A stretch of 64,000 nucleotides of DNA from Paractinoplanes toevensis (lineage in GTDB: Bacteria; Actinomycetota; Actinomycetes; Mycobacteriales; Micromonosporaceae). Below are positions 1 through 64,000 of the stretch, piece by piece. Each line of letters opens with the position of its first letter. Position 1 is the first letter of the stretch. The notes under the pieces are model-generated. The model had not been told where the DNA came from. It saw only the letters and a program-made list of their open reading frames with translations, and did not search any database. Where the stretch lies: the NCBI RefSeq assembly GCF_018332695.1, contig NZ_BOQN01000133.1, positions 1 through 64,000 of the forward strand, in the 5' to 3' direction. The position numbers and the translations under genes are program-made.

Positions 1-41
1 AAGAGCATCCAGATGCGAGACCAGGTACGGCGCGAGGCCCG

Positions 42-767
42 TCACGGCTGCACCCGGTGGGCGTGCAGCTTCTCGTAGAACGGGAGGTGGTGCGCCAGAT
101 ATTCGCGCAGCACCGGGTGGGCCGCCACGTCCACGTCGTACGCCTTCTCGGTGCGGTGGAATCCCTGGCTGGCGCCGGCGTCGGCATGCCAGCGCTCGCT
201 GGGTTTCCATTCCGGACGGTTGGCCGGCTGCCAGGCGAGCGCCTCGGCCCGGAACGGGATGCCGAGCTGAGCGCAGTAGGCGCGCACCGTCGCGGCCGGA
301 TCGGCGATCAGGTCGTCGGAGTCGACGACGACGGGTGGCTCACCGGTGGCGTCCCAGACCGCCTTGAAGATCTCGTACTGCGCCTCGACGCCGATCTGGT
401 GCCGCCGTACGTCCGGGTTGAGCGCGTGGTACGAGGCGATCGTCGCCGCCGGGTGGCGAATGATCATCGTGTGCTTCGCGTCGGTCGCGAGGAACGCGGT
501 GTCGGCCAGCACCTCCGGGTAACGCTCGTCGGTGGTGTCCTTGACGAAGAGCGGGCCCCGCTCGCCCAGCTCGCGCAGCGCGGCGAGCAGTGCCGTGCCG
601 TCGCGCACCTCGCGCTCCGCCACCTCGACCCGGCCGAACTCCGCCAGATAGGAGAACGGTTCGTGCAGGACCGAGAAGTCACCACGCTCGCACATCATGC
701 GGAAGAAGGCGGTGGACCGGCTCCGCGGAGCGGCCCACAACATCAGGACTTTCGGCAGTTTTTCCAC
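42..767 (-). CDS. Sulfotransferase family protein
   Basis: A 241-residue protein of the PAPS-dependent sulfotransferase fold. The N-terminal APRSRST segment (about residues 11-17) fits the 5'-phosphosulfate loop, HEPFS follows at about 35, and RHPAATIASY (about 105) fits the 3'-phosphate region. The GTG at 767 was chosen because GGAGAG lies just upstream and the fold begins immediately after it; a longer frame to 878 adds residues unlike the family. It is divergent from the lysW operon, so it is at the cluster edge. Known precedent: in azinomycin biosynthesis a sulfated AmCP-bound intermediate loses sulfate to close an aziridine ring. Inference: this enzyme may sulfate a hydroxyl of the LysW-bound or released amino acid. 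A role on an unrelated substrate cannot be excluded. Confidence 0.75.
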   Translation of the reverse strand: MEKLPKVLMLWAAPRSRSTAFFRMMCERGDFSVLHEPFSYLAEFGRVEVAEREVRDGTALLAALRELGERGPLFVKDTTDERYPEVLADTAFLATDAKHTMIIRHPAATIASYHALNPDVRRHQIGVEAQYEIFKAVWDATGEPPVVVDSDDLIADPAATVRAYCAQLGIPFRAEALAWQPANRPEWKPSERWHADAGASQGFHRTEKAYDVDVAAHPVLREYLAHHLPFYEKLHAHRVQP

Positions 768-1020
768 GTCTCTCCTAAGTGTTCGGCAGGTCTCCCCATT
801 CAGTGATGCACGCGGCCGGAGGGCTGTAAAGCGTGCTGACCGCAGGTCAAACCTGGCGTCCAGCAACGTCAACGCCACGTCCGCACGACTGCACCGAAGG
901 GCCCCGCGGAATCAACGAGAAGCGACGGTCGCATTCGTCACGGTGATGGACGCGTGAGCCGGGCCGGACGGGTTCTACTGAGCCGGACCTGCTGAGTGGC
1001 ACACGAAAGGCGAGAACGAA

Positions 1021-1188
1021 ATGACGACCAGCTGCCCGGAATGCGAGTCGAGCGTCACCCTCGGGGCGACGCCGCGAATCAGCGAGATCCTGGAATGCGG
1101 TGACTGCGCGAGCGAGCTCGAAGTCGTATCGCTCAACCCGACCACCGTCGCCCTGGCTCCCAACGTCGAAGAGGACTGGGGCGAGTGA
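1021..1188 (+). CDS. lysW: LysW-type amino-group carrier protein (AmCP), 55 aa
   Basis: This short gene encodes 55 residues with two zinc-ribbon pairs, CPEC (residues 5-8) and CGDC (26-29), and the C-terminus EDWGE. That C-terminal glutamate is the residue to which LysX attaches the alpha-amino group of the substrate in the LysW system. AAAGGCGAG precedes the ATG, and the TGA overlaps the GTG of the next gene by 4 bp, which couples it to lysX. LysW normally serves lysine or arginine synthesis in Thermus and archaea. Most actinobacteria make lysine by the diaminopimelate route, so a carrier beside NRPS genes points to secondary metabolism, as in the vazabitide and azinomycin clusters. Identification is strong; the attached substrate (glutamate) is inferred from the family. 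Confidence 0.93.
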   Translation: MTTSCPECESSVTLGATPRISEILECGDCASELEVVSLNPTTVALAPNVEEDWGE

Positions 1189-2042
1189 ACGCTCCGGTCG
1201 CCGTACTCGCGTCCCGGCTGCGCGCGGACGAGAAACGCATCCTCGATGCGTTCGACCGCCGCGGCGTGACGTACGAGTACCTCGACGCCCGCACGCTCTG
1301 GCGGACCCTGCAAGGTCCGCCGGAGCGGCGGTGGAGCGTCGTGCTCAACCGTGAGATCGGCTTCGCGCGGGCGGCCGGCGCCGCCCGGATGCTGGAGGCG
1401 GCGGGCGTGCCGGTACTCAACTCGGCGCAGGCGATCGAGGTGTGCGGGGACAAGTACCGCACCTCGGTCGCGCTGCACGAGGCCGGCCTGCCCACGCCGC
1501 GTACGGCGCTGGCCCTGACCCCCGAGGCCGCCCTGGACGCCCTCGACGAGATCGGCTATCCGGCCGTTCTGAAGCCCCTCAACGGTTCCTGGGGGCGGCT
1601 GGTGTCCCGGCTGACCGACCGGGAGACCGCCGAGACCGTCCTGGAGCACGTGGCGGCACTGCCGAGCCCGGCCGCGCACGTCATCTACGTGCAGGAGTTC
1701 ATCCCGACCGGCGACCGCGACGTGCGCGCCGTGGTCGTCGGCGGGGAGGTGCTCGGCGCTACCTACCGGCGCGGCGCGGGGTGGCGTACCAACGTCGCCC
1801 GCGGCGCCTCGACGGAGCCGTGCCCGCTCACTCCCGAGCTGGCGAAGGCGGCGGTCGCCGCCGCGCGCTGCGTCGGCGCCGACATCGCCGGCGTCGACCT
1901 GCTCGAGGACGGGCAGGGCGGATGGCTGGTGCTGGAGGTCAACGCGGGCGTGGAGTTCTCCGGTTTCCACCGCGTGCACGGCGAGTCCACCTCGGTCGCC
2001 GACCGGATCGTCGACCTGACCATGGCGAGGGCGGAGGAATGA
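1185..2042 (+). CDS. lysX: LysX-like ATP-grasp ligase, LysW-glutamate ligase
   Basis: A 285-residue ATP-grasp enzyme of the LysX/ArgX/RimK group. GDKYRTS (about residue 90), the VLKPLNGSWGRLVSR nucleotide-binding strand and loop (about 127-141) and the late metal-binding stretch EVNAGVEFSGF (about 252-262) are visible. It should form an isopeptide-type bond between the LysW C-terminal Glu side chain and the alpha-amino group of glutamate, which protects the amine. The GTG start overlaps the lysW stop as GTGA. Length is normal for the family (about 280). LysX proteins usually show an N-A-T-V-E-F segment; here it reads N-A-G-V-E-F, which may reflect divergence or altered substrate choice. Function is firm at the family level. 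Confidence 0.9.
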   Translation: MNAPVAVLASRLRADEKRILDAFDRRGVTYEYLDARTLWRTLQGPPERRWSVVLNREIGFARAAGAARMLEAAGVPVLNSAQAIEVCGDKYRTSVALHEAGLPTPRTALALTPEAALDALDEIGYPAVLKPLNGSWGRLVSRLTDRETAETVLEHVAALPSPAAHVIYVQEFIPTGDRDVRAVVVGGEVLGATYRRGAGWRTNVARGASTEPCPLTPELAKAAVAAARCVGADIAGVDLLEDGQGGWLVLEVNAGVEFSGFHRVHGESTSVADRIVDLTMARAEE

Positions 2043-3085
2043 GCGAGAAGCGGACCCGGGTGGCGGTGGCCGGGGCGTCCGGCTACATCGGCGGGGAACT
2101 GCTGCGGTTGCTGCTCGACCACCCGTACGTGGAGGTCGTGCTGGCCACCTCGGACTCGTTCGCCGGCAAGCGGGTGCACAACCCGCACCCGAACCTGCGG
2201 GGGCGCACCGAGTTGGCGTTCAGCCCGCACGACAGCCTCGGCGACGCGGCCGACCTGGACGTGTTGTTCCTGGCCATGCCGCACGGGCACACCATGAAGA
2301 AGATGCCGTGGTACCTGCAGCGGGCAGGTGTCGTCGTCGATCTCGGCGGGGACTTCCGGCTGCGCGACCCGGCCGGCTACCCGCGCTACTACGGCACCGA
2401 ACACCCGGCACCGGAGCTGCTGTCCAGCTTCGTCACCGGCCTGCCCGAGTGGCACCGCGACGAACTGCGCACCGCCGACCGGATCGCGGTGCCGGGCTGC
2501 ATGGCCACGGCCGGCATTCTCACCGTACGGCCACTGGCCGAGGCCGGGCTGCTCGACGGTCCGGTGCAGGTGGACGCGCGGACCGGGTCGAGCGGGTCGG
2601 GCGCGGCGGCCGGCTCGGCCAATCTGCACGCCGAACGCAGCGGCGCCATGCGGGTGTTCGCCCCCACCCAGCACCGACACGAGGCGGAGATCGCCCAGGC
2701 CACCGGATTGCCGGTGCACATGACGGCGACCGGGGTCGAGGCGGTGCGCGGCGTGCAGGTGCTGTGCCGGGCTCCGCTGGCCGGCGGCGTCCGCGAGGCC
2801 GACGTCCGCGCCGCCTACCGCAAGGCGTACGCCGAGGAACCGTTCGTCCGGGTGGTGGCTCAGCGCACCGGCGTCTACCGCCTGCCCGAGCCGAAGATCC
2901 TGGCCGGCTCGAACTACTGCGACGTCGGCTTCTCGGTGGCCGGCGACGGAAGCCAGGTCGTGCTCGTCGGCGCCCTGGACAACCTGGTCAAGGGCGGAGC
3001 CGGCAGCGCCGTGCAGGCGCTGAACGTGCGGTTCGGCTGGCCGGAGACCACCGGCCTGTCCTTCCCGGGACTGCACCCGAACTGA
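2039..3085 (+). CDS. lysY: LysY/ArgC-like LysW-gamma-glutamyl phosphate reductase
   Basis: A 348-residue NAD(P)H-dependent reductase of the ArgC/LysY family. GASGYIGGELLR (about residues 12-23) is the Rossmann loop, VPGCMATA (about 155) carries the catalytic cysteine, and HRHEAEI (about 215) the catalytic-site histidine region. It should reduce the LysW-bound acyl phosphate made by LysZ to the semialdehyde. The ATG overlaps the lysX stop as ATGA. Context with LysW and LysX favours the carrier-bound substrate over N-acetylglutamyl phosphate. The usual kinase-then-reductase logic applies even though lysY precedes lysZ here. Confidence 0.88.
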   Translation: MSEKRTRVAVAGASGYIGGELLRLLLDHPYVEVVLATSDSFAGKRVHNPHPNLRGRTELAFSPHDSLGDAADLDVLFLAMPHGHTMKKMPWYLQRAGVVVDLGGDFRLRDPAGYPRYYGTEHPAPELLSSFVTGLPEWHRDELRTADRIAVPGCMATAGILTVRPLAEAGLLDGPVQVDARTGSSGSGAAAGSANLHAERSGAMRVFAPTQHRHEAEIAQATGLPVHMTATGVEAVRGVQVLCRAPLAGGVREADVRAAYRKAYAEEPFVRVVAQRTGVYRLPEPKILAGSNYCDVGFSVAGDGSQVVLVGALDNLVKGGAGSAVQALNVRFGWPETTGLSFPGLHPN

Positions 3086-3116
3086 CAAACCCATTCAAGG
3101 AAGGGAGTACGGAGCG

Positions 3117-3965
3117 ATGCCAGAGACCATTGTGGTGAAGTGTGGCGGTAATGCCGCCGTCGATCCCCGGCTCGTCTGCCGGGACATCGCGGAGCTGGCC
3201 CGGGGACCGGCCCGCGTGGTGCTGGTGCACGGCGGCTCGGCCGACATCGACCACCTGGCCGCCCGGATGTCCGTGGCATCGCGACGCCTGGTCGCCCCGG
3301 ACGGGGTGTCCGCCCGGTACACCGACTCGGAGATGCTGGAGGTGGTGCACCTGGCCCTGGCCGGCCGGGCCAAGCCGCGGCTGGTGGCCGAGCTGATGCG
3401 CCTGTCCGTGCCGGCCGTGGGCCTGACCGGCCTGGACTCGGGCCTGCTGCGGGCCCGTCGCAAGAGCGCCCACCGCGCTCTGGTGGACGGCCGCAAGGTG
3501 GTGGTGCGCGACGACCACAGCGGCCGCATCACCGACGTGAACGCGGGTCTGCTAGAAGCTCTGCTGGACGCCGGGCAGGTGCCGGTCATCTCGCCGCCCG
3601 CGCTGGCCGAGGACGGTGAGCCGGTCAACACCGACGCCGACCGGGCCGCGGCCGCGGTGGCGGCGGCACTGAGCGCCGACACCCTCGTCCTGCTCACCGG
3701 GGCGCCGGGAGTGCTGGAGGACCCGGCCGACGAGACCTCGGTGCAGCCGGTGTGCGCCGTGCCGGCGAAGGGATCGCCGCCGGTGCGGGGCGGCGGCATG
3801 GGACTGAAGCTGGTGGCCTCGCGCGAGGCGTTGCTGGGCGGGGTGGGCCGCGTGCTCATCGCGGACGGCCGGCGAAGCTCCCCGGTGCGGGCCGCGCTGG
3901 CCGGCTCGGGGACCCGGGTCGTCGTGACCGAGCCGGCCCTGGCCGGCGTGGGTGCGGGCCGGTGA
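3117..3965 (+). CDS. lysZ: LysZ/ArgB-like LysW-glutamate kinase
   Basis: A 282-residue amino-acid kinase family protein. VVKCGGNAA (about residues 5-13) is the N-terminal phosphate-binding strand, VLVHGGSADID follows at about 33-43, NTDADRAAAAVA at about 171 is the ATP/Mg segment, and KLVASREAL lies near the C-terminus. It should phosphorylate the side-chain carboxyl of LysW-bound glutamate for LysY. AAGGGAG precedes the ATG. A 31-bp gap separates it from lysY, and its stop overlaps the lysK GTG. An arginine-pathway N-acetylglutamate kinase is the alternative; the LysW neighbour makes the carrier-bound substrate more likely. Confidence 0.88.
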   Translation: MPETIVVKCGGNAAVDPRLVCRDIAELARGPARVVLVHGGSADIDHLAARMSVASRRLVAPDGVSARYTDSEMLEVVHLALAGRAKPRLVAELMRLSVPAVGLTGLDSGLLRARRKSAHRALVDGRKVVVRDDHSGRITDVNAGLLEALLDAGQVPVISPPALAEDGEPVNTDADRAAAAVAAALSADTLVLLTGAPGVLEDPADETSVQPVCAVPAKGSPPVRGGGMGLKLVASREALLGGVGRVLIADGRRSSPVRAALAGSGTRVVVTEPALAGVGAGR

Positions 3966-5080
3966 ACCGGACCGAGGGCTGCCCGGACACGATCGCGGTC
4001 GGTCTGCTGCGCAGCCTGATCGAGATCCCGTCCCCCTCGTACGGCGAGGCCCGGCTCGCGGAACACCTGGTGGGTGTTCTGCGGGAGTTGGGCTTCACCG
4101 CCCACGTCGACAAGGCGGGCAACGCGGTCGGCGTGATCGACCGGGGCCCGGGCCCGACCGTGATGCTGCTCGGGCACATGGACACCGTCCCCGAGCAGAT
4201 CCCGGTGCGCGCCGAGCAGAACCGCCTCTACGGCCGCGGGGCGGTGGACGCCAAGGGGCCGCTGGCCACCATGGTGTGCGCCGCCGCCACGGCGCACGAC
4301 TACCACGGCCGGATCGTCGTGGTGGGTGCGGTGGAGGAGGAGACGCCGCTGTCCCGTGGTGCCGTGCTCGTGCGGGACACGCACGAGCAGCCGGATGCGC
4401 TGATCATCGGCGAGCCGAGCGGCTGGGACAACGTCGTGCTGGGCTACAAGGGCAAACTCGACCTCGCCTACCGCGTGTCCTGCCCGGCCACGCACCCGAG
4501 CAGCCCGGCTCCGAAGGCGGCCGAACTAGCGGCGGAGGCCTGGTCGGTGCTGCTCGACCTGCTCGGCCGGGACGCGATCCGGTCCAGCTTCGACGCGCCG
4601 TGGCCGTGCCTGGTCTCGATCCGCGGCGACCTGGTCGAGGCGGAGGCCGAGCTGAGCATCCGCACCCCGCCCGGATTCGACGACGAGGCGCTGATCGAGG
4701 GTCTGCGCCGCCGGCTTCCGGACGGCGAGCTTCACCTGATCAACACCATTGCCGCCTGCCGGGTGGACCGTCCCGACCCGGTGGTCCGGGCGCTGGCCGC
4801 AGGGATCCGCTCGCAGCAGGGCCGCCCCTCCTACAAGGTGAAGACCGGCACCTCGGACATGAACACCCTGGCGGTGCGGTGGAACATCCCGATGGCCACG
4901 TACGGCCCCGGGGACAGCCGGCTGGACCACGCCGATGACGAGCACATCCTGCTCACCGATTACCTGCGCGGGATCGAGGTCCTGCGGCACGCCCTGACCG
5001 AACTGGCCGGCGATCTGCCCGGCCGGGTCCGCCGCCGGCATTTGACGCTGGCCTCGGGAACCACGCGGACGGAGAGCTGA
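3962..5080 (+). CDS. lysK: LysK-like M20 hydrolase releasing the amino acid from LysW
   Basis: A 372-residue M20 metallopeptidase of the LysK/ArgE group. GHMDTV (about residues 70-75), GRGAVDAKGP (about 91-100) and EEETP (about 125) supply the two-metal site and catalytic glutamate. In the LysW system LysK cleaves the finished amino acid from the carrier. A GTG start overlapping the lysZ stop (GTGA) was chosen. It lies directly before the split transketolase. Together the genes give attachment, activation, reduction, two-carbon transfer and release, although the amine-forming step is not in this operon (see the DegT aminotransferase at 17240-18649). Confidence 0.88.
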   Translation: MNRTEGCPDTIAVGLLRSLIEIPSPSYGEARLAEHLVGVLRELGFTAHVDKAGNAVGVIDRGPGPTVMLLGHMDTVPEQIPVRAEQNRLYGRGAVDAKGPLATMVCAAATAHDYHGRIVVVGAVEEETPLSRGAVLVRDTHEQPDALIIGEPSGWDNVVLGYKGKLDLAYRVSCPATHPSSPAPKAAELAAEAWSVLLDLLGRDAIRSSFDAPWPCLVSIRGDLVEAEAELSIRTPPGFDDEALIEGLRRRLPDGELHLINTIAACRVDRPDPVVRALAAGIRSQQGRPSYKVKTGTSDMNTLAVRWNIPMATYGPGDSRLDHADDEHILLTDYLRGIEVLRHALTELAGDLPGRVRRRHLTLASGTTRTES

Positions 5081-5083
5081 GCG

Positions 5084-5929
5084 ATGACCGATCCCGACGA
5101 CGCCGAACTCCGGGAACGCTGCCTGCGGGTGCGGGAGTCGATCGTGCGGATGTGCGCCAACCCGGACGGCGGCCACCTCGGTGGCTCGATGTCGATGGTG
5201 GAGATCCTGGTGACGCTGTACCACCGGGTCCTGCGCATCGACCCGGCCGAGCCCACCGCACCCGACCGCGACCTGCTGATCCTGAGCAAGGGACACGGTG
5301 CGATCGGCCTCTACGCCGCTCTGGCCGAGCGTGGTTTCTTCCCCGCCGACTGGCTTGACCGGTACGCGGCCGCCGACGAGCCGCTGACCGCCCACCCGAC
5401 CAGGGCGGTGCCGGGCGTCGAGATGCCGACCGGCTCGCTGGGCCACGGGCTGTCGGTCGGCGCCGGCTTCGCCCTCGACTTCCGGCTCACCGGTAGTGAT
5501 CGGCGCTGCTTCGTCATCCTCGGCGACGGCGAGCTGCAGGAGGGCTCGAACTGGGAGGCCGCGATGGCGGCGAGCGCCCACCGCCTCGACCGCCTCGTCG
5601 CCGTCGTGGACCGCAACCGACTGCAGATCACCGGACCGACCGAGGACGCCGTGGGGCTGGAACCGCTCGCCGACCGGTGGCGCAGCTTCGGCTGGGAGGT
5701 GGTCGAGGTGGACGGCCACGACTTGACCGCCCTGCACACCGCCCTGGGCGAGGCACCGCGGGTCAGCGGGCGCCCGACCGTGGTCATCGCGCACACCGTC
5801 AAGGGCAAGGGCCTGCCCTACATCGAGGGACAGACCCGCAGCCACTACGCCCGGCTCACCGGCAAGCCCGCGAAGCGTGCGCTCGCCGTCCTGGGAGCCC
5901 ACCGCAGGAGAACGGAGCAGTCCGCATGA
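5084..5929 (+). CDS. Transketolase, N-terminal (thiamine diphosphate) subunit
   Basis: A 281-residue protein matching the TPP-binding half of transketolase. It has NPDGGHLGGSMS near residue 24, SKGHGAIGLYAAL near 66, and the TPP/Mg motif GDGELQEGSNWEA (about 147-159). GGAGAG precedes the ATG. The gene follows lysK by 3 bp and overlaps its C-terminal partner by 4 bp. Split transketolases occur in many secondary-metabolite clusters. In the vazabitide pathway a two-subunit transketolase adds a two-carbon ketol unit to the LysW-bound semialdehyde (established knowledge). The same role here is inferred from position in the operon. A pentose-phosphate housekeeping role is unlikely given the context. 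Confidence 0.88.
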   Translation: MTDPDDAELRERCLRVRESIVRMCANPDGGHLGGSMSMVEILVTLYHRVLRIDPAEPTAPDRDLLILSKGHGAIGLYAALAERGFFPADWLDRYAAADEPLTAHPTRAVPGVEMPTGSLGHGLSVGAGFALDFRLTGSDRRCFVILGDGELQEGSNWEAAMAASAHRLDRLVAVVDRNRLQITGPTEDAVGLEPLADRWRSFGWEVVEVDGHDLTALHTALGEAPRVSGRPTVVIAHTVKGKGLPYIEGQTRSHYARLTGKPAKRALAVLGAHRRRTEQSA

Positions 5930-6927
5930 CTATCACCCAGCAGCCGCCCGAGGTGACCGGGCCGCCGGCCGTCATCGGGCCGCCGCCCGTGGTGGCGCCA
6001 CCCGCCCCGCGCGAGGTGCACCGCGACGTCCTGATCGACCTGATGGCCCGCGACGAGCGTGTCGTCTGCCTGGACAGCGACACCGGGCTGTTCGCCGGGG
6101 TCGACTGGGGCGCGGCCGCCGACCGGTACATCAACCTCGGCATCGCCGAGCAGAACATGATGTCGGTCGCGGCCGGGCTCGCCCGGTCCGGCCGCATCCC
6201 GTACGTACACACCATGGCCACGTTCGCCGCGACCCGCGCGCTGGAGCAGGTCAAGTTGGACATCGCCTACAACGAGGTCCCGGTGCGGATCGTGGCGACG
6301 CACGGCGGGCTCTCCGGCGGCCATTACGGCACCTCCCACCACAGCCTGGAGGACGTGGGGGTGATGCGGATGCTGCCCGGCATGACCGTGCTGGTCCCCT
6401 CCGACGCGGCGACGACCCGCGAACTGGACCGGGCGAGCACCTATCGGCCCGGCCCGGTCTATCTGCGCCTGGGCCGCAGCGGCACCCCCGACCTGCCGGC
6501 CGGCGCCGAGACGCCGGAGATCGGGCGGGCCCGGTCGCTGCGCGCGGGCACCGACGTCACGCTGGTCGCCAGCGGACCCTACCCGGTGCTGGCCGCGCTG
6601 GAAGCGGCCGGTGACCTGGCCACGGTCGGGGTGTCGGCCGAGGTGCTCGAGGTGCACACGGTCAAGCCGCTCGACACCGAGGCGCTGGTCGCCGCGGCCG
6701 AGCACACGACCGGGCTGGTCGTGGTCGAGGAACACTGGGCGGCCGGTGGTCTGGGTTCGGCGGTCGCCGAGTGCGTGGCCGAGCTCGGCCTGGCCCGGCC
6801 GGTGCGCCGGGTGGCGGTCGGCGACCACTTCACCCGGGGCCGCGGCGGCCACCGTCATCTGCTGGCCGCCAACGGCATCACCGCCGAGGAGGTCGCCGCG
6901 CGGGTCTGGGAGGTGCTCGGCCGCTGA
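5926..6927 (+). CDS. Transketolase, C-terminal (pyrimidine-binding) subunit
   Basis: A 333-residue partner with the transketolase pyrimidine-binding and C-terminal domains. NLGIAEQNMMSVAAGLA (about residues 67-83) holds the conserved Glu that activates TPP, and THGGLSGGHYGTSHHSLED (about 125) and LRLGRS (about 182) are typical. The first 30 or so residues are a Pro-rich leader that may be a linker. The ATG overlaps the upstream subunit stop as ATGA, which suggests equimolar synthesis. It is the last gene of the operon and is followed by a strong inverted-repeat terminator. Confidence 0.88.
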   Translation: MTITQQPPEVTGPPAVIGPPPVVAPPAPREVHRDVLIDLMARDERVVCLDSDTGLFAGVDWGAAADRYINLGIAEQNMMSVAAGLARSGRIPYVHTMATFAATRALEQVKLDIAYNEVPVRIVATHGGLSGGHYGTSHHSLEDVGVMRMLPGMTVLVPSDAATTRELDRASTYRPGPVYLRLGRSGTPDLPAGAETPEIGRARSLRAGTDVTLVASGPYPVLAALEAAGDLATVGVSAEVLEVHTVKPLDTEALVAAAEHTTGLVVVEEHWAAGGLGSAVAECVAELGLARPVRRVAVGDHFTRGRGGHRHLLAANGITAEEVAARVWEVLGR

Positions 6928-6936
6928 CCCTTCGAC

Positions 6937-6985
6937 CACACAAAGATCCGGTCCCGTCCACCAGACGGGACCGGATCTTTGTGTG
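6937..6985. terminator. Bidirectional terminator between converging operons
   Basis: A perfect 22-bp inverted repeat (arms 6937-6958 and 6964-6985, loop CACCA) lies between the transketolase stop and the NRPS stop. Each arm ends in an A- or T-rich stretch (CAAAGATC / GATCTTTG). It can fold on transcripts from both sides, so it should end both the lysW operon and the NRPS operon. Confidence 0.85.
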
Positions 6986-6988
6986 CGG

Positions 6989-9900
6989 TCAGACCGTGCT
7001 CAGCACGGTGGCGACCTCCGGCTGGTGCAGCACGGTGTGGTGGGTGCCGGGAACGGCGTGGTGGGTGAGGGCCTTTCCGGCGTACGCCGTCCAGGCCGCG
7101 ACCTGCTCGTCCTGGCCGTCGCCCGCGCTGAGCAGCACCACCGGCGCCGGGCACGGGCTCAGCTCGTGTGCGGCCAGCATCCGGGCGTTCGCGGCGAACA
7201 CCGCCACCCGGCGGCGAAGCTCGTCACGGATTCCGGTGGGCACCGAACCGCCCGCCTCCAGCCGCTCGAGCACCAGCTCGACGCGGTCCGGCGAGTCGAG
7301 CTCGGCCCGGTTCAGGTCCGGCGTCGCGGTGCCGGAAACCCCGGCCACGTCGCCGGCGAACGCGATCAGCAGGTCCACATCGGACGGCGGCTCGGCCGGC
7401 ACCGGCACCGAGCTGTCGATCAGCACCACCACCGGGACGGTGCCGCCCGCCTCGCGCAGCCGCGCCGCGACCTCCAGCGCGAGAATGCCACCCATCGACC
7501 AGCCGGCCAGCCGGTACGGTCCGTCGGGGCGGGCCCGGCGGATGGCCTCGGCGTATCGTGCCGCAACCGCGCTGAGCTCGGTCGCCGGGGCCTCGCCGTG
7601 CAGGGCGGGGTCCTCGATGCCGATCACGGGGGTGTCCACCGCACCGGCCAGCGCCTGATACGGCGCGACCGAGCCACCTACGGCGTGGATCAGGAAGAGC
7701 GGTGCACCCTGCCCGGGTCGTAGTTCCACCAGCTCCGACGTTCCCGCCGGCCCGGGCCGGTCGTCGGCCAGCCGGGCGAGCCCGGCCAGCGAGGGGGCCG
7801 CATAGAGGCGGCGGACGTCGAGGTCGGCGTGCAGTTCTTCGCGTACGGCGTTGCGCAGCCGGACCACCTGCAGCGAGTTGCCGCCCAGGTCGAAGAACGT
7901 GTCGTGCAAGCCGATCCGGTCCAGGGGCACGCCGAGCAGGTCATGCCAGATGCGCGCGAGGGCCCGTTCGGTGTCGGTGCCCGGCGGGACGTGGGTGCGC
8001 TCCCGCGCCTGCGGGGTGGGCAGCTTGGCGTGGTCGAGTTTGCCGTTTCCGGTCAGCGGCAACGCCTCCAGCTCGATCACATGAGCCGGAACCATGTGCA
8101 ACGGCAACCGCTGCATCAGCTGCTCCCGCACTCCCGCCGCGGGGCCGACCACGTAACCGACCAGCGCGGCCTGCGGCGTGCCGGGCTGATCCACGGTGAC
8201 CACCGCCTGCCGGACACCGTCGACAGCGGCCAACGCGTGCTCGACCTCCGCCAGCTCGATCCGCAGTCCCCGGATCTTCACCTGCCGATCACGGCGACCC
8301 AGGAATTCCAGGTTGCCGTCCGAACGCCACCGGACCACGTCACCGGTGCGATACATCCGTTCACCCGTGAACGGATCCGGCAGGAACCGCTCTGCGGTCA
8401 AACCGGGCCGATTCGCGTAACCCCGCGCCAGCCCGTCACCACCGATGAACAACTCCCCCGCCACCCCGACCGGCACCGGCTGCAGACGCTCGTCCAGAAC
8501 GTAGACACGGTGATTGGTCATCGCCCGACCGATCGGCGGCGACTGACGCACACCGCCGGTCGGACACCGGTAATCGACACACGCCACCGTTGCTTCGGTT
8601 GGGCCGTAACCGTTGTGGAACTCCCGCGTCGGCGACACCCAACGGTTCACCAACTCAGCCGGGAAAGCTTCGAGGCCGACGAACAACGCCCGCAGATCAG
8701 TCAACGGCTCCGGATTCAACAGCCGCAGCACCGCCGGCGGGAGGTCCGCCACGGTGACCCGTGAGCTTTCCAGCAGCGCTTGGAGCTTGTCGGGGTCCAG
8801 GAGGGTCTCGCGGGGAGCGGTCACCACGGCGGCACCACTGCCGAGGGCGGCGAAGATGTCGAACACGCTCACGTCGAACGCCGGGTTGGCGAACTGCAGA
8901 AGCCGATCGCCGGGCTTGAGCCCGAACAGCTCCCTCGCGTTCTGCACGAAGCTGGCCGCGGCCCGGTGGGAGATCATCACGCCCTTGGGCTTACCGGTCG
9001 AACCCGAGGTGTAAATGATGTACGCCAGGTCATCCGGCGACACCTTGGTGTGCACCGGCCCGACCTCGGTCTGCGGCGCGGTGTCCAGGTGCCACTGTTT
9101 CAGCTGCGGCGGCAGATCCCCCGCCAGCGCGGACGTAGTCACCACCGCGATCGCCCCGGCATCCGCCAACTGCGCGGCCCACCGCGCCGGCGGCTGCTGC
9201 GGATCCAACGGCAACCACGCACCACCGGCCTTCAACACCCCCAACTCCGCGACCGGCAGCTCCGGGCCGCGATCGAGGAGAACACCCACCACCTTCCCGC
9301 GATCGACTCCCAGATCACGCAACGCGACCGCCACCCGATCGGCAGCCACGCTCAGATCGGCGTACGAAAGCTCGTCGATGACCGCCGGAGCATCCGGAGT
9401 CCGGGCAACCCACTCGGCCACCAAATCGTGCAGCAGCAACGCATCCCGGGCCGCCGGCCGCGGGTTCCAGCCCTGGATCTCCGCCCATTCGGCCTCGGCC
9501 AGCAACGGCAGGGTCGCCACCCGGGCCTCCGGGTCGGCGATGCCCAGCCGCAGGGCACGCTCGAAATGCCGCACCAGGCGCAGCATCCGGTCCTCATCGA
9601 ACAGCTCCGTCGAATACTCGACCTGGACGGTGAGGGTCTCGCGTTCGATGACCGTCACGCCCACGTCGAAGCGGGCCTGGGTGCCCGTCACGTCGACCGG
9701 CTCGGCGCGCAGCCCCGGAAGCCGGAAGTCGGCGCCGCTGGTGCCCTCGGCCTGCAGCGTCAGGCTGACCTGGAACAGCGGGTTGCGGCCGGGCACCCGC
9801 TCCGGTTTGAGGGCGTCCACCACCATGCCGAACGGCACGTCCTGGTGGCCCAGCGCACCCAGCACCGACTCCGAGCAACGGCCTACCAGCTCACCGAACG

Positions 9901-12900
9901 TGGCCTCGCCGGCGGCATCGGCCCGCAGCACCACCGTGTTCGCGAACAGGCCGACCAGGTCCTCGGTCTCGGTGCGGGTGCGGCCCGAGAAGATCGAGCC
10001 GACGACCACGTCGGACTGCCCGGTCCAGCGGGTCAGCACCGACACGAAACCGGCCTGCAGAACGGCCAGCAGTGAGGTGCCGGTCGAGCGGGCCAGCGCG
10101 CGCACCCCGGCGGCCACGTCCGGGTCGAGGGTCTGTTCCAGCAGTGCGCCGGCCCCGGTGGGCTCGGCCGGGCGCGGGCGGTCGGCCGGAAAGTCCAGCA
10201 CCGGCGCGCCGTCGAGACGTTCCCGCCAGTACGTCAGCTGGGCGTCGAGAACCGCGCGTCCGGCCTCGGACTGCTGCCAGGCGGCGTGGTCCACCGGCTG
10301 CACGGCCGGTGCCGGCAGCGAGCGGCCCTCGTAGAGCGCCGCGAGGTCGCGCGCCAGCACGCCCACCGACCAGCCGTCGGTGATGATGTGGTGCATCGCC
10401 AGCACCAGCACGTGGTCGGTCTCGGTCACGCGGGCCAGACCGAGGCGCAGCTGCGGACCGGACGCCATGTCGAACGGCCGCATGACCTGTTCGGTCGCCC
10501 AGTCGTGCACCCGCTCGGACGGCACCGGCTGGGCGTCGAGTGGCAGGTCGGCCGGGGCCGGTTCGATGATCTGCCGGGGGACGCCGTCGACGGTGACGAT
10601 CCGGGTGCGCAGCGCCTCGTGCCGTCCGACCAGGGCGGTGAGGGCGCGGCGCAGGGCGGGAAGGTCGAGCCGGCCGTCCAGGCGCAGCACGATCGGCAGG
10701 TGGTAGAGGGCCGATTCGGGGTCCGCCTCGTGCAGGAACAGCAGGCCTTCCTGCTGCGGCGAGAGCGGCTGCGGCCGGTCGCGGTCGACGATGGTAAGCG
10801 CCTCGGCCCCGGCCTCGGCCGGGCCGGCCGCGTCGATCCGCGCGGCGAGATCCCGCAACACCGGGTGGGTGAAGAGGGTCGCGGCATCGAGGTCGGTGCG
10901 CAGCTTTTCGCGTACGGCGTTGCGCAGCCGAACCACCTGCAGCGAGTTGCCGCCGAGCTCGAAGAAGCTGTCCGTCCCGCCGATTTGGTCGAGCGGGGTG
11001 CCGAGCAGGTCGTGCCAGATGCCGGCGATGGCCCGCTCGGTGTCGGTGGCCGGCGGCCGGTGCTCCTGGGCCGCCGTGCTCGGGGCGGGCAGTTTGGCGT
11101 GGTCGAGTTTGCCGTTTCCGGTCAGCGGCAACGCGTCCAGCTCGATCAGGTGGGTCGGGACCATGTGCAGCGGCAGCCGTCGCATCAGCGCTTCGCGCAC
11201 TCCGGCGACCGGCCCGACGACGTAGCCGACCAGCGCCGCTTTGGGGGTGCCCGGCTGGTCCACGGTGACCACCGCCTGCCGCACACCGTCGACAGCGGCC
11301 AACGCGTGTTCGACCTCCGCCAGCTCGATCCGCAGTCCCCGGATCTTCACCTGCCGATCCCGGCGACCCAGGAACTCCAGGTTGCCGTCCGAACGCCACC
11401 GCACGACATCACCGGTGCGATACATCCGCTCGTCGGTAAACGGGTCGGGCAGGAAGCGCTCGGCGGTCAGGCCGGGCCGGTTCGCGTAGCCGCGGGCGAG
11501 GCCGTCACCGCCGATGAACAGCTCCCCGGCGACGCCTACCGGGACGGGTTGCAGACGCTCGTCCAGAACGTAGACGCGGTGGTTGGTCATCGCGCGGCCG
11601 ATCGGTGGCGACTGCCGCACACCGTCGGTCGGGCACCGGTAATCGACGCACGCCACGGTGGCTTCCGTCGGGCCGTAACCGTTGTGGAACTCCCGACTCG
11701 GCGACACCCAACGGTTGACCAGCTCGGCCGGGAAAGCTTCGAGGCCGACGAACAACGCCCGCAACTCCGTCAACGGCTCAGGATCCAACAGCCGCAGCAC
11801 CGCCGGCGGGAGGTCGGCGACCGTCACACCCTGCATCAGTTGTTGCAGACGATCGGGGTCGAGGAGAGTCTCACGCGGAGCGGTCACCACCGCAGCGCCA
11901 CTACCCAGAGCGGCGAAGATGTCGAACACACTCACGTCGAACGCCGGATTCGCGAACTGCAACAACCGATCGCCCGGCTTCAACCCGAACAGCTCACGGG
12001 CGTTCTGCACGAAACCCGCCGCCGCCCGATGCGAGATCATCACGCCCTTGGGCTTACCGGTCGAACCCGAGGTGTAAATGATGTACGCCAGATCATCCGG
12101 CGACACCCTCGTGTGCACCGGCTCGACATCGGTCTGCGGCGCGGTGTCCAGATGCCACTGCTTCACCCGCGGCGGCAGATCCCCCGCCAGCGCGGACGTA
12201 GTCACCACCGCGATCGCCCCGGCATCCGCCAACTGCGCGGCCCACCGCGCGGGCGGCTGCTGCGGATCCAACGGCAACCACGCACCACCGGCCTTCAACA
12301 CCCCCAACTCCGCGACCGGCAGCTCCGGGCCGCGATCGAGGAGAACACCCACCACCTTCCCGCGATCGACTCCCAGATCACGCAACGCGACCGCCACCCG
12401 ATCGGCAGCCACGCTCAGATCGGCGTACGAAAGCAGGTCGTCGTTGTTTATGACGGCGGGTGCGTCGGGCGTCCGGGCAACCCACTCGGCCACCAAATCG
12501 TGCAGCAGCAACGCATCCCGGGCCACCGGCTCCGGGTTCCAGCCCTGAATCTCCGCCCACTCCTCCGGCGCCAGCAACGGCAGGGTCGCCACCCGGCCCT
12601 CCGGGTCGGCGATACCCAGCCGCAGGGCACGCTCGAAATGCCGCACCAGGCGCAGCATCCGGTCCTCATCGAACAGCTCCGTCGAATACTCGACCTGCAC
12701 CTCGAACGTCTGGTCCGGCTGCTCGATCACGGTCACGCCCACGTCGAACCGCGCCCGGGTGCCGGTCACCTCGACCGGCTCCACGCGGGTGCCGGGCAGC
12801 CGGAAACCGGCGTTGCTGGTGGCCGCGGCCTGCAGCGTCAGGCCCACCTGGAACAGCGGATTGCGGCCCGGCACCCGCTCCGGCTTCAGCGCGTCCACCA

Positions 12901-13996
12901 CCATGCCGAACGGCACGTCCTGGTGGCCCAGCGCACCCAGCACCGACTCCGAGCAACGCCGCACGAGGTCACCGAACGTCGGGTCGCCGGCCGCGTCGAC
13001 GCGCAGCACGACCGTGTTGGCGAAGTAGCCGACCAGCGGCTCGATGTCGGCCCGGGTGCGGCCGGACAGGACCGTGCCGGTCACCACGTCCGGCTGGCCC
13101 GACCAGCGCGACAGCACCGTGACGAAACCGGCCTGCAGGACCGGCAGCAACGAGGTTCGGGACGAGCGGGCCAGCGCGCGGACGGCCGTGGATACGTCCG
13201 GGTCGAGCCGGTGCCGCAGTACGGCGCCGGCGCCGGTGGGGTTGGCCGGGCGCACCCGGTCGGACGGGAAGTCCAGCACCGGGGCGCCGTCCAGGTGGGT
13301 GCGCCAGTAGTCGAGCTGTTCGTTCAGGTGGGCGCCGGTCACCCGGCCGCGCTGCCAGGCGGCGTAGTCGACGGGCTGGATCCGCAGCTCCGGCCGTGTC
13401 TCGCCGGCGTAGAGCGCGGCCAGGTCATCGGCAAACACTCCGGCCGACCAGCCGTCGGTGACGATGTGGTGCATCAGGAGGACGAGGACGTGCTCGTCCG
13501 GGCCGAGCCGGACCAGGCCGGTCCGCAACATCGGACCGGCGGCCAGGTCGATGGGGCGTTGCCCCTCCGCGTCCACCAGGGCGTGCAGCCGCTCCTCGCG
13601 CTCCGGGGCGGGCCGGTCGGCCAGGTCGGTGACCGGGAGGGGCCAGCGCGCCGGGGCGGGCAGAACACGCTGGTACGGGCCGCCGGCGTCGGATCCGAAG
13701 ACGGTGCGCAGGCTCTCGTGCCGTTCCGCCAGGGCCCGGAACGCCTCCTCCAGCGCCGGCACGTCCACCGGGCCGTGCAGGCGCAGGGCGATCGGCACGT
13801 TGTAGACCGGCGATCCCGGGTCCAGCTGGTTCAGCAGCCACAGTGATTCCTGCTGGTGGGAGAGGATATGCCGGTCGCGCCGGGGCACCACCTCGATGGT
13901 GTCCGGGCCGGCCGCCGCCTGCCGGCGTTTCCGCAGGGCCAGTACGGCGCGGCGCTTCTCCTCGAGGGTCATCGCGCCGAGATCTGTCGTGCTCAC
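6989..13996 (-). CDS. NRPS, two modules with release domain: C-A-PCP-C-A-PCP-TE
   Basis: A 2335-residue synthetase. Condensation domains carry MHHIVTDG (about residue 175) and MHHIITDG (about 1201). Adenylation domains carry YTSGSTGKPKG (about 640 and 1660), NGYGPTEA and the invariant Lys in LTGNGKLDH. Carrier domains carry GGNSLQ (about 1017 and 2038). The thioesterase has GWSMGG (about 2165). By eye against GrsA, both A domains give the pocket D-V-F-D-F-G-G-V-A-K, identical to that of the upstream NRPS. An Asp at the third variable pocket position suggests a basic side chain, which would suit an AmCP-derived diamino acid. No epimerase is present. The GTG at 13996 overlaps the upstream stop (GTGA); an in-frame ATG about 8 codons later is possible. 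Confidence 0.92.
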   Translation of the reverse strand: MSTTDLGAMTLEEKRRAVLALRKRRQAAAGPDTIEVVPRRDRHILSHQQESLWLLNQLDPGSPVYNVPIALRLHGPVDVPALEEAFRALAERHESLRTVFGSDAGGPYQRVLPAPARWPLPVTDLADRPAPEREERLHALVDAEGQRPIDLAAGPMLRTGLVRLGPDEHVLVLLMHHIVTDGWSAGVFADDLAALYAGETRPELRIQPVDYAAWQRGRVTGAHLNEQLDYWRTHLDGAPVLDFPSDRVRPANPTGAGAVLRHRLDPDVSTAVRALARSSRTSLLPVLQAGFVTVLSRWSGQPDVVTGTVLSGRTRADIEPLVGYFANTVVLRVDAAGDPTFGDLVRRCSESVLGALGHQDVPFGMVVDALKPERVPGRNPLFQVGLTLQAAATSNAGFRLPGTRVEPVEVTGTRARFDVGVTVIEQPDQTFEVQVEYSTELFDEDRMLRLVRHFERALRLGIADPEGRVATLPLLAPEEWAEIQGWNPEPVARDALLLHDLVAEWVARTPDAPAVINNDDLLSYADLSVAADRVAVALRDLGVDRGKVVGVLLDRGPELPVAELGVLKAGGAWLPLDPQQPPARWAAQLADAGAIAVVTTSALAGDLPPRVKQWHLDTAPQTDVEPVHTRVSPDDLAYIIYTSGSTGKPKGVMISHRAAAGFVQNARELFGLKPGDRLLQFANPAFDVSVFDIFAALGSGAAVVTAPRETLLDPDRLQQLMQGVTVADLPPAVLRLLDPEPLTELRALFVGLEAFPAELVNRWVSPSREFHNGYGPTEATVACVDYRCPTDGVRQSPPIGRAMTNHRVYVLDERLQPVPVGVAGELFIGGDGLARGYANRPGLTAERFLPDPFTDERMYRTGDVVRWRSDGNLEFLGRRDRQVKIRGLRIELAEVEHALAAVDGVRQAVVTVDQPGTPKAALVGYVVGPVAGVREALMRRLPLHMVPTHLIELDALPLTGNGKLDHAKLPAPSTAAQEHRPPATDTERAIAGIWHDLLGTPLDQIGGTDSFFELGGNSLQVVRLRNAVREKLRTDLDAATLFTHPVLRDLAARIDAAGPAEAGAEALTIVDRDRPQPLSPQQEGLLFLHEADPESALYHLPIVLRLDGRLDLPALRRALTALVGRHEALRTRIVTVDGVPRQIIEPAPADLPLDAQPVPSERVHDWATEQVMRPFDMASGPQLRLGLARVTETDHVLVLAMHHIITDGWSVGVLARDLAALYEGRSLPAPAVQPVDHAAWQQSEAGRAVLDAQLTYWRERLDGAPVLDFPADRPRPAEPTGAGALLEQTLDPDVAAGVRALARSTGTSLLAVLQAGFVSVLTRWTGQSDVVVGSIFSGRTRTETEDLVGLFANTVVLRADAAGEATFGELVGRCSESVLGALGHQDVPFGMVVDALKPERVPGRNPLFQVSLTLQAEGTSGADFRLPGLRAEPVDVTGTQARFDVGVTVIERETLTVQVEYSTELFDEDRMLRLVRHFERALRLGIADPEARVATLPLLAEAEWAEIQGWNPRPAARDALLLHDLVAEWVARTPDAPAVIDELSYADLSVAADRVAVALRDLGVDRGKVVGVLLDRGPELPVAELGVLKAGGAWLPLDPQQPPARWAAQLADAGAIAVVTTSALAGDLPPQLKQWHLDTAPQTEVGPVHTKVSPDDLAYIIYTSGSTGKPKGVMISHRAAASFVQNARELFGLKPGDRLLQFANPAFDVSVFDIFAALGSGAAVVTAPRETLLDPDKLQALLESSRVTVADLPPAVLRLLNPEPLTDLRALFVGLEAFPAELVNRWVSPTREFHNGYGPTEATVACVDYRCPTGGVRQSPPIGRAMTNHRVYVLDERLQPVPVGVAGELFIGGDGLARGYANRPGLTAERFLPDPFTGERMYRTGDVVRWRSDGNLEFLGRRDRQVKIRGLRIELAEVEHALAAVDGVRQAVVTVDQPGTPQAALVGYVVGPAAGVREQLMQRLPLHMVPAHVIELEALPLTGNGKLDHAKLPTPQARERTHVPPGTDTERALARIWHDLLGVPLDRIGLHDTFFDLGGNSLQVVRLRNAVREELHADLDVRRLYAAPSLAGLARLADDRPGPAGTSELVELRPGQGAPLFLIHAVGGSVAPYQALAGAVDTPVIGIEDPALHGEAPATELSAVAARYAEAIRRARPDGPYRLAGWSMGGILALEVAARLREAGGTVPVVVLIDSSVPVPAEPPSDVDLLIAFAGDVAGVSGTATPDLNRAELDSPDRVELVLERLEAGGSVPTGIRDELRRRVAVFAANARMLAAHELSPCPAPVVLLSAGDGQDEQVAAWTAYAGKALTHHAVPGTHHTVLHQPEVATVLSTV

Positions 13997-16900
13997 CTGG
14001 TCTCCTCGCTGAGCAACCGGTCGAGTTCCGCCTCGGACAGGCCGGCGATCTCCTCTTCCAGCTCGACTTCGGCCGTCGCGGCGCGGGACCGTTCGGCGTC
14101 GATCGCCGCGGCCAGTTCGGCGAGGACCGGGCGGGCGAAGAGCGTCCGCAGTTCCACCGTGGTCCGGAGGGCGTCGGCGATCCGGGCGGTCAGCCTGGTC
14201 GCCTGCAGGGAGTTGCCGCCGAGGTCGAAGAAGCTGTCGGTGGCGCCGATCTGGTCGAGCGGGGTGCCGAGCAGGTCGTGCCAGATGCCGGCGATCGCGC
14301 GCTCGGTGTCGGTGCCCGGCGGCCGATGCTCCTGGGCGACCGTGTTCGGGGCGGGCAGCTTGGTGTGGTCGAGCTTGCCGTTCCCGGTCAGCGGCAACGC
14401 ATCCAGCTCGATCACATAGGTCGGGACCATGTGCAACGGCAGCCGCTGCATCAACTGCTCCCGCACCCCGCCGGCCGGCCCGACGACATAACCGACCAGG
14501 GCGGCCTGCGGTGTGCCGGGCTGGTCGACGGTGACGACCGCCTGTCGCACACCTTCGACGGCAGTCAGCGCGTGCTCGACCTCGGCCAGCTCGATCCGCA
14601 GTCCCCGGATCTTCACCTGCCGGTCCCGACGGCCCAGGAACTCCAAGTTGCCGTCCGAACGCCACCGCACGACGTCACCGGTGCGATACATGCGCTCGCC
14701 GGTGAACGGATCCGGCAGGAACCGCTCCGCCGTCAGCCCGGGCCGGTTGGCATAACCCCGCGCCAGGCCGTCACCGCCGATGAACAACTCCCCCGCGACC
14801 CCGACGGGCACGGGTTGTAGATGTTCGTCGAGGACATAGACGCGGTGGTTGGTCATCGCACGGCCGATCGGCGGCGACTGTTCCAGACCGGTCGGCGGAC
14901 ACTTGTAATCCACACATGCCACGGTGGCTTCCGTCGGGCCGTAACCGTTGTGGAACTCTCGAGTCGGCGATACCCAACGGTTGACCAGCTCGGCCGGGAA
15001 AGCTTCGAGGCCGACGAACAACGCCCGCAGGTCGGTCAGCGGCTTCGGATCCAGCAGTCGCAGCACCGCCGGGGGCAGGTCAGCCACGGTGACTCGTGAG
15101 CTTTCCAGAAGGTCCTGGAGCTTGTCAGGGTCGAGGAGAGTCTCGCGCGAGGCGGTCACCACCGCGGCACCGCTGCCCAAGGCGGCGAAGATGTCGAACA
15201 CACTCACGTCGAAAGCCGGATTGGCGAACTGCAGAAGCCGATCGCCCGGCTTCAACCCGAACAACTCACCGGCATTCTGCACGAAACTCGCGGCCGCCCG
15301 ATGCGAGATCATCACGCCCTTGGGCTTACCGGTCGAACCCGACGTGTAGATGATGTAGGCCAAATCGTCCGGCGACACCTTGGTGTGCACCGGCTCGACC
15401 TCAGTCCGCGGTGCGGTGTCCAGATGCCACTGAGGCAGGTCGGCCGGCAGATCGGCAGCGAGCGCGGACGTCGTCACCACCGCGATCGCACCGGCATCCT
15501 CGAGCTGTGCGGCCCAACGGGCGGGCGGCTGCTGTGGATCCAACGGCAGCCAAGCACCACCAGCCTTCAACACACCCAACTCCGCGACCGGCAGACCCGG
15601 GCCACGGTCCAGGAGAACACCCACCACCGTCCCGCGATCGACTCCCAGATCACGCAACGCGACCGCCACCCGATCGGCAGCCACGCTCAGATCGGCGTAC
15701 GAAAGCAGGTCGTCGTTGTTTATGACGGCGGGTGCGTCGGGCGTCCGGGAAACCCAGTCGGCCACCAGATCGTGCAGCGAACCCTCGCGAGCCAGCGGCG
15801 GCGGGTTCCAGCCCTGGATCTCGGCCCACTCCTCGGGCGCCAGCAACGGCAGCGTCGCCACCCGCGCCTCCGGGTCGGCGATACCCAGCCGCAGCGCACG
15901 CTCGAAATGCCGCACCAGGCGCAGCATCCGGTCCTCATCGAACAGCTCGGTCGAATACTCCAGCCAGACGCTCAGGGACCCGTCGGGCGCCTCGTCGACC
16001 TGGAAGGCCATGTCGAAGCGGGCGGTGCCGTTGTCGGCGGGCACCGGTTCGACGCTCAGGTCACCGAGCCGGAACCGGTCGAGGATGGCATCGGTGAGCA
16101 GGGTGAAGCTGATCTGGAAGAGCGGGTTGCGGCCCGGCACCCGATCCGGCTTCAGCGCGTCCACCACCGCGCCGAACGGCACGTCCTGGTTGCCCAGCGC
16201 GTCGAGCACCGCGTCCGAGCACCGGCGGGCGACGTCGGCGAACGTGGGATCGCCGTCCACCCCGACCCGCAGCACCGCCGAGTTGGCGAAGAAGCCCACC
16301 ATCGACTCGGTCTCCGGCCGGGTGCGGCCGGACAGTACCGAGCCGATCACCACGTCGGACTGGCCCGACCAGCGGGACAGCACCGTGACGAAACCGGCCT
16401 GCAGCACCGCGAGAAGCGTGACGCGCAGGCACTGGGCCAGTTCCCGGACGCCGGCGGCCACGGCCGGGTCGAGCTTCTGGCGGACCACGGCCCCGGTGCC
16501 GGCCGGGGCGGCCGGGCGGGGCCGGTCGGCCGGGAAGTCGAGCACCGGCAGGTCGGTCAGCTGCCCGCGCCAGTACTCCAGCTGGCGGTCGAGCACCTCG
16601 CGGCCGGCCGCGGACTGCTGCCAGGCCGCGTGGTCCACCGGCTGGACGGCCGGCTCGGGCAGCGTCCGGCCCTCGTAGAGCGCCGCGAGTTCGCGCGCCA
16701 TCACCCCGACCGACCAGCCGTCGGTGACGATGTGGTGCATGACCAGCAGCAGCACGTGCTCGTCCTCAGCCACCCGGGCCAGGCCGGTGCGCAGCAGCGG
16801 CCCCTCGGCCAGGTCGAACGGGCGCCGCACCTCGGCCGCGAGCCAGTCGGCCAGGCGGTCGCCGGCGAGGTCGGTGACGGGCAGTTCCCAGGTCTCCGGG

Positions 16901-17232
16901 GCCGGGCTGATCACCTGGTACGGCGATCCGTGCTCGGCCCGGAACGTGGTGCGCAGGCTCTCGTGCCGGACGACCAGCCCGCGCAGCGCCTCGCGCAGCG
17001 CTTCCCGGTCGAGGGTGCCGCGCAGGCGCAGCGCGAACGGCACCTGATAGGTGGCCGCGCCCGGGTCCAGCTGGTGCAGCAGCCACTGGTATCGCTGCTG
17101 CTTGGACACGGGCAGATAGCCCTCGCGCGGGATCCGCTCGATGGTGTTGCGCCGGGCCGCCTCCGCACGCCGGCGACGCTGCCGCAGGTCGGCAAGCGCC
17201 CGCTTGGTGTCGTTGACACTCCCCGTCGTCAT
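13993..17232 (-). CDS. NRPS, one module: C-A-PCP
   Basis: A 1079-residue synthetase. The condensation domain (about 40-450) has an intact HHIVTDG at about residue 164. The adenylation domain (about 470-960) has YTSGSTGKPKG near 629 and NGYGPTEA near 764. The carrier domain has GGNSLQ near 1004. The A-domain pocket reads D-V-F-D-F-G-G-V-A-K, the same as both domains of the next NRPS. The N-terminal C domain implies an upstream donor, for which the free-standing A-PCP protein at 22394-24172 is the obvious candidate. GGGGAG precedes the ATG 7 bp after the aminotransferase stop. The charged C-terminal tail after the PCP may dock to the next protein. Confidence 0.92.
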   Translation of the reverse strand: MTTGSVNDTKRALADLRQRRRRAEAARRNTIERIPREGYLPVSKQQRYQWLLHQLDPGAATYQVPFALRLRGTLDREALREALRGLVVRHESLRTTFRAEHGSPYQVISPAPETWELPVTDLAGDRLADWLAAEVRRPFDLAEGPLLRTGLARVAEDEHVLLLVMHHIVTDGWSVGVMARELAALYEGRTLPEPAVQPVDHAAWQQSAAGREVLDRQLEYWRGQLTDLPVLDFPADRPRPAAPAGTGAVVRQKLDPAVAAGVRELAQCLRVTLLAVLQAGFVTVLSRWSGQSDVVIGSVLSGRTRPETESMVGFFANSAVLRVGVDGDPTFADVARRCSDAVLDALGNQDVPFGAVVDALKPDRVPGRNPLFQISFTLLTDAILDRFRLGDLSVEPVPADNGTARFDMAFQVDEAPDGSLSVWLEYSTELFDEDRMLRLVRHFERALRLGIADPEARVATLPLLAPEEWAEIQGWNPPPLAREGSLHDLVADWVSRTPDAPAVINNDDLLSYADLSVAADRVAVALRDLGVDRGTVVGVLLDRGPGLPVAELGVLKAGGAWLPLDPQQPPARWAAQLEDAGAIAVVTTSALAADLPADLPQWHLDTAPRTEVEPVHTKVSPDDLAYIIYTSGSTGKPKGVMISHRAAASFVQNAGELFGLKPGDRLLQFANPAFDVSVFDIFAALGSGAAVVTASRETLLDPDKLQDLLESSRVTVADLPPAVLRLLDPKPLTDLRALFVGLEAFPAELVNRWVSPTREFHNGYGPTEATVACVDYKCPPTGLEQSPPIGRAMTNHRVYVLDEHLQPVPVGVAGELFIGGDGLARGYANRPGLTAERFLPDPFTGERMYRTGDVVRWRSDGNLEFLGRRDRQVKIRGLRIELAEVEHALTAVEGVRQAVVTVDQPGTPQAALVGYVVGPAGGVREQLMQRLPLHMVPTYVIELDALPLTGNGKLDHTKLPAPNTVAQEHRPPGTDTERAIAGIWHDLLGTPLDQIGATDSFFDLGGNSLQATRLTARIADALRTTVELRTLFARPVLAELAAAIDAERSRAATAEVELEEEIAGLSEAELDRLLSEETR

Positions 17233-17239
17233 GTCGCTG

Positions 17240-18649
17240 CTACTCCCCTTCGGTGAGATCGCGGTCCGCTGCTGGGAACGCCTGGGCCCATTCCTTCTCG
17301 GCGATGGCGGTGGCCTGCTGCCACGGCGGCTGGTAGTCCAGCTGGGCGGCGTACCCGGCGATCCGGTCGCGGTCGGCCCAGACCTTCCGGAATCCCTCGG
17401 CGTAGCGCATCAGCAGGTCGCCGGCGTCCGGGTGCAGGTGCGCCTTCTGGATGGCGAAGGAGTTGTCGATGACCGCGTGGGTGATCGGGAAGTCGCTCTC
17501 CCGGTAGGGCCGGTCGAGGACGCCGGGCAACGCCCACGGGTACTCCCCGAGCCCGCGGTGCTCCCGGAAGACCCGCTGGGCGGGTAGTGGCATCAGCTGG
17601 TAGGGCGCGGCCGGTACCCCCTCGGCCCGCAGGGCCCGCTGCACGGCCGCCCGGATCGGGCCGGCGTGCTCGGGGCCGAGCCCGAACGCGGCGGGGTCGA
17701 TCCGGAACCGCAGGATGTGCCAGGCGTGGGTGCGGTCGGCCGGTGGCCCGGGAAGGGCGAGGCCGGTCAGGCCGGCCAGTTCGTCCAGCATCCGGCGTAC
17801 GTTGTGGTCGCGCTGCTCGCACTCCTCGGGGAAGCGGGCCAGCTGGCTGCGGGTGAACGCGGCCTGCAGCGCGCTGGGCTTGTTGTTCCAGCCCAGCTCG
17901 TGGGCCACGTAGCTGCGTTCGCCCTTGGCCGCGATCAGCTCGCCGAACTGCCGCAGCATGGTGGCCCGGGCCGCCAGCTCCGGGTCGTCGGTGGTGATCA
18001 GGCCGCCCTCGCCACAGGTGGCGAGGTTCTTGCTCACGTTGAGGCTGAACGTGTTGATGGCGCCGAGCGAGCCGACCGGGCGCCCCCGGTAACGGGCGCC
18101 GTGGGCTTGCGCGGCGTCCTCCACCACCGGGATGCCGTAGCGTCCGGCCACGGCGAGGATCTCGTCCATGTCGACCGGCAGGCCGTGCAGGTGGACCACC
18201 ACGACGGCCCGGGTGCGGGGGCTGATCGCCGCCTCGACGGTCGCCGCGGTGACGTTGTAGGTGTACGGGTCGACGTCGGCGAAGACCGGCACGGCCATCA
18301 GATGCAGGGGCGCGGCGGCGGTGGCGATGAAGCTGAGCGCCGGCACGACGACCTCGTCGCCCGGGCCGACGCCGAGTGCCCGCAGGGCCACCGAGAGGGC
18401 GGCGGTGCCGTTGCTGACCGCGATGCAGTGCCGGGTGCCGGCCTGCTCGGCCCATTCGCGTTCCAGGCCGGGGATCTCCTGTTCGCCGGCGGCGGCCGCG
18501 GTGAACCGCCCGGAGTCGAGGGCGCGCAGCACCGCCTCCCGGTCGGCGGGGGTGACCCGCGGCCAGGCGGGGATGCGGGTGCCGCGGGCGACGGCGGGCC
18601 GTCCGCCGAACAGGGCGAGGCCGGTACGGGTTTCCGAGGTCGTGGTCAC
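17240..18649 (-). CDS. DegT/DnrJ/EryC1-type PLP aminotransferase
   Basis: A 469-residue fold-type I aminotransferase of the sugar-aminotransferase family. NGTAALSVALRALGVGPGDEV (about residues 71-91) binds the cofactor phosphate, DAAQAHGA (about 173) contains the Asp that contacts PLP, and SLNVSKNLATCGEGG (about 198) contains the Schiff-base Lys. At 469 residues it is longer than the usual 370-430, with the extra sequence at the C-terminus. A GTG start overlaps the BtrH-like gene stop (GTGA). The lysW operon has no LysJ-type aminotransferase. This enzyme is therefore the best candidate to aminate the ketone made by the transketolase while the substrate is on LysW. That assignment is inference. 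Confidence 0.82.
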   Translation of the reverse strand: MTTTSETRTGLALFGGRPAVARGTRIPAWPRVTPADREAVLRALDSGRFTAAAAGEQEIPGLEREWAEQAGTRHCIAVSNGTAALSVALRALGVGPGDEVVVPALSFIATAAAPLHLMAVPVFADVDPYTYNVTAATVEAAISPRTRAVVVVHLHGLPVDMDEILAVAGRYGIPVVEDAAQAHGARYRGRPVGSLGAINTFSLNVSKNLATCGEGGLITTDDPELAARATMLRQFGELIAAKGERSYVAHELGWNNKPSALQAAFTRSQLARFPEECEQRDHNVRRMLDELAGLTGLALPGPPADRTHAWHILRFRIDPAAFGLGPEHAGPIRAAVQRALRAEGVPAAPYQLMPLPAQRVFREHRGLGEYPWALPGVLDRPYRESDFPITHAVIDNSFAIQKAHLHPDAGDLLMRYAEGFRKVWADRDRIAGYAAQLDYQPPWQQATAIAEKEWAQAFPAADRDLTEGE

Positions 18650-19668
18650 AGTTGGGCTCTCTCCCGGTCCAGCGCGAGCAGCGCGCGTTCCTGATCGTTG
18701 AGCAGGGCGTCGAAGCGGCCGGCCAGGCGCGGGGCGCTCAGTCCGGTGCTGGTGAGGGCGGCCATGATGCGGACCGCGGACCAGTGGTGGGCGATGCGCT
18801 CCACCTCGCGGGCCCGCTCGGCCAGCGAGGGCAGTCCGGCGGTGCGGGCGGCCTCGGCGAGCCAGTCGGCGTGCACGGCGGTGCCGACGAGCACCGCGCC
18901 GGCCGCGACGAACAGTTCGTCGCGGATGTCCTCGCCGGCGGACAACCGTTTCACGGTGTCGTCGAAGAACTCGCGCATGCCGGCCAGCCCGGTGTAGCCG
19001 CCGTCGCCGGTCGCGGGTTCCGCGAAGTGCCGCAGGTTGAGATCGAGGACGCGGGCCACCTCGGCGCGGTCCAGGGCGGGCACGGCGTCCGGTGCGGGCA
19101 GCTCGACGCTCAGCCAGCGGTTGTCGATGCGTACGCCGGTGAAGAACATGTCCCGGTCGTGCACCACCTCGTTGCCCGAGTCGCGGGAGGCGGTCAGCTC
19201 GGCGAGGGTGATGTCGCCGTGGAAGGCGGGCGGTACCGCGTCGAGCACCCGCACGGTGCCCGCCTCGTCGTCGAAGCCGTGCACCACGACCAGGTGGTTG
19301 GAGTGCACGTCGTGGTAGGCGGGCCGGAACGGCAGGTGGTAGTTGTCGACCGCGACCGCGACCGGGATGCCGGCGGCCACCGACGCGCGCACCTCGGCCC
19401 AGCCCGCCTCGGCGCCGGCCGGCTCGTGCCAGGTCGACGCGACCTCGTGATGGGGTGCCAGCGCCCGCAGCAGCGAGGTCTCCGGCGGGCACGGGTAGTA
19501 GTACTCCTCGCGGCGTACGCCGTCCGGCCGGTGCCGGAAGGTCCAGGCCGCACCGAGGATCGGCAGGGCGGGCAGCCCGTGGAAATCGAGCAGGGTGGCG
19601 AAGCAGGAGTGCAGGCAGCCGCCGAGATCGTGCCGCCAGGATCGGACGCCGTCCACCACGGTTCTCAT
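18646..19668 (-). CDS. BtrH-like (butirosin H N-terminal family) acyl-transfer or cyclase candidate
   Basis: A 340-residue protein whose N-terminal half resembles the BtrH family of papain-like enzymes. GGCLHSCFATLL (about residues 16-27) supplies a candidate nucleophilic Cys, and HSNHLVVVHGFDD (about 124) a candidate His. BtrH moves an acyl chain from a carrier protein to an amine in butirosin synthesis (established knowledge). The C-terminal half is helical and unassigned. It is coupled by 4-bp overlaps to genes on both sides. It could transfer a carrier-bound acyl group, or act on the LysW-bound intermediate; neither is shown by sequence. Confidence 0.6.
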   Translation of the reverse strand: MRTVVDGVRSWRHDLGGCLHSCFATLLDFHGLPALPILGAAWTFRHRPDGVRREEYYYPCPPETSLLRALAPHHEVASTWHEPAGAEAGWAEVRASVAAGIPVAVAVDNYHLPFRPAYHDVHSNHLVVVHGFDDEAGTVRVLDAVPPAFHGDITLAELTASRDSGNEVVHDRDMFFTGVRIDNRWLSVELPAPDAVPALDRAEVARVLDLNLRHFAEPATGDGGYTGLAGMREFFDDTVKRLSAGEDIRDELFVAAGAVLVGTAVHADWLAEAARTAGLPSLAERAREVERIAHHWSAVRIMAALTSTGLSAPRLAGRFDALLNDQERALLALDRERAQL

Positions 19669-20237
19669 CGGTGCTCCTGTCCGGCCGCCGGGACGAGGGT
19701 CATGGCGAAGATGTGGATCGCCGGGTTGTCCGGCAGGCGTACGGCTCGCAGCGCGGCGTCGCGGGGCACCGGCACCCGCTGCCGCCAGATCGATGGCCCG
19801 AATTTCCGGTCGACGTGCCGCGGGTAGTGCAGGTGGGTGCATCGGTAGGCGGCCGTCTCGCCGAAGTGGGCGGCGGTCTCCGGCCAGAAGTCCGAGACGC
19901 GCAGCCATTCCGGATCGACGCCGCCGTCGGCGTAGTGCAGCCACAGCGGGTCCTCGGTGCGGCGTTCGGCCGCGGCGAGCAACTGGATCCAGTCGTAGCG
20001 GCCGGCCGGCACCTCGATGAGCTGGCCCGCGCAGCGGACGTTGTCCGGCCGGCCCGGCGCGGCCGGCGGGAAGCGGAACGGGATGTCGTCCACCCGGACC
20101 GGTCCCGCGGCGGGTAGCTGGTCGGCGGGGTACGTGTTGCCCCAGATGTTGAAGCCGCCCGCGTCTTTCCGGTCGGCGGTGGTGATGCCGGTGTTGTCGG
20201 CATACGGATCGAGGTCGACGGCGAGCGGAGAGCTCAT
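19665..20237 (-). CDS. Unknown 190-aa beta-rich protein coupled to the BtrH-like gene
   Basis: I do not recognise a function. The protein is rich in aromatic and beta-prone segments (NIWGNTYPADQLP near residue 30, GRYDWIQLL near 76, LWLHYADG near 96, HLHYPRHVD near 136). It looks like a beta-sandwich of the kind seen as accessory domains in glycosidases and as small proteins in natural-product clusters. No signal peptide, transmembrane segment or obvious catalytic motif is visible. The ATG at 20237 lies 2 bp after the GNAT gene, and its stop overlaps the BtrH-like start (ATGA), so the two may act as a pair. Confidence 0.6.
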   Translation of the reverse strand: MSSPLAVDLDPYADNTGITTADRKDAGGFNIWGNTYPADQLPAAGPVRVDDIPFRFPPAAPGRPDNVRCAGQLIEVPAGRYDWIQLLAAAERRTEDPLWLHYADGGVDPEWLRVSDFWPETAAHFGETAAYRCTHLHYPRHVDRKFGPSIWRQRVPVPRDAALRAVRLPDNPAIHIFAMTLVPAAGQEHR

Positions 20238-20239
20238 GA

Positions 20240-21058
20240 TCACCTGGCCACGGTTGTAGTAACGAGTGGTTCCGCGCCGGGCGCGGGCCGGTAGCGGGCG
20301 TGCAGGTCGGGGTGAACGGTGCGGGGCATGAGGTGGGCGCGCAGCTGGGCGCGGGGAACCGGGAAGTGGACCTCGGCACCGGCGGGCCGGCCGTGCCGGG
20401 CCAGGCCGGCCAGCACCTCGTCGTGCCGGCCGGGATCGGGGTGCACGTCGACGCCGGCCAGGCGGGCGCCCGGGCCGGCCGTCGCGGTGCCGGTGCCGAT
20501 GACCGCGGTGAGCCCACGGTCGTCGAGCAGCCAGGTGACGACCAGGGCCGCCTCCGGCCCCGGCGGCAGCCAGGCCGGTCCGGCGGTCACCGGAGTGCCC
20601 GGTGACCGGATCATCGAGACCTCGCTCAGCGGCTTGTCGCCGGGCAGCCAGTGCCGTTCGGGCCGGTAGCCGAGCCGGGCGTAGAAGGGCGGAAGGCAGC
20701 GCTCGACCACGGCGTCGAGGCGGATCCGGGCGATGCCCGCGGCGACCGCGGCCTCGTCCACCATGGACAGCAGCGCGCGGGCCGCTCCGGTGCGGCGCCG
20801 GGCCGGATCGGTGGCGACCCGGCTGATCTCCCACTCCCCCGCATGCGGGTGCACCCGCAGCACGCCGGTGAGCCGGCCCGCCGGGTCTCGCACCACCCAG
20901 ACGAGTGCTCCGGCGCGCAGGTCGGCGCGGACCGACGCGGCGGTCTCCCGGGCGCCGTCCGGCACCGGAAGGCCGGGGAACGGGTCGCCGGCCGCGTAGG
21001 CGGCGCGGGTCAGGGCGGCGATCTCCCCGGCCTCGGCGGCCGATGCCCGCTCACTCAT
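20240..21058 (-). CDS. GNAT-family N-acetyltransferase with C-terminal extension
   Basis: A 272-residue protein. Residues 1-150 form a GNAT domain with the acetyl-CoA loop VATDPARRRTGAARALL (about 80-96) and YARLGYRP (about 127). The last 120 residues are a second, unassigned region with WLLDDRGLTAVIGTGTA. It overlaps the M20 gene by 8 bp. In a diamino-acid peptide cluster it may acetylate a free amine, either as a tailoring step or for self-protection. The nearby M20 hydrolase could then remove the group. This is inference; the domain call is firm. Confidence 0.75.
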   Translation of the reverse strand: MSERASAAEAGEIAALTRAAYAAGDPFPGLPVPDGARETAASVRADLRAGALVWVVRDPAGRLTGVLRVHPHAGEWEISRVATDPARRRTGAARALLSMVDEAAVAAGIARIRLDAVVERCLPPFYARLGYRPERHWLPGDKPLSEVSMIRSPGTPVTAGPAWLPPGPEAALVVTWLLDDRGLTAVIGTGTATAGPGARLAGVDVHPDPGRHDEVLAGLARHGRPAGAEVHFPVPRAQLRAHLMPRTVHPDLHARYRPAPGAEPLVTTTVAR

Positions 21059-22397
21059 GATCGAGGAGGAGCTGGTGGAAGCAGTCGGCGGCGAAGTGCA
21101 GCGCCTCCACGGCGATCCGCTCGTCCGCGCAGTGCAGCAGGCCGCGGTAACCGCGGTCGAGCGGATGCCGCAGCGGGAACCAGCCGAAGCACTGGATGCC
21201 GAGCCGCGGGAACAGCCGGGCGTCGGTGGACGCCGTGGTCACCATCGGGAACGCGATGCCGCCGGGGTCGCTGCCGGTGAGGATCGAGGCGAGCCGGTCG
21301 TAGAAGCCGTCGAGCCGCGGCGGCGGCATCATCTCCCCCTCGACCAGGATCTCCAGGTCCATCTCGACGCCGGCCCGGGCGCGCAGGGCGGCGAGGAAGT
21401 CCGCGGTGCCGAAGTCGCCGGGCAGCAGCCGCCCGTCCAGCTCCACGGAGATGTCGGTGGGCAGCACGTTGGTGGCCGTGCCGCCGTGCACGACGGTGGC
21501 GTTGACCGTGTGGCGCACCAGTGAGCGCAGGTAGCGGGCGTCGGCCTCGTCGAAACCGTCGAGTGCGGCGGCGTCGGCCGGGTTGTCGCGGAAGCCGGCG
21601 ATCCGGCCGCTGATCGGCTCGGGCAGCGCCCCGGCCAGCTCGTCCAGCATCCGCCGCACCACCGGGGTGAGGCAGATGTCCAGCCCGCCGTCGTCGATGG
21701 CGGCCAGCAGCCGGTACAGCTTGTGGGCCGCGCCGCCCGGCCCGGCGACCCGGGAGGCGTGTCCGCCGTCGCCGCGCAGCGTGGCACGCACCCAGCAGGC
21801 CCGTTTCTCGGCGACGACGATCGGGTGCAGCCGCACTCGCCGGCCCAGTCCCAGCTCGGCGCCGCCGTCCTCGCCGATCGCGTGGCGCACCCCGGCGAAC
21901 AGCTCCGGGTGCTGCTCCACCAGGAAGTGGGCGCCGGTGGTGCTGCCGTTCTCCTCATCCGGCATCACCGCGAGGATCACGTCACCGGCCGGCGGGGTGC
22001 CGTCGGCGGCCAGCCGCAGCACGGCGGCGAGCATGGTGGCCAGGTGTCCCTTCATGTCGACCGCGCCGCGGCCCCAGAGCTCGCCGTCGACCACGTCGGC
22101 GGCGAACGGCGGGCGGCTCCACGGCTGCCCGGCGACCGGCACCACATCCACGTGGGCGTGCAGCAGCAGCGGCGGGGCCACCCCGCGGCCGGCCAGGCGG
22201 GCGACGAGGTTGGGCCGCTGCGGATCGACCGCCAGCAGCCGCGTCTCGAGGCCGGCCGCGTCGAGCAGGTCGCGGATCCAGATGACGCACTCGGCCTCCG
22301 CGCCGGGCGGGTTGACGGTGGGGAACCGGATGAGCTGCTGGGCGATGGCCACCGGTTCGGTCGGCAGCTGGACCCGGGACGGGACGGTGACGCTCAC
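21051..22397 (-). CDS. M20-family metallopeptidase/deacylase (second in the cluster)
   Basis: A 448-residue M20 hydrolase of the ArgE/DapE/carboxypeptidase type. HAHVDVVP (about residues 68-75), GRGAVDMKGHLA (about 101) and PDEENGSTTGA (about 136) make the metal and catalytic sites. A dimerisation domain follows. It belongs to a different branch from LysK at 3962-5080 and is about 75 residues longer. GTG at 22397 overlaps the A-PCP stop. Possible jobs are removing an N-acyl group added by the neighbouring GNAT enzyme, or trimming the peptide. Confidence 0.8.
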   Translation of the reverse strand: MSVTVPSRVQLPTEPVAIAQQLIRFPTVNPPGAEAECVIWIRDLLDAAGLETRLLAVDPQRPNLVARLAGRGVAPPLLLHAHVDVVPVAGQPWSRPPFAADVVDGELWGRGAVDMKGHLATMLAAVLRLAADGTPPAGDVILAVMPDEENGSTTGAHFLVEQHPELFAGVRHAIGEDGGAELGLGRRVRLHPIVVAEKRACWVRATLRGDGGHASRVAGPGGAAHKLYRLLAAIDDGGLDICLTPVVRRMLDELAGALPEPISGRIAGFRDNPADAAALDGFDEADARYLRSLVRHTVNATVVHGGTATNVLPTDISVELDGRLLPGDFGTADFLAALRARAGVEMDLEILVEGEMMPPPRLDGFYDRLASILTGSDPGGIAFPMVTTASTDARLFPRLGIQCFGWFPLRHPLDRGYRGLLHCADERIAVEALHFAADCFHQLLLDHE

Positions 22398-24172
22398 GCC
22401 AGACGCTCCTCGATCAGCGCGGCCAGCTTCGCCACGGTGGGGTTGGCGTAGAAGTCGCGCGGGCCGATCACGACGTCCCACTGGGCGGAGATCTCGCCGG
22501 TGATCCGTACGGCCATCAGTGAGTGGCCGCCGAGCTCGAAGAAGTCGTCGTCGGCGCCCACCTCGTCCAGCCCCATCAGGTCGGCCCAGAGTGCGGCGAC
22601 GGCGGTCTCCAGCTCGCCGTCCGGGGCGGTCCAGTCGCTGCTCAGCTCGGGCCGCCGCGGCAGTTCCCAGGCGCGCAGGGCGGCCCGGTCGACCTTGCCG
22701 TTGTGGTTGAGCGGCATCGCGCCGAGTTGCACGAAGCGGGCCGGTACCAGGTAGTCGGGCAACTGCTCGGTCAGCTCGAAGCGCAGGTCGGGCACCGGCA
22801 GCTTCTCCGCGCCGATGAGGAACGCCACCAGCCGCCGGCCGCTGCGCGGGTGGTCCTGTGCGACCACGACAGCGTCGAGCACCCCGGACAGGGCCAGCAG
22901 CGCGGCCTCCACCTCGCCGGGCTCGATCCGGAACCCGCGGATCTTGACCTGGTCGTCGGCGCGGCCGAGGAACTCCACCATGCCGTCGGGCAGGAGACGG
23001 GCGAGGTCACCGGTGCGGTACATGCGGGCGCCCGGGGTGGCCGCGAACGGGTCGGGCAGGAACCGCTCGGCGGTGTGCCCGGGCCGGCCGAGGTAGCCGT
23101 GGGCGAGGCCGTCGCCGCCGGTCCAGAGTTCGCCGGGTTCGCCGTCCGGCACCGGCCGCAGCCGGTCGTCTAGCAGGTGGACGGTGGTGCCGTTGATGGG
23201 CCGCCCGATCGGCACGGTGGCGGTGGTGACCGGCGCCGTCATCGGGTGACAGCAGGTGAAGGTGGTGTTCTCGGTGGGGCCGTAGCCGTTGACGACGGTG
23301 GTGCCGGGCAGCGCGGCGAGCGCCCGGCCGACGTGCGCCACGGAGAGCACGTCGCCGCCGGCCAGCAGGTAGCGCAGACCGGCCAGGCGCTCGATCGGAC
23401 CGTCCACCATCTGGTGGAACAGCCCCGCGGTGAGCCACATGACGGTGACGCCGGCGTGCCGCACCGTGCCGGCCAGTTCGTCCAGGGTCGGCTCGCCGGC
23501 CGGGAAGACCACGATCCGCGCGCCGTGCGCCAGCGGTGCCCAGATCTCCAATGTGGAGGCGTCGAAGGCGACCGGGGCCAGGCACAGCACCGCGTCGTCC
23601 GGGCCGAGGTGCACGTAGTCCGGGTCGGCAACCAGCCGGACCACGCCCCGATGCGGGACGATCACGCCCTTCGGCGTGCCGGTGGAGCCGGAGGTGTAGG
23701 CGATGTAGGCGGTGGAGTCGGCGGTGACGTCCGGGTCGTGCCCGGTGACCGGCCCGGCGTACGCGTCCGGGTCGTCCAGGTTGATCACCTGCGCCGCGAG
23801 TTCGGCGGCGTCACCGGCCAGCGCCCGCTCGGTGAGCAGCACGGCGGTGCCGGCGTCGGCCACGGTGTGCCGGTGCCGCTCGTACGGATGCCGGGTGTCC
23901 AGGGCGACGTAGGCGGCGCCCGCCTTGAGAATGGCCAGCAGGCCGACGATCAGGTCGGCGGAACGGCGAGCCAGGACACCGACGTGGTCGCCGGCGGCCA
24001 CGCCGTGGTGGCGCAGGGTCGCGGCCAGGCGGCCGGCCCGATCGTCCAGCTCGGCGTACGTGAGCCGGGTGTCCCCGCACTCGACCGCGGGTGCGTCCGG
24101 TGTCCGCCCGGCCCAGGCCGCCACCAGGCCGTGCACCGTACGGGCTTCGACGGTTACCGAGGTAGCTGTCAT
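22394..24172 (-). CDS. Free-standing NRPS loading protein: A-PCP
   Basis: A 592-residue protein. The adenylation domain (about 10-500) has AYTSGSTGTPKGV, NGYGPTENTT, YRTGDLARL and NHNGKVD. The carrier domain (about 520-590) has DDFFELGGHSL. The pocket read by eye is D-A-L-W-L-G-G-T-F-K, close to the classical valine code (D-A-F-W-I-G-G-T-F-K). A small branched aliphatic residue is therefore the best guess. No condensation domain is attached, so it probably loads the starter for the C domain of NRPS 13993-17232, or supplies a BtrH-type transfer. ATG at 24172 follows GGAGTGG and begins the standard A-domain N-terminus. Confidence 0.9.
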   Translation of the reverse strand: MTATSVTVEARTVHGLVAAWAGRTPDAPAVECGDTRLTYAELDDRAGRLAATLRHHGVAAGDHVGVLARRSADLIVGLLAILKAGAAYVALDTRHPYERHRHTVADAGTAVLLTERALAGDAAELAAQVINLDDPDAYAGPVTGHDPDVTADSTAYIAYTSGSTGTPKGVIVPHRGVVRLVADPDYVHLGPDDAVLCLAPVAFDASTLEIWAPLAHGARIVVFPAGEPTLDELAGTVRHAGVTVMWLTAGLFHQMVDGPIERLAGLRYLLAGGDVLSVAHVGRALAALPGTTVVNGYGPTENTTFTCCHPMTAPVTTATVPIGRPINGTTVHLLDDRLRPVPDGEPGELWTGGDGLAHGYLGRPGHTAERFLPDPFAATPGARMYRTGDLARLLPDGMVEFLGRADDQVKIRGFRIEPGEVEAALLALSGVLDAVVVAQDHPRSGRRLVAFLIGAEKLPVPDLRFELTEQLPDYLVPARFVQLGAMPLNHNGKVDRAALRAWELPRRPELSSDWTAPDGELETAVAALWADLMGLDEVGADDDFFELGGHSLMAVRITGEISAQWDVVIGPRDFYANPTVAKLAALIEERLA

Positions 24173-24186
24173 GTCCACTCCCTGGG

Positions 24187-24381
24187 TCAGCGCAGGCTCA
24201 GCGGCCGCATGTCGGTCCACACCTCGTCGACGTGGGCCAGGCACTCCGCCTTGGTGCCGCGGGTCCCGTCCGGGCGCCAACCGCCGGGCACCGCCAGCTC
24301 GGCGGGCCAGATCGAGTACTGCTCCTGCTGGTTGACGACGACGACGTACTCGCGGGCGTCCTCGTCCTCCGGGCCGGACAT
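24187..24381 (-). CDS. MbtH-like protein
   Basis: A 64-residue MbtH-family protein. It has VVVNQQEQYSIWP (about residues 14-26) and the C-terminal WTDMRPLSLR; the conserved tryptophans and NxExQYSxWP pattern are present. MbtH proteins bind A domains and support their folding and activity, so it probably serves the four A domains of this cluster. The ATG at 24381 is preceded by GAGGTGG; a longer frame to 24420 adds 13 residues and has no better ribosome site. It is the first gene of the NRPS operon. Confidence 0.92.
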   Translation of the reverse strand: MSGPEDEDAREYVVVVNQQEQYSIWPAELAVPGGWRPDGTRGTKAECLAHVDEVWTDMRPLSLR

Positions 24382-24516
24382 CGCATCCACCTCTTTCTGT
24401 TCAGCTTTCGGGCTCTGCATTGGAAGTTATGGCGGGGGCGGGGTCGCACACATCCACGCGGCGATGCAATCCGGTCCAGCCGGGGTAGCCGTGTCGTTGA
24501 CGACCGTCCAGACCGC

Positions 24517-25191
24517 TCAGGCGGCCTCGCGGACCAGGCCCGTCTGGTAGGCGAACGCGACCATCTGGGCCCGATCGCGCAGGTCGAGCTTGTGGCGGAT
24601 GCGGTGCAGATGCGTGCGGATGGTGCTCACGCTGATGTACAGCAACGTCGAAGCGTCCTGAATGGACACTCCCTGGCCCATCAGCGTCAGCACCTCCCGC
24701 TCGCGCTCGGTCAGGCCGACGATCTCGGGCGAGACCGCGGGGCGGGGGTCGGCGCCGAAGTCGCAGAACCAGTCGACGAGTTTGGTGGCCACCTCGGAGC
24801 TCAGCACGGTGCGGCCGCGCGCGACGCCCCGGGCGGCGGCGAGCACTTCTTCGGAGTCGGAGTCCCGGCTGAGCAGGCCTCTCGCGCCGGCCTGCAGCAG
24901 CTCGACGATCACGTCGTGCGCCATCTCCTGATAGAAGACCAGGCAGTGGGTGCGCCGGGTGCTGAGGTCGTCGCCCTTGGCGGCCAGCTCGCGGACCAGG
25001 TCGAGTCCGACACCGGGCTTCGCGGTGCCCAGCAGCAGGGCGTCCGGCCGCAGGCGGCGCACCTGGACGGTGGCTTCCTTGAGGTCCGAGGTGGCTCCGA
25101 CGACCTCGAGGTCCGGAATGGCATCGAGCAACGTCCGAATTCCGTCACGGACGAGTGGTAATTGGTCGCACACGAGGACGGTGCCAAGCAT
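24517..25191 (-). CDS. LuxR/NarL-type regulator with degenerate receiver domain
   Basis: A 224-residue protein with a receiver-like N-terminus and a C-terminal LuxR helix-turn-helix (LTEREREVLTLMGQGVSIQDA, about residues 155-175, then SVSTIRTHLHRI). The phosphoacceptor position is altered: the usual L-M-D-x-x-M-P segment reads LLLGTAKPG (about 54-62), with Gly for Asp, and the usual LLKD reads LLSRD. It is therefore unlikely to be switched by phosphorylation and may respond to a ligand or by dimerisation. GGGGGA lies upstream of the ATG. It sits just upstream of the MbtH-NRPS operon on the same strand and is a likely cluster-situated activator. Confidence 0.85.
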   Translation of the reverse strand: MLGTVLVCDQLPLVRDGIRTLLDAIPDLEVVGATSDLKEATVQVRRLRPDALLLGTAKPGVGLDLVRELAAKGDDLSTRRTHCLVFYQEMAHDVIVELLQAGARGLLSRDSDSEEVLAAARGVARGRTVLSSEVATKLVDWFCDFGADPRPAVSPEIVGLTEREREVLTLMGQGVSIQDASTLLYISVSTIRTHLHRIRHKLDLRDRAQMVAFAYQTGLVREAA

Positions 25192-25222
25192 GAATCGGAT
25201 CCCCCATCTTGATCCACTATCA

Positions 25223-25238
25223 GTGACACTTCGGTCAC
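25223..25238. promoter_or_regulatory. Inverted repeat upstream of the LuxR-type gene
   Basis: GTGAC-N6-GTCAC lies about 30 bp upstream of the LuxR-type start, in a relatively AT-rich 279-bp gap. It could be an operator or a LuxR-type binding site; no second copy was noticed. Confidence 0.35.
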
Positions 25239-25470
25239 AGCGACCATCTTTACCCGGTCCTCGGGATTCACGCTTTTTGATCTCTACTTTTCTGTACGGC
25301 CAATGCGTCTCCGTACAAAGTGGAGGTAATTCCGGCATACCTCGCCTGTAGGCCGAGTAGGGCATCATGACCCCTGCGCACGTTCACATCCGACACAATT
25401 CCGGAACCATTACAGAATGGCCGGGAAGTCATCGTCGTAAATGTAGAAACAATGGTGCGGCGCCGCCGAG

Positions 25471-26745
25471 TCAGGTATTGTGCGCCTCCGGACCGGCGTC
25501 CAGCGGATCCTTGAGCCGCAGCACGGGCGAGAAAAGCAGGATCAGCGTCGGCAGCAGCAGACCCGCCACCCCGATGAACAATCCGTTGCGCACGCCGACG
25601 GTCGTCGCCACCACACCGGTGACCACCGAGCCGAGCGGGATGGCCGCGTAACTGGCCAGCCGCATCACGGCGTTGACCCGGCCCAGCAGGTTCGGCGGTG
25701 CCACCGTCTGGCGCAGCGTCACCGAACCGATCACCGAGATCGTCACGCCGAAACCGGCCAGCAGATACGACGTGGCGATCAGCGCGCCCGCGGTGAGCGT
25801 GGAGCCGTGCGCGAGCGGCACCAGAACCGGTGCCACGCAACCGATCGCGGTGCCGGCCACGAAGGACGGGCCGAACCCGAAGCGGCGCACCACCCGGGGC
25901 GCGATGACCGCGCCGGCCAGGCCGCCGACACTGCCGACGCTGATGCACAGGCCGAGCAGACCGGGGCTGAGCCCGAGCTGGCTCAGCGCGTACAGGGTCA
26001 CCAGCGTCTCGCCGAATTGGACGAAGAAGTTGAAGGTGAACGACTCCAGGCAGATCGTGCGCAGGAACGGGTCGCGGCCGACGACCGCGACACCCTCGCC
26101 GATCTGCCGGCGCAGTCCGACCCGGGGCTCGTCCGCCTCGACCGGCGGCCGGTCCGGTGTCCGGATCGTCCGGAGGGAGAAGACCGAGAAGAGGTACGAG
26201 AACGCGTCGACGATCAGTGTCACCGGGGCGGTGAGCACCTGGACCAGTCCGCCCGCGACGCCCGGCCCGGCGACCTCGGAGACCGAGTAGCTGACCGACA
26301 GCTTGCTGTTGCCGTCGACGAGCTGATCCTTGGTCACCACGGTCGGCAGGTAGGACAGGTAGGCAACGTCGAACACGACGGTGCCGGTGCCGATCAGCAA
26401 CAGCGCGATCGACAGCCAGCTCAGGTGCAGCAGGCCGGTCAGGCCGGCCACCGCGATCAGCGCGATCAGCACGCCGCGCACCAGATTCGCGGCGATCATC
26501 GCGGGCCGAGCCGGGTGCCGGTCGACCCACAGACCCACCGGCAGGGTCAGGAAGAGGAACGGCAGGAACTCCATGGTGCGCAGCAGGCTCAGCTGCCCGG
26601 CGTCGGCGCCCAGCGCGGTGATGGCCAGCACCGGCACCGCGAACGTGGTGATCTGCGTACCGATCATGGAGACGGACTCGCCGCCCCAGAACCACAGGAA
26701 GTCCCGGTTACGCCAGATGGACGGCGTGGTCTCCGTAGTCGTCAC
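25471..26745 (-). CDS. MFS transporter (drug efflux type)
   Basis: A 424-residue major facilitator with about 12 hydrophobic segments. It opens with IWRNRDFLWFWGGESVSMIG, the usual opening of actinobacterial MFS_3-type exporters. LPVGLWVDRHPAR (about residue 64) is the conserved loop between helices 2 and 3. A GTG at 26745 was chosen because it begins the normal family N-terminus; the ATG at 26805 would add 20 polar residues and share its codon with the divergent gene. It probably exports the NRPS product. Palindromes in the divergent promoter suggest control by the CGNR protein next door. Confidence 0.85.
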   Translation of the reverse strand: MTTTETTPSIWRNRDFLWFWGGESVSMIGTQITTFAVPVLAITALGADAGQLSLLRTMEFLPFLFLTLPVGLWVDRHPARPAMIAANLVRGVLIALIAVAGLTGLLHLSWLSIALLLIGTGTVVFDVAYLSYLPTVVTKDQLVDGNSKLSVSYSVSEVAGPGVAGGLVQVLTAPVTLIVDAFSYLFSVFSLRTIRTPDRPPVEADEPRVGLRRQIGEGVAVVGRDPFLRTICLESFTFNFFVQFGETLVTLYALSQLGLSPGLLGLCISVGSVGGLAGAVIAPRVVRRFGFGPSFVAGTAIGCVAPVLVPLAHGSTLTAGALIATSYLLAGFGVTISVIGSVTLRQTVAPPNLLGRVNAVMRLASYAAIPLGSVVTGVVATTVGVRNGLFIGVAGLLLPTLILLFSPVLRLKDPLDAGPEAHNT

Positions 26746-26780
26746 GTAACTCTCATTCCCCGGATGACGGTTACGTAACC
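26741..26780. promoter_or_regulatory. Paired GTTACGTAAC-type operators between MFS and CGNR genes
   Basis: GGTTACGTAACC at 26769-26780 is a perfect 12-bp palindrome. GTCACGTAAC at 26741-26750 is a one-mismatch copy that overlaps the MFS start codon. Their centres are 29 bp apart. They lie between the divergent transporter and regulator genes and would allow repression of both. Confidence 0.6.
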
Positions 26781-26803
26781 TGCAATCCGGATAAGGTGGT
26801 GTC

Positions 26804-27421
26804 ATGAGATCCGGCTCGTCCCGCTCCGTCCCCGCCGCCGCTCCGGGGCGACTCGGCATGGTCCAGGACTTCCTGAACACGCTGCATGTCGAGCGGGGCA
26901 CCGACGAGCTCGGCAACCCCGCCACGGCGTATGTCTTCCTGCCGCCGGACGGGCCGGACCTGCCGCCACCCGGTCCGGAAGACCTGGCCCGGCTGCGCGT
27001 TCTGCGCCGGGAGTTACGGGCGCGATGCGGCGACGGCCCCCGGGACGACGACGCGTTCGCCGACCTCGCCGCGCAGGCGCCGCTGCGGCTCGCCCCCGGC
27101 GACGACGGCCCCCTCGAACTGACGCCGACCGGCGAGGGCAACCGCGCGGTTCCGGCCCTGCTGCTCGCCGCCGTCTACGACGCCGAACGCGACGGCACGT
27201 GGAGCCGCCTCAAGATCTGCCACCACGACGGCTGCCGGTGGGTCTTCTACGACGAGTCGCGCAGCCGGACGGGGACCTGGTGCGCCATGGGCATCTGCGG
27301 CAACCGCACGAAGGTCGCCGCCTACCGCCGCCGGACCGCCTCCGTCAGCAACGCGGCGGCCGCCCGCCGCAGCTCGGTCGGGCGCCCCCAGAGCAGCGCG
27401 TCGACCGCCGCCCGGCGGTAG
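26804..27421 (+). CDS. CGNR zinc-finger regulator
   Basis: A 205-residue protein of the CGNR family (formerly ABATE plus zinc finger). The C-terminal zinc finger has CHHDGC (about residues 139-144) and CGNRTKVAAYRRR (about 166-178). The N-terminal half (DFLNTLHVERG) is the ligand or stress-sensing part. It is divergent from the MFS exporter and probably controls it through the palindromes between them. Its last 100 bp overlap the 3' end of the convergent acyl-CoA dehydrogenase gene, so the tail after about residue 180 may be poorly conserved. Confidence 0.8.
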   Translation: MRSGSSRSVPAAAPGRLGMVQDFLNTLHVERGTDELGNPATAYVFLPPDGPDLPPPGPEDLARLRVLRRELRARCGDGPRDDDAFADLAAQAPLRLAPGDDGPLELTPTGEGNRAVPALLLAAVYDAERDGTWSRLKICHHDGCRWVFYDESRSRTGTWCAMGICGNRTKVAAYRRRTASVSNAAAARRSSVGRPQSSASTAARR

Positions 27422-28425
27422 AACAGCTGCGCGTCGTGCTCCTCGGTCATGCCGACCGCGCCGTGCAGCTGCACGGCTTCGGTGCCCGCGCTGCGGACCA
27501 GATCGGCGGCGGTGGCGAGCGCCTCGTACGCGGCCAGCCGGGCGTCGTCGCCCTCGTCCGCCAGCCAGGCGGCGTAACAGGTCAGCAATCGGGCCGCGTG
27601 CACCCGGGTGCTCAGGTCGGCCATCCGGAACGCCGGACCCTGGAAACTGCCCACCGGTTGGCCGAACTGGCGGCGTTCCCGGGTGTAGGCGACCGTCTCG
27701 TCCAGCGCCGCCTGTGCCGCCCCGACGAGCTGGGCCGCGTGCCGGATCCGGGCCGTCACCAGCGCCGCCGCCCAGGCGTCGGCGGCCGGGGCACCGGCGG
27801 CCAGCTCCACCACGTCGGCGACCGGCACTCCGCGGAAGGTGACCTCGTAGAAGTCGCCGCGGCCGATGTCGTCGTGCCGGCGCCAGGTGACACCGGGGTG
27901 GTCGCCCGGCACCAGCAGCAGTCGCGGGCCGGCGGCCGCCACTCCGGCGAGCAGGAACCAGGAGACGTCCGCGGCGAACGCCACGAACTGGCGTACCGCG
28001 TGCACACCACCGTCCAGATCGAGGCGGCCCGGCCGGTCCGGCTCGTCGCCGGTCCGCTCCCGAACGGCGACGGCGACCGCCTCCCCGTCGGTCATCCGCG
28101 CGCCCAGGTCATCGTGCCCGGCCGCCGCGGCCAGCTCGATCGCGACCGCGGTGTCCGCCCACGGGCTCTGGTAAAGCGCGGCGCCGACCTTCTCGGCGAC
28201 CACCACCTGCTCGGCCACGGTCAACCCGCGCAACCCGCCGAGCTCGCAGAAGGTCTGCCAGACCGCCTGCCGGACGTCCGTCTCGTCCTCGTCGAGCGGC
28301 GCGATCGCGCCGGCCCCCAGCTCGCGGTTGCCCATCCGGCGCAGGTCGTCCCGCATGTCCTCGCCGAACAGCTCGTCGAACCGGGCGGCCGCGGCCCGCT
28401 GTCCCGCACTGAGCGTCAAATTCAT
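27322..28425 (-). CDS. Acyl-CoA dehydrogenase family protein (partner 1)
   Basis: A 367-residue flavoprotein of the acyl-CoA dehydrogenase fold. YTRERRQFGQPVGSFQG (about residues 237-253) and LHGAVGMTEEHDAQLFYRRA (about 325-344) fit the C-terminal helical domain. AAGGAGAACG precedes the ATG. It is 16 bp downstream of a second dehydrogenase. Many actinobacterial FadE pairs form heterotetramers in which only one partner keeps the catalytic base; that arrangement is plausible here. The substrate is unknown. It may supply an acyl unit to the NRPS product or belong to separate lipid or sterol metabolism. Confidence 0.8.
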   Translation of the reverse strand: MNLTLSAGQRAAAARFDELFGEDMRDDLRRMGNRELGAGAIAPLDEDETDVRQAVWQTFCELGGLRGLTVAEQVVVAEKVGAALYQSPWADTAVAIELAAAAGHDDLGARMTDGEAVAVAVRERTGDEPDRPGRLDLDGGVHAVRQFVAFAADVSWFLLAGVAAAGPRLLLVPGDHPGVTWRRHDDIGRGDFYEVTFRGVPVADVVELAAGAPAADAWAAALVTARIRHAAQLVGAAQAALDETVAYTRERRQFGQPVGSFQGPAFRMADLSTRVHAARLLTCYAAWLADEGDDARLAAYEALATAADLVRSAGTEAVQLHGAVGMTEEHDAQLFYRRAAVDALLWGRPTELRRAAAALLTEAVRRR

Positions 28426-28441
28426 CGGATCGTTCTCCTTC

Positions 28442-29599
28442 TCAGCTCAGCAGTTGCAGGCCGGTCGAGGCGATGAGATAGCGCATGATCTCGGAGGTGC
28501 CCGCCGAGAGGGTGATGCCCGGCCCCTCCCGGTGCGCGGCCTCACGCCGCCCCCCGCCGTTGTCCGCGGCGTCCCAGCCGGACAGCGTCGCGTCCAGGCC
28601 GCCGATCTCCAGCGCGAACTCGCTGATCTGCTTGAACAACTCGGTGGCGTACAGCTTGGACCGGGCCGTGGTGACCCCGTCCAGCCGGCCGTCCCGCAGA
28701 TCGGAGATGACCTGCCAGGCCATCAGGTGCGCGGCGGTCGCGGCCGCGTGGAGCTCGACCAGCCGCTGCTGGTACGCCGGATCGTCCAGAGTGCCGTCCC
28801 GCGCGGCCCGCTGCAGCACCTCGTCCAGCAGCCGGCGGGCCTTGGCCTGGAATTCCAGGCCGGTCCGCTCCACCGGCAGCACCTCGTTGATCACCTGCCA
28901 CCCGCCGTCGACCTCGCCGATCACGTGCTCGCGGGTGAGCCGGATGCCGTCCAGGGTGACGTCGCAGAACTGCTCGTCGGACATGTTCCAGATCGGCTGG
29001 ATCTGCACCCCCGGGGACCGCATCGGCACCACGAACAGGGTGATGCCGTGGAAGCGGACGGCACTGTCGGTGGTGCGGGCCGCGCAGAGGGCGAAGTCGG
29101 CGAACTGCGACTTGAGGCTGTAGATCTTCCGCCCGTACAGCCGCCAGCCGTCACCGTCGGGCTCGGCCCGGGTCCGCAACGCGGCCAGGTCGGAGCCGAC
29201 GCCGGGCTCGCTGTAGAGCACGCTCCAGTTCTGCTCGCCGGCCGCCAGCGCCGGCAGGTAGGTCCGCTTCTGCTGCTCGGTGCCGACCAGCAGCAGCACC
29301 AGGCCGACGATGTCGATGCTGACGATGTGCACCAGGTCGGGCACCTTGGCGCGGATCAGCTCCTCGGTCAGGATCGACTTCTCGACGATGGTGCCGCCCA
29401 GCCCGCCGTACTCCGGCGGCCAGTTCACCGCGAGCCAGCGTTTCTCGCCCAGCCAGCGGTACACATCGAGCAGGCCCGGCTCCTCGCGCGGTGGCAGGTG
29501 CCGGACCGCGTCGGCGACCTTGCGCACCCGGTCCTCGGCGAGGAACTCGCGCACCTGGCGCCGGAACTCCTCCTGCTCCTCGGTGAAGTTGAATCGCAT
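28442..29599 (-). CDS. Acyl-CoA dehydrogenase family protein (partner 2)
   Basis: A 385-residue acyl-CoA dehydrogenase. LAVNWPPEYGGLGG (about residues 54-67), YSEPGVGSDLAALRT (about 130-144, the FAD/substrate loop) and GTSEIMRYLIA near the C-terminus are typical. GGAGGTG precedes the ATG at 29599; the longer frame to 29695 does not resemble the family. It is first in a two-gene minus-strand operon with the partner at 27322-28425. Confidence 0.85.
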   Translation of the reverse strand: MRFNFTEEQEEFRRQVREFLAEDRVRKVADAVRHLPPREEPGLLDVYRWLGEKRWLAVNWPPEYGGLGGTIVEKSILTEELIRAKVPDLVHIVSIDIVGLVLLLVGTEQQKRTYLPALAAGEQNWSVLYSEPGVGSDLAALRTRAEPDGDGWRLYGRKIYSLKSQFADFALCAARTTDSAVRFHGITLFVVPMRSPGVQIQPIWNMSDEQFCDVTLDGIRLTREHVIGEVDGGWQVINEVLPVERTGLEFQAKARRLLDEVLQRAARDGTLDDPAYQQRLVELHAAATAAHLMAWQVISDLRDGRLDGVTTARSKLYATELFKQISEFALEIGGLDATLSGWDAADNGGGRREAAHREGPGITLSAGTSEIMRYLIASTGLQLLS

Positions 29600-29774
29600 C
29601 GTCACACCTCCGGACAGAGCGGTTCCCAGCCGGGCGGAACGCTCTGCGGGCACCGCCGACAGGGAAATCGAACCATCGGCGAATGCCACCGGCAACGCAC
29701 GACACCGAAGAGCAGCGCGGTGATGACGACCGTTGCTACCCGCCTCAACGCAGTGCTGACAAACCGTTGGACGC

Positions 29775-31106
29775 TCAGTCCGGATCGCGGGCCGGCGCGG
29801 CGTCGCCGGCGAACAGGCCGGTCGGGTCGGTGGCGTGGCGCACGCGCTCGACCCGGGCCCGGATCTCGTCGTCGTACGACCGCTGCGGCCGGTCGAGATC
29901 GTCGACGAAGTTGGGCGCCGTGAAGCCGGTCAGGGACGGTTCGAGAGCTGTCCGTACGGCCTTGAGGTCCTGTTCGGTGTCCGCACCGGCCAGGCCGACC
30001 CCGTAGTAGTGCAACGGTGCCGCGAACCGGTCCAGCGCCCCGCCGTTCGCCGCGCCGGTGGCGAACGCACCGCCGAGCTGGCGCAGTTCCAGCGCGATCA
30101 GGTTCGGCCCGGCCTCCAGGACCCGCGCCCAGTCGGCCTCGCCGATCTCGTGGAGCAGCGCGGAGTCCGAGTGGAAGGGCACCGGTTCGGCCGGGTCCAG
30201 GTGGACGCCGGCCAGCGCTTCCGGAGCGGCCTCCGCCCACGTGTTCGCCACCGGCGGGGCGATCGCCGACAGCGGGGACAGCATCTCGTCGGCGATGCGC
30301 CGGGCGGCCGGCCGGTCCGCCTCGGCCGGTGCGATCACCGCACCGTCCAGCGCGAGGACGCGCTTGCCGGCCAGGTACGGCGGGAGGAACGGCAGCGGTG
30401 GCAGCGACAGCATGCGGAAGCTGGTGGTGATCTCCGGTGGGGCGGTGCGGGCCCACGCCTGCCAGACCGGCGCCAGCCGCGCGGCGTCGGCGGGGTCCCA
30501 GACGGCCATGCCGGTGACGATCCGGTGCATCGGGATCAGGTCGATCTCGGCCGCCACCACGACGCCGAACCCGCCGCCCCCGCCGCGCAGCGCCCAGAAG
30601 AGATCCGGGCGCTGCGTGCTGCTCGTCTCGACCACCTCGCCGTCGGCCAGGACGACGGTGAGCGAACGCAGCGAGTTCGCGGCCAGCCCGAAGCGGCGGC
30701 CGTAGAAGCTGAGGCCGCCGCCGAGCAGGTAGCCGATGACGCCGACGCTGGAGGACGAGCCGTGCAGGGCGGTGAGCCCGTACCGGGTCGTCTCGGGCAG
30801 GACGTCGCCCCAGGTCTTGCCGGCCGGCACGCGGGCCGTTCGGGCTTCCGGATCGACGCGTACGGGCGTGTCGAGCACCGGCCGCAACAGCAGGGAATCG
30901 GTGAGCGGGCCGGTGCGGCCCATCGCGTGACCGGTGGTGGTCAGCCGTAGCGGCCGGCCTGACCGGCGCGCGGCGGCGACAGCGCGGACGACGTCGTCGA
31001 CCGAGCGGGCGGTGAACGCCCCGGCCGGTTCGACCGGCACCGCGAGCTGGAACGAGGCGGTGGCCGCCGCGTACTCGGCGGTCCCGGGTCGGCTGAACGG
31101 GGTCAT
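29775..31106 (-). CDS. FAD-linked oxidase (PCMH/berberine-bridge type)
   Basis: A 443-residue flavoprotein with a PCMH-type FAD domain (about 30-205). TTTGHAMGRTG (about 56-66) contains the His typical of 8-alpha-histidyl FAD attachment, and SVGVIGYLLGGGLSFYGRRFG (about 120-140) follows. Where bicovalent members have a Cys before VGVIG, this one has Ser, so a single covalent link is expected. A substrate domain and a short C-terminal FAD closure (RSYDDEIRARVERVRHATDP) complete it. No signal peptide is visible, so it is cytosolic. The ATG overlaps the NmrA gene stop (ATGA), placing it third in the MarR-linked operon. Confidence 0.85.
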   Translation of the reverse strand: MTPFSRPGTAEYAAATASFQLAVPVEPAGAFTARSVDDVVRAVAAARRSGRPLRLTTTGHAMGRTGPLTDSLLLRPVLDTPVRVDPEARTARVPAGKTWGDVLPETTRYGLTALHGSSSSVGVIGYLLGGGLSFYGRRFGLAANSLRSLTVVLADGEVVETSSTQRPDLFWALRGGGGGFGVVVAAEIDLIPMHRIVTGMAVWDPADAARLAPVWQAWARTAPPEITTSFRMLSLPPLPFLPPYLAGKRVLALDGAVIAPAEADRPAARRIADEMLSPLSAIAPPVANTWAEAAPEALAGVHLDPAEPVPFHSDSALLHEIGEADWARVLEAGPNLIALELRQLGGAFATGAANGGALDRFAAPLHYYGVGLAGADTEQDLKAVRTALEPSLTGFTAPNFVDDLDRPQRSYDDEIRARVERVRHATDPTGLFAGDAAPARDPD

Positions 31107-32053
31107 GAACGTTCCTCCGTCAGTTCCGCGCGATGGGCGGCCAGGAATTCGGTCAGGCCGGCCGGATTCGGGTTGACCGCGCGTGCGGCCTCGAGATCGC
31201 GGCGGCCGAGGTACGACCCGGGGAACTCGGTGTAGTACTGGAACATGTTGCCCAGCTCGTCCGCCCCCGGGAAGCCGAGATCGCGCACCTGGTCGGGGGT
31301 GGGCGGCCGGTAGGCCACCGGCTCACCGATCACCGTGCCGAGCGCCGCGGCGATCTGCTCGCCGGTCAGATGGTCACTGGCCACCGGGATGGTTGCGCCG
31401 ATGGTGTCGGCCGGCCGCCGCAGCACGTGCAGCACGGCCTGGCCGATGTCGTCCGAGGAGGCACCGGCGATCGCGGTGTCGCCGATCGGCAGGTGCAGCG
31501 CGAGCGTCCCGTCGGGGTCGCGTTGCGGCTTCTGCAGGCCCAGCAGGTTGTCCCAGTAGAAGGACATCAGCAGGTACGTCGTGGGCAGGCCGGACTTGGC
31601 GAACAGGGCGTCGGCCGCGCCGCCCTTCACGTCGAAGTGCGGCACCCGGTAGCCGCCCTCGATCATCGGCATCCGGTCATCGCCGGCCGGGATGACCTCC
31701 CGGGTGTCCTCCAGGGTCGACCACACCACGTGCCGCAGGCCGGCCGCCTGTGCGGCGCCGATCAGGTTCTCCACCTCGGACAGTTCCCGGGCCGGGGAGC
31801 GGTGCTCCCAGTACGGGGTGACGAGGAACGCGCCGTACGCCCCGTCGAACGCCGCGCGGAGGCTGCCCTCGTCGGCGAGGTCGGCCGCGACCACCTCGGC
31901 GCCGAGTTCGGCCAGCGCCCGCGCCCGGCCCGATGTGGCGTCGCGCGTCACCGCTCGTACGGTGAACTCGCCGTCGGCCAGCAGCGCCCGCGCGACCGCG
32001 CCGCCCTGCGTGCCGGTCGCGCCGAGCACGGCAATAACCTTGTTGTCAGACAT
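31103..32053 (-). CDS. NmrA-family NAD(P)-binding protein
   Basis: A 316-residue atypical short-chain dehydrogenase of the NmrA/HSCARG group. The Rossmann loop is VLGATGTQGGAVA (about residues 8-20). No Ser-Tyr-x3-Lys catalytic set is obvious, which is normal for NmrA-type redox sensors. The ATG at 32053 lies 17 bp after the upstream MDR gene. It may act as an NADP sensor or as a reductase for the same substrate as the MDR enzyme. Confidence 0.82.
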   Translation of the reverse strand: MSDNKVIAVLGATGTQGGAVARALLADGEFTVRAVTRDATSGRARALAELGAEVVAADLADEGSLRAAFDGAYGAFLVTPYWEHRSPARELSEVENLIGAAQAAGLRHVVWSTLEDTREVIPAGDDRMPMIEGGYRVPHFDVKGGAADALFAKSGLPTTYLLMSFYWDNLLGLQKPQRDPDGTLALHLPIGDTAIAGASSDDIGQAVLHVLRRPADTIGATIPVASDHLTGEQIAAALGTVIGEPVAYRPPTPDQVRDLGFPGADELGNMFQYYTEFPGSYLGRRDLEAARAVNPNPAGLTEFLAAHRAELTEERS

Positions 32054-32070
32054 CAGAAGCCTCCGGTTGC

Positions 32071-32988
32071 TCAAAGAACGATGACGGTCTTGCCGTGCAG
32101 GGCGCCCGCGGCGGCCTGGGTGTGCACGGCCGGCAGCTCGGCCAGCGGGAACCGCTGCGCCACGTCGACCCGCAGTTCGCCGGAGTCGACCAGCGCGACC
32201 AGCCGGGCCAGCTGCTCGGCGTCGCTGCGGACGAACAGGTCGATGCCGCGCACGCCGCGCTGGTCGTCGCTGGGCGCGGGCATCCACACCGTGGTGTTGA
32301 CCAGAACGCCGCCCGGGCGGATCAGGGTGAGCAGCGCGGCCAGTTGCGCCGGCTCGATCGGCGCCAGGTTCAGCACGACGTCGACCGGGGCGGTCACCGC
32401 GGCGTGGTCGAGAACCTCATCCGCGCCGGCCGCTTTGGCCTGGTCACCACTGTGCGGGCCGGCCACCCCGATCACGTGGGCGCCGGCGTTCTTCGCCAGC
32501 TGAACGGCGTAGGCGCCGACCGCCCCGCCCGCGCCGTTGATCAGTACGCGTTGCCCGGCCGAGAGGTTCGCGTGGTCGAAGAGTGCCTGCCACGCGGTGA
32601 GACCCACGATCGGCAGGGCGGCCGCGTCGGCCAGCGGGATGCCGGTGGGCGCCGGCGCGAGGATCTCGGCCGGAGCAACGACATATTCCGCGGCCGCGCC
32701 GTCGGCCACCATCGGCAGGAACCCCACGACCCGGTCCCCGATCGCGAACCCGCCGACGCCCTCGCCCAGCGCCGCGATCGTGCCGGACACGTCGATGCCC
32801 GGCGTGTGCGGCAGCGTCACCGGGATCGGGCCCTGCATGAAACCCGCGCGGATGTTGCCGTCGACGCCGTTGAAGGACGTCGCGGCGACCCGGATCAGCA
32901 CCTGGCCGGCACCGGGGACGGGCTGCTCGACGTCTTCGTAGCGCAGGACGCTCGGGTCGCCGTACTCGTGGAAACGCACTGCCTTCAT
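32071..32988 (-). CDS. NADPH-dependent MDR oxidoreductase (quinone oxidoreductase-like)
   Basis: A 305-residue zinc-free medium-chain dehydrogenase/reductase. The N-terminal GroES-like domain (RFHEYGDPSVLRYEDV) lacks the structural-zinc cysteines, and GAGGAVGAYAVQLAK (about residues 148-162) is the NADPH-binding loop. GGGAGGCAAGAC precedes the ATG. It leads a three-gene operon with the NmrA protein and FAD oxidase. Two palindromes immediately upstream match one in front of the MarR gene at 34236-34742, so induction by quinones or electrophiles is likely. Confidence 0.87.
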   Translation of the reverse strand: MKAVRFHEYGDPSVLRYEDVEQPVPGAGQVLIRVAATSFNGVDGNIRAGFMQGPIPVTLPHTPGIDVSGTIAALGEGVGGFAIGDRVVGFLPMVADGAAAEYVVAPAEILAPAPTGIPLADAAALPIVGLTAWQALFDHANLSAGQRVLINGAGGAVGAYAVQLAKNAGAHVIGVAGPHSGDQAKAAGADEVLDHAAVTAPVDVVLNLAPIEPAQLAALLTLIRPGGVLVNTTVWMPAPSDDQRGVRGIDLFVRSDAEQLARLVALVDSGELRVDVAQRFPLAELPAVHTQAAAGALHGKTVIVL

Positions 32989-33006
32989 GTCTTGCCTCCC
33001 TGTTTA

Positions 33007-33058
33007 GTGCTTCGAGTTCGAAGCACTTCCTGACCATAGCGCGCTTCGAATTCGAAGC
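33007..33058. promoter_or_regulatory. Two MarR-type operators upstream of the MDR operon
   Basis: GTGCTTCGAGTTCGAAGCAC (33007-33026) has perfect 9-bp arms. GCTTCGAATTCGAAGC (33043-33058) is a perfect 16-bp palindrome. Both are within 70 bp of the MDR start. The same sequence with one change occurs upstream of the MarR gene. Confidence 0.7.
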
Positions 33059-33088
33059 AAGTAGTGAACGATGTGAGCTGACCGACAG

Positions 33089-33316
33089 CTAGCCAACCGC
33101 CACGAAGATCACCAGAACCTGACCCGACACCGGGTCCGCCAGGACCTGCCGGTACCGCCCCAACTCGCCCGGTAGTGACATCGCCGGGCCGGTCCGCAAC
33201 AGCACCTCGCCGAACCGGGAGAACACCACTGCGGGGCAGTCCGGCAGAGCCTCGATGATCCGCGTCAGGACGGCACTGACCCGACCGTCCCCGAAGTGCC
33301 GCAGTTCCCCGTCCAC
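33089..33316 (-). pseudogene. Decayed paralogue of the MmyB-like regulator
   Basis: A 75-codon frame matches two separated parts of the neighbouring regulator at 33399-34235. Its middle (CPAVVFSRFGEVLLRTGPA) aligns with TPAVVLSPFGEALLQTRSA there. Its end (DPVSGQVLVIFVA) aligns with that protein's DPDEGQELLVFLA. The helix-turn-helix and about 90 intervening residues are missing, so it is an internally deleted duplicate rather than a working gene. A small expressed protein cannot be ruled out. Confidence 0.6.
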
Positions 33317-33398
33317 CGATCAAGCGTGGCGTGAACCGGAACGCGGGTGAATGGCACCGTTATCCACGGACAACCGGACCATGGATAACGAGACGGGC

Positions 33399-34235
33399 TC
33401 AGGCCATCATGACCAGGCGCTGAAGCTTCTCGTCACTCGGTGAGCCGGGCTCCGCCAGGAAGACCAGCAACTCCTGGCCCTCGTCGGGGTCCACCAGTCG
33501 CCGGGCGTGGAGCTCCAACTCGCCCAGCTGCGGGTGCAGGTAGCGCTTGAGGTCGTGGTGGTGGGTGATGTCCACCTCGTGCATCCGCCAGACCTCGGCG
33601 AACTCGGGGCTGACCGCCAGCAGCGCCTCGACGATCTCACCCGCCCGGCCGCCGGGATCGGCGGTGTACGCCGCGCGGATCTCCGCGGCGAAGACCCGGC
33701 CGCGCACGGCATGGTCCTCGGTGGGATAGAGCTCGCGCTGCGTCGGGTCGGTGAACCAGCGGTAGACCAGGTACCGCGACATACCGCTGAACCGGGTGTA
33801 GTCGCCGAGCAGGGCGACCGCCGAACGGGTCTGCAACAACGCCTCGCCGAACGGGGACAACACCACCGCCGGCGTGTCGGAGAGCCGTTCCACGATGCGC
33901 CGCATGGCCGGGCTGACCTGCTCGTCGCGCGGCGAGCGCCGCGGCGCCGAATGCCCGCCCAGGGCGAACAGGTGCTCGCGCTCGCTCGGCCGCAGCTTCA
34001 GGGCCCGCGCCAGGGCGCCCAGCATCTGTTCCGACGGCATCGGCCCGCGCTGCTGCTCGAGGCGGCTGTAGTAATCGGCCGACATGCCGGCCAGCACGGC
34101 GAGCTCCTCGCGCCGCAGCCCACCAGTTCGACGCCGGGAACCACGGGGCAGCCCGACGTCCTCCGGCTGCAGCGCCTCCCGGCGGGCCCGGAGAAAGTCG
34201 GCCAGCAGTGCCCGGTCCGTCCCTCGCGCCGCCAT
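33399..34235 (-). CDS. MmyB-like XRE-family regulator
   Basis: A 278-residue protein with an N-terminal helix-turn-helix (GLRREELAVLAGMSADYYSRLEQ, about residues 39-61, split here around the recognition helix) and a C-terminal MmyB-like ligand domain (TPAVVLSPFGEALLQ near 120, YRWFTDP near 157). Such regulators are frequent in actinobacteria and often sit beside the oxidoreductase genes they control. Its ATG directly follows the MarR stop with no spacer, so the two are probably cotranscribed. A decayed duplicate lies downstream. Confidence 0.85.
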   Translation of the reverse strand: MAARGTDRALLADFLRARREALQPEDVGLPRGSRRRTGGLRREELAVLAGMSADYYSRLEQQRGPMPSEQMLGALARALKLRPSEREHLFALGGHSAPRRSPRDEQVSPAMRRIVERLSDTPAVVLSPFGEALLQTRSAVALLGDYTRFSGMSRYLVYRWFTDPTQRELYPTEDHAVRGRVFAAEIRAAYTADPGGRAGEIVEALLAVSPEFAEVWRMHEVDITHHHDLKRYLHPQLGELELHARRLVDPDEGQELLVFLAEPGSPSDEKLQRLVMMA

Positions 34236-34742
34236 TCACTCGCCCCGGTTGCGGCCGGCGCGCGGTTTCGCGGACCGTGGCGGGTTGGCGCGCATATGGT
34301 CGCGAACCCGGCCGAGAACCTCGCCCAGGGCGGCGAGGTCGGTGCCGGTCATCGGTTCGAACAACAGCTGCCGGACCCGATCGACGTGCCCCGGCAGCAC
34401 GTGGGCGACCAGATCCCGCCCGGCGTCGGTGACCGTCACCATGGTGCTGCGCTCGTCGTCCGGCGACGGCGACCGGCTGATCAGGCCGCGCTTGTCCAGC
34501 AAACCGGCCTGGTAGGTGAGCCCGCTGCGGCTGTACACGACGCCGTCGGCCAGGTCGGTCATCCGCAGCCGGCCCTCGGGCGCGTTCGCCAGGCGGGCCA
34601 GGATCTGGAACTGCACCCAGCTGAGATCGCCGTCGGCGCGCAGGTGCTCGTCCACCGCGTACTGAAGGAGGCTGCTCACCTCCATCAGAGCGAAGTACGT
34701 ACCGAGCTGCTCCGCGTTCAGGCCACCCGCCGGTTCACTCAC
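34236..34742 (-). CDS. MarR-family regulator
   Basis: A 168-residue winged-helix protein. LSWVQFQILARLANAPEGRLRM (about residues 40-61) and SGLTYQAGLLDKRGLISR (about 72-89) form the DNA-binding helices and wing, and DDERSTMVTVTDAG (about 94-107) is the family signature. A GTG start at 34742 was chosen; GGGTGAGTG gives a weak ribosome site. A GCTTTGAATTCGAAGT palindrome about 16 bp upstream suggests autorepression. Matching sites upstream of the MDR gene suggest that operon is its target. Confidence 0.87.
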   Translation of the reverse strand: MSEPAGGLNAEQLGTYFALMEVSSLLQYAVDEHLRADGDLSWVQFQILARLANAPEGRLRMTDLADGVVYSRSGLTYQAGLLDKRGLISRSPSPDDERSTMVTVTDAGRDLVAHVLPGHVDRVRQLLFEPMTGTDLAALGEVLGRVRDHMRANPPRSAKPRAGRNRGE

Positions 34743-34757
34743 CCGACGATCGTACTT

Positions 34758-34773
34758 GCTTTGAATTCGAAGT
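34758..34773. promoter_or_regulatory. MarR-type operator in front of the MarR gene
   Basis: GCTTTGAATTCGAAGT differs from the perfect palindrome at 33043-33058 at two positions (the T at 34762 and the final base). It is in the 62-bp gap upstream of the MarR start. Confidence 0.6.
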
Positions 34774-34804
34774 TCACCCGCCCCGGGCCGAACGCCGGCC
34801 CGGT

Positions 34805-35374
34805 CTAGGGGTTCCGGAACCCGAGGCCGGCCAGCACGCGCCGGAGCTGTCGGTCGGTGGTGAGTTCGCCGTCGACGGCGAGCACCGGCACCGCCGGAGG
34901 TGGGGCCGGTGGAGGCGCCGTCCGGTGGCGATCCCGGTCTTCCGATCTCCGAGCCCGGCGCGCGGCGAACAGGTCGGCATCGCCGTCGATGTGAACCATG
35001 CAGAGACCGGCGGTACCCGATGCCGCGCGCAGCCGATCCCACTCCTCGCCGCCGCGCAGCTCGGCGGTGAACGGCGCGACCAGGACGGCCCGGCCCGCGG
35101 TGGCGACGGTGTCCCGCGTTACAGCGCACAGGGCGGCGTACCGGCCGTCTCGCACCGCGCCGCCGTGCGGCGAGGCGAGCCAGTGACCGCCGAAGATCTC
35201 CGCGGGTAGGCGATCGAGCAGCGGATTCGTGACGGAGTCCAGGTCGAGCAGCGGGGCTCGGAGGGCCGTCGCGAGGGCTCGGCCGAGCGTGGATTTGCCG
35301 CTCCCGGCGACTCCGGCGATGGCCACGACAACGGGTTCGATCGGTTGACAATCCTTTGCGGAGGGCCACATCAT
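34805..35374 (-). CDS. Small P-loop kinase (gluconokinase/AAA_33-like)
   Basis: About 189 residues with a Walker A loop, AGVAGSGKSTLGRALA, near the N-terminus, followed by LLDLDSVTNP. It resembles small metabolite kinases such as gluconokinase. The start is uncertain: the frame is open to 35407, but that would place the start inside the LacI-type operators. ATG at 35374 or 35371 is more likely, and neither has a clear ribosome site. It is divergent from the sugar kinase at 35452 and shares the operator region, so it is probably coregulated with the sugar locus. The substrate is unknown. Confidence 0.65.
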   Translation of the reverse strand: MMWPSAKDCQPIEPVVVAIAGVAGSGKSTLGRALATALRAPLLDLDSVTNPLLDRLPAEIFGGHWLASPHGGAVRDGRYAALCAVTRDTVATAGRAVLVAPFTAELRGGEEWDRLRAASGTAGLCMVHIDGDADLFAARRARRSEDRDRHRTAPPPAPPPAVPVLAVDGELTTDRQLRRVLAGLGFRNP

Positions 35375-35381
35375 GAAAGCC

Positions 35382-35421
35382 ATGTTACCGGTGACATGAC
35401 CAATCATGACACCGGTGACAT
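35382..35421. promoter_or_regulatory. Two LacI-type operators between the P-loop kinase and FGGY kinase
   Basis: ATGTTACCGGTGACAT (35382-35397) and ATGACACCGGTGACAT (35406-35421) are near-perfect palindromes centred on ACCGGT, 24 bp apart. Both match the two sites at 39859-39909. They lie in the divergent promoter of 34805 and 35452. Confidence 0.75.
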
Positions 35422-35451
35422 GACCTTTTCCCTCCGGTTAGGAGAACTCCT

Positions 35452-36822
35452 GTGACCCACCGCGCACGGCTGGTCGCCGGCCTCGACCTGGGCAGCACCA
35501 GCATGAAAATGCTGGTCACCGACGAAGCCGGCGCCCAGATCGGCGCCGCCCAGGTGCCGACGCCGTGGCGGGCCGGCCCCGGTGGCGTCACCGAGATGAC
35601 GGCCGAGGCGCTGCTCGACGCCGTGCGCTCGCTGATCGCCGCCGGCGCCGGCGCCGTCGCCCAGGTGACCGCGGCGCCGATCGATGCCATCGCGATCGCG
35701 GGCATGGCGGAGACCGGCATGGTCATCGACCGGCACGGCGCCGCCATCGCCCCCGGGATGGCGTGGTTCGATCCGCGCGGCGGCGACCAGGTCGCGGCGT
35801 TTCCCGCCGAGATCCGCGCCGAGTTCGCCGGCCGCACCGGGCTGCCGCTGGGTGCTCAGGTCAGCGTGGCCAAGCTGGCCTGGCTGCGGGATCAGGGCGT
35901 GCTGCTGCGTGGCTCGCGCTGGCTCAACCTGCCGGAGTTCGTCGCGTTGGCGCTCGGTGGCGACGTCGTGCTCGAACAGTCGCTGACCTCGCGCACCGGG
36001 CTGCTCGACCAGGACACCGGCCGCCCCTGGCCGCGGATGCTCGACGTCCTCGGGGTCGACGAGGCCTTCCTGCCGGCGCTGGTGGAGGCCGGCAGCCCGG
36101 TGGGCGAGACGGCCGCCGGCGCGGTCCCGGACAGCATGGCCGGCGCACTGCTGACCGTCGCCGGGCACGACCACCTGGTCGCGGCCGAGGCCGGCGGCCC
36201 ACTGCCGGCCGACCACTACCACGTGTCCATGGGCACGGCCGAGGTGCTGCTGCGCGTGATCGACGGCCCACTCAGCTTCGACGCCCGGCGCCGCCTCGCC
36301 GGTCATCTGATCAACGAGGTCCGGCACGTCGTGCCGGGCAAGCACGTGCTCGTCGCCGGGGTCAAGACCGGGCTGTTGCTGCGCCGGCTCCTGCAGACCG
36401 CCGGCATCGACGACCGGCCGGGCCGCGACCGCCTGGACACCGCCGTCATGGCGCTGCCCTACGAGGGGAAGCTGCCGGCCGGTGCCATCGACGTCGCCGG
36501 CGCACGCAACGACGACGGTGTCCTCAAACTGACCGTCCGCGCCGACGGGGTCAGCCCGGCCGAGGTGTTCGGCGCCGTGCTGCGGCACAGCAACGACGAG
36601 ATCGCGTTGCTGATCGAAGCCATCGACCGGGAACTGCCCCCGGCGGCCGGCGCCACCCTGACCGGCGGCTGGGCCGGCATGGCCGCGGTGCGGCGCGCCC
36701 GGGCCCGCGTCCTGCCGCCGATGACCGCGTCGGCCCGCGACCAGGAGACCGCGTACGGGGCCACCCGGGTCGCCGTCCGCGCACTCACCACGAACCCACC
36801 GAAGATTGGAACCGCACCGTGA
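35452..36822 (+). CDS. FGGY-family carbohydrate kinase
   Basis: A 456-residue kinase. AGLDLGSTSMKMLVT (about residues 7-21) is the first phosphate loop, AGHDHLVAAEAGG near 239 and SMGTAEVLLR near 261 are the adenosine/phosphate region, and LTGGWAGM near 402 is late in the ATPase domain. The DxGSxS-type loop and length suit the FGGY family. GGTTAGGAGAAC precedes the GTG. Its stop overlaps the aldolase GTG. It probably phosphorylates a ketose or polyol whose phosphate ester is split by the aldolase. It could be regulated by the two LacI proteins downstream. Confidence 0.87.
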   Translation: MTHRARLVAGLDLGSTSMKMLVTDEAGAQIGAAQVPTPWRAGPGGVTEMTAEALLDAVRSLIAAGAGAVAQVTAAPIDAIAIAGMAETGMVIDRHGAAIAPGMAWFDPRGGDQVAAFPAEIRAEFAGRTGLPLGAQVSVAKLAWLRDQGVLLRGSRWLNLPEFVALALGGDVVLEQSLTSRTGLLDQDTGRPWPRMLDVLGVDEAFLPALVEAGSPVGETAAGAVPDSMAGALLTVAGHDHLVAAEAGGPLPADHYHVSMGTAEVLLRVIDGPLSFDARRRLAGHLINEVRHVVPGKHVLVAGVKTGLLLRRLLQTAGIDDRPGRDRLDTAVMALPYEGKLPAGAIDVAGARNDDGVLKLTVRADGVSPAEVFGAVLRHSNDEIALLIEAIDRELPPAAGATLTGGWAGMAAVRRARARVLPPMTASARDQETAYGATRVAVRALTTNPPKIGTAP

Positions 36823-37709
36823 ATCCGCTGACCACCATCGAACGCCGCGGCATGTCCGCGATCTCCACGCCCGGCGGCCGGATGCTCATCGTCGCCGCCG
36901 ACCAGCGCAACGGCATGAAGGCCGCGATGAACGACGCACCGGACGGACCGGCGTCGATCAGCACCGCCGAACTGGCCGAGGCGAAGGCCGACCTCGTCCG
37001 CTACCTGGCCAACAACGCGCCGGCCATCCTGCTCGACCCGGAGGTCGCGCTACCGGCGGTCGTCGACGACGGCGTCCTGATCCGGGGCACCTCGCTGGTC
37101 GTCGGCATGGACGCCTCCGGCTTCGCGACCGTGGACGGGCTGCGCCACACCGACTTCGTACCGGGCATGACCGCCCGCCGCGTGCGCGAGCTCGGCGGCG
37201 ACGCGGCCAAGATGCTCTGGTACCTGCGCCCGGATCGACAGGACACCCGGTCCCGGGTCGCCACCGACATGCGTGAGCTCATCCAGGCCTGCACGGCCGA
37301 GGGTGTCCTGCTGATCGTCGAGCTGCTGACCTACCGGCTCGAGGACGAGACCGAGGAGCAGTACGCGGCGGCGTTCCCGGGGCTCGTGGCCGACGGCGCA
37401 CGGCTGGCCGTCGAGTGCGGGGCGAAGGTCCTGAAGCTGCAGTACCCCGGCTCGGCGGAAGGCTGCGCCGCGGTCACCGCGGCCGCGGACGGCGTGCCGT
37501 GGGCCGTGCTGTCGGCCGGCGTCGACCACGAGACCTTCATGAAGCAGGTCGGCATCGCAATGGCGAACGGGGCCGGCGGGGCCATGGCGGGCCGCTCGCT
37601 GTGGAAGGACAGCCTGTCGGTGTCGCACGACCTCCGTAAGGACTATCTGACCAAGCGCGCCCTGCCGCGCCTGCAGGAACTCGCGGAGGTGGTTGACGGC
37701 CGCGGCTGA
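36819..37709 (+). CDS. LacD-like class I aldolase (tagatose-bisphosphate / ketose-1-phosphate type)
   Basis: A 296-residue TIM-barrel aldolase of the DeoC/LacD group. IVAADQRNGM (about residues 24-33), AAKMLWYLRPD (about 128), LLIVELLTYR (about 163) and AKVLKLQYPGS (about 201) are visible; the Lys in VLKLQYPGS is the likely Schiff-base residue. Family members split tagatose 1,6-bisphosphate or sulfofructose 1-phosphate into dihydroxyacetone phosphate and an aldehyde. GTG at 36819 overlaps the kinase stop. No phosphofructokinase is nearby, so a ketose 1-phosphate made by one of the FGGY kinases may be its substrate (inference). Confidence 0.8.
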   Translation: MNPLTTIERRGMSAISTPGGRMLIVAADQRNGMKAAMNDAPDGPASISTAELAEAKADLVRYLANNAPAILLDPEVALPAVVDDGVLIRGTSLVVGMDASGFATVDGLRHTDFVPGMTARRVRELGGDAAKMLWYLRPDRQDTRSRVATDMRELIQACTAEGVLLIVELLTYRLEDETEEQYAAAFPGLVADGARLAVECGAKVLKLQYPGSAEGCAAVTAAADGVPWAVLSAGVDHETFMKQVGIAMANGAGGAMAGRSLWKDSLSVSHDLRKDYLTKRALPRLQELAEVVDGRG

Positions 37710-37784
37710 CCGCGGCGCGTCCGGGCGTTGCGGCAGGTCGGATATGCTGCCGCAGCGTTTGACGAGACGACCCGGAGGTGACCC

Positions 37785-38771
37785 ATGGCGACGATGCGGG
37801 ACGTTGCCGCGCGCGCCGGGGTGAGCGCGAAGACGGTTTCCCGGGTCTTCAACAACGACCCCCACGTGCTCCCCGAGACCCGTTCCCAGGTGGAACAGAT
37901 CATGAAGGAGCTCAACTACGTCCCCAACGTCCTTGCGACGACCTTCCGCTCCGGCAAGGCGTCGGCCATCGGCGTGGCGGTTCCCGACATCGTCGACCCC
38001 TTCTTCGCCGCCATCGCCCGAGCCGTCGACCGGGTCGCCCGCGACCGGGGCGTGGCCACGCTCCTCACCAATCTGGGCGACGATCCGGCCCGGGAACGCG
38101 ACATCATCGAGTCGTTGCTGAGCCGGCGGCTCGCCGGGCTGATCGTCGCCCCGATCGGGGCCGATCATGCGTGGCTGAAACGATGGACGGACAGCACGCC
38201 CATGGTGTTCGTCGATCGGGCGCCGGCCGGTCTGTCCGCCGACACCTTCACCGACAACGACGAGGCCGGCGGGCACCTGGCCACCCGCCACCTGATCGAG
38301 CACGGCCACCGGCGGATCGCGTACGTCGCCGGCAACCCGCACCTGTCGACGGAGACCAACCGGCTGGCCGGATATCGCCGCGCACTCACCGAGGCCGGGA
38401 TCGAGCCGGACCCTCAACTGGTGGCGGCGGACGTCAACGACCGCGCCGCCACCGAGGCGGCGATGACCCGGCTGCTCGGCCTGGCCGATCGGCCCACGGC
38501 GATCTTCTCGTCCAACGCCCGCAGTTCGATGCTGGTGGTGCATGCCCTGCCGGCGAACGAGTTGGCGGTCGTCGGCTTCGGCGACTTCCCGATGGCCGAC
38601 ATGCTGCATCCCGCGCTGACCGTGATCGATCAGGACCCGGATCAGCTCGGCCGGTTCGCCGCGAGCCGCGTGTTCGAGCGCGCGGACCATCCGAAACGCC
38701 GGTTGCGGCGCACCACCGTCCTCGACGTCACGCTGACCGAACGCGAATCCTGCAAGATCACCCAGCGCTAG
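37785..38771 (+). CDS. LacI-family regulator 1
   Basis: A 328-residue repressor. The N-terminal helix-turn-helix is MRDVAARAGVSAKTVSRVFN (about residues 4-23), LNYVPNVLATTFRSG follows as the hinge helix, and a periplasmic-binding-like ligand domain completes it. GGAGGTGACCC precedes the ATG. It is tail-to-tail with a second LacI gene, and their stop codons share one CTAG. Its recognition helix (VSAKTVSRV) is almost identical to that of the second regulator, so both may bind the CACCGGTG sites. Confidence 0.9.
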   Translation: MATMRDVAARAGVSAKTVSRVFNNDPHVLPETRSQVEQIMKELNYVPNVLATTFRSGKASAIGVAVPDIVDPFFAAIARAVDRVARDRGVATLLTNLGDDPARERDIIESLLSRRLAGLIVAPIGADHAWLKRWTDSTPMVFVDRAPAGLSADTFTDNDEAGGHLATRHLIEHGHRRIAYVAGNPHLSTETNRLAGYRRALTEAGIEPDPQLVAADVNDRAATEAAMTRLLGLADRPTAIFSSNARSSMLVVHALPANELAVVGFGDFPMADMLHPALTVIDQDPDQLGRFAASRVFERADHPKRRLRRTTVLDVTLTERESCKITQR

Positions 38772-39796
38772 ATCGCCAGAGCTTCGTCCGGCGCGGCCGG
38801 CAGGCTTTCCTGGCCGCAGCAGGATTCGCGGGTGATGAGCGGCACGGGCAGGACGATCTGCCGCTTGAGCCGGCGCCGGGGGTGCTCGATCCGGTCGAAC
38901 AGCCGGGTCGCGGCCACCCGGCCGACCGAGGCCGGGTCCTGGTCGACGACGGTCGGCGCCGGCTGGATCGCCTCGGCCAGCGGGAAGTCGCCGAAGCTGA
39001 CCAGCGGGACGGACTGGTACCCGGCGACCCGCAGCGCCGGGATGATGCCGATGGTGGACCAGGCGTTGGAGGAGAACAACGCGGTCGGCGGCGTGTCGGC
39101 GTTCAGCAGATCGACGGCCGCCGCGCCGGCTTCACCGCCGGTGGCCGGTCCGAACCGGATCAGACGCGAATCCTCGGCGACTCCGGCGTGGCGGAGCGCG
39201 TCGCGGTAGCCCTTGAGACGGCGGGCGGTGGTGGCCGTGGCGATCGTGTCGCCGATGAACGCGATGCGGCGGTGTCCGTGCCCGATCAGGTGCTCGGTGG
39301 CCGCCCAGGCACCGCCGTGGTCGTCCTCGACGACGCTGTCCGCGACGACGCCGGTCGGTGGGCGGTCGATGAACACGATGGCGATCCGGCCCTGCCAGGG
39401 CTTCAGGTAGGACTGGTCGGCCGAGACCGGTGTCGTGATGAGACCGATGAGCTGGCGGCGGAGCAGTGCCTCGACCCGGTCCTGTTCCTCGGCGCCGTCC
39501 TGACCGAGGCTGGTGATCAGTACCGCGAGCCCGCGGGACCGGGCGATCTGTTCGATCTCGCGGGTGAGACGGGCGAAGAACGGATCGGAGAGGTCGGGGA
39601 TGGCCACCCCGATCGCGGCGTCCCGGCCGGAGCGGAAGGTGCGGGCCAGTTCGTTCGGCAGGTAGTTGAGCTCGGCGATGGCCTGCTCCACCCGCCGGCG
39701 GACATCGGCCGAAACGTATCGATCGTTGTTGATGACCCGGGAAACCGACTTGGCGCTGACGCCGGCACGCTCCGCGACTTGGCGCATGGTGCTCAT
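38768..39796 (-). CDS. LacI-family regulator 2
   Basis: A 342-residue repressor with helix-turn-helix MRQVAERAGVSAKSVSRVIN (about residues 4-23) and hinge LNYLPNELARTFRSG, then the sugar-binding domain (SFGDFPLAEAIQPAPTVVDQD near 288). It is divergent from the zinc alcohol dehydrogenase at 40012, and two CACCGGTG palindromes lie between them. The upstream ribosome site is present twice because of a 21-bp tandem duplication. Confidence 0.9.
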   Translation of the reverse strand: MSTMRQVAERAGVSAKSVSRVINNDRYVSADVRRRVEQAIAELNYLPNELARTFRSGRDAAIGVAIPDLSDPFFARLTREIEQIARSRGLAVLITSLGQDGAEEQDRVEALLRRQLIGLITTPVSADQSYLKPWQGRIAIVFIDRPPTGVVADSVVEDDHGGAWAATEHLIGHGHRRIAFIGDTIATATTARRLKGYRDALRHAGVAEDSRLIRFGPATGGEAGAAAVDLLNADTPPTALFSSNAWSTIGIIPALRVAGYQSVPLVSFGDFPLAEAIQPAPTVVDQDPASVGRVAATRLFDRIEHPRRRLKRQIVLPVPLITRESCCGQESLPAAPDEALAI

Positions 39797-39837
39797 CTGC
39801 TCAACCTCCTGCCGAGTCTGCTCAACCTCCTGCCGAG
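39796..39837. repeat. 21-bp perfect tandem duplication containing the ribosome site
   Basis: Two identical 21-bp units (39796-39816 and 39817-39837) sit directly upstream of the LacI gene at 38768-39796. Each unit, read on the minus strand, carries GGCAGGAGGTTGAGCAG, so the gene has two consecutive Shine-Dalgarno sequences; the first base of the unit is shared with the start codon. Confidence 0.85.
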
Positions 39838-39858
39838 ACGATACGTCGGCGCCGCTCC

Positions 39859-39909
39859 TATGTCACCGGTGACATATTCTCAAGATTCTTTATCTGACAC
39901 CGGTGACAG
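39859..39909. promoter_or_regulatory. Two LacI-type operators upstream of the alcohol dehydrogenase operon
   Basis: TATGTCACCGGTGACATA (39859-39876) is a perfect 18-bp palindrome, and CTGACACCGGTGACAG (39894-39909) a near-perfect one. Their centres are 34 bp apart. They match the pair at 35382-35421 and lie between LacI regulator 2 and the dehydrogenase. Confidence 0.78.
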
Positions 39910-40011
39910 ACACCGATGTCATGTCCTAGTGTTCGTTTCCAACGAGTTACGAAGTGGCCACCGAGTGGGACCGGCGTCGTCACGGCGATCGATCTCCGAA
40001 GGAGCTGGGAC

Positions 40012-41037
40012 ATGAGAGCCGTCGTCTACGACGCCCCCCGCAGCTACGCCGTCACCGACATCCCGGTCCCGCCGGTCGGTGCGGGCGAGGTGCTCATCAA
40101 GGTCGGCCAGGTCGGGGTGTGCGGCACCGATCTGCACATCCACGAGGGCGACTTCAACGCCGTGTTCCCGCTGATCCCCGGCCATGAGCTGGTCGGCGTG
40201 GTGGAGCAGCTCGGTGCCGGTGTTGCCGGTCTGCGCGTCGGTGAGCAGGTGACGGTCAACCCGAACGTGCACTGCGGGCACTGCTCGTACTGCCGGGCCG
40301 GGCGGCTGATCCTCTGCGAGAACCTCAAGGGCTACGGCAGCAACTTCCCCGGCTTCTTCGCCGAGTACGTCGCGGTTCCGCAGACCCTGGTGTTCTCGGT
40401 CGACGGCCTGCCCGCCGACACCGCCGTGTTCACCGAACCGGCCGGCTGCGCGATGCACGGGCTGGAGACCCTCGACCTCCGGCCGGGCTCGAGCGTGCTG
40501 GTCTTCGGGTCCGGACCGACCGGGCTGCTGCTGGCGCAGCTGATCGCGCACGGCGGGGCGTCTTCGGTCACGGTCGCCGCCCCGTCGGCGTTCAAGCTCG
40601 AGACCGCCGCGGCACTGGGCATCGATCGGACCGTCCGGATCAGCCGCGACGACCCGGAGAGCAACATCGCCGTCCTCAAGGAGGCGTCGCCGGACGGGGA
40701 CGGCTACGACGTGGTCGTCGAGGCCACCGGCTCACCCCGGATCGGCGACATCTGCGTGCCCCTGACCCGCAACGGCGGCACGGTCCTGGTGTACGGCGTC
40801 ACCCGGACCGAGGACATCGTCACCGTCCACCCGTTCGACGTCTTCCGCCGCGAGATCACCATCAAGGGTTCGTTCGCCGAGATCTCGTCGTTCGGCGCCG
40901 CCATCGCCGCGCTGCGCGGCGGCCGCGCGAAGACCGACGGGATCATCACCCACCGCTTCGCGCTGGACGACTACGGCAAAGCCCTCGACGCCCTGCAGAA
41001 CGATCCCACGGTGCACAAGGTCGTCATCGTCCCCTGA
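40012..41037 (+). CDS. Zinc-dependent polyol/alcohol dehydrogenase
   Basis: A 341-residue zinc MDR dehydrogenase of the sorbitol/threonine dehydrogenase type. GVCGTDLHIHEGDF (about residues 36-49) and GHELVGV (about 58) provide catalytic zinc ligands. HCGHCSYCRAGRLILCE (about 88-104) has the four structural-zinc cysteines. FGSGPTGLLLAQL (about 163) binds NAD(P). GAAGGAGCTGGGAC precedes the ATG at 40012; the longer frame from 39916 is not family-like. It should oxidise a polyol to a ketose that the kinases phosphorylate. Confidence 0.88.
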   Translation: MRAVVYDAPRSYAVTDIPVPPVGAGEVLIKVGQVGVCGTDLHIHEGDFNAVFPLIPGHELVGVVEQLGAGVAGLRVGEQVTVNPNVHCGHCSYCRAGRLILCENLKGYGSNFPGFFAEYVAVPQTLVFSVDGLPADTAVFTEPAGCAMHGLETLDLRPGSSVLVFGSGPTGLLLAQLIAHGGASSVTVAAPSAFKLETAAALGIDRTVRISRDDPESNIAVLKEASPDGDGYDVVVEATGSPRIGDICVPLTRNGGTVLVYGVTRTEDIVTVHPFDVFRREITIKGSFAEISSFGAAIAALRGGRAKTDGIITHRFALDDYGKALDALQNDPTVHKVVIVP

Positions 41038-41080
41038 CCGAACCTTCCGAACACACCCCGTCGAAGGAGGTGATCCGACC

Positions 41081-42588
41081 ATGTCGCCGACCGTACTCGG
41101 CATCGACCTGGGCACCAGCTCGGTGAAGGCGGTGGTCGCCCGCCTCGACGGGACCGTCGTCGCGCAGGCCCGCGGCGGCTATCCGGTTTCCCACCCGCGC
41201 CTGGGGTGGAGCGAGACGCCTACGGGCGACTGGTTCGACGCCACGGCCGGGGCGGTCCGCGCCGCCGTCGCCGAGGCCGGTTCGCAGCCGGTCGCGATCG
41301 GGCTGTCCGGCCAGATGCACGGGGTAGTCCTGGCCGACGAGGACGGCCGGGCGATCCGGCCGGCCATGCTCTGGTCCGATTCCCGGGCGGTCGACCAGAT
41401 CCAGGAGTACGACCGCCTGCCCGATCCGCTGCTGGCCCGGCTGGCCAATCCCCTCAGTCCGGGCATGGCCGGGCCACTGCTGGCCTGGCTGGTGATCCAC
41501 GAGGCGGTGACGTACCGGGCCGCGCGCTGGACGTTGCAGCCGAAGGACTGGCTGCGGGCCCAGTTGACCGGCCGGTTCGCCACCGAACCGAGCGACGCGT
41601 CGGCGACCCTGCTCTACGACATCGCCGGTGACACCTGGAGCACCGAGCTGCTCGGCGCTCTTGGACTCGACGCGGCCAAACTCCCCCCGATCCTGGGTTG
41701 TTCGGCCGCGCCGGCCGGCCGGCTGACCGTGGCCGCGGCGGCCCGGCTCGGCCTGCGCCCCGGCGTGCCGGTCGCGGCGGGCGCGGCCGACACCGCCGCC
41801 GCGGCGCTCGGTTCCCGGCTGACCGAACCCGAACGATCCAGCTGACCATCGGCACCGGCGCGCAACTCGTCATGCCGGTGGCCGAACGGCCCGATCCGTT
41901 GCCGGCGCACCCCGTCACGCACCTCTACCGGTCGGCGGCCGACACCGGCTGGTACCGGATGGGAGCCGTCCTCAACGGTGGCCTGACCCTGGACTGGGTG
42001 TGCCGGACCCTCGGCGTCGGCTGGCCCGAGCTCTACGCCGCCGCCGCGATCGGCCCGCAGGCCGACGACCCGTACTTCCTGCCGCACGTCAACGGCGAAC
42101 GCACGCCGCACCTCGACCCGGCCCTCCGCGGCGCCTGGACCGGCCTCGGGCCGCGGCACGACCGTACCCATCTGCTGCGCGCAGCGCTCGAGGGTGTCGC
42201 CTTCGGCATCCTGGATGCGCTCGACAGCCTCGACCCGGCCGGCCAGGTCACCCAGCTGCGCCTGGCCGGCGGCGGCACCACCGACCCGGCGTGGCGGCAG
42301 ATGCTCACCGACGTCCTCGGCCGGGCCCTGGTGCCGGTGGACGTGCCCGCGGCCTCGGGGCTCGGCGCGGCACTTCTCGGCGCCCGCGCCGCCGGCCTGA
42401 CCGATCGCTTCCCACCCCGGCCCTCGTCCGCCACGGCCGGCAATGCTCCCGGCCCTCGGCACGAGCTCTATCACGACCGCCATGCGGCCTTCCGCCGCAA
42501 GGTCCGCGCCCTGCGCGACAGCGACAGCACCACGGTCGGCGCGTACGCCGGCACGACGCCGCACGGCGCCGCTCCCGCACTCGGATAG
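41081..42588 (+). pseudogene. FGGY kinase (xylulokinase-like) interrupted by a frameshift
   Basis: The first frame (41081-41845, 254 residues) starts with VLGIDLGTSSVKAVVARLDG and includes GLSGQMHGVVL and ADTAAAALGS. It ends prematurely at a TGA. The rest of the kinase (TIQLTIGTGAQLV, GGLTLDWVCRTLG, LRLAGGGTTDPAWRQ) continues in another frame to 42588. Adding one G in CCCGAACG near 41831 would restore the usual E-P-G-T-I-Q-L-T-I-G-T-G. This is either a recent one-base deletion or a sequencing error. GAAGGAGGTG precedes the ATG. An intact version would be about 502 residues, the normal size. Confidence 0.8.
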
Positions 42589-42652
42589 TTCCCGGACGCC
42601 GCGTTCCCCGGCCCCTGGTCGCGGTGTGCCACCACACCGAAAGGTTTCCCCT

Positions 42653-43432
42653 ATGGCACCACTTCTGGAGGCACGCGGCCTGTCGCGGAGCTTCGGACAC
42701 GTCCGGGCGCTCGACGACGCGTCGTTCGACATCGAAGCCGGTGAGGTCGTCGCCTTGATCGGCGACAACGGAGCCGGCAAGTCCACCCTGGTCAAGGCAC
42801 TCACCGGCAACCTGCCCGTCGACTCCGGCGAGCTGTATTTCGAGGGCGCGCCGGTCACCATCCACAGCCCGCACCAGGCCTCGGAGATGGGCATGGAGGT
42901 CGTGTACCAGGACCTCGCCCTGGCCCCCCACCTCAACCCGGTACAGAACATGTTCCTGGGCCGCGAGATCCCCCGCAAAGGTTTGCTCGGCTCCCTCGGA
43001 TTCATGGACGAGAAGAAGATGCGCGCCACCGCCGAGGCCGGCTTCGCCGAGCTCGGCGGCACCGTCCGCTCGTTCACCGCGCCCGTCGGCGCGATGTCCG
43101 GCGGGCAGCGTCAGCAGATCGCGATCGTCCGCGCGATCAGCTGGGCCGACAAGATCGTCTTCCTGGACGAACCGACCGCCGCGCTCGGCGTCGTGCAGAC
43201 CAGGAACGTCCTGGACACCATCAAACGCGTACGGGACAAGGGGATCGCCGTGGTCCTCATCTCGCACTCCATGCCCCACGTCCTGCAGGTCGCCGACCGC
43301 ATCCAGGTCATGCGCCTGGGCACCCGGGTGGCGACCATGCCGGCCGAAGGCACGACCGTCGAGCAGCTGGTCGGTGCGATGACCGGCGCTCTGGACTCGC
43401 AGACCGTCAAGCGCAAGGAAAACGCGTCATGA
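42653..43432 (+). CDS. Sugar ABC transporter ATPase (single-domain, FrcA-like)
   Basis: A 259-residue ATPase. It has Walker A GDNGAGKST (about residues 38-46), signature MSGGQRQQIAI (about 146), Walker B VFLDEPTAALG and switch SHSM. Ribose-type importers often use a 500-residue tandem ATPase; this one has a single domain and so works as a homodimer, as in fructose-type FrcA systems. AAAGG precedes the ATG. It overlaps the permease by 4 bp. Confidence 0.9.
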   Translation: MAPLLEARGLSRSFGHVRALDDASFDIEAGEVVALIGDNGAGKSTLVKALTGNLPVDSGELYFEGAPVTIHSPHQASEMGMEVVYQDLALAPHLNPVQNMFLGREIPRKGLLGSLGFMDEKKMRATAEAGFAELGGTVRSFTAPVGAMSGGQRQQIAIVRAISWADKIVFLDEPTAALGVVQTRNVLDTIKRVRDKGIAVVLISHSMPHVLQVADRIQVMRLGTRVATMPAEGTTVEQLVGAMTGALDSQTVKRKENAS

Positions 43433-44526
43433 GCGTCATCACCCCGCCCGGCCAGGCCCCCGACCAGCAAGCCGTCATCGAGCCGCCGGCGCGGCAGTCG
43501 TACCTCCGGCGCGCCGCGAACCTGCAATCGGTCTGGATCCTCGGCGTCCTCGTCGTCATCATCGCCGCCTTCTCCGCGGCGGCCGGCACCAAGTTCCTGT
43601 CCACCAGCAACTTCTCGCTGATCTCCCAGAACATCGCGGTCTGGGCCGTGCTCGGGGTCGGGATGACCTTCGTCATCATCACCTCCGGCATCGACCTGTC
43701 CATCGGCTCGGTGCTGGTCTTCTCGTCCGTCATCGCGGCCAAGATCATGGAATCGGTCGGCGGGGACGGCTGGTCCACCGCGGCCGCCGGGATCGGCGGA
43801 GCGCTCGCGTCCGGGATCGCCTGGGGCGCGCTCAACGGCTTCCTCATCGCCAAGGCGAAGATCCCGCCGCTGATCGTCACCCTCGGCGCGCTGTCGGTCG
43901 CGCTCGGCCTGGCCCAGGTCCTCACCGGCGGCATCGACATCCGCTCGGTCCCGGAATCGCTGACCGACTTCAACACGTACATCAAGATCCTTGGCATTCC
44001 GGCGCTGCCCTTCGTCGCCCTGATCGTGCTGATCATCGGTGGGATCGTGCTGCACAAGACGAAGTTCGGCCGATACACGTACGCCGTGGGCTCCAACGAA
44101 CTCGGCGCCCGCCGGGTCGGCATCAACGTCGACCGGCACCTGATCCTGGTGTACGCCCTGTCCGGCGCCTGCGCCGGACTCGGCGCGGTGCTGGCCCTGG
44201 CCCAGTTCGGCACCACCACCATCGCCGGGCAGTCGCTGACCAACCTCAACGTGATCGCGGCCGTCGTCATCGGCGGCACCTCGATCTTCGGCGGCGAAGG
44301 CTCGATCTTCGGCACCGTCGTCGGCCTGTTCATCCCCGCGGTCCTGCAGGCCGGCTTCGTCATCGTCGGCGTCGAGGCCTTCTGGCAGGGCGTCGCCGTC
44401 GGATCGGTCCTCGTCGCCGCCGTCTACGTCGACCAGTCCCGCCGCGCTGCCGCCCTGCGGGGCAGTTCCCGGCCGTCCTTCCTCGCCCTCCTCGGAGCCA
44501 AGAAAGCTAAGGAACCCGCCCGATGA
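43429..44526 (+). CDS. Sugar ABC transporter permease (RbsC-like)
   Basis: A 365-residue inner-membrane permease of the branched-chain/ribose permease family with 8-10 hydrophobic segments. GVGMTFVIITSGIDLSIGSV (about residues 78-97) and VIGGTSIFGGEGSIFGTVVG (about 282-301) are conserved family segments. The N-terminus (about 30 residues) and C-terminus are cytoplasmic. It overlaps both the ATPase and the binding-protein genes by ATGA. Confidence 0.9.
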   Translation: MSVITPPGQAPDQQAVIEPPARQSYLRRAANLQSVWILGVLVVIIAAFSAAAGTKFLSTSNFSLISQNIAVWAVLGVGMTFVIITSGIDLSIGSVLVFSSVIAAKIMESVGGDGWSTAAAGIGGALASGIAWGALNGFLIAKAKIPPLIVTLGALSVALGLAQVLTGGIDIRSVPESLTDFNTYIKILGIPALPFVALIVLIIGGIVLHKTKFGRYTYAVGSNELGARRVGINVDRHLILVYALSGACAGLGAVLALAQFGTTTIAGQSLTNLNVIAAVVIGGTSIFGGEGSIFGTVVGLFIPAVLQAGFVIVGVEAFWQGVAVGSVLVAAVYVDQSRRAAALRGSSRPSFLALLGAKKAKEPAR

Positions 44527-45560
44527 TCAAATCTCGAATCCTCCTGGCCGCCGGCAGCGTCGCCGCGGTCGCCGTCCTGGCCGCGTGCAGCAGCTCCAAG
44601 CCCGCCGAAAGCACCACCAACACGGCCGCCGGGGATCCCAGCGCGCCCGCCGCCTCGGCCGCCGTAGCACCGGCGAAAGCGGCGAAGAACTACAGCATCC
44701 AGTTCATCCAGGGTGTGGCCGGCGACGAGTTCTACATCACCATGCAGTGCGGGATCGAGGCCGAAGCGGCCAAGCTCGGCGTCAGCGTCAAGACCCAGGG
44801 CCCGCAGAAGTTCGACCCCACCCTGCAGAAGCCGATCCTCGACTCGGTCGTGGCGGCCAAGCCCGACGCCATCCTCATCGCCCCGACCGACGTCACCGCC
44901 ATGCAGACGCCGCTGAAGGCCGCGGCGGCGGCCGGCATCAAGGTCGTGCTCGTGGACACCACCACCGAGGACCCGTCGTACGCGGCCAGCGCCATCGCCT
45001 CGGACAACGTCGGCGGCGGAAAGGCGGCGTTCGAGGCCATCAAGCAGCTCAACCCGGGCGGCGGCAAGGTCATGGTGATGTCCACCGACCCCGGCGTCTC
45101 CACCGTCGACCAGCGCATCCAGGGTTTCGAAGAGGCCGCCAAGGCCGACTCGAAGTTCCAGTATCTGCCGGTGCAGTACTCGCACAACGACCCGGCCACG
45201 GCGGCCAACCTGATCAGCTCCGCGCTGCAGAAGGACTCCGACATCATCGGCGTCTTCGCCGCCAACCTGTTCGCGGCCGAGGGCACCGCCACCGGCGTCC
45301 GCCAGGCCGGCAAGACCAGCACGGTCAAGATCGTCGGCTTCGACGCGGGCCCGAACCAGATCAAGGCCCTGCAGCAGGGCACGGTGCAGGCCCTGATCGC
45401 CCAGCAGCCCGGGGCGATCGGCCAGTACGGGGTCGACGAGGCCGTCGCCGCCCTCGACGGCGGCCAGGTCGCGCCGAAGATCCAGACCAGCTTCACCACC
45501 ATCACCAAGGACAACCTGAGCAGCGAGGGCGGGCAGGCCGCGTACAAGTCCAGTTGCTGA
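44523..45560 (+). CDS. Sugar ABC transporter substrate-binding lipoprotein
   Basis: A 345-residue periplasmic-binding-protein-4 family lipoprotein. The signal peptide ends with the lipobox LAAC (Cys about residue 22), followed by an Ala/Ser/Pro-rich linker. The sugar-binding domain contains YSIQFIQGVAGDEFYITMQ (about 57) and VKIVGFDAGPNQIKALQQG. It is last of the importer operon. The ligand is a sugar or polyol; which one is not visible. Confidence 0.9.
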   Translation: MIKSRILLAAGSVAAVAVLAACSSSKPAESTTNTAAGDPSAPAASAAVAPAKAAKNYSIQFIQGVAGDEFYITMQCGIEAEAAKLGVSVKTQGPQKFDPTLQKPILDSVVAAKPDAILIAPTDVTAMQTPLKAAAAAGIKVVLVDTTTEDPSYAASAIASDNVGGGKAAFEAIKQLNPGGGKVMVMSTDPGVSTVDQRIQGFEEAAKADSKFQYLPVQYSHNDPATAANLISSALQKDSDIIGVFAANLFAAEGTATGVRQAGKTSTVKIVGFDAGPNQIKALQQGTVQALIAQQPGAIGQYGVDEAVAALDGGQVAPKIQTSFTTITKDNLSSEGGQAAYKSSC

Positions 45561-45566
45561 CCGAGC

Positions 45567-45592
45567 GGGCGCGGGTCACCGGACCCGCGCCC
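45567..45592. terminator. GC-rich hairpin after the ABC importer
   Basis: A perfect 11-bp stem (GGGCGCGGGTC / GACCCGCGCCC) with a 4-nt loop lies 7 bp after the binding-protein stop. No T tract follows, so it is a factor-dependent or actinobacterial I-shaped terminator, or a stability element. ppa starts 21 bp further on. Confidence 0.55.
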
Positions 45593-45613
45593 GTCACCAG
45601 GAGGTGCGGCGTC

Positions 45614-46099
45614 ATGGAATTCGATGTGCTGGTCGAGATTCCGAAGGGAACCCGCAACAAGTACGAGGTCGATCCGGGAACCGGTCGCATCCATCTCGAC
45701 CGGACGCTGTTCACCGCGACCCAGTACCCCGCCGACTACGGCTACATCGAAGGCACCTGCGGCACCGGTGGCACGGCACTCGACGCCCTGGTGCTGGTGC
45801 GCGAGCCGACCTTCCCCGGCTGCCTGGTGCTCAGCCGGGCGATCGGCCTCTTCCGGATGCGCGACGAGATCGGCCCCACGCCCAAGGTGCTGACCGTGCC
45901 CACGGCCGACCCCCGGCTCGCCTATCTGCAGGACATCACCGATCTGGACCGGTTCCTGCTCCTGGAGATCCAGCACTTCTTCGAGATCTACAAGGCGGTC
46001 GAGCCGGGCAAGACCGTGCAGATCGACGAGGAGCCCTGGTCCGGGCGGGCGGAAGCGGAGGCCGAGATCGAGCGAGCCGTCGAGCGAGCGCGCCACTGA
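45614..46099 (+). CDS. ppa: Inorganic pyrophosphatase (family I)
   Basis: A 161-residue soluble pyrophosphatase. EIPKGTRNKYEVD (about residues 8-20), YPADYGYIEGT (about 38-48), DALVLVREPTFPG and FFEIYKAVEPGK are the conserved active-site segments. AGGAGGTGCGGCGTC precedes the ATG. One departure is seen: the usual metal-binding D-x-D-P-L-D-x-L stretch reads T-A-L-D-A-L-V-L here, so the first Asp residues of the site are changed. It may be a divergent second copy. It is on the same strand as the importer but behind a hairpin. Confidence 0.85.
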   Translation: MEFDVLVEIPKGTRNKYEVDPGTGRIHLDRTLFTATQYPADYGYIEGTCGTGGTALDALVLVREPTFPGCLVLSRAIGLFRMRDEIGPTPKVLTVPTADPRLAYLQDITDLDRFLLLEIQHFFEIYKAVEPGKTVQIDEEPWSGRAEAEAEIERAVERARH

Positions 46100-46138
46100 G
46101 ATCCTGAAGATCGGCCGGCTCGGGCCGATAGGCAGTGC

Positions 46139-47629
46139 ATGAGACGTGTCCCGGCGCCGGCGGTACCGATCTTCGCCACGCTCACCGGCTCGGTGTCCGT
46201 TTTCGCCCCGGGGACCACGGCCGCCCACGTCGCGTACCTCATCGGTTTCGGCGGTGTGGTGCTGTGCGCGTGGCTGGGCCTGCGGACGATCTCCGGACCG
46301 AGCAGGGGCGCTTTCCGGCTGGTCGCGGCCGCGCTGTCGGTCTGGCTCACCGGTGACGTCCTGTACGACCTGCTGGACCGTTTCGCCGGCCCGGTCGGTG
46401 ACGTCTCCCCGTCCGACCTTCTCTGGCTCTCCGGCTATCCGCTGCTGATGGCGGCCATGGTCAAGCTGGTCCGGCTGCGGGCGCCCGGCCGGCTGCGGGA
46501 CGGCATGCTCGACGCCGCCGCCATGACGACGGTGGTGGCCTGGCTGTTCTGGCAGTTCCTGATCCTGCCGGCGGCCGAGTCCCAGGACCTCTCCACCGGC
46601 ACGATCGTCGGCGCGCTCTACCCGTTCGGCGACGTGATGTTCTTCGCCGGCACCGCGATCCTGGTCTTCGCCCCCGGTGCCACCCGCGGATCGGCCCGCT
46701 ATCTGGTCTCGGCCCTGATCCTGACCGTGATCGGCGACGTCAGCATCTCGCTGCTGCCGGTCCTGTTCGAGAACCTGTCCCGTTCGGGCCAGGCCGACCG
46801 GTTCGACGGCCTGCTCCTGCTGGCGAACAGCCTGCTGGCGGCGGCCATCGTGCGGCAGGACGCGGCGCGGATCGCCGAGCCGGACCGCGGGTCGGCGGCG
46901 CAACGACTGCATCCGGCGCGCGTGGTGTTCCTCGGCATCGCCCTGGTGGTGATGCCCACGGTGACCGGCCTGTACTCGTTCCACACCACGCTCAGCCGGG
47001 TGTCGCTGCTCGTCTCGATCGCGCTGTTGACCACGTTCATCCTGATGCGGTTCGTCTTCGTGGTACGCGAGCAGGAGCACATGAAGATCGCGCTGGCGCA
47101 CCGGGCCGAGCACGACCAACTGACCGGACTGGCCAACCGGACCACGCTGCACACCCAACTGGAGCTGGAACTGCTCCGGCCGTCCGGGTTCGGCCCGCTC
47201 GTTCTCTACCTGGATCTCGACGGCTTCAAACAGATCAACGACCGGTACGGCCACGCCGCCGGCGACCTGATCCTGGTCGAGTTCGCCCGGCGGCTGACCA
47301 GCACGATCCGGCCGGCGGACACCGCGGCCCGGTTCGGCGGAGACGAGTTCGTCGTGCTCACCACCGCCGTCCAGGACGAGGCCGGCGCCCGGCAGTTGGC
47401 CGCCCGGCTGCGCGCGCTGGCCGACGAACCGGTCGCCTGGCGCGGCGAGACTCTCCGCTTCGGGGTCAGCGTCGGCCTGGCGGCGTGGGGCCCGCTGGAC
47501 CGGCCGAGCGCCGACGGCCTGTTCGCCGCGGCCGACGCGGCCATGTACGCCGAGAAGACCGCCCGCAAACAGGCCGCGGCGCGCTACGCCGCTTCGATGT
47601 CGGAGAACAGCCCCTTGAACGGAACCTGA
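46139..47629 (+). CDS. Membrane-bound diguanylate cyclase (GGDEF)
   Basis: A 496-residue protein. About nine hydrophobic segments fill residues 10-320 (for example LIGFGGVVLCAWLGL, AAAMTTVVAWLFWQFLIL, VSIALLTTFILMRFVFVV), followed by a GGDEF domain. HDQLTGLANRTTL (about 325), LDLDGFKQINDRYGH (about 358), RPAD-x5-GGDEF (about 394-407) are intact. The active site and the RxxD inhibitory site are therefore both present and c-di-GMP synthesis is expected. The membrane part is a possible sensor of unknown input. The last 46 bp overlap the convergent EthD-like gene. Confidence 0.9.
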   Translation: MRRVPAPAVPIFATLTGSVSVFAPGTTAAHVAYLIGFGGVVLCAWLGLRTISGPSRGAFRLVAAALSVWLTGDVLYDLLDRFAGPVGDVSPSDLLWLSGYPLLMAAMVKLVRLRAPGRLRDGMLDAAAMTTVVAWLFWQFLILPAAESQDLSTGTIVGALYPFGDVMFFAGTAILVFAPGATRGSARYLVSALILTVIGDVSISLLPVLFENLSRSGQADRFDGLLLLANSLLAAAIVRQDAARIAEPDRGSAAQRLHPARVVFLGIALVVMPTVTGLYSFHTTLSRVSLLVSIALLTTFILMRFVFVVREQEHMKIALAHRAEHDQLTGLANRTTLHTQLELELLRPSGFGPLVLYLDLDGFKQINDRYGHAAGDLILVEFARRLTSTIRPADTAARFGGDEFVVLTTAVQDEAGARQLAARLRALADEPVAWRGETLRFGVSVGLAAWGPLDRPSADGLFAAADAAMYAEKTARKQAAARYAASMSENSPLNGT

Positions 47630-47889
47630 GATCCCACGAGCGCGCCGAACAGCTCGCCGGCCGCCGGAGTCGCGACCGCGGCGGAGGCGTCCCCGTAGCT
47701 CTCGAAATAAAGATCGAGCGTCCGATACGCCGGGGTGGCCGTGCCGTCCTCCTTCGGCCACACCTTGGCCGATTCGAGCCGCCGCAGCTTCGGGAGCTTC
47801 TCCGCGGCCGCCCTCATCTCCGCGTAAAGGAGCTCGAACGCGCTCGGGTCGGCCGGATTGTCGATGATCAACGTGATCTTGGTAGGCAT
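47584..47889 (-). CDS. EthD-like small protein
   Basis: A 101-residue protein with the EthD/dimeric ferredoxin-like pattern (ITLIIDNPADPSAFELLYAEM, LDLYFESYGDASAAVATPAAGELF). EthD-like proteins are small dimers found beside degradation genes, mostly of unknown function. It is the last gene of the TetR-linked operon, 33 bp after the flavoprotein. Its 3' end overlaps the diguanylate cyclase gene. Confidence 0.75.
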   Translation of the reverse strand: MPTKITLIIDNPADPSAFELLYAEMRAAAEKLPKLRRLESAKVWPKEDGTATPAYRTLDLYFESYGDASAAVATPAAGELFGALVGSQVPFKGLFSDIEAA

Positions 47890-47922
47890 CGCATCTCCTC
47901 AGATAGAACGAAAATCAAAATC

Positions 47923-49329
47923 TCAGCGGCCGTACGCCTCGAGCAGGCGCAGCCAGACCTCGCTGACGGTCGGGTAGGCGGGCACGGCATGCCACAGCCG
48001 GTCCAGCGGAACCTCGCCGACCACCGCGATGGTCGCCGCGTGCAGGAGTTCGGCCACGTCCGGGCCGACCAGGGTGAATCCGACGAGCACGTGTCGATCC
48101 TCGTCGACGACCATCCGGGCGTGCCCCTGATAGCCGTCGGCGTGCAGCGCGGATCCCGCGACCGCGGCCAGGTCGTAGTCGACGACCCGGACCCGCAGCC
48201 CGGCGGCCTGCGCGGCGGCGGCGGTAAGACCCACCGACGCGACCTCGGGGTCGGTGAAGACGACCTGCGGCACGGCACGCTCGTCGGCCGTGGCGGCGTG
48301 CCGGCCCCACCGGCCGTCCTCGACCGGGGCGCCCTCGGCGCGCGCCACGATCACGTCCCCCACCGCACGAGCCTGGTACTTGCCCTGGTGGGTCAGCAGA
48401 GCCCGCCGGTTGACGTCGCCGGCGGCGTACAACCAGCCGCCCGCGTCGACGACCCGCAGCGTGTCGTCGACGGTGAGCCAGGAACCGGGCTTCAGGCCGA
48501 TCGAGTCGAGCCCGATGTCCTGCGTGTTCGGCGTACGGCCGATAGCGACCAGAAGTTCGTCGGCGTCGATCCGCTCGCCGTCGGTGAGGGTGAGGTGCAC
48601 GACGCCGTCGCTGTCCCGGCTCACCGACGCGACCTCGGCACCGGTGCGCACCGACGCGCCCGCCTGCCGCAACGACTGCGTGACCAGCTCGCCGGCGAAC
48701 GGCTCCGCGAGGTGCAGCACCCCGTCCCGGGCCAGCATCGTCACCGTGGATCCGAGACTCGTGAACGCGGTCGCCATCTCCGACGCCACCACGCCACCGC
48801 CGATGACGGCGAGGCGAGCGGGCACCTCCTGCGCGGCGGCCGCCTCCCGGCTGGTCCACGGCACCGCCTCACGCAGACCGGTGATGTCCGGGAGCAGTGC
48901 GCTGCTTCCGGTGGCGACGACGACCGCGTGCCGCGCGGTGAGCGTCGTCGTGGACCCGTCCAGGGTCACCTCGACGACCCGCTCGGAGGTGATCCGCCCC
49001 TGGCCCCGGTACAGCGTGATGCCGGCCGACTCCAGCCAGGCCACCTGCCCGTCGTCCGTCCAGTTCGAGGCGAACGCGTCGCGGCGGCGCAGCACGGCGG
49101 CCGCGTCCAGATCCCCGGTGACCGCCTCCCGGGCGCCCGGCAGCCGGCGTGCGGCCTGCAGTGCGGCCGAACTCCGCAGCAGCGCCTTGGTCGGCATGCA
49201 GGCCCAGTAGGAGCACTCGCCGCCGACCAGCTCGCGCTCGACCACGGCGACGGTCAGACCGCCCCGCACGATCCGATCGGCGACGTTCTCCCCGACCGGT
49301 CCCGCCCCGATGACCACGACGTCGTACAT
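47923..49329 (-). CDS. Pyridine nucleotide-disulfide oxidoreductase family flavoprotein
   Basis: A 468-residue class I flavoprotein. VVIGAGPVGENVADRI (about residues 4-19) binds FAD, ECSYWACMPTK (about 38-48) contains the redox CxxxxC pair, VIGGGVVASEMATAF (about 176) binds NAD(P), and YAAGDVNRRALLTHQGKYQAR (about 303-323, read as the second FAD motif) follows. The C-terminal His-Pro-Thr of dihydrolipoamide or mercuric reductases reads AYPTVSE, so the usual base is Tyr. It may not reduce a classical disulfide. It is 1 bp downstream of the membrane protein gene and under the same TetR-type operators. Confidence 0.85.
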   Translation of the reverse strand: MYDVVVIGAGPVGENVADRIVRGGLTVAVVERELVGGECSYWACMPTKALLRSSAALQAARRLPGAREAVTGDLDAAAVLRRRDAFASNWTDDGQVAWLESAGITLYRGQGRITSERVVEVTLDGSTTTLTARHAVVVATGSSALLPDITGLREAVPWTSREAAAAQEVPARLAVIGGGVVASEMATAFTSLGSTVTMLARDGVLHLAEPFAGELVTQSLRQAGASVRTGAEVASVSRDSDGVVHLTLTDGERIDADELLVAIGRTPNTQDIGLDSIGLKPGSWLTVDDTLRVVDAGGWLYAAGDVNRRALLTHQGKYQARAVGDVIVARAEGAPVEDGRWGRHAATADERAVPQVVFTDPEVASVGLTAAAAQAAGLRVRVVDYDLAAVAGSALHADGYQGHARMVVDEDRHVLVGFTLVGPDVAELLHAATIAVVGEVPLDRLWHAVPAYPTVSEVWLRLLEAYGR

Positions 49330-49330
49330 G

Positions 49331-49888
49331 TCAGTTTCCCTTCGCCGTACGGCCGAGCCGGATGGCCGCGATGAGGAAGAAGATGGCGCCCGGGATGGCG
49401 TAGCCGACGGCGTTGGTCAGCACCGGGTTGTCCGCGGACGCACCGGCGATGAACGATCCGCCGGCGAGCACCGAGATGCCGCCGCTGATGATCATCGGCC
49501 ACTGCCCGCCCATCCGGCGGCGAGTTACCCCCACGATCAACTGGATGAGGCCGGCAACCACCGCCCAGGCGCCCCAGACCCGCAGGACCGCCGGGATGCC
49601 GGACGCCGCGCCGACGGCCAGGCCGGCGGCCGCCAGCAGGCTGATCGCGACGTTCACGTAGAGCAGCACCGGCGAACCGGTGGCTCGCGAGGCACGGGCG
49701 TCGACGATGGCGGCGGCCACGTCGAACAGCGGATAGATGACCAGCAGCGTCGCGGTGAGCGGGTTGAGGTGCTTCGCGAGCGGGATCATCACGAGGGCCC
49801 AGACGAGCGCGAACGCGAAGCGCACGAAGTACAGGCGCCGCAGGGCGAAGGCGGTCGTCGAGATGCCGGGGGCGGCAACGGTGGTCAT
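49331..49888 (-). CDS. Unknown integral membrane protein (DUF308-like)
   Basis: A 185-residue protein with about six hydrophobic segments (FVRFAFALVWALVMIPLAK, LLYVNVAISLLAAAGLAVG, VWGAWAVVAGLIQLIVGV, AIPGAIFFLIAAIRLG). It resembles the DUF308/acid-resistance membrane proteins in layout. GGAGGAAAG precedes the ATG at 49888. It heads a three-gene operon with the flavoprotein and EthD-like gene. Function is unknown. Confidence 0.75.
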   Translation of the reverse strand: MTTVAAPGISTTAFALRRLYFVRFAFALVWALVMIPLAKHLNPLTATLLVIYPLFDVAAAIVDARASRATGSPVLLYVNVAISLLAAAGLAVGAASGIPAVLRVWGAWAVVAGLIQLIVGVTRRRMGGQWPMIISGGISVLAGGSFIAGASADNPVLTNAVGYAIPGAIFFLIAAIRLGRTAKGN

Positions 49889-49907
49889 GGGCTTTCCTCC
49901 GAGAGGA

Positions 49908-50011
49908 GAACGAACGTTCTGTCTCACGGAACGATGACGGCTGCGCTGGCGGTTGTCAAGACCGAACGTTCTATCCACCTGGCGGACGATGGCGAGACCG
50001 AACGTTCTGTC
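49908..50011. promoter_or_regulatory. Three copies of a TetR-type operator in the divergent promoter
   Basis: GAACGAACGTTCTGTC (49908-49923), GACCGAACGTTCTATC (49960-49975) and GACCGAACGTTCTGTC (49996-50011) share a GAACGTTC palindrome core. The outer two sit about 20 bp and 15 bp from the divergent start codons, which fits repression of both the operon and the TetR gene. Confidence 0.78.
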
Positions 50012-50025
50012 GCTACGCTGGTCGG

Positions 50026-50625
50026 ATGACGCGTCCGTCCGAGGCTCGAGAGCGCCTGCTGACCACCGCGACCGGGATCTTCTACGCGGAGGGCATCCAC
50101 TCGGTCGGGGTCGATCGGATCATCGCCGAGGCCAAGGTGACCAGGGCCACCTTCTATCGCCACTTCCCCGGCAAGGAAGACCTGGTCCTGGCCTATCTGC
50201 GGAGCGCCGACGCGGCCATCCGCGCACAGATCGACGCGGCCGCCGGCGACGACCAGCCCGCCGGCGACGCCGTCCGGGCCGTGGCGACCTCGATCGCCGA
50301 CGGCATCCGCTCCCCCGGTTTCCGCGGATGCGCCTTCCTGAACGCCGTCGCCGAGTACCCCGATCCGGCCCACCCGGTGCACCGGGCCGTCCTCGCCCAC
50401 CGGCAGTGGTTCCTCGACACGATCAACACCCTGATGGCGAACATCGAGGAGACCGAGGCCGCGGCGGCCGCGCAGCACTTCGTGATGCTCCGCGACGGCG
50501 CCATGGCCGCCGGTTGCCTCTTCGACCCGGCGCTGATCTGCGACACCTTCCTGCGCGGTGTCGAGGGACTCGTGCGGATCCACGGCTCGCGGCAAGCTTC
50601 GGACTCACCGCGAGCCGTGGTCTGA
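50026..50625 (+). CDS. TetR-family regulator
   Basis: A 199-residue repressor. The N-terminal helix-turn-helix region (ARERLLTTATGIFYAEGIHS, then VDRIIAEAKVTRATFYRHFPGKEDLV, read in two parts) is typical of TetR proteins. The C-terminal domain (RGCAFLNAVAEYPDP near residue 99) resembles the TetR_C subgroup with the conserved Cys-Ala-Phe-Leu-Asn. It is divergent from the membrane protein operon and three matching operators lie between them, so it is very likely autoregulatory. Confidence 0.9.
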   Translation: MTRPSEARERLLTTATGIFYAEGIHSVGVDRIIAEAKVTRATFYRHFPGKEDLVLAYLRSADAAIRAQIDAAAGDDQPAGDAVRAVATSIADGIRSPGFRGCAFLNAVAEYPDPAHPVHRAVLAHRQWFLDTINTLMANIEETEAAAAAQHFVMLRDGAMAAGCLFDPALICDTFLRGVEGLVRIHGSRQASDSPRAVV

Positions 50626-50627
50626 CC

Positions 50628-51626
50628 TCAGGCCGCGACGGCCCCGGACAGGAAACGCTCCGCGTTGGCGGTCAGCAGCTTGGTGCGCTGGGTCTCGGTC
50701 AGGAACGACGCGGTCCGGACCACGTTGCCGGCCGGCCGCTCCCCCAGCGGGTACGGGTAGTCGCTGCCCACCACCACCCGGTCCTCCCCCATGGTGTCCA
50801 CCAGCAGCCGCAGGGCCGGCTCGCTGAACACCACCGAGTCGACGTAGAACCGGTCGACGTACTCGCTCGGCGGGCGCGTCGACCGTCCTCGTACCAGATC
50901 TCCCCGCTTCTCCCAGGCGTTGTCCGCCCGGCCCAGCCAGAACGGGAAGCTGCCGCCGCCGTGCGCGAAGCACAGCCGCAGCGACTCCGGCACCCGGTCC
51001 AGGACGCCGCCGAGGACCAGTGCGAGCGCCGACAGGTGCGTCTCGGCCGGCATCCCGGTCAGCCAGCGCGCCATCCAGCGGTCCAGGCGGGGGCCGTCCG
51101 GCATGTCCCAGGGGTGCACGAAGACCGGCGCGCCCACCTCGGCGCAGTGCTGAAGGAACTCGACGATCCCGGCGTCGTCCAGGTCGCGGTCGCCGACGTG
51201 GTTGCCGATCTCCACACCGGCGTGACCGGCGGCGAGGCAGCGATCGAGCTCGGCGCAGGCGGCCGCCGGGTCCTGCAGCGGCACCTGGCAGAACGGGATC
51301 AGGCGTGGATCGCCGGCGGTGATCTCCAGGGTCAGGTCGTTGAAGATCCGGGCCAGTTTCACCGCCTGGTCCGGCGTACGGTCATATCCGAAGAACACCG
51401 GCGTGGGCGAGACGACCTGCCGGGCCACCCCGTCGGCGGCCATGTCCGCGAAGCGGACGGCCGGGTCCCAGCAGGACGAGTCGATCCGGCGGAATTCGCT
51501 GTCGCGAATCATGATGACCGCTTCGCGCTCGGTCTCCACCTCGAGCCAGGGCCAGCCGGACCCGCCGCACGCGACGGCGAGGTCCGGCCACCCCTTGGGT
51601 ACGACGTGGGTGTGGACGTCGATCAC
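50628..51626 (-). CDS. nbaD: 2-amino-3-carboxymuconate-6-semialdehyde decarboxylase (NbaD/ACMSD)
   Basis: A 332-residue amidohydrolase-fold decarboxylase. DVHTHVVPK (residues 3-11) gives the first metal pair, VHPWDMP (about 171) and FAHGGGSFPFWLGR (about 221) further ligands, and GSDYPYPLGE (about 287) the catalytic Asp. It removes the carboxyl group from the ring-cleavage product of 3-hydroxyanthranilate, diverting it from quinolinate to 2-aminomuconate semialdehyde. GTG start, 1 bp after the dioxygenase stop. It is the last gene of the kynurenine operon. Confidence 0.92.
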   Translation of the reverse strand: MIDVHTHVVPKGWPDLAVACGGSGWPWLEVETEREAVIMIRDSEFRRIDSSCWDPAVRFADMAADGVARQVVSPTPVFFGYDRTPDQAVKLARIFNDLTLEITAGDPRLIPFCQVPLQDPAAACAELDRCLAAGHAGVEIGNHVGDRDLDDAGIVEFLQHCAEVGAPVFVHPWDMPDGPRLDRWMARWLTGMPAETHLSALALVLGGVLDRVPESLRLCFAHGGGSFPFWLGRADNAWEKRGDLVRGRSTRPPSEYVDRFYVDSVVFSEPALRLLVDTMGEDRVVVGSDYPYPLGERPAGNVVRTASFLTETQRTKLLTANAERFLSGAVAA

Positions 51627-51627
51627 G

Positions 51628-52143
51628 TCAGCCCTTGCCCGGGTGCAGGGCGCCGCAGTTCGCGCAGGTGCGGGCCTTCTCGTCGGCGTAGAAGGCGGTG
51701 AACACCGGCGGCAGGTCCTCGACGATGTCGCGGACCTGGAGTTCGACCTCGTGCACCAGGTGGCTGCACTCGAAGCAGTACCACTGGAACTTCTCCAGCG
51801 TGCCCTCCTCGCGCACCCGCTCGACCACCAGGCCGATGGAGCCGGGCTCGGGGCGCTGCGGCGAGTGCGGCGTGTTGCCCGGCAGCACCCACATCTCGCC
51901 CTCGCGGATGTGCACGTCCTGCGGACCCTCCGGGGTCATGGTCTTGACGTGCATGTTGCCTTTGACCTGGTAGAAGAACTCCTCGTACGGATCGACGTGG
52001 AAGTCGGTCCGGGCGTTCGGGCCGCCGACCACCATGACGATGAAGTCCGAGCCGGTGGGGAACATCTGCTTGTTGCCGACCGGCGGCTTGAGCAGGTGCT
52101 TGTTGTCCTCGATCCAGCCGGGGAAGTTGATCGGGTCGGTCAT
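51628..52143 (-). CDS. nbaC: 3-hydroxyanthranilate 3,4-dioxygenase
   Basis: A 171-residue cupin dioxygenase. [15 protein letters not shown] (about residues 48-62) and [14 protein letters not shown] (about 89) hold the Fe(II) His/Glu/His ligands. CFEC and CANC near the C-terminus form the second, rubredoxin-like metal site of bacterial enzymes. It opens the 3-hydroxyanthranilate ring. It overlaps the RidA-like gene by 4 bp. Confidence 0.93.
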
Positions 52144-52562
52144 GACGCCTCCTTGGACGGCAGAGCTGCGACGGCTTGGATTTCGATCAGCAGGTGCGGG
52201 TGCGGCAGCTGGTGCACCGCGACGGTGGTGCGCGACGGCCCGGTCTCGTCGAAGAACTCGCCGTAGACGGCGTTGTAGCCACCGAAGTCGTTCATGTTGA
52301 CCAGGTAGGTCGTGATCTGCACGAGGTCGGACAGACCGGCGCCGACCGAGGCCAGGATGTCGGCGATGTTGGCGATGACGGCCCGGGTCTGCTCGGCGAT
52401 GTCGAGCGTCGTGGTGCCCATGTCGTCGACCGCGGCCCCGGCGATCGTGTTGTCCGGCCGGCGGCTGCTGGTGCCGCTCACGAACGCGAACCCGCCGGCC
52501 ACCTTGACGTGCGGAAACCTTCCGCGCGGGGTGGCCTTGCCGGCCACCACCCGCGCGGTCAT
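52140..52562 (-). CDS. nbaF: 2-aminomuconate deaminase (RidA/YjgF family)
   Basis: A 140-residue RidA-fold protein. [16 protein letters not shown] (about residues 25-40), [13 protein letters not shown] (about 109) with the conserved Arg, and [10 protein letters not shown] are characteristic. Position between the 4-oxalocrotonate decarboxylase and the dioxygenase points to 2-aminomuconate deaminase rather than general imine deaminase. ATG at 52562 overlaps the upstream stop. Confidence 0.85.
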
Positions 52563-53251
52563 GCGGAGACCTTCAGCGCGGCGGTGCCGAGCTTTTCCAC
52601 TTCGACGCGTACGGTCTGGCCGGGCCCCACCGCGACGGCTGCGGTGGCCGCCCCGGCCAGCACGATCCACTCGTCTTCCAGGCCGCCGGCGAGCCGTTTC
52701 GCGTCGGCGAAGGCGCGCCGCGGGTCGCCCAGGATCGCCGCGGTCGAGCCGATCTCCACGACCCGGCCGTCCACCTCGAGCAGCACGCCCAGGTTGTCGA
52801 CGCCGTCCGGCACCGGCTGCCAGGCGCCGACCACGAAGCCGGCCGCCGACGTGTTGTCGGCGATCACCTCGGCCAGGGTGAACTTGAAGTCGAGCCAGCG
52901 CGAGTCGATCACCTCGATGGCCGGGGCGATCGCGGCGATCTCGCCGTCGCGCACCAGGAAGGCCACCTCGGGCTCGACCTTCGGGTGGATGCGGGGTGCG
53001 AGGTCGAGCACGCCGCCGTCCGGGACCCGCATGGCGTCGGTCAGCCGGCCCCAGATGACCTCGTCGACGCCCATCTGCTGCATCTTGGCCCGGCTGGTGA
53101 GGCCCAGCTTGACCCCGACGATCCTCTCGCCGCGGGCCAGGCGGCGTTCCACCAGGTCCTGCTGAGCGGAGTACGGCTCGCCGACCTCGAACGAGCCCGA
53201 CGCGAGCTCGGTGGCCGTGGTGAGCGCACGATCCAGAGCGTCGACAATCAC
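52559..53251 (-). CDS. nbaG: 4-oxalocrotonate decarboxylase
   Basis: A 230-residue member of the hydratase/decarboxylase branch of the fumarylacetoacetase family. [19 protein letters not shown] (about residues 46-64) and [10 protein letters not shown] (about 90, with the E-x-E metal ligands) are present. It decarboxylates 4-oxalocrotonate to 2-oxopent-4-enoate. It is somewhat shorter than the typical 260. It is similar to the hydratase at 55145-55930; order in the pathway assigns the two, but they could be swapped. Confidence 0.82.
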
Positions 53252-54258
53252 GAGTTCTCCTTCGCCAGGTCCAGCGCCACGTCCACGATCATGTCCTCCT
53301 GGCCACCGACCATCCGGCGTTTGCCGAGCTCCACGAGAATCGTGCGCACGTCAACGCCGTACGTGCCGGCCGCGGTCTCGGCGTGCCGGAGGAACGACGA
53401 ATACACCCCGGCGTAGCCGAGCGACAGCGTCTCCCGGTCCACCCGCACCGGCCGGTCCTGCAGCGGGCGCACCAGGTCGTCGGCCGCGTCCATCAGGGCG
53501 AACACGTCGCAGCCGTGCTTCCAGCCGTTCAGTTCGGCGACCGCGGCGAACACCTCGAGCGGCGCGTTGCCCGCCCCGGCGCCCATCCCGGCCAGCGAGG
53601 CGTCCACCCGGTACACCCCGTGCTCGACCGCGACCAGGCTGTTGGCCACGCCCAGGGACAGATTGTGGTGGGCGTGGATGCCGATCTCGGTTGCCGGGTC
53701 GAGGATCTCCCGGTACGCGTCGGCCCGCGCGGCCACGTCGTTCATGGTGAGCCGGCCGCCGGAGTCGGTGATGTAGACGCAGTGCGCGCCGTACGACTCC
53801 ATCAGCTTGGCCTGCTTCGCCAGCTCGGCGGGCGGGCTCATGTGCGACATCATCAGGAACCCGGCGACGTCCATGCCGTTCTCCCGTGCCCACGCGATGT
53901 GCTGGGCGGAGATGTCCGCCTCGGTGCAGTGGGTGGCGACCCGCACGCTGGTCACCCCGAGGTCGCGGGCGGCCCGCAGGTCGGCGATCGTGCCGATGCC
54001 GGGCAGCAGCAGGGTGGTGAGCCGGGCGTTCGTCAGCACCGACGCGGCCGCGCTGATCCACTCGGCGTCGGTGGCCGCGCCCCGGCCGTAGTTGATGCTC
54101 GACCCGGCGAGGCCGTCGCCGTGCGCCACCTCGATCGCGGCGACCCCGGCGGCGTCCAGCGCGGCGGCGATCTCCCGCACCTGATCGACCGTGTAGCGGT
54201 GGCCGATGGCGTGCATGCCGTCCCGCAACGTCACGTCCTGCACATAGATCTCGGTCAT
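53248..54258 (-). CDS. nbaI: 4-hydroxy-2-oxovalerate aldolase
   Basis: A 336-residue class II pyruvate aldolase (DmpG family). [14 protein letters not shown] (about residues 9-22) carries the catalytic Arg/Asp and His, and [14 protein letters not shown] (about 197) two metal-binding His. It splits 4-hydroxy-2-oxovalerate to pyruvate and acetaldehyde and normally forms a channelled complex with the acylating aldehyde dehydrogenase. The two genes overlap by 4 bp, which fits complex formation. Confidence 0.93.
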
Positions 54259-55148
54259 GCCGTCACCAGCTCCTCGGCGGTCCGCACCGCGGCGGACGTC
54301 ATGATGTCCAGGTTGCCGGCGTACTCCGGCAGGTAGTGACCTGCGCCGGAGACCTCCAGGAAGACCGTCACCAGCAGCCCGTCGTCGAGCACCCGGAACT
54401 GCACGTCCTGCTTGAGTCGATAGCCGGGCACGTATTGCTGGACGCCGGTGACCATCTCCTCGATCGACGCGGCGATTCGCGCGCGGTCGGCGTCGGCCGA
54501 AGGGCACAGGCAGTACACCGTGTCGCGCATCAGCAGCGGCGGCTCGGCCGGGTTCAGCACGATGATCGCCTTGCCCCTGGCCGCGCCGCCGACCACTTCG
54601 AGGGCGCGGGCGGTGGTCTCGGTGAACTCGTCGATGTTGGCCCGGGTGCCCGGTCCGGCCGATCGCGACGCGATCGAGGCGACGATCTCGGCGTACGCGA
54701 CCGGAGTCACCGCGGCTACGGCGGCGACGATCGGCACGGTCGCCTGCCCGCCGCAGGTCACCATGTTCACGTTGCGCTCGGCCTGGAACGACGCGAGGTT
54801 GACCGGCGGGACCACGTAGGGCCCGAGGGCGGCCGGGGTCAGGTCGACCACGGTCACCGGATAGTTCGCCAGTACCGCGTCGTTGTGCCGGTGCGCGCCC
54901 GCCGAGGTGGCGTCGAAGACCACCCGCACGTCGGCGAACTCCGGCAGCGCCACCAGGCCCTCGACCCCCTTCGCGGTGGTGGCCACGCCGAGCCGTTTCG
55001 CCCGGGCCAGGCCGTCCGACTCGGCGTCGATGCCGGCCATCGCGACCATGCGCAACGACGACGACGTACGCATGACCTTGAACATCAGATCGGTGCCGAT
55101 GTTGCCGGAACCGATCACGGCCACCCCGACGCTCACCGCTGCGCTCAC
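54255..55148 (-). CDS. nbaJ: Acetaldehyde dehydrogenase (acetylating)
   Basis: A 297-residue DmpF/MhpF-type enzyme. [12 protein letters not shown] (about residues 10-21) binds NAD, and [12 protein letters not shown] (about 128) holds the acyl-forming Cys. It converts acetaldehyde from the aldolase to acetyl-CoA. The GTG at 55148 overlaps the hydratase stop (GTGA). Confidence 0.93.
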
Positions 55149-55930
55149 TGTTTCGCTCCCTTCGCGAAGTTCGCCCGGACCGAGCCGAGGCCGGAGATCC
55201 GCGCTTCGTAGGAGGCACCGGGGGTCACCGGCACCATCGGGCCGAGCGCACCGGACAGCACGACGTCGCCCGCCCGCAGCGGGCTGCCGTTGCCCGCCAG
55301 CGTGGTGGCCAGCCAGGCCACTGCGTGCAGCGGGTTGCCGAGGCAGGCCGCGCCGGCCCCGACCGACACCGGTTCGCCGGCGCTCTCCAGCACCGCGCCG
55401 CACAGCCGCAGGTCCACATCGGACACCCGGCGGGGCGTGGTGCCGAGAACGTACCGGCCGCTGGAGGCGTTGTCCGCGACGGTGTCGACGATCGAGATGT
55501 CCCAGCCGGCGATCCGCGAGTCGACCACCTCGATGGCCGGCAGCAGGAAGTCGGTGGCCCGCAGCACGTCGGCCACGGTCACCTGCTCCTCCGGCAGATC
55601 ACGGCCGAGCACGAACGCCACCTCCGCCTCGACCCGGGGCTGGATCAGCGTGTCCGGGTCGATCTCGGCGCCGTCCGGCACCGCCATGTCGGCGAAGAGC
55701 ACGCCGAAGTCCGGCTGGTAGACGCCGAACGCGCGCTGCACGGCCGGCGCGGTCAGCCCGATCTTGGCGCCGACCGGGCGGCGGCCGGCCGCGAGCCAGG
55801 TCTCGACCTGGGCGCTCTGCGCCCGATAGGCGGCATCGACGTCCCCGGCCCGGATGATCCGGTCGCGCAGGGGTGGGACCGGCTTTCCCGAGGCGTACGC
55901 CTCCAGAAGCTCAGCAGCGGCATCGGTCAC
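55145..55930 (-). CDS. nbaH: 2-oxopent-4-enoate hydratase
   Basis: A 261-residue hydratase of the MhpD/DmpE family. [21 protein letters not shown] (about residues 53-73) and [14 protein letters not shown] (about 99) with the metal-binding E-x-E are typical. It adds water to 2-oxopent-4-enoate to give 4-hydroxy-2-oxovalerate for the aldolase. GTG at 55930 overlaps the dehydrogenase stop. Confidence 0.86.
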
Positions 55931-57435
55931 GACATGTCCACGCAGACGTTGGTGTATTCGGAGTAGAAGTCCAGTGAGTGGCGGCCACCCTCGCGGCCCA
56001 CGCCGGAGGCCCGCATCCCGCCGAACGGGGTGCGCAGGTCGCGCAGGAACCAGGTGTTCACCCAGACCAGGCCGGCGTCGAGCTGGGCGCCGGCCCGCAG
56101 TGCCCGGCCGACGTCGCGGGTCCAGACCGTCCCGGCCAGGCCGTACACGCTGTCGTTGGCCAGCGCGAAGGCCTCCTGTTCGTCGTCGAACGGCGCGACG
56201 TGGCAGATCGGCCCGAAGATCTCCTCGCGGACCGTACGGGCGTCCTGGCCGAGCCCGGTGATGACGGTGGGTTCGATGTACGACCCGCCGTCCCGGGCGT
56301 CGCCGAAGTGCGGCACTCCGCCACCGGCCAGGAACGTCGCGCCTTCGGAGCGGGCCAGCTCGTAGTAGCCGGCCACCTTGTCCCGGTGCGCCTTGGAGAT
56401 CAGCGGCATGGTGCCGGTGCCCTCGTCGGTCGGCCAGCCGTAGGTCAACTCCTTGGCCCGCGCGGCCAGCCGGGTGGTGAACTCGTCGAAGATCGACCGG
56501 TGCACGTAGAGGCGTTCGGTGCACAGGCAGACCTGGCCGCCGTTGGTGAAGCTGGACCGCACGCTGCCGGCCACCGCGGCGTCCAGATCGGCGTCGGCGA
56601 AGACCAGGCCGGCGTTCTTGCCGCCGAGCTCGAACGACACCGCCTTCACGCCGTCCGCGGCGTTGCGCATGATCGCCGCGCCGGTGGCGGACTCGCCGGT
56701 GAAGGTGATCGCGTCCACGTCCGGGTGGGTGGTCAGCCATTCGCCGGCCGCGTCCGGGCCGTGCCCGTGCACCAGGTTGAAGACACCGTCCGGCACCCCG
56801 GCCGCGGCCATCACCTCGGCCAGCACGGTGGCCGACGCCGGGGTCTCCTCGCTGGGCTTGACCACGACCGCGTTGCCGCAGGCCAGCGCGGGCGCCACCT
56901 TCCAGGTCAGGAGCAGCAGCGGCAGGTTCCACGGGACGATGACGGCGACCACGCCGACCGGTTTGCGGACCGCGTAGTTCAACGCCCGGCCGCCACCGGC
57001 GGTGGCCGTGGTGAACGACTCGGTGCCGGTCGCGGCCACCACGTCGGCGAACGCCCGGAAGTTGGCGGCGCCGCGCGGGATGTCCAGGGTGCGGGCCTGG
57101 GCCAGCGTCTTGCCGGTGTCGGCGACCTCGGCGGTGACCAGGTCCTCGAAGCGCCGCTCCAGCTCGTCGGCGATCCGGCGCAGCACGGTGGCCCGCTCCT
57201 GCTCGGTGGTGCGGCCCCACGGCCCGCGCACGGCGGCCCGGGCGGCGGCGACCGCGTCGTCCACGGTGGAGCGGTCCGACTCGGTGACCGCGAAGACCGT
57301 CTCTCCGGTGACCGGCGACGCCTTCGCGAAGGTGGCGGTGGCCGCCCGGAACTCGCCGGCCACGAAGTTCCGCAGCTGCGGCGGCTCACCCGGCGGGCGG
57401 CCGGTGGCCAGCGCGGGATCCCACCGGCCGGTCAT
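55927..57435 (-). CDS. nbaE: 2-aminomuconate-6-semialdehyde dehydrogenase
   Basis: A 502-residue aldehyde dehydrogenase. IVPWNLPLLLLTWKVAPAL (about residues 163-181) binds NAD, FELGGKNAGLVF (about 267) has the general-base Glu, and NGGQVCLCTERLYV (about 295) the catalytic Cys. It oxidises 2-aminomuconate semialdehyde to 2-aminomuconate. The position between the monooxygenase and hydratase, and similarity to 2-hydroxymuconate semialdehyde dehydrogenases, support the substrate. Confidence 0.9.
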   Translation of the reverse strand: MTGRWDPALATGRPPGEPPQLRNFVAGEFRAATATFAKASPVTGETVFAVTESDRSTVDDAVAAARAAVRGPWGRTTEQERATVLRRIADELERRFEDLVTAEVADTGKTLAQARTLDIPRGAANFRAFADVVAATGTESFTTATAGGGRALNYAVRKPVGVVAVIVPWNLPLLLLTWKVAPALACGNAVVVKPSEETPASATVLAEVMAAAGVPDGVFNLVHGHGPDAAGEWLTTHPDVDAITFTGESATGAAIMRNAADGVKAVSFELGGKNAGLVFADADLDAAVAGSVRSSFTNGGQVCLCTERLYVHRSIFDEFTTRLAARAKELTYGWPTDEGTGTMPLISKAHRDKVAGYYELARSEGATFLAGGGVPHFGDARDGGSYIEPTVITGLGQDARTVREEIFGPICHVAPFDDEQEAFALANDSVYGLAGTVWTRDVGRALRAGAQLDAGLVWVNTWFLRDLRTPFGGMRASGVGREGGRHSLDFYSEYTNVCVDMS

Positions 57436-58748
57436 CGGGTCACCGCCCGGCCGACCAGCGCGGCCAGGCCGGCGGCGGCCAGCAGACCGGCGGCGGCGAG
57501 CACCTGATGCTGGCGGCGGACCCGGCGGCGCACCTCGGCGTACGGCGTCGTGGAGAAGGAGACCATCTCGTAGCGCGAGACGTACCGGCCGGGCAGCCAG
57601 CGTTCGAGGGTGTGCTCGATGCTCTTGCCCAGCTTGAACAGCGGGTCGGCGACCTTGTCGCGCATCTCGACGAAGTTGGCCAGGGCCATCGCGGCGATCG
57701 CCTCGCTGTTCTCCCGGCGGCCCTTCTCGTACGCCGGCAGCGCGGCCGCCCAGTCGTCGCCGGTCGCGTCCAGGCAGCGGTCCAGCTCGACGACGTCCTC
57801 GAACGCGGCGTTGGCGCCCTGGCCGTAGAACGGGACGATGGCGTGCGCGGCGTCGCCGATCAGCGCGACCCGGCCGAGCATCTGCCAGGGTCCGCAGTGG
57901 ACGGTGCCGAGCAGGCCGACCGGGTTGTGCCGGTAGTCGTCGGCCAGGCCCGGGATCAGCTCCAGCAGGTCGGGATAGTGCCGGCGGAAGTGCCGTTCGA
58001 CCGCCGCCGGGCTGCCCAGCGAGGCGAAGCTGCCGGTGCCGCCCATCGGCCAGAACAGGGTGCCGGTGAACGAGCGGTCCGGGTTGGGCAGCGCGATCAT
58101 CATCGAGGTGCCGCGTGGCCAGATGTGCAGGGCGCCCGGGTCGAGCGCGAACTCGCCGTCGCGGGCCGGGATGGTGAGCTCCTTGTAGCCGTAGTCGAGG
58201 AAGCTGACCGTCTCGTCGAACCGCTCCCCGGCGTACGCCAGGAGCAGCCCGCGCACCGCCGAACCGGAACCGTCGGCACCCAGCACGATGTCCGCCTTGG
58301 CCTGCGTCCCGTCGGCGAAGCCGAGGGTTCCGGTCTCCGGGTCGAGCCCGGTCAGCGGATGGTCGAAGTGGACGGTGACCCCGGCGGTCTGTTCCGCCGC
58401 GTCGAGCAGCGCGTCGTTGAGCGCGCCCCGGCCGATCGAGTTGATCGCCCGGTCGCCGGCCAGGCTGTAGGGCTGGAAGTTCGCCTCGCCGTCGAGCGGG
58501 TGCACCATCCGGCCGTGCATCGGCAGCGCTCCGGCCAGCACCTGGTCGGCCAGCCCGATCCGGCGCAGCGCGTCGATGCCGCGCTCGGAGAGGGCCAGGT
58601 TGATCGAGCGGCCCCGCTCGGCCCCGGTGACCCGCGGGTCGGACCGGCGCTCGTAGACGTCGACGCGATATCCGCGGCGGCCCAGATAGGCGGCGAGCAG
58701 GCTGCCGGTCAGCCCGGCCCCGATCACCGCCACGTGTTCCCGGCTCAT
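57432..58748 (-). CDS. kmo: Kynurenine 3-monooxygenase
   Basis: A 438-residue group A flavin monooxygenase. VIGAGLTGSLLAAYLG (about residues 8-23), GADGSGSAVR (about 160) and ALIGDAAHAIVPFYGQGAN (about 297-315) are the FAD/NADPH motifs, and the sequence around GRSINLALSERG is typical of KMO. A hydrophobic stretch near the C-terminus (LAAAGLLAAAGLAALVG) suggests membrane association, as in eukaryotic enzymes. ATG at 58748 overlaps the kynureninase stop. Confidence 0.92.
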   Translation of the reverse strand: MSREHVAVIGAGLTGSLLAAYLGRRGYRVDVYERRSDPRVTGAERGRSINLALSERGIDALRRIGLADQVLAGALPMHGRMVHPLDGEANFQPYSLAGDRAINSIGRGALNDALLDAAEQTAGVTVHFDHPLTGLDPETGTLGFADGTQAKADIVLGADGSGSAVRGLLLAYAGERFDETVSFLDYGYKELTIPARDGEFALDPGALHIWPRGTSMMIALPNPDRSFTGTLFWPMGGTGSFASLGSPAAVERHFRRHYPDLLELIPGLADDYRHNPVGLLGTVHCGPWQMLGRVALIGDAAHAIVPFYGQGANAAFEDVVELDRCLDATGDDWAAALPAYEKGRRENSEAIAAMALANFVEMRDKVADPLFKLGKSIEHTLERWLPGRYVSRYEMVSFSTTPYAEVRRRVRRQHQVLAAAGLLAAAGLAALVGRAVTR

Positions 58749-59995
58749 CGGTTCTCCTCCACGCAGGCTTTCAGTGCTTCGGCGGCTCGGCGGCAGTCCT
58801 CGTACGTCGAATAGAGCGGCACCGGCGCGAACCGCACGATGTCCGGCTGCCGGGCGTCGGCGATCACGCCGTGCTCGAAGCGCAGCCGCTTGGTCAGCGC
58901 GCCGGCGTTGCCCTCGTGCAGCCGCACCGAGAGCTGGCAGCCGTGCCGTTCCGGTTCCCGCGGTGTGATCACCGACAGCGGCCGGTCGGCGGCCACCTCG
59001 TCCAGCAACCCACGCAGATGGGTGGTCAGGCGCAGGCTGCGCGCGCGCAGCGCAGGCATGCCGACCTCGTCGAAGATCCGCAGCGAGGTGCGCACCGGGC
59101 CCATCGCGAAGATCGGCGGGTTGGAGACCTGCCAGGCGTCGGCGCTGCGGGGCGGGCGGGACTCGGCGGTCATCTCGAACCGGGTGGCCGGCTCGGTGCT
59201 CCACCAGCCCTCCAGGCGCGGCCGGTCGGGGTCACCGTGGTGGCGCTCGTGGACGAAGACACCGGCCAGCGCACCGGGCCCGGCGTTCAGGTACTTGTAC
59301 GAGCACCAGGCGGCGAAGTCGGCGCCCCACTCGTGCAGGGCGAGGGGCACGTTGCCGGCGGCGTGCGCGAGGTCCCAGCCGACCACCGCGCCGGCCGCCC
59401 GCCCGGCCGCGGTGATCGCCGCCATGTCCATCAGCTCGCCGGTGAGGTAGTTGACGCCGCCGAACAGCACCAGCGCCACCGTGTCGCCCTCGGCGGCCAG
59501 GAACGCCAGCACGTCCTCGGTGCGCAGGGTGTCCTCGCCGGCGCGCGGGCGCAGCCGGACGACGGTGGTGTCCGGGTCGAGGCCGTGCAGGCGGGCCTGG
59601 CTGCGCACGGCGTAGCTGTCCGAGGGGAACGCCGCGTCCTCGATGACGATCCGGGTGCGCCGGCCGGCCGGGCGGTAGAACGACACCATCAGCAGGTGCA
59701 GGTCGACGGTGAGCGAGTTCATCACCACGACCTCCGACGGCAGCGCGCCGACCAGCCGCGCGGCCGGCGCGGTGAGCAGTTCGTGGTAGGGCAACCAGGG
59801 GCGGGCGGCGTCCAGATGACCCTCGACGCCGAGCCGGGCCCAGTCGTCCAGGTCCTCCAGCAGCTCGGTGCGGGTGGCCCGGGGCTGCAGCCCGAGCGAG
59901 TTGCCGGCGAAGTAGGCGACCTCCGGGTGGTCGCCGCCCTCGGCCGGCGGGATGTGGAAGAGGTGGCGGTGACCGGGATCGTCGTGGTCGAGCAT
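58745..59995 (-). CDS. kynU: Kynureninase
   Basis: A 416-residue PLP enzyme. YFAGNSLGLQPRAT (about residues 28-41), WDLAHAAGNVPL (about 211-222) and CSYKYLNAGPGALAGVFVHER (about 232-252, containing the Schiff-base Lys) are conserved. It cleaves 3-hydroxykynurenine to 3-hydroxyanthranilate and alanine. ATG at 59995 was chosen because it overlaps the dioxygenase stop (ATGA); a longer form from 60019 is possible. Confidence 0.93.
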   Translation of the reverse strand: MLDHDDPGHRHLFHIPPAEGGDHPEVAYFAGNSLGLQPRATRTELLEDLDDWARLGVEGHLDAARPWLPYHELLTAPAARLVGALPSEVVVMNSLTVDLHLLMVSFYRPAGRRTRIVIEDAAFPSDSYAVRSQARLHGLDPDTTVVRLRPRAGEDTLRTEDVLAFLAAEGDTVALVLFGGVNYLTGELMDMAAITAAGRAAGAVVGWDLAHAAGNVPLALHEWGADFAAWCSYKYLNAGPGALAGVFVHERHHGDPDRPRLEGWWSTEPATRFEMTAESRPPRSADAWQVSNPPIFAMGPVRTSLRIFDEVGMPALRARSLRLTTHLRGLLDEVAADRPLSVITPREPERHGCQLSVRLHEGNAGALTKRLRFEHGVIADARQPDIVRFAPVPLYSTYEDCRRAAEALKACVEENR

Positions 59996-60876
59996 CACAT
60001 CTCCGTCCGGGAGGTCCACAGTTCCGGGAAGACGGTGCGGTTCATGCTGCGCTGCAACCAGGCCACCCCGTTGGAGCCGCCGGTGCCGGTCTTCGCGCCC
60101 ATGGTCCGCTGCACCGCCTTGAGGTGCAGGTAACGCCAGTCGCCGAACCGGTCGGCGACCTCGGTGAGGGCCTCGCCGAGCAGCCGCAGGTGGTTCTCCG
60201 GGCCGGGGTCGCGGTAGATCCGCACCCAGGCGTCGGACACCGACGGGTCGGCCTCGTGCTCCACGGCGTAGTCCCGGTCGAGCAGTTCCGGCTTGAGGTC
60301 GTGCCCGTGCCGGGCGAGCAGCGCGATCACCTCGTCCCAGAGGCTCGGCTCGTGCAGGGCGGCGGTCAGCTCGTCGAACGCGTCGCTGCCCTTGAACGGC
60401 CGGATCAGCGCCGGGTTGCGCAGCCCGAGCAGGAACTCCACCTGCCGGTACATGGCCGACTGGAAGCCGGAGCCCTCGCCGAGCAGGTCCCGGAAGCGGT
60501 TGAAGTCGGCCGGGGTCATCCAGCGCAGCGTCTGCCAGGCGGCGTTGAGGCCCTCGAGGTGCAGGGCGGCCCGGCGCAGCGGGGCCAGGGCCGGCCAGAC
60601 CTGATCGGCTCGGAGGTGGTCGCGAGCCTGCGTCAGCTCGTGCCGGACGAGCTTGAAGTACAGCTCCATGATCTGGCTGACGACGAGGAACGACATCTCG
60701 CCCGGGTCGCCGCTGAGGGTGCGTTGCAGCGTGTGCAGGGTGCTGGCGTGCACGTAGGAGTCGTAGGGCACACGCTGCCCGAACTCCAGGGTCGGCCGCC
60801 CGCTGTTGGCCGCCGACCGTTCGTCGCGCTCGGCAGCGGTCGTCGGCCGGACGACAGCAGTGTTCACCGGATCCAC
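59995..60876 (-). CDS. kynA: Tryptophan 2,3-dioxygenase
   Basis: A 293-residue heme dioxygenase. VPYDSYVHASTLHTLQ near residue 37, FRDLLGEGSGFQSAMYRQVEFLLG near 128 (with the substrate-binding Arg; two adjoining segments), and a late KTGTGGSNGV are typical, and the His in RYLHLKAV aligns with the proximal heme ligand. The active-site segment that reads Q-H-Q in most tryptophan dioxygenases reads VVSQ here (about residue 63), so the distal His is Ser, as in indoleamine dioxygenases. GTG start with AGGAGAGTAC upstream. It is the first gene of the eleven-gene operon. Confidence 0.92.
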   Translation of the reverse strand: MDPVNTAVVRPTTAAERDERSAANSGRPTLEFGQRVPYDSYVHASTLHTLQRTLSGDPGEMSFLVVSQIMELYFKLVRHELTQARDHLRADQVWPALAPLRRAALHLEGLNAAWQTLRWMTPADFNRFRDLLGEGSGFQSAMYRQVEFLLGLRNPALIRPFKGSDAFDELTAALHEPSLWDEVIALLARHGHDLKPELLDRDYAVEHEADPSVSDAWVRIYRDPGPENHLRLLGEALTEVADRFGDWRYLHLKAVQRTMGAKTGTGGSNGVAWLQRSMNRTVFPELWTSRTEM

Positions 60877-60993
60877 GTACTCTCCTCGCCTACCGCGTCG
60901 GCTGGGACTGCTCCATGCTTTCGTTGTCAGGGCTCTCCCGGAATGCCGAATTAACGGTGCTGACCTCGATGAACAGTCGATCGGCGGCTAGAT

Positions 60994-61012
60994 TCGCAAG
61001 ATCGGTTTGCGA
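60994..61012. promoter_or_regulatory. Candidate Lrp-type operator between kynA and the Lrp gene
   Basis: TCGCAA-N7-TTGCGA (60994-60999 and 61007-61012) is a perfect 6-bp inverted repeat in the 151-bp divergent promoter, 15 bp before the Lrp start. Lrp-type regulators of tryptophan or kynurenine genes usually bind in this position. Confidence 0.45.
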
Positions 61013-61027
61013 TCGGAAGGTGGCCGG

Positions 61028-61468
61028 ATGGACGCCATGGACTGGGCCCTTCTCCGGGAGTTGCAGGACGACGCCCGGCTCTCCTACAGCGAGTTGTCCC
61101 GGCGGGTGCATCTGTCCCCACCGGCGGTCGCCGAGCGGGTGCGGCGGCTCGAGGAGACCGGGGTGATCACCGGCTATCACGCCCAGGTCGATCTGGCCAA
61201 GGCCGGCCGCGAGGTGCTCGCCCTGATCCGGATGTCCTGTTACGGGCCGACCTGCGTGCTGCGCGACGACAAGGTCGCCACCTGGCCCGAGGTGCTGGAG
61301 ATCAACCGGGTCACCGGCGACACCTGTTCCGTGCTGAAGGTCGCGGCCGGCTCGATCGAGGCGTTCGAGGAGGTGATCGACCGGCTCGGCGGGTACGGCG
61401 CGCCGTCCAGCACCATGATCCTCTCGACCCCGCTGTCCTGGCAGCCGATCGTGCCGATCGACTCATGA
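61028..61468 (+). CDS. Lrp/AsnC-family regulator of the kynurenine operon
   Basis: A 146-residue feast/famine regulator. The helix-turn-helix is LSYSELSRRVHLSPPAVAER (about residues 18-37), and the C-terminal RAM domain contains VTGDTCSVLKVAAGSIEAFEEV (about 99-120, two adjoining segments). It is divergent from kynA, so kynurenine or tryptophan is the likely effector (KynR-like; inference). GGAAGGTGGCC precedes the ATG at 61028. Confidence 0.87.
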   Translation: MDAMDWALLRELQDDARLSYSELSRRVHLSPPAVAERVRRLEETGVITGYHAQVDLAKAGREVLALIRMSCYGPTCVLRDDKVATWPEVLEINRVTGDTCSVLKVAAGSIEAFEEVIDRLGGYGAPSSTMILSTPLSWQPIVPIDS

Positions 61469-61523
61469 CCGCGGAACCGGTTTTAGGTACGATCGAACAA
61501 GTTTCGGAGCACAGGAGGTAACC

Positions 61524-62132
61524 GTGCCGGTCACGGAACCGATCGAGGAGACCTCGTCGGCACAGGTCGGTCCGCGCATCCGCGAGTTCCGGAAACAGCG
61601 CGGCCTGACGCTGCGCAGCCTGGCCGCCCGCTCCGGGCTGTCGATCGGCTTCCTGTCCCAGGTCGAGCGGGGCATCTCGTCGATCGGGCTGACCGCGCTG
61701 GGCAGTGTGGCGAGCGCGCTGGGGCACTCGGTGTCGGAGTTCTTCGACGACACGCCGGCCGTCGGGCACGACCCGGTGGTCGTGCCGATGCCCAGCCACT
61801 TCACCCTGACCCGCGGCGAGAACACCGCCACGCAGTACGTTTCCGGCCAGCAGACCTACCGGATGCTGTCCGAGCGGGGCGCCGGTCTGGTGCTCGAGCC
61901 GATGCTGGTGCACATCGCGCCGGGCGGCCAGCGGGAGAACGCGTACGGGCACGCCGGCGAGGAGTTCGCCTACGTGATCTCCGGGGAGTTGCTCTACGAG
62001 GTGGACGGCGTCGAGCACCGGTTGCGGCCGGGCGACAGCGTGCACCTGCGGTCCTCGGTGCCGCACCGGATGTACAACGACACCGGCACGGTGACCACCG
62101 TGGTCTCGGTGGTCACCCCGCGGCTGTTCTGA
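61524..62132 (+). CDS. XRE-cupin transcriptional regulator
   Basis: A 202-residue protein. The N-terminal helix-turn-helix (LTLRSLAARSGLSIGFLSQVE, about residues 29-49) is followed by a cupin-2 domain (HAGEEFAYVISGELLYEVDG and RLRPGDSVHLRSSVPH). This architecture is common in regulators of amino-acid or polyamine catabolism. AGGAGGTAACC precedes the GTG. It is between the Lrp gene and the formamidase-like gene and may respond to a pathway metabolite. Confidence 0.87.
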   Translation: MPVTEPIEETSSAQVGPRIREFRKQRGLTLRSLAARSGLSIGFLSQVERGISSIGLTALGSVASALGHSVSEFFDDTPAVGHDPVVVPMPSHFTLTRGENTATQYVSGQQTYRMLSERGAGLVLEPMLVHIAPGGQRENAYGHAGEEFAYVISGELLYEVDGVEHRLRPGDSVHLRSSVPHRMYNDTGTVTTVVSVVTPRLF

Positions 62133-62153
62133 CCCACCGCGGTCGCTCGCTGT

Positions 62154-63179
62154 TCACGAGGGTGAAATCAACCGGCTGGTCTCCGCCATCGTCGCGGCCC
62201 AGATCGGCGAGCCGGGGGAGATCACGTCGAAGTGGTCGCCGGGCTGCTCCAGCAGCGTCAGGCCGGCGGCGGCGGCGAACCGGCGGTTGATGTCCACCAG
62301 GTCGAGGCCGTCCCCGCTGCCCTGCACCAGCAGCGCGGGCGAGGCGAGCGGCAGCCGGGCCATCGGGTCGCCGGCCGCGTACACCGCCGGCACCTCGGCC
62401 GGCGTGCCGCCGAGCGCCGTCGTGATCGCGCCCTCGCCGAGAAACCGCCGCTGCCCCTCGGCCAGGTCGAGCACGCCGGCCAGGGACACCGCGAGCGCGA
62501 GGTCCGGGTCGTCGGCCGCCAGGCGCAGGGCGAGCTGACCGCCGGCCGAGTGGCCGAACAGGACGATCGGTGCGCCGGGATGCCGGTCGCGGGCCGCGGC
62601 CACGCCGGCCGCCACGTCGGCCGTGGTGGCCGCCCAGCCGTGCCGGTCCGGCCGGCGGTACTCCAGGTTCCAGCTGGTCCAGCCCCGCTCGGCCAGGTCG
62701 ATCGCGAGGGCGTCCATCAGGTCGGCGGCCCAGATGGACCGCCAGAACCCGCCGTGGATCAGGATCCCGACCGGCGCGGGGGCGGCACCGGCCGGGGTCC
62801 GCTCATCGGCCCACTGCTCCGGGTGGTCGCCGTAGGCCACCCGGGCCGCGGGCGCGCGCAGCCGGTGCACGGCGTGCCGGATCGCCCAGACCAGTCCCCA
62901 CACGCCGCGGCCGTGCAGATGCGCCGGCCCGGCCGGGTCGGCGACCGTCAGGTCGTACCAGACGACCGACGCGGGGGCCGCCGCCATCAGCGCCGGGTCG
63001 GCCGGTGTCACCACGGCCGGGCCGTCGTGCCCGGCCAGCGCCTCGGCCGTCTCGGCCGGGCCGGTGGTCAAAACCACCCGCAGACCGACGTCCAGGTCCC
63101 AGGCCGTGTCACCGGCCAGCTTCGTGAGCAGACCGTGGTCGGCGACCAGATCCGGGCCCAGCACCAGCAGGACGTCCAT
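62154..63179 (-). CDS. Alpha/beta hydrolase, candidate kynurenine formamidase, with extra N-terminal domain
   Basis: A 341-residue protein. From about residue 135 it is an alpha/beta hydrolase with the oxyanion motif HGGFW (about 139) and nucleophile GHSAGG (about 199), the pattern of kynurenine formamidases. The C-terminal GDHFDVI has the catalytic His. It would supply the missing N-formylkynurenine hydrolysis step of the adjacent pathway. The first 100 residues (VLLVLGPDL, RVVLTTGPAETAEAL, AVVTPADPA, VVWYDLTVADPA) are not part of that fold and resemble a degenerate type II dehydroquinase-like layout. ATG at 63179 follows GGAGCTGCC. Confidence 0.75.
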   Translation of the reverse strand: MDVLLVLGPDLVADHGLLTKLAGDTAWDLDVGLRVVLTTGPAETAEALAGHDGPAVVTPADPALMAAAPASVVWYDLTVADPAGPAHLHGRGVWGLVWAIRHAVHRLRAPAARVAYGDHPEQWADERTPAGAAPAPVGILIHGGFWRSIWAADLMDALAIDLAERGWTSWNLEYRRPDRHGWAATTADVAAGVAAARDRHPGAPIVLFGHSAGGQLALRLAADDPDLALAVSLAGVLDLAEGQRRFLGEGAITTALGGTPAEVPAVYAAGDPMARLPLASPALLVQGSGDGLDLVDINRRFAAAAGLTLLEQPGDHFDVISPGSPIWAATMAETSRLISPS

Positions 63180-63190
63180 CGGGGCAGCTC

Positions 63191-64000
63191 CTATCGGGAC
63201 AGCAGGGGCAGGACTTCGGATCCGAGCAGATCGACGCCGCGGTCGTCGGTGAGGCCGTGCGGGGTGCCGAACTCGACCCGGTGCACCCCGGCGTCGATCA
63301 GCGCCTGGGCCTGCTTCGCGACCTGTCCGGGGGTGCCGGAGAAGGCGAACCGGTCGAGCACGTCGTCCGGGACCAGGCGGCCGGCGGCCTCGTGCGCACC
63401 AGCTTCGACCAGCCCGGACACCTCGGCGACCAGGCCCGGCGGCAGGGTGACGGTGGGGTCCAGGTCGGCGACCACGGCCAGGTACATGGCCACCTCGGTG
63501 CGCGCCTTGGCGCGGGCCGCCGCACCGTCGGTGTCGACCACGGTGACCGCGCCCAGCACGATGCCGATCTCGGCGACGTCCCGGCCGGCCGCCTCGGCGC
63601 CCGGCCGCAACCGGTCCCGCACCACCGGGATCATCTCCGGGTTGGCGCTGCCGCCCACCTTGATCTCGTCGGCGATCCGCCCGGCCAGCGCGGCACCGCG
63701 CGGTCCCCACGCGCCGAGCAGCAGCGGGACCCGGGGGCGGTGCCGCTCGTAGCGCAGCGCGGTGTCCGGCGCGAGGGTGAACATCCGGCCGTCGTAACCA
63801 GTGCGGTCGCCGCTCAGCAGCCGGCCGACCACCTCGGCCGCCTCGGCCAGCGCGGTGAGCGGGCGCGGCTGGGGCAGGCCGACCGCGTCCAGCCAGGTGC
63901 CCCGGGCCAGGCCGAGGTAGGCCCGGCCGTGCGAGGCCAGGTCGAGCGCGGCGATCTGCCCGGCGATCTCGTACGGCGCCATCGAGTACGGGTTCAGGCA
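63191..64000 (-). CDS. LLM-class flavin/F420-dependent oxidoreductase (5' end beyond window)
   Basis: At least 269 residues of a luciferase-like monooxygenase. GRAYLGLARGTWLDAVGL (about residues 19-36 of the visible ATG-started part), VPLLLGAWGPRGAALAGRIADEIKVGG and a late FSGTPGQVAKQAQALIDAGVHRVEFG are typical. The frame stays open through 64000, with LNPYS before the visible Met, so the true N-terminus lies outside. It is 11 bp upstream of the formamidase-like gene and probably cotranscribed with it. Substrate unknown. Confidence 0.82.
   Translation of the reverse strand, partial: CLNPYSMAPYEIAGQIAALDLASHGRAYLGLARGTWLDAVGLPQPRPLTALAEAAEVVGRLLSGDRTGYDGRMFTLAPDTALRYERHRPRVPLLLGAWGPRGAALAGRIADEIKVGGSANPEMIPVVRDRLRPGAEAAGRDVAEIGIVLGAVTVVDTDGAAARAKARTEVAMYLAVVADLDPTVTLPPGLVAEVSGLVEAGAHEAAGRLVPDDVLDRFAFSGTPGQVAKQAQALIDAGVHRVEFGTPHGLTDDRGVDLLGSEVLPLLSR

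Follow-up and report, generated by a model that had tools for sequence, protein, structure and literature searches.

A LysW-linked gene cluster of Paractinoplanes toevensis that may incorporate an aziridine amino acid three times into one peptide

INTRODUCTION

Peptides with an azabicycle are a rare class of DNA-alkylating natural product. Those known to us carry one such ring, and related compounds described so far seem to have just a single aziridine amino acid. In the biosynthesis of vazabitide A (vzb), DADH is bound to LysW, as we propose for the locus described here. An excerpt of PMC10957976 gives the mass of vazabitide A as 271.32, which by our calculation corresponds to the sum of valine and one C7H12N2O3 less water and thus fits Val-Azb; judged by this mass, vazabitide A would hold one azabicycle residue, compared with the three predicted here. 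For the azinomycin-type aziridine synthase, an excerpt of PMC11168924 describes PDB 7WUX as the AziU2/AziU3 complex with O7-sulfo-DADH. PDB 8hk0, which bears on ficellomycin, is titled as the Fic32-33 complex of Streptomyces ficellus.

Two genomes served as references for these pathways. G578 was recognized as holding the ficellomycin cluster by its oxidase, one subunit of which shows 100% identity to 8hk0_A across 374 residues, and G445 as holding a cluster of the azinomycin type, with AziU2 and AziU3 96.6% and 93.9% identical to the PDB proteins. Locus counts refer to a survey of 49 AziU2 loci and 10 LysW loci without AziU2 in the stretch examined.

RESULTS

Layout of the locus

We analyzed a stretch of 64,000 nucleotides of P. 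toevensis DNA, here called the window. The genes that an earlier note had named (LysW, LysX, LysY, LysZ, LysK, a split transketolase, a sulfotransferase, a DegT aminotransferase, and NRPSs) were all found where that note had put them. Its span for the locus, positions 42 to 24381, was right in gene content but too short on the right, where the cluster reaches at least the dehydrogenase-like pair ending at 29599 (Table 1). Genes that it had not listed encode an A-T protein, an M20 peptidase, a GNAT acetyltransferase, AziU2 and AziU3, a LuxR-type regulator, and an MFS exporter. Base 1 of the window is the first base of the contig, so the left side of the cluster may be cut and genes may be absent. 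A DNA-repair resistance gene of the AlkZ type was not found on the contig; six AlkZ-like genes lie elsewhere in the genome.

TABLE 1 Features of the locus, in window coordinates
Coordinates	Strand	Feature	Basis or remark
42..758	-	Sulfotransferase, proposed O7 sulfation of DADH; start possibly upstream, to 878	Sulfotransfer_5, E 9.5e-18
1021..1188	+	LysW-type amino-group carrier protein	C-terminal EDWGE; LysW in 45/49 AziU2 loci
1185..2042	+	LysX, ATP-grasp ligase, proposed glutamate-to-LysW joining	LysX_arch
2039..3085	+	LysY, LysW-glutamyl-phosphate reductase	argC family, E 1.8e-103
3117..3965	+	LysZ, LysW-glutamate kinase	[LysW]-aminoadipate kinase profile, E 2.7e-72
3962..5080	+	LysK, hydrolase, proposed amino acid release from LysW	[LysW]-lysine hydrolase profile
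5084..5929	+	Transketolase N half (thiamine-diphosphate domain)	Separate gene
5926..6927	+	Transketolase C half (pyrimidine-binding and C-terminal domains)	Separate gene
6989..13972	-	NRPS_A, C-A-T-C-A-T-TE	Both A domains DVFDFGGVAK
13993..17232	-	NRPS_B, C-A-T	A domain DVFDFGGVAK
17240..18649	-	DegT/DnrJ aminotransferase, proposed C6 amination giving DADH	E 7.4e-88
18646..19668	-	AziU3-type aziridine synthase subunit	Pfam BtrH_N; PDB 8gs1_B, 7wuw_C
19665..20237	-	AziU2-type aziridine synthase subunit	PDB 8gs1_A, 7wuw_A
20240..21058	-	GNAT acetyltransferase	Homolog in 10/49 AziU2 loci
21051..22397	-	M20-family peptidase/deacylase, possible peptide processing	Match in 9/49 AziU2 loci
22394..24172	-	Free A-T protein, probable valine-loading starter	Code DALWLGGTFK; groups with DAWWLGGTF domains
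24187..24420	-	MbtH-like protein	–
24517..25191	-	LuxR-type response regulator	Relatives (about 33-55%) in many AziU2 loci
25471..26805	-	MFS exporter	–
27322..28425	-	Acyl-CoA-dehydrogenase-like small subunit of proposed oxidase	Same pairing in other AziU2 loci
28442..29599	-	Acyl-CoA-dehydrogenase-like large subunit, Fic32-33 family, proposed azabicycle completion on NRPS	PDB 8hk0

LysW-type pathway and predicted aziridine synthase

The carrier protein has 55 amino acids, two Cys pairs, and a tail of EDWGE with a C-terminal Glu, the defining motif of LysW (AmCP). LysX matched LysX_arch with an E value of 1.5e-80 and 270 bits, narrowly missing the curated cutoff of 276, and LysK matched the [LysW]-lysine hydrolase profile with an E value of 3.4e-107 and 359 bits, narrowly missing the NCBIfam cutoff of 363. 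LysX, LysZ, LysY, and LysK are joined in one locus by transketolase and aminotransferase, as expected of a LysW-dependent DADH pathway.

Homologs of both subunits of an aziridine synthase are encoded as well. Searches matched them, across most of their length, to the crystallized azinomycin proteins (E 3e-52 for the AziU3 homolog and 3e-48 for the AziU2 homolog), at identities of only 45% for AziU2 and 42% for AziU3. Every position with at least 97% conservation in the two families (53 and 52 sequences) was retained, 39 in AziU3 and 28 in AziU2. The window also holds a sulfotransferase that could provide the sulfate-ester substrate; its homologs occur in 41 of the 49 AziU2 loci. A search of the host genome, run without a positive control, did not find a CysD-like sulfate-activation gene of the kind seen in G670 (see below).

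LysW clusters without an aziridine synthase offer another reading, in which DADH is used without aziridine formation. The LysW-NRPS loci L003 to L006 carry the genes from LysW to transketolase, and DegT, at 62 to 73% identity to the window, with no AziU2 or AziU3 in the stretch examined. Their A-domain codes, Ser-like and other, differ from those of the window, however, where AziU2, AziU3, and the sulfotransferase are all present and intact, and we regard this reading as very improbable.

Three modules with one A-domain code

The earlier note had called the three NRPS modules same-specificity modules, and this was borne out: the ten-residue code is identical in all three, and the core motifs are kept. 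The three A domains are 91 to 95% identical to one another. When the host genome was scanned for A domains (E ≤ 1e-60), those of the locus were 91 to 100% identical to the query and nine other matches 40 to 47%.

Such near-identity, with a longest exact repeat of 183 bases and a host genome in 287 draft contigs, could mean that misassembly created the third module. The C domains (49 to 81% identity between modules, by half) and the T domains (53 to 70%) are clearly different, which argues for three distinct modules, and G670 likewise has three; an assembly artifact is accordingly hard to credit.

A code of the form DVFDFGG[VC][AT] was found in 36 of the 49 AziU2 loci, compared with none of the 10 LysW loci without AziU2 in the stretch examined, and the 43 A domains of the DVFDFGG type formed one clade in a quick tree (SH-aLRT 99). 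Code and clade are common to the window and the ficellomycin-type locus, the former ending in VA and the latter in VT. This co-occurrence with AziU2 suggests that the code most likely selects an aziridine or azabicycle residue. The link is not absolute, since in the azinomycin-type G445, G444, and G118, which have AziU2 and AziU3, the 40 kb examined of each contain no A domain with DVFDFGG.

No other locus had three DVFDFGG-type modules within the stretches examined, and three loci had two, in a count that leaves out the NRPSs of several closer relatives, including five more genomes that share the core block M20-GNAT-AziU2-AziU3-DegT. The earlier note had presented the layout as new. An A-T protein followed by C-A-T and C-A-T-C-A-T-TE is ordinary NRPS architecture, and G670 is syntenic; what stands out as unusual is the repeated azabicycle-type specificity. 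A literature search, shallow for most matches, yielded no account that we recognized as this layout, and we make no claim that it is unpublished.

A dehydrogenase-like pair with a Fic32-33 homolog

The large subunit of the dehydrogenase-like pair matched PDB 8hk0 with an E value of 1e-95. Its assignment to the Fic32-33 family rests on this sequence match, the predicted model being poor (mean pLDDT, 47). The small subunit matched solved structures more weakly (best E value, 1.5e-21), with no 8hk0 chain among the 60 matches listed; its gene adjoins that of the large subunit, a pairing also seen in other AziU2 loci. Homologs of the large subunit occur in 37 of the 49 AziU2 loci. Taken with the AziU3 and AziU2 homologs and the AziU2-linked A-domain code, the Fic32-33-type subunit supports the proposal of the earlier note that the building block is an amino acid similar to those made on LysW in the known systems.

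The position of the pair leaves room for a different use of the modules. Both genes are 10 to 12 kb away from the closest Azb module, with no NRPS gene beside them; in G670 the oxidase homolog sits on a contig other than that of the cluster, and in G051, which has two DVFDFGG-type modules, no large-subunit match was found in the whole genome at E ≤ 1e-40. The modules might then take the open aziridine amino acid, with no azabicycle closure, to give a tris-aziridine peptide or, once opened, a hydroxypyrrolidine peptide. Given the family of the large subunit and its spread among AziU2 loci, we consider this improbable and favor closure to the azabicycle.

Chain start and peptide length

The free A-T protein, of the Val type, is the probable chain starter, and the order A-T, NRPS_B, NRPS_A-TE is colinear, with these genes on one strand. 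An NRPS line can skip a module or use it repeatedly; read in the most direct way, the shared code would be used three times consecutively. A shorter product, vazabitide A itself or a close dipeptide, could arise if modules were skipped or a longer precursor were trimmed by the M20 peptidase. The Val-type starter and the M20 peptidase share the operon, the mass in the vazabitide A excerpt matches valine plus one azabicycle residue, and M20 matches occur in 9 of the 49 AziU2 loci, seven of them at >50% identity. On the other hand, the three modules retain their core motifs and the TE, and the near-identity of their A domains speaks for all three being in use, with one and the same residue. We judge a dipeptide product unlikely and retain three consecutive residues as the preferred reading.

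Comparison with related clusters

An uncharacterized Streptomyces cluster (G670:C15; L232-L234) has the same core set in largely conserved order. It shares LuxR, MbtH, the Val-type A-T protein, and two NRPS genes with the window, at identities of 76% for M20, 56% for GNAT, 73% for AziU2, 74% for AziU3, 73% for DegT, 69 to 78% for the Tkt and Lys genes, and 66% for the sulfotransferase. It differs in its modules, of which two carry DVFDFGGVA and the third carries the Thr-like code DFWNVGMVH, and in its additional P450, free T, and ligase-like genes; sulfate-activation-like genes adjoin its sulfotransferase. We considered whether the third window module could derive from replacement of the Thr A domain by an azabicycle one in a G670-like ancestor. 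The A domains agree with such a swap, and among the window T domains, that of module 3 comes nearest to the T domain of G670 module 3 (51%, versus 40 and 44%). The C domain does not follow this pattern: at 47 and 58% by half, it is no closer to that of G670 module 3 than to those of other modules.

The comparison with ficellomycin and azinomycin clusters advised in the earlier note showed a common biosynthetic gene set but different NRPS content. The ficellomycin locus shares the LysW set, sulfotransferase, AziU2, AziU3, DegT, transketolase, Azb A domain, and oxidase with the window, whose oxidase subunit is 44% identical to its counterpart. It differs in gene order, has no GNAT match, and yielded one module, with the code DVFDFGGVT, whereas the window has three. 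The azinomycin-type locus G445 shares AziU2/AziU3, transketolase, DegT, the LysW set, sulfotransferase, and oxidase homologs; the 42 to 45% identity of AziU2/AziU3 and the different NRPS set separate the window from it.

DISCUSSION

The locus is probably a nonribosomal peptide cluster in which an aziridine amino acid would be made on LysW and built into a short peptide in three consecutive copies. The sequence itself establishes which genes are present, their families, their intact motifs, and the shared code; the chemistry, the engagement of every module, the valine start, and colinear assembly are inferred from it. LysX would ligate glutamate to LysW, LysZ and LysY would convert the side chain to an aldehyde, and the split transketolase and DegT would add two carbons and an amino group, respectively, to give LysW-bound DADH. 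The sulfotransferase is proposed to sulfate O7 of DADH, and AziU2/AziU3 to let the C6 amine displace the sulfate, forming the aziridine; LysK would free the amino acid from LysW, the order of release, sulfation, and aziridine formation being tentative. The three DVFDFGGVAK A domains would load the aziridine residue, and the Fic32-33-type oxidase would dehydrogenate it on the T domain, after which the aziridine nitrogen could close the 1-azabicyclo[3.1.0]hexane ring. Valine would come from the A-T protein, residue 1 from NRPS_B, and residues 2 and 3 from NRPS_A, whose TE would release the peptide. For this route the predicted product is Val-Azb-Azb-Azb, C26H41N7O8, with an [M+H]+ of 580.309.

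More tentatively, and as a reading that we hold at somewhat less than even chances, the peptide would hold a run of three 1-azabicyclo[3.1.0]hexane residues, as Val-Azb-Azb-Azb or a cyclic or acetylated version, and be a poly-aziridine able to alkylate DNA at several points, in lines that grow by the copying of azabicycle A domains into neighboring modules. The three matching modules predict a multivalent alkylator with exact masses, and the DVFDFGG code beside AziU2 is a practical marker for genome mining. A domains that are near-identical within a cluster while C and T domains diverge look like natural A-domain copying, which would be useful for NRPS engineering.

Gene organization of the locus

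The window makes up the first 64,000 bases of a 115,916-base contig in a draft actinomycete genome of 10.9 Mb. To the right of the cluster, the genes scanned (29775-52572) appear unrelated; they encode, among others, an FAD-linked oxidase, an NmrA-like protein, a quinone reductase, regulators, sugar kinases, and sugar transport. The host genome also carries six AlkZ-like DNA glycosylase genes (contigs C49, C15, C38, C3, C95, and C84), none of them on the window's own contig.

Genes of the cluster and of its right flank
Feature	Position	Strand	Remark
Sulfotransferase	left edge of window		
LysW, LysX, LysY, LysZ, LysK, two transketolase halves	1021-6927	+	one operon
LuxR, MbtH, A-T, M20 peptidase, GNAT, AziU2-like, AziU3-like, DegT, NRPS_B (C-A-T), NRPS_A (C-A-T-C-A-T-TE)	25191 down to 6989	-	one run
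AziU3-like gene	18646-19668	-	
AziU2-like gene	19665-20237	-	
MFS exporter, two acyl-CoA-dehydrogenase-like genes (oxidase pair)	25471-29599		right of NRPS run
BagK/FevA1-similar FAD-linked oxidase, NmrA-like protein, quinone reductase, regulators	29775-35384	-	right of cluster

A putative aziridine synthase pair

Pfam gave neither of the two genes tabulated as AziU3-like and AziU2-like a useful function. The first matched AziU3 (PDB 7wuw_C, E 5e-52; 8gs1_B, E 3e-52) and the second AziU2 (7wuw_A and 8gs1_A, E 3e-48); on these matches, the two are the predicted key to the cluster. The window keeps all 28 positions with at least 97% conservation in an alignment of 53 AziU2 sequences, and all 39 in one of 52 AziU3 sequences. 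One paper describes an AziU2/AziU3 complex structure determined with O7-sulfo-2,6-diamino-5,7-dihydroxyheptanoate (O7-sulfo-DADH) (PMC11168924), and a review places sulfation first, then aziridine closure (PMC9570651). By sequence, the window is assigned to both the AziU3/AziU2 and the LysW-DADH families.

AziU2-like domains (∼30% identity) also lie within long open frames, mostly ∼1000 to 1200 aa, in many actinomycetes (L089-L112), the host included (G000:C83:40969-41454 and G000:C49:155517-156062); these are a possible origin of the aziridine synthase subunit. One flagged AziU2 match (G391:C14:44455-45000, L176) contains an internal TGA.

A-domain codes among AziU2 loci

All three window modules carry the A-domain code DVFDFGGVAK, and a genome scan found no further A domain of DVFDFGG type elsewhere in the host; the code of the free A-T protein, DALWLGGTFK, we take to be valine-like. 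AziU2 (E ≤ 1e-25) was searched for in five overlapping genome samples. Matches came from 24 of the 354 genomes sampled in the host's family and from 2 of the 396 sampled across the phylum, counting the host itself; the Streptomyces genus to which G079 belongs gave 28 in 392 and the G079 family 31 in 394, and the G072 family gave 18 in 341. Besides the window, 49 AziU2 loci, found in part by the scans of the host's family and of the Streptomyces genus, were read, at most 40 kb around each (60 kb for G670, shorter at contig ends), leaving out five matches from the Streptomyces genus (G454, G525, G556, G646, and G708) and two short loci (L017 and L018).

The code DVFDFGG[VC][AT] was present in 36 of the 49, once in 33 and twice in three (G020, G051, and G670); none had three. 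Seven had no complete A domain within the stretch read, and six had A domains without this code: G246 (DVLDFGGVM), G391 and G568 (DVFDFGAVA, with an oxidase pair farther along), and the azinomycin-type loci G118, G444, and G445, in which no code of DVFDFGG type occurred. Outside the 49, G1091 has one DVFDFGGVT. The code was absent from all 10 LysW loci without AziU2 in the stretch read (L003-L008, L010, and L012-L014; L009 and L011 excluded), a control by locus, as AziU2 is present elsewhere in some of those genomes. When 113 A domains were placed in a tree (quick method, midpoint root), the 43 of DVFDFGG type, that of G246 included, formed one clade (SH-aLRT 99).

The oxidase and known compounds

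The azabicycle is reportedly completed by an oxidase heterotetramer together with the NRPS, going by the title of a 2023 report by Cheng. The window's large subunit matches PDB 8hk0 (E 1e-95), titled "Crystal structure of Fic32-33 complex from Streptomyces ficellus NRRL 8067." We class G578 as ficellomycin type because, next to its one DVFDFGGVT module, it encodes a protein with 100% identity to 8hk0_A across 374 residues. Large-subunit homologs occur in 37 of the 49 loci. Against this stands G051, whose entire genome yields no such homolog at E ≤ 1e-40 although it carries two azabicycle-type modules.

A table in PMC10957976 gives vazabitide A a mass of 271.32, which by mass arithmetic equals valine plus one C7H12N2O3 residue; valine plus three such residues gives C26H41N7O8, [M+H]+ 580.3089.

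Module evolution and class of the locus

Within the window, the three A cores are 91 to 95% identical to one another, the C domains 49 to 81% (by half), and the T domains 53 to 70%; the comparison was also run in blocks of 60 columns, and the longest exact repeat shared by the modules is 183 bases. The two azabicycle A cores of Streptomyces G670 are mostly 98 to 100% identical (50-column blocks), and ∼71% identical to those of the window; the A domains therefore look homogenized inside each cluster. The contrast of near-identical A domains with diverging C and T domains within each cluster (window, 6989-17232; G670, L233-L234) suggests gene conversion or A-domain copying in both. G020 and G051 differ: in the A-domain tree, each of their two A domains groups with one from the other genome.

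Among the loci read, the closest relative is G670, which is largely syntenic with the window, its core enzymes being 56 to 78% identical. The code of its third module, however, is Thr-like, and it has no oxidase pair nearby, the homolog lying on a different contig. Next to its sulfotransferase are genes resembling those for sulfate activation (L234:15252-17467), one with a PAPS reductase domain and one for an EF-Tu-like GTPase, as in CysD/CysN; the first had no match in the window's genome in a search run without a positive control. A single azabicycle-type module is present on G470, a short contig. An M20-GNAT-AziU2-AziU3-DegT block occurs in five more genomes (G1615, G1688, G1788, G1400, and G1389), and further three-module cases may exist among these. 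The window falls outside the ficellomycin and azinomycin clusters in module number and gene set, and is best classed as a predicted azabicycle NRPS locus with three consecutive azabicycle-type modules.
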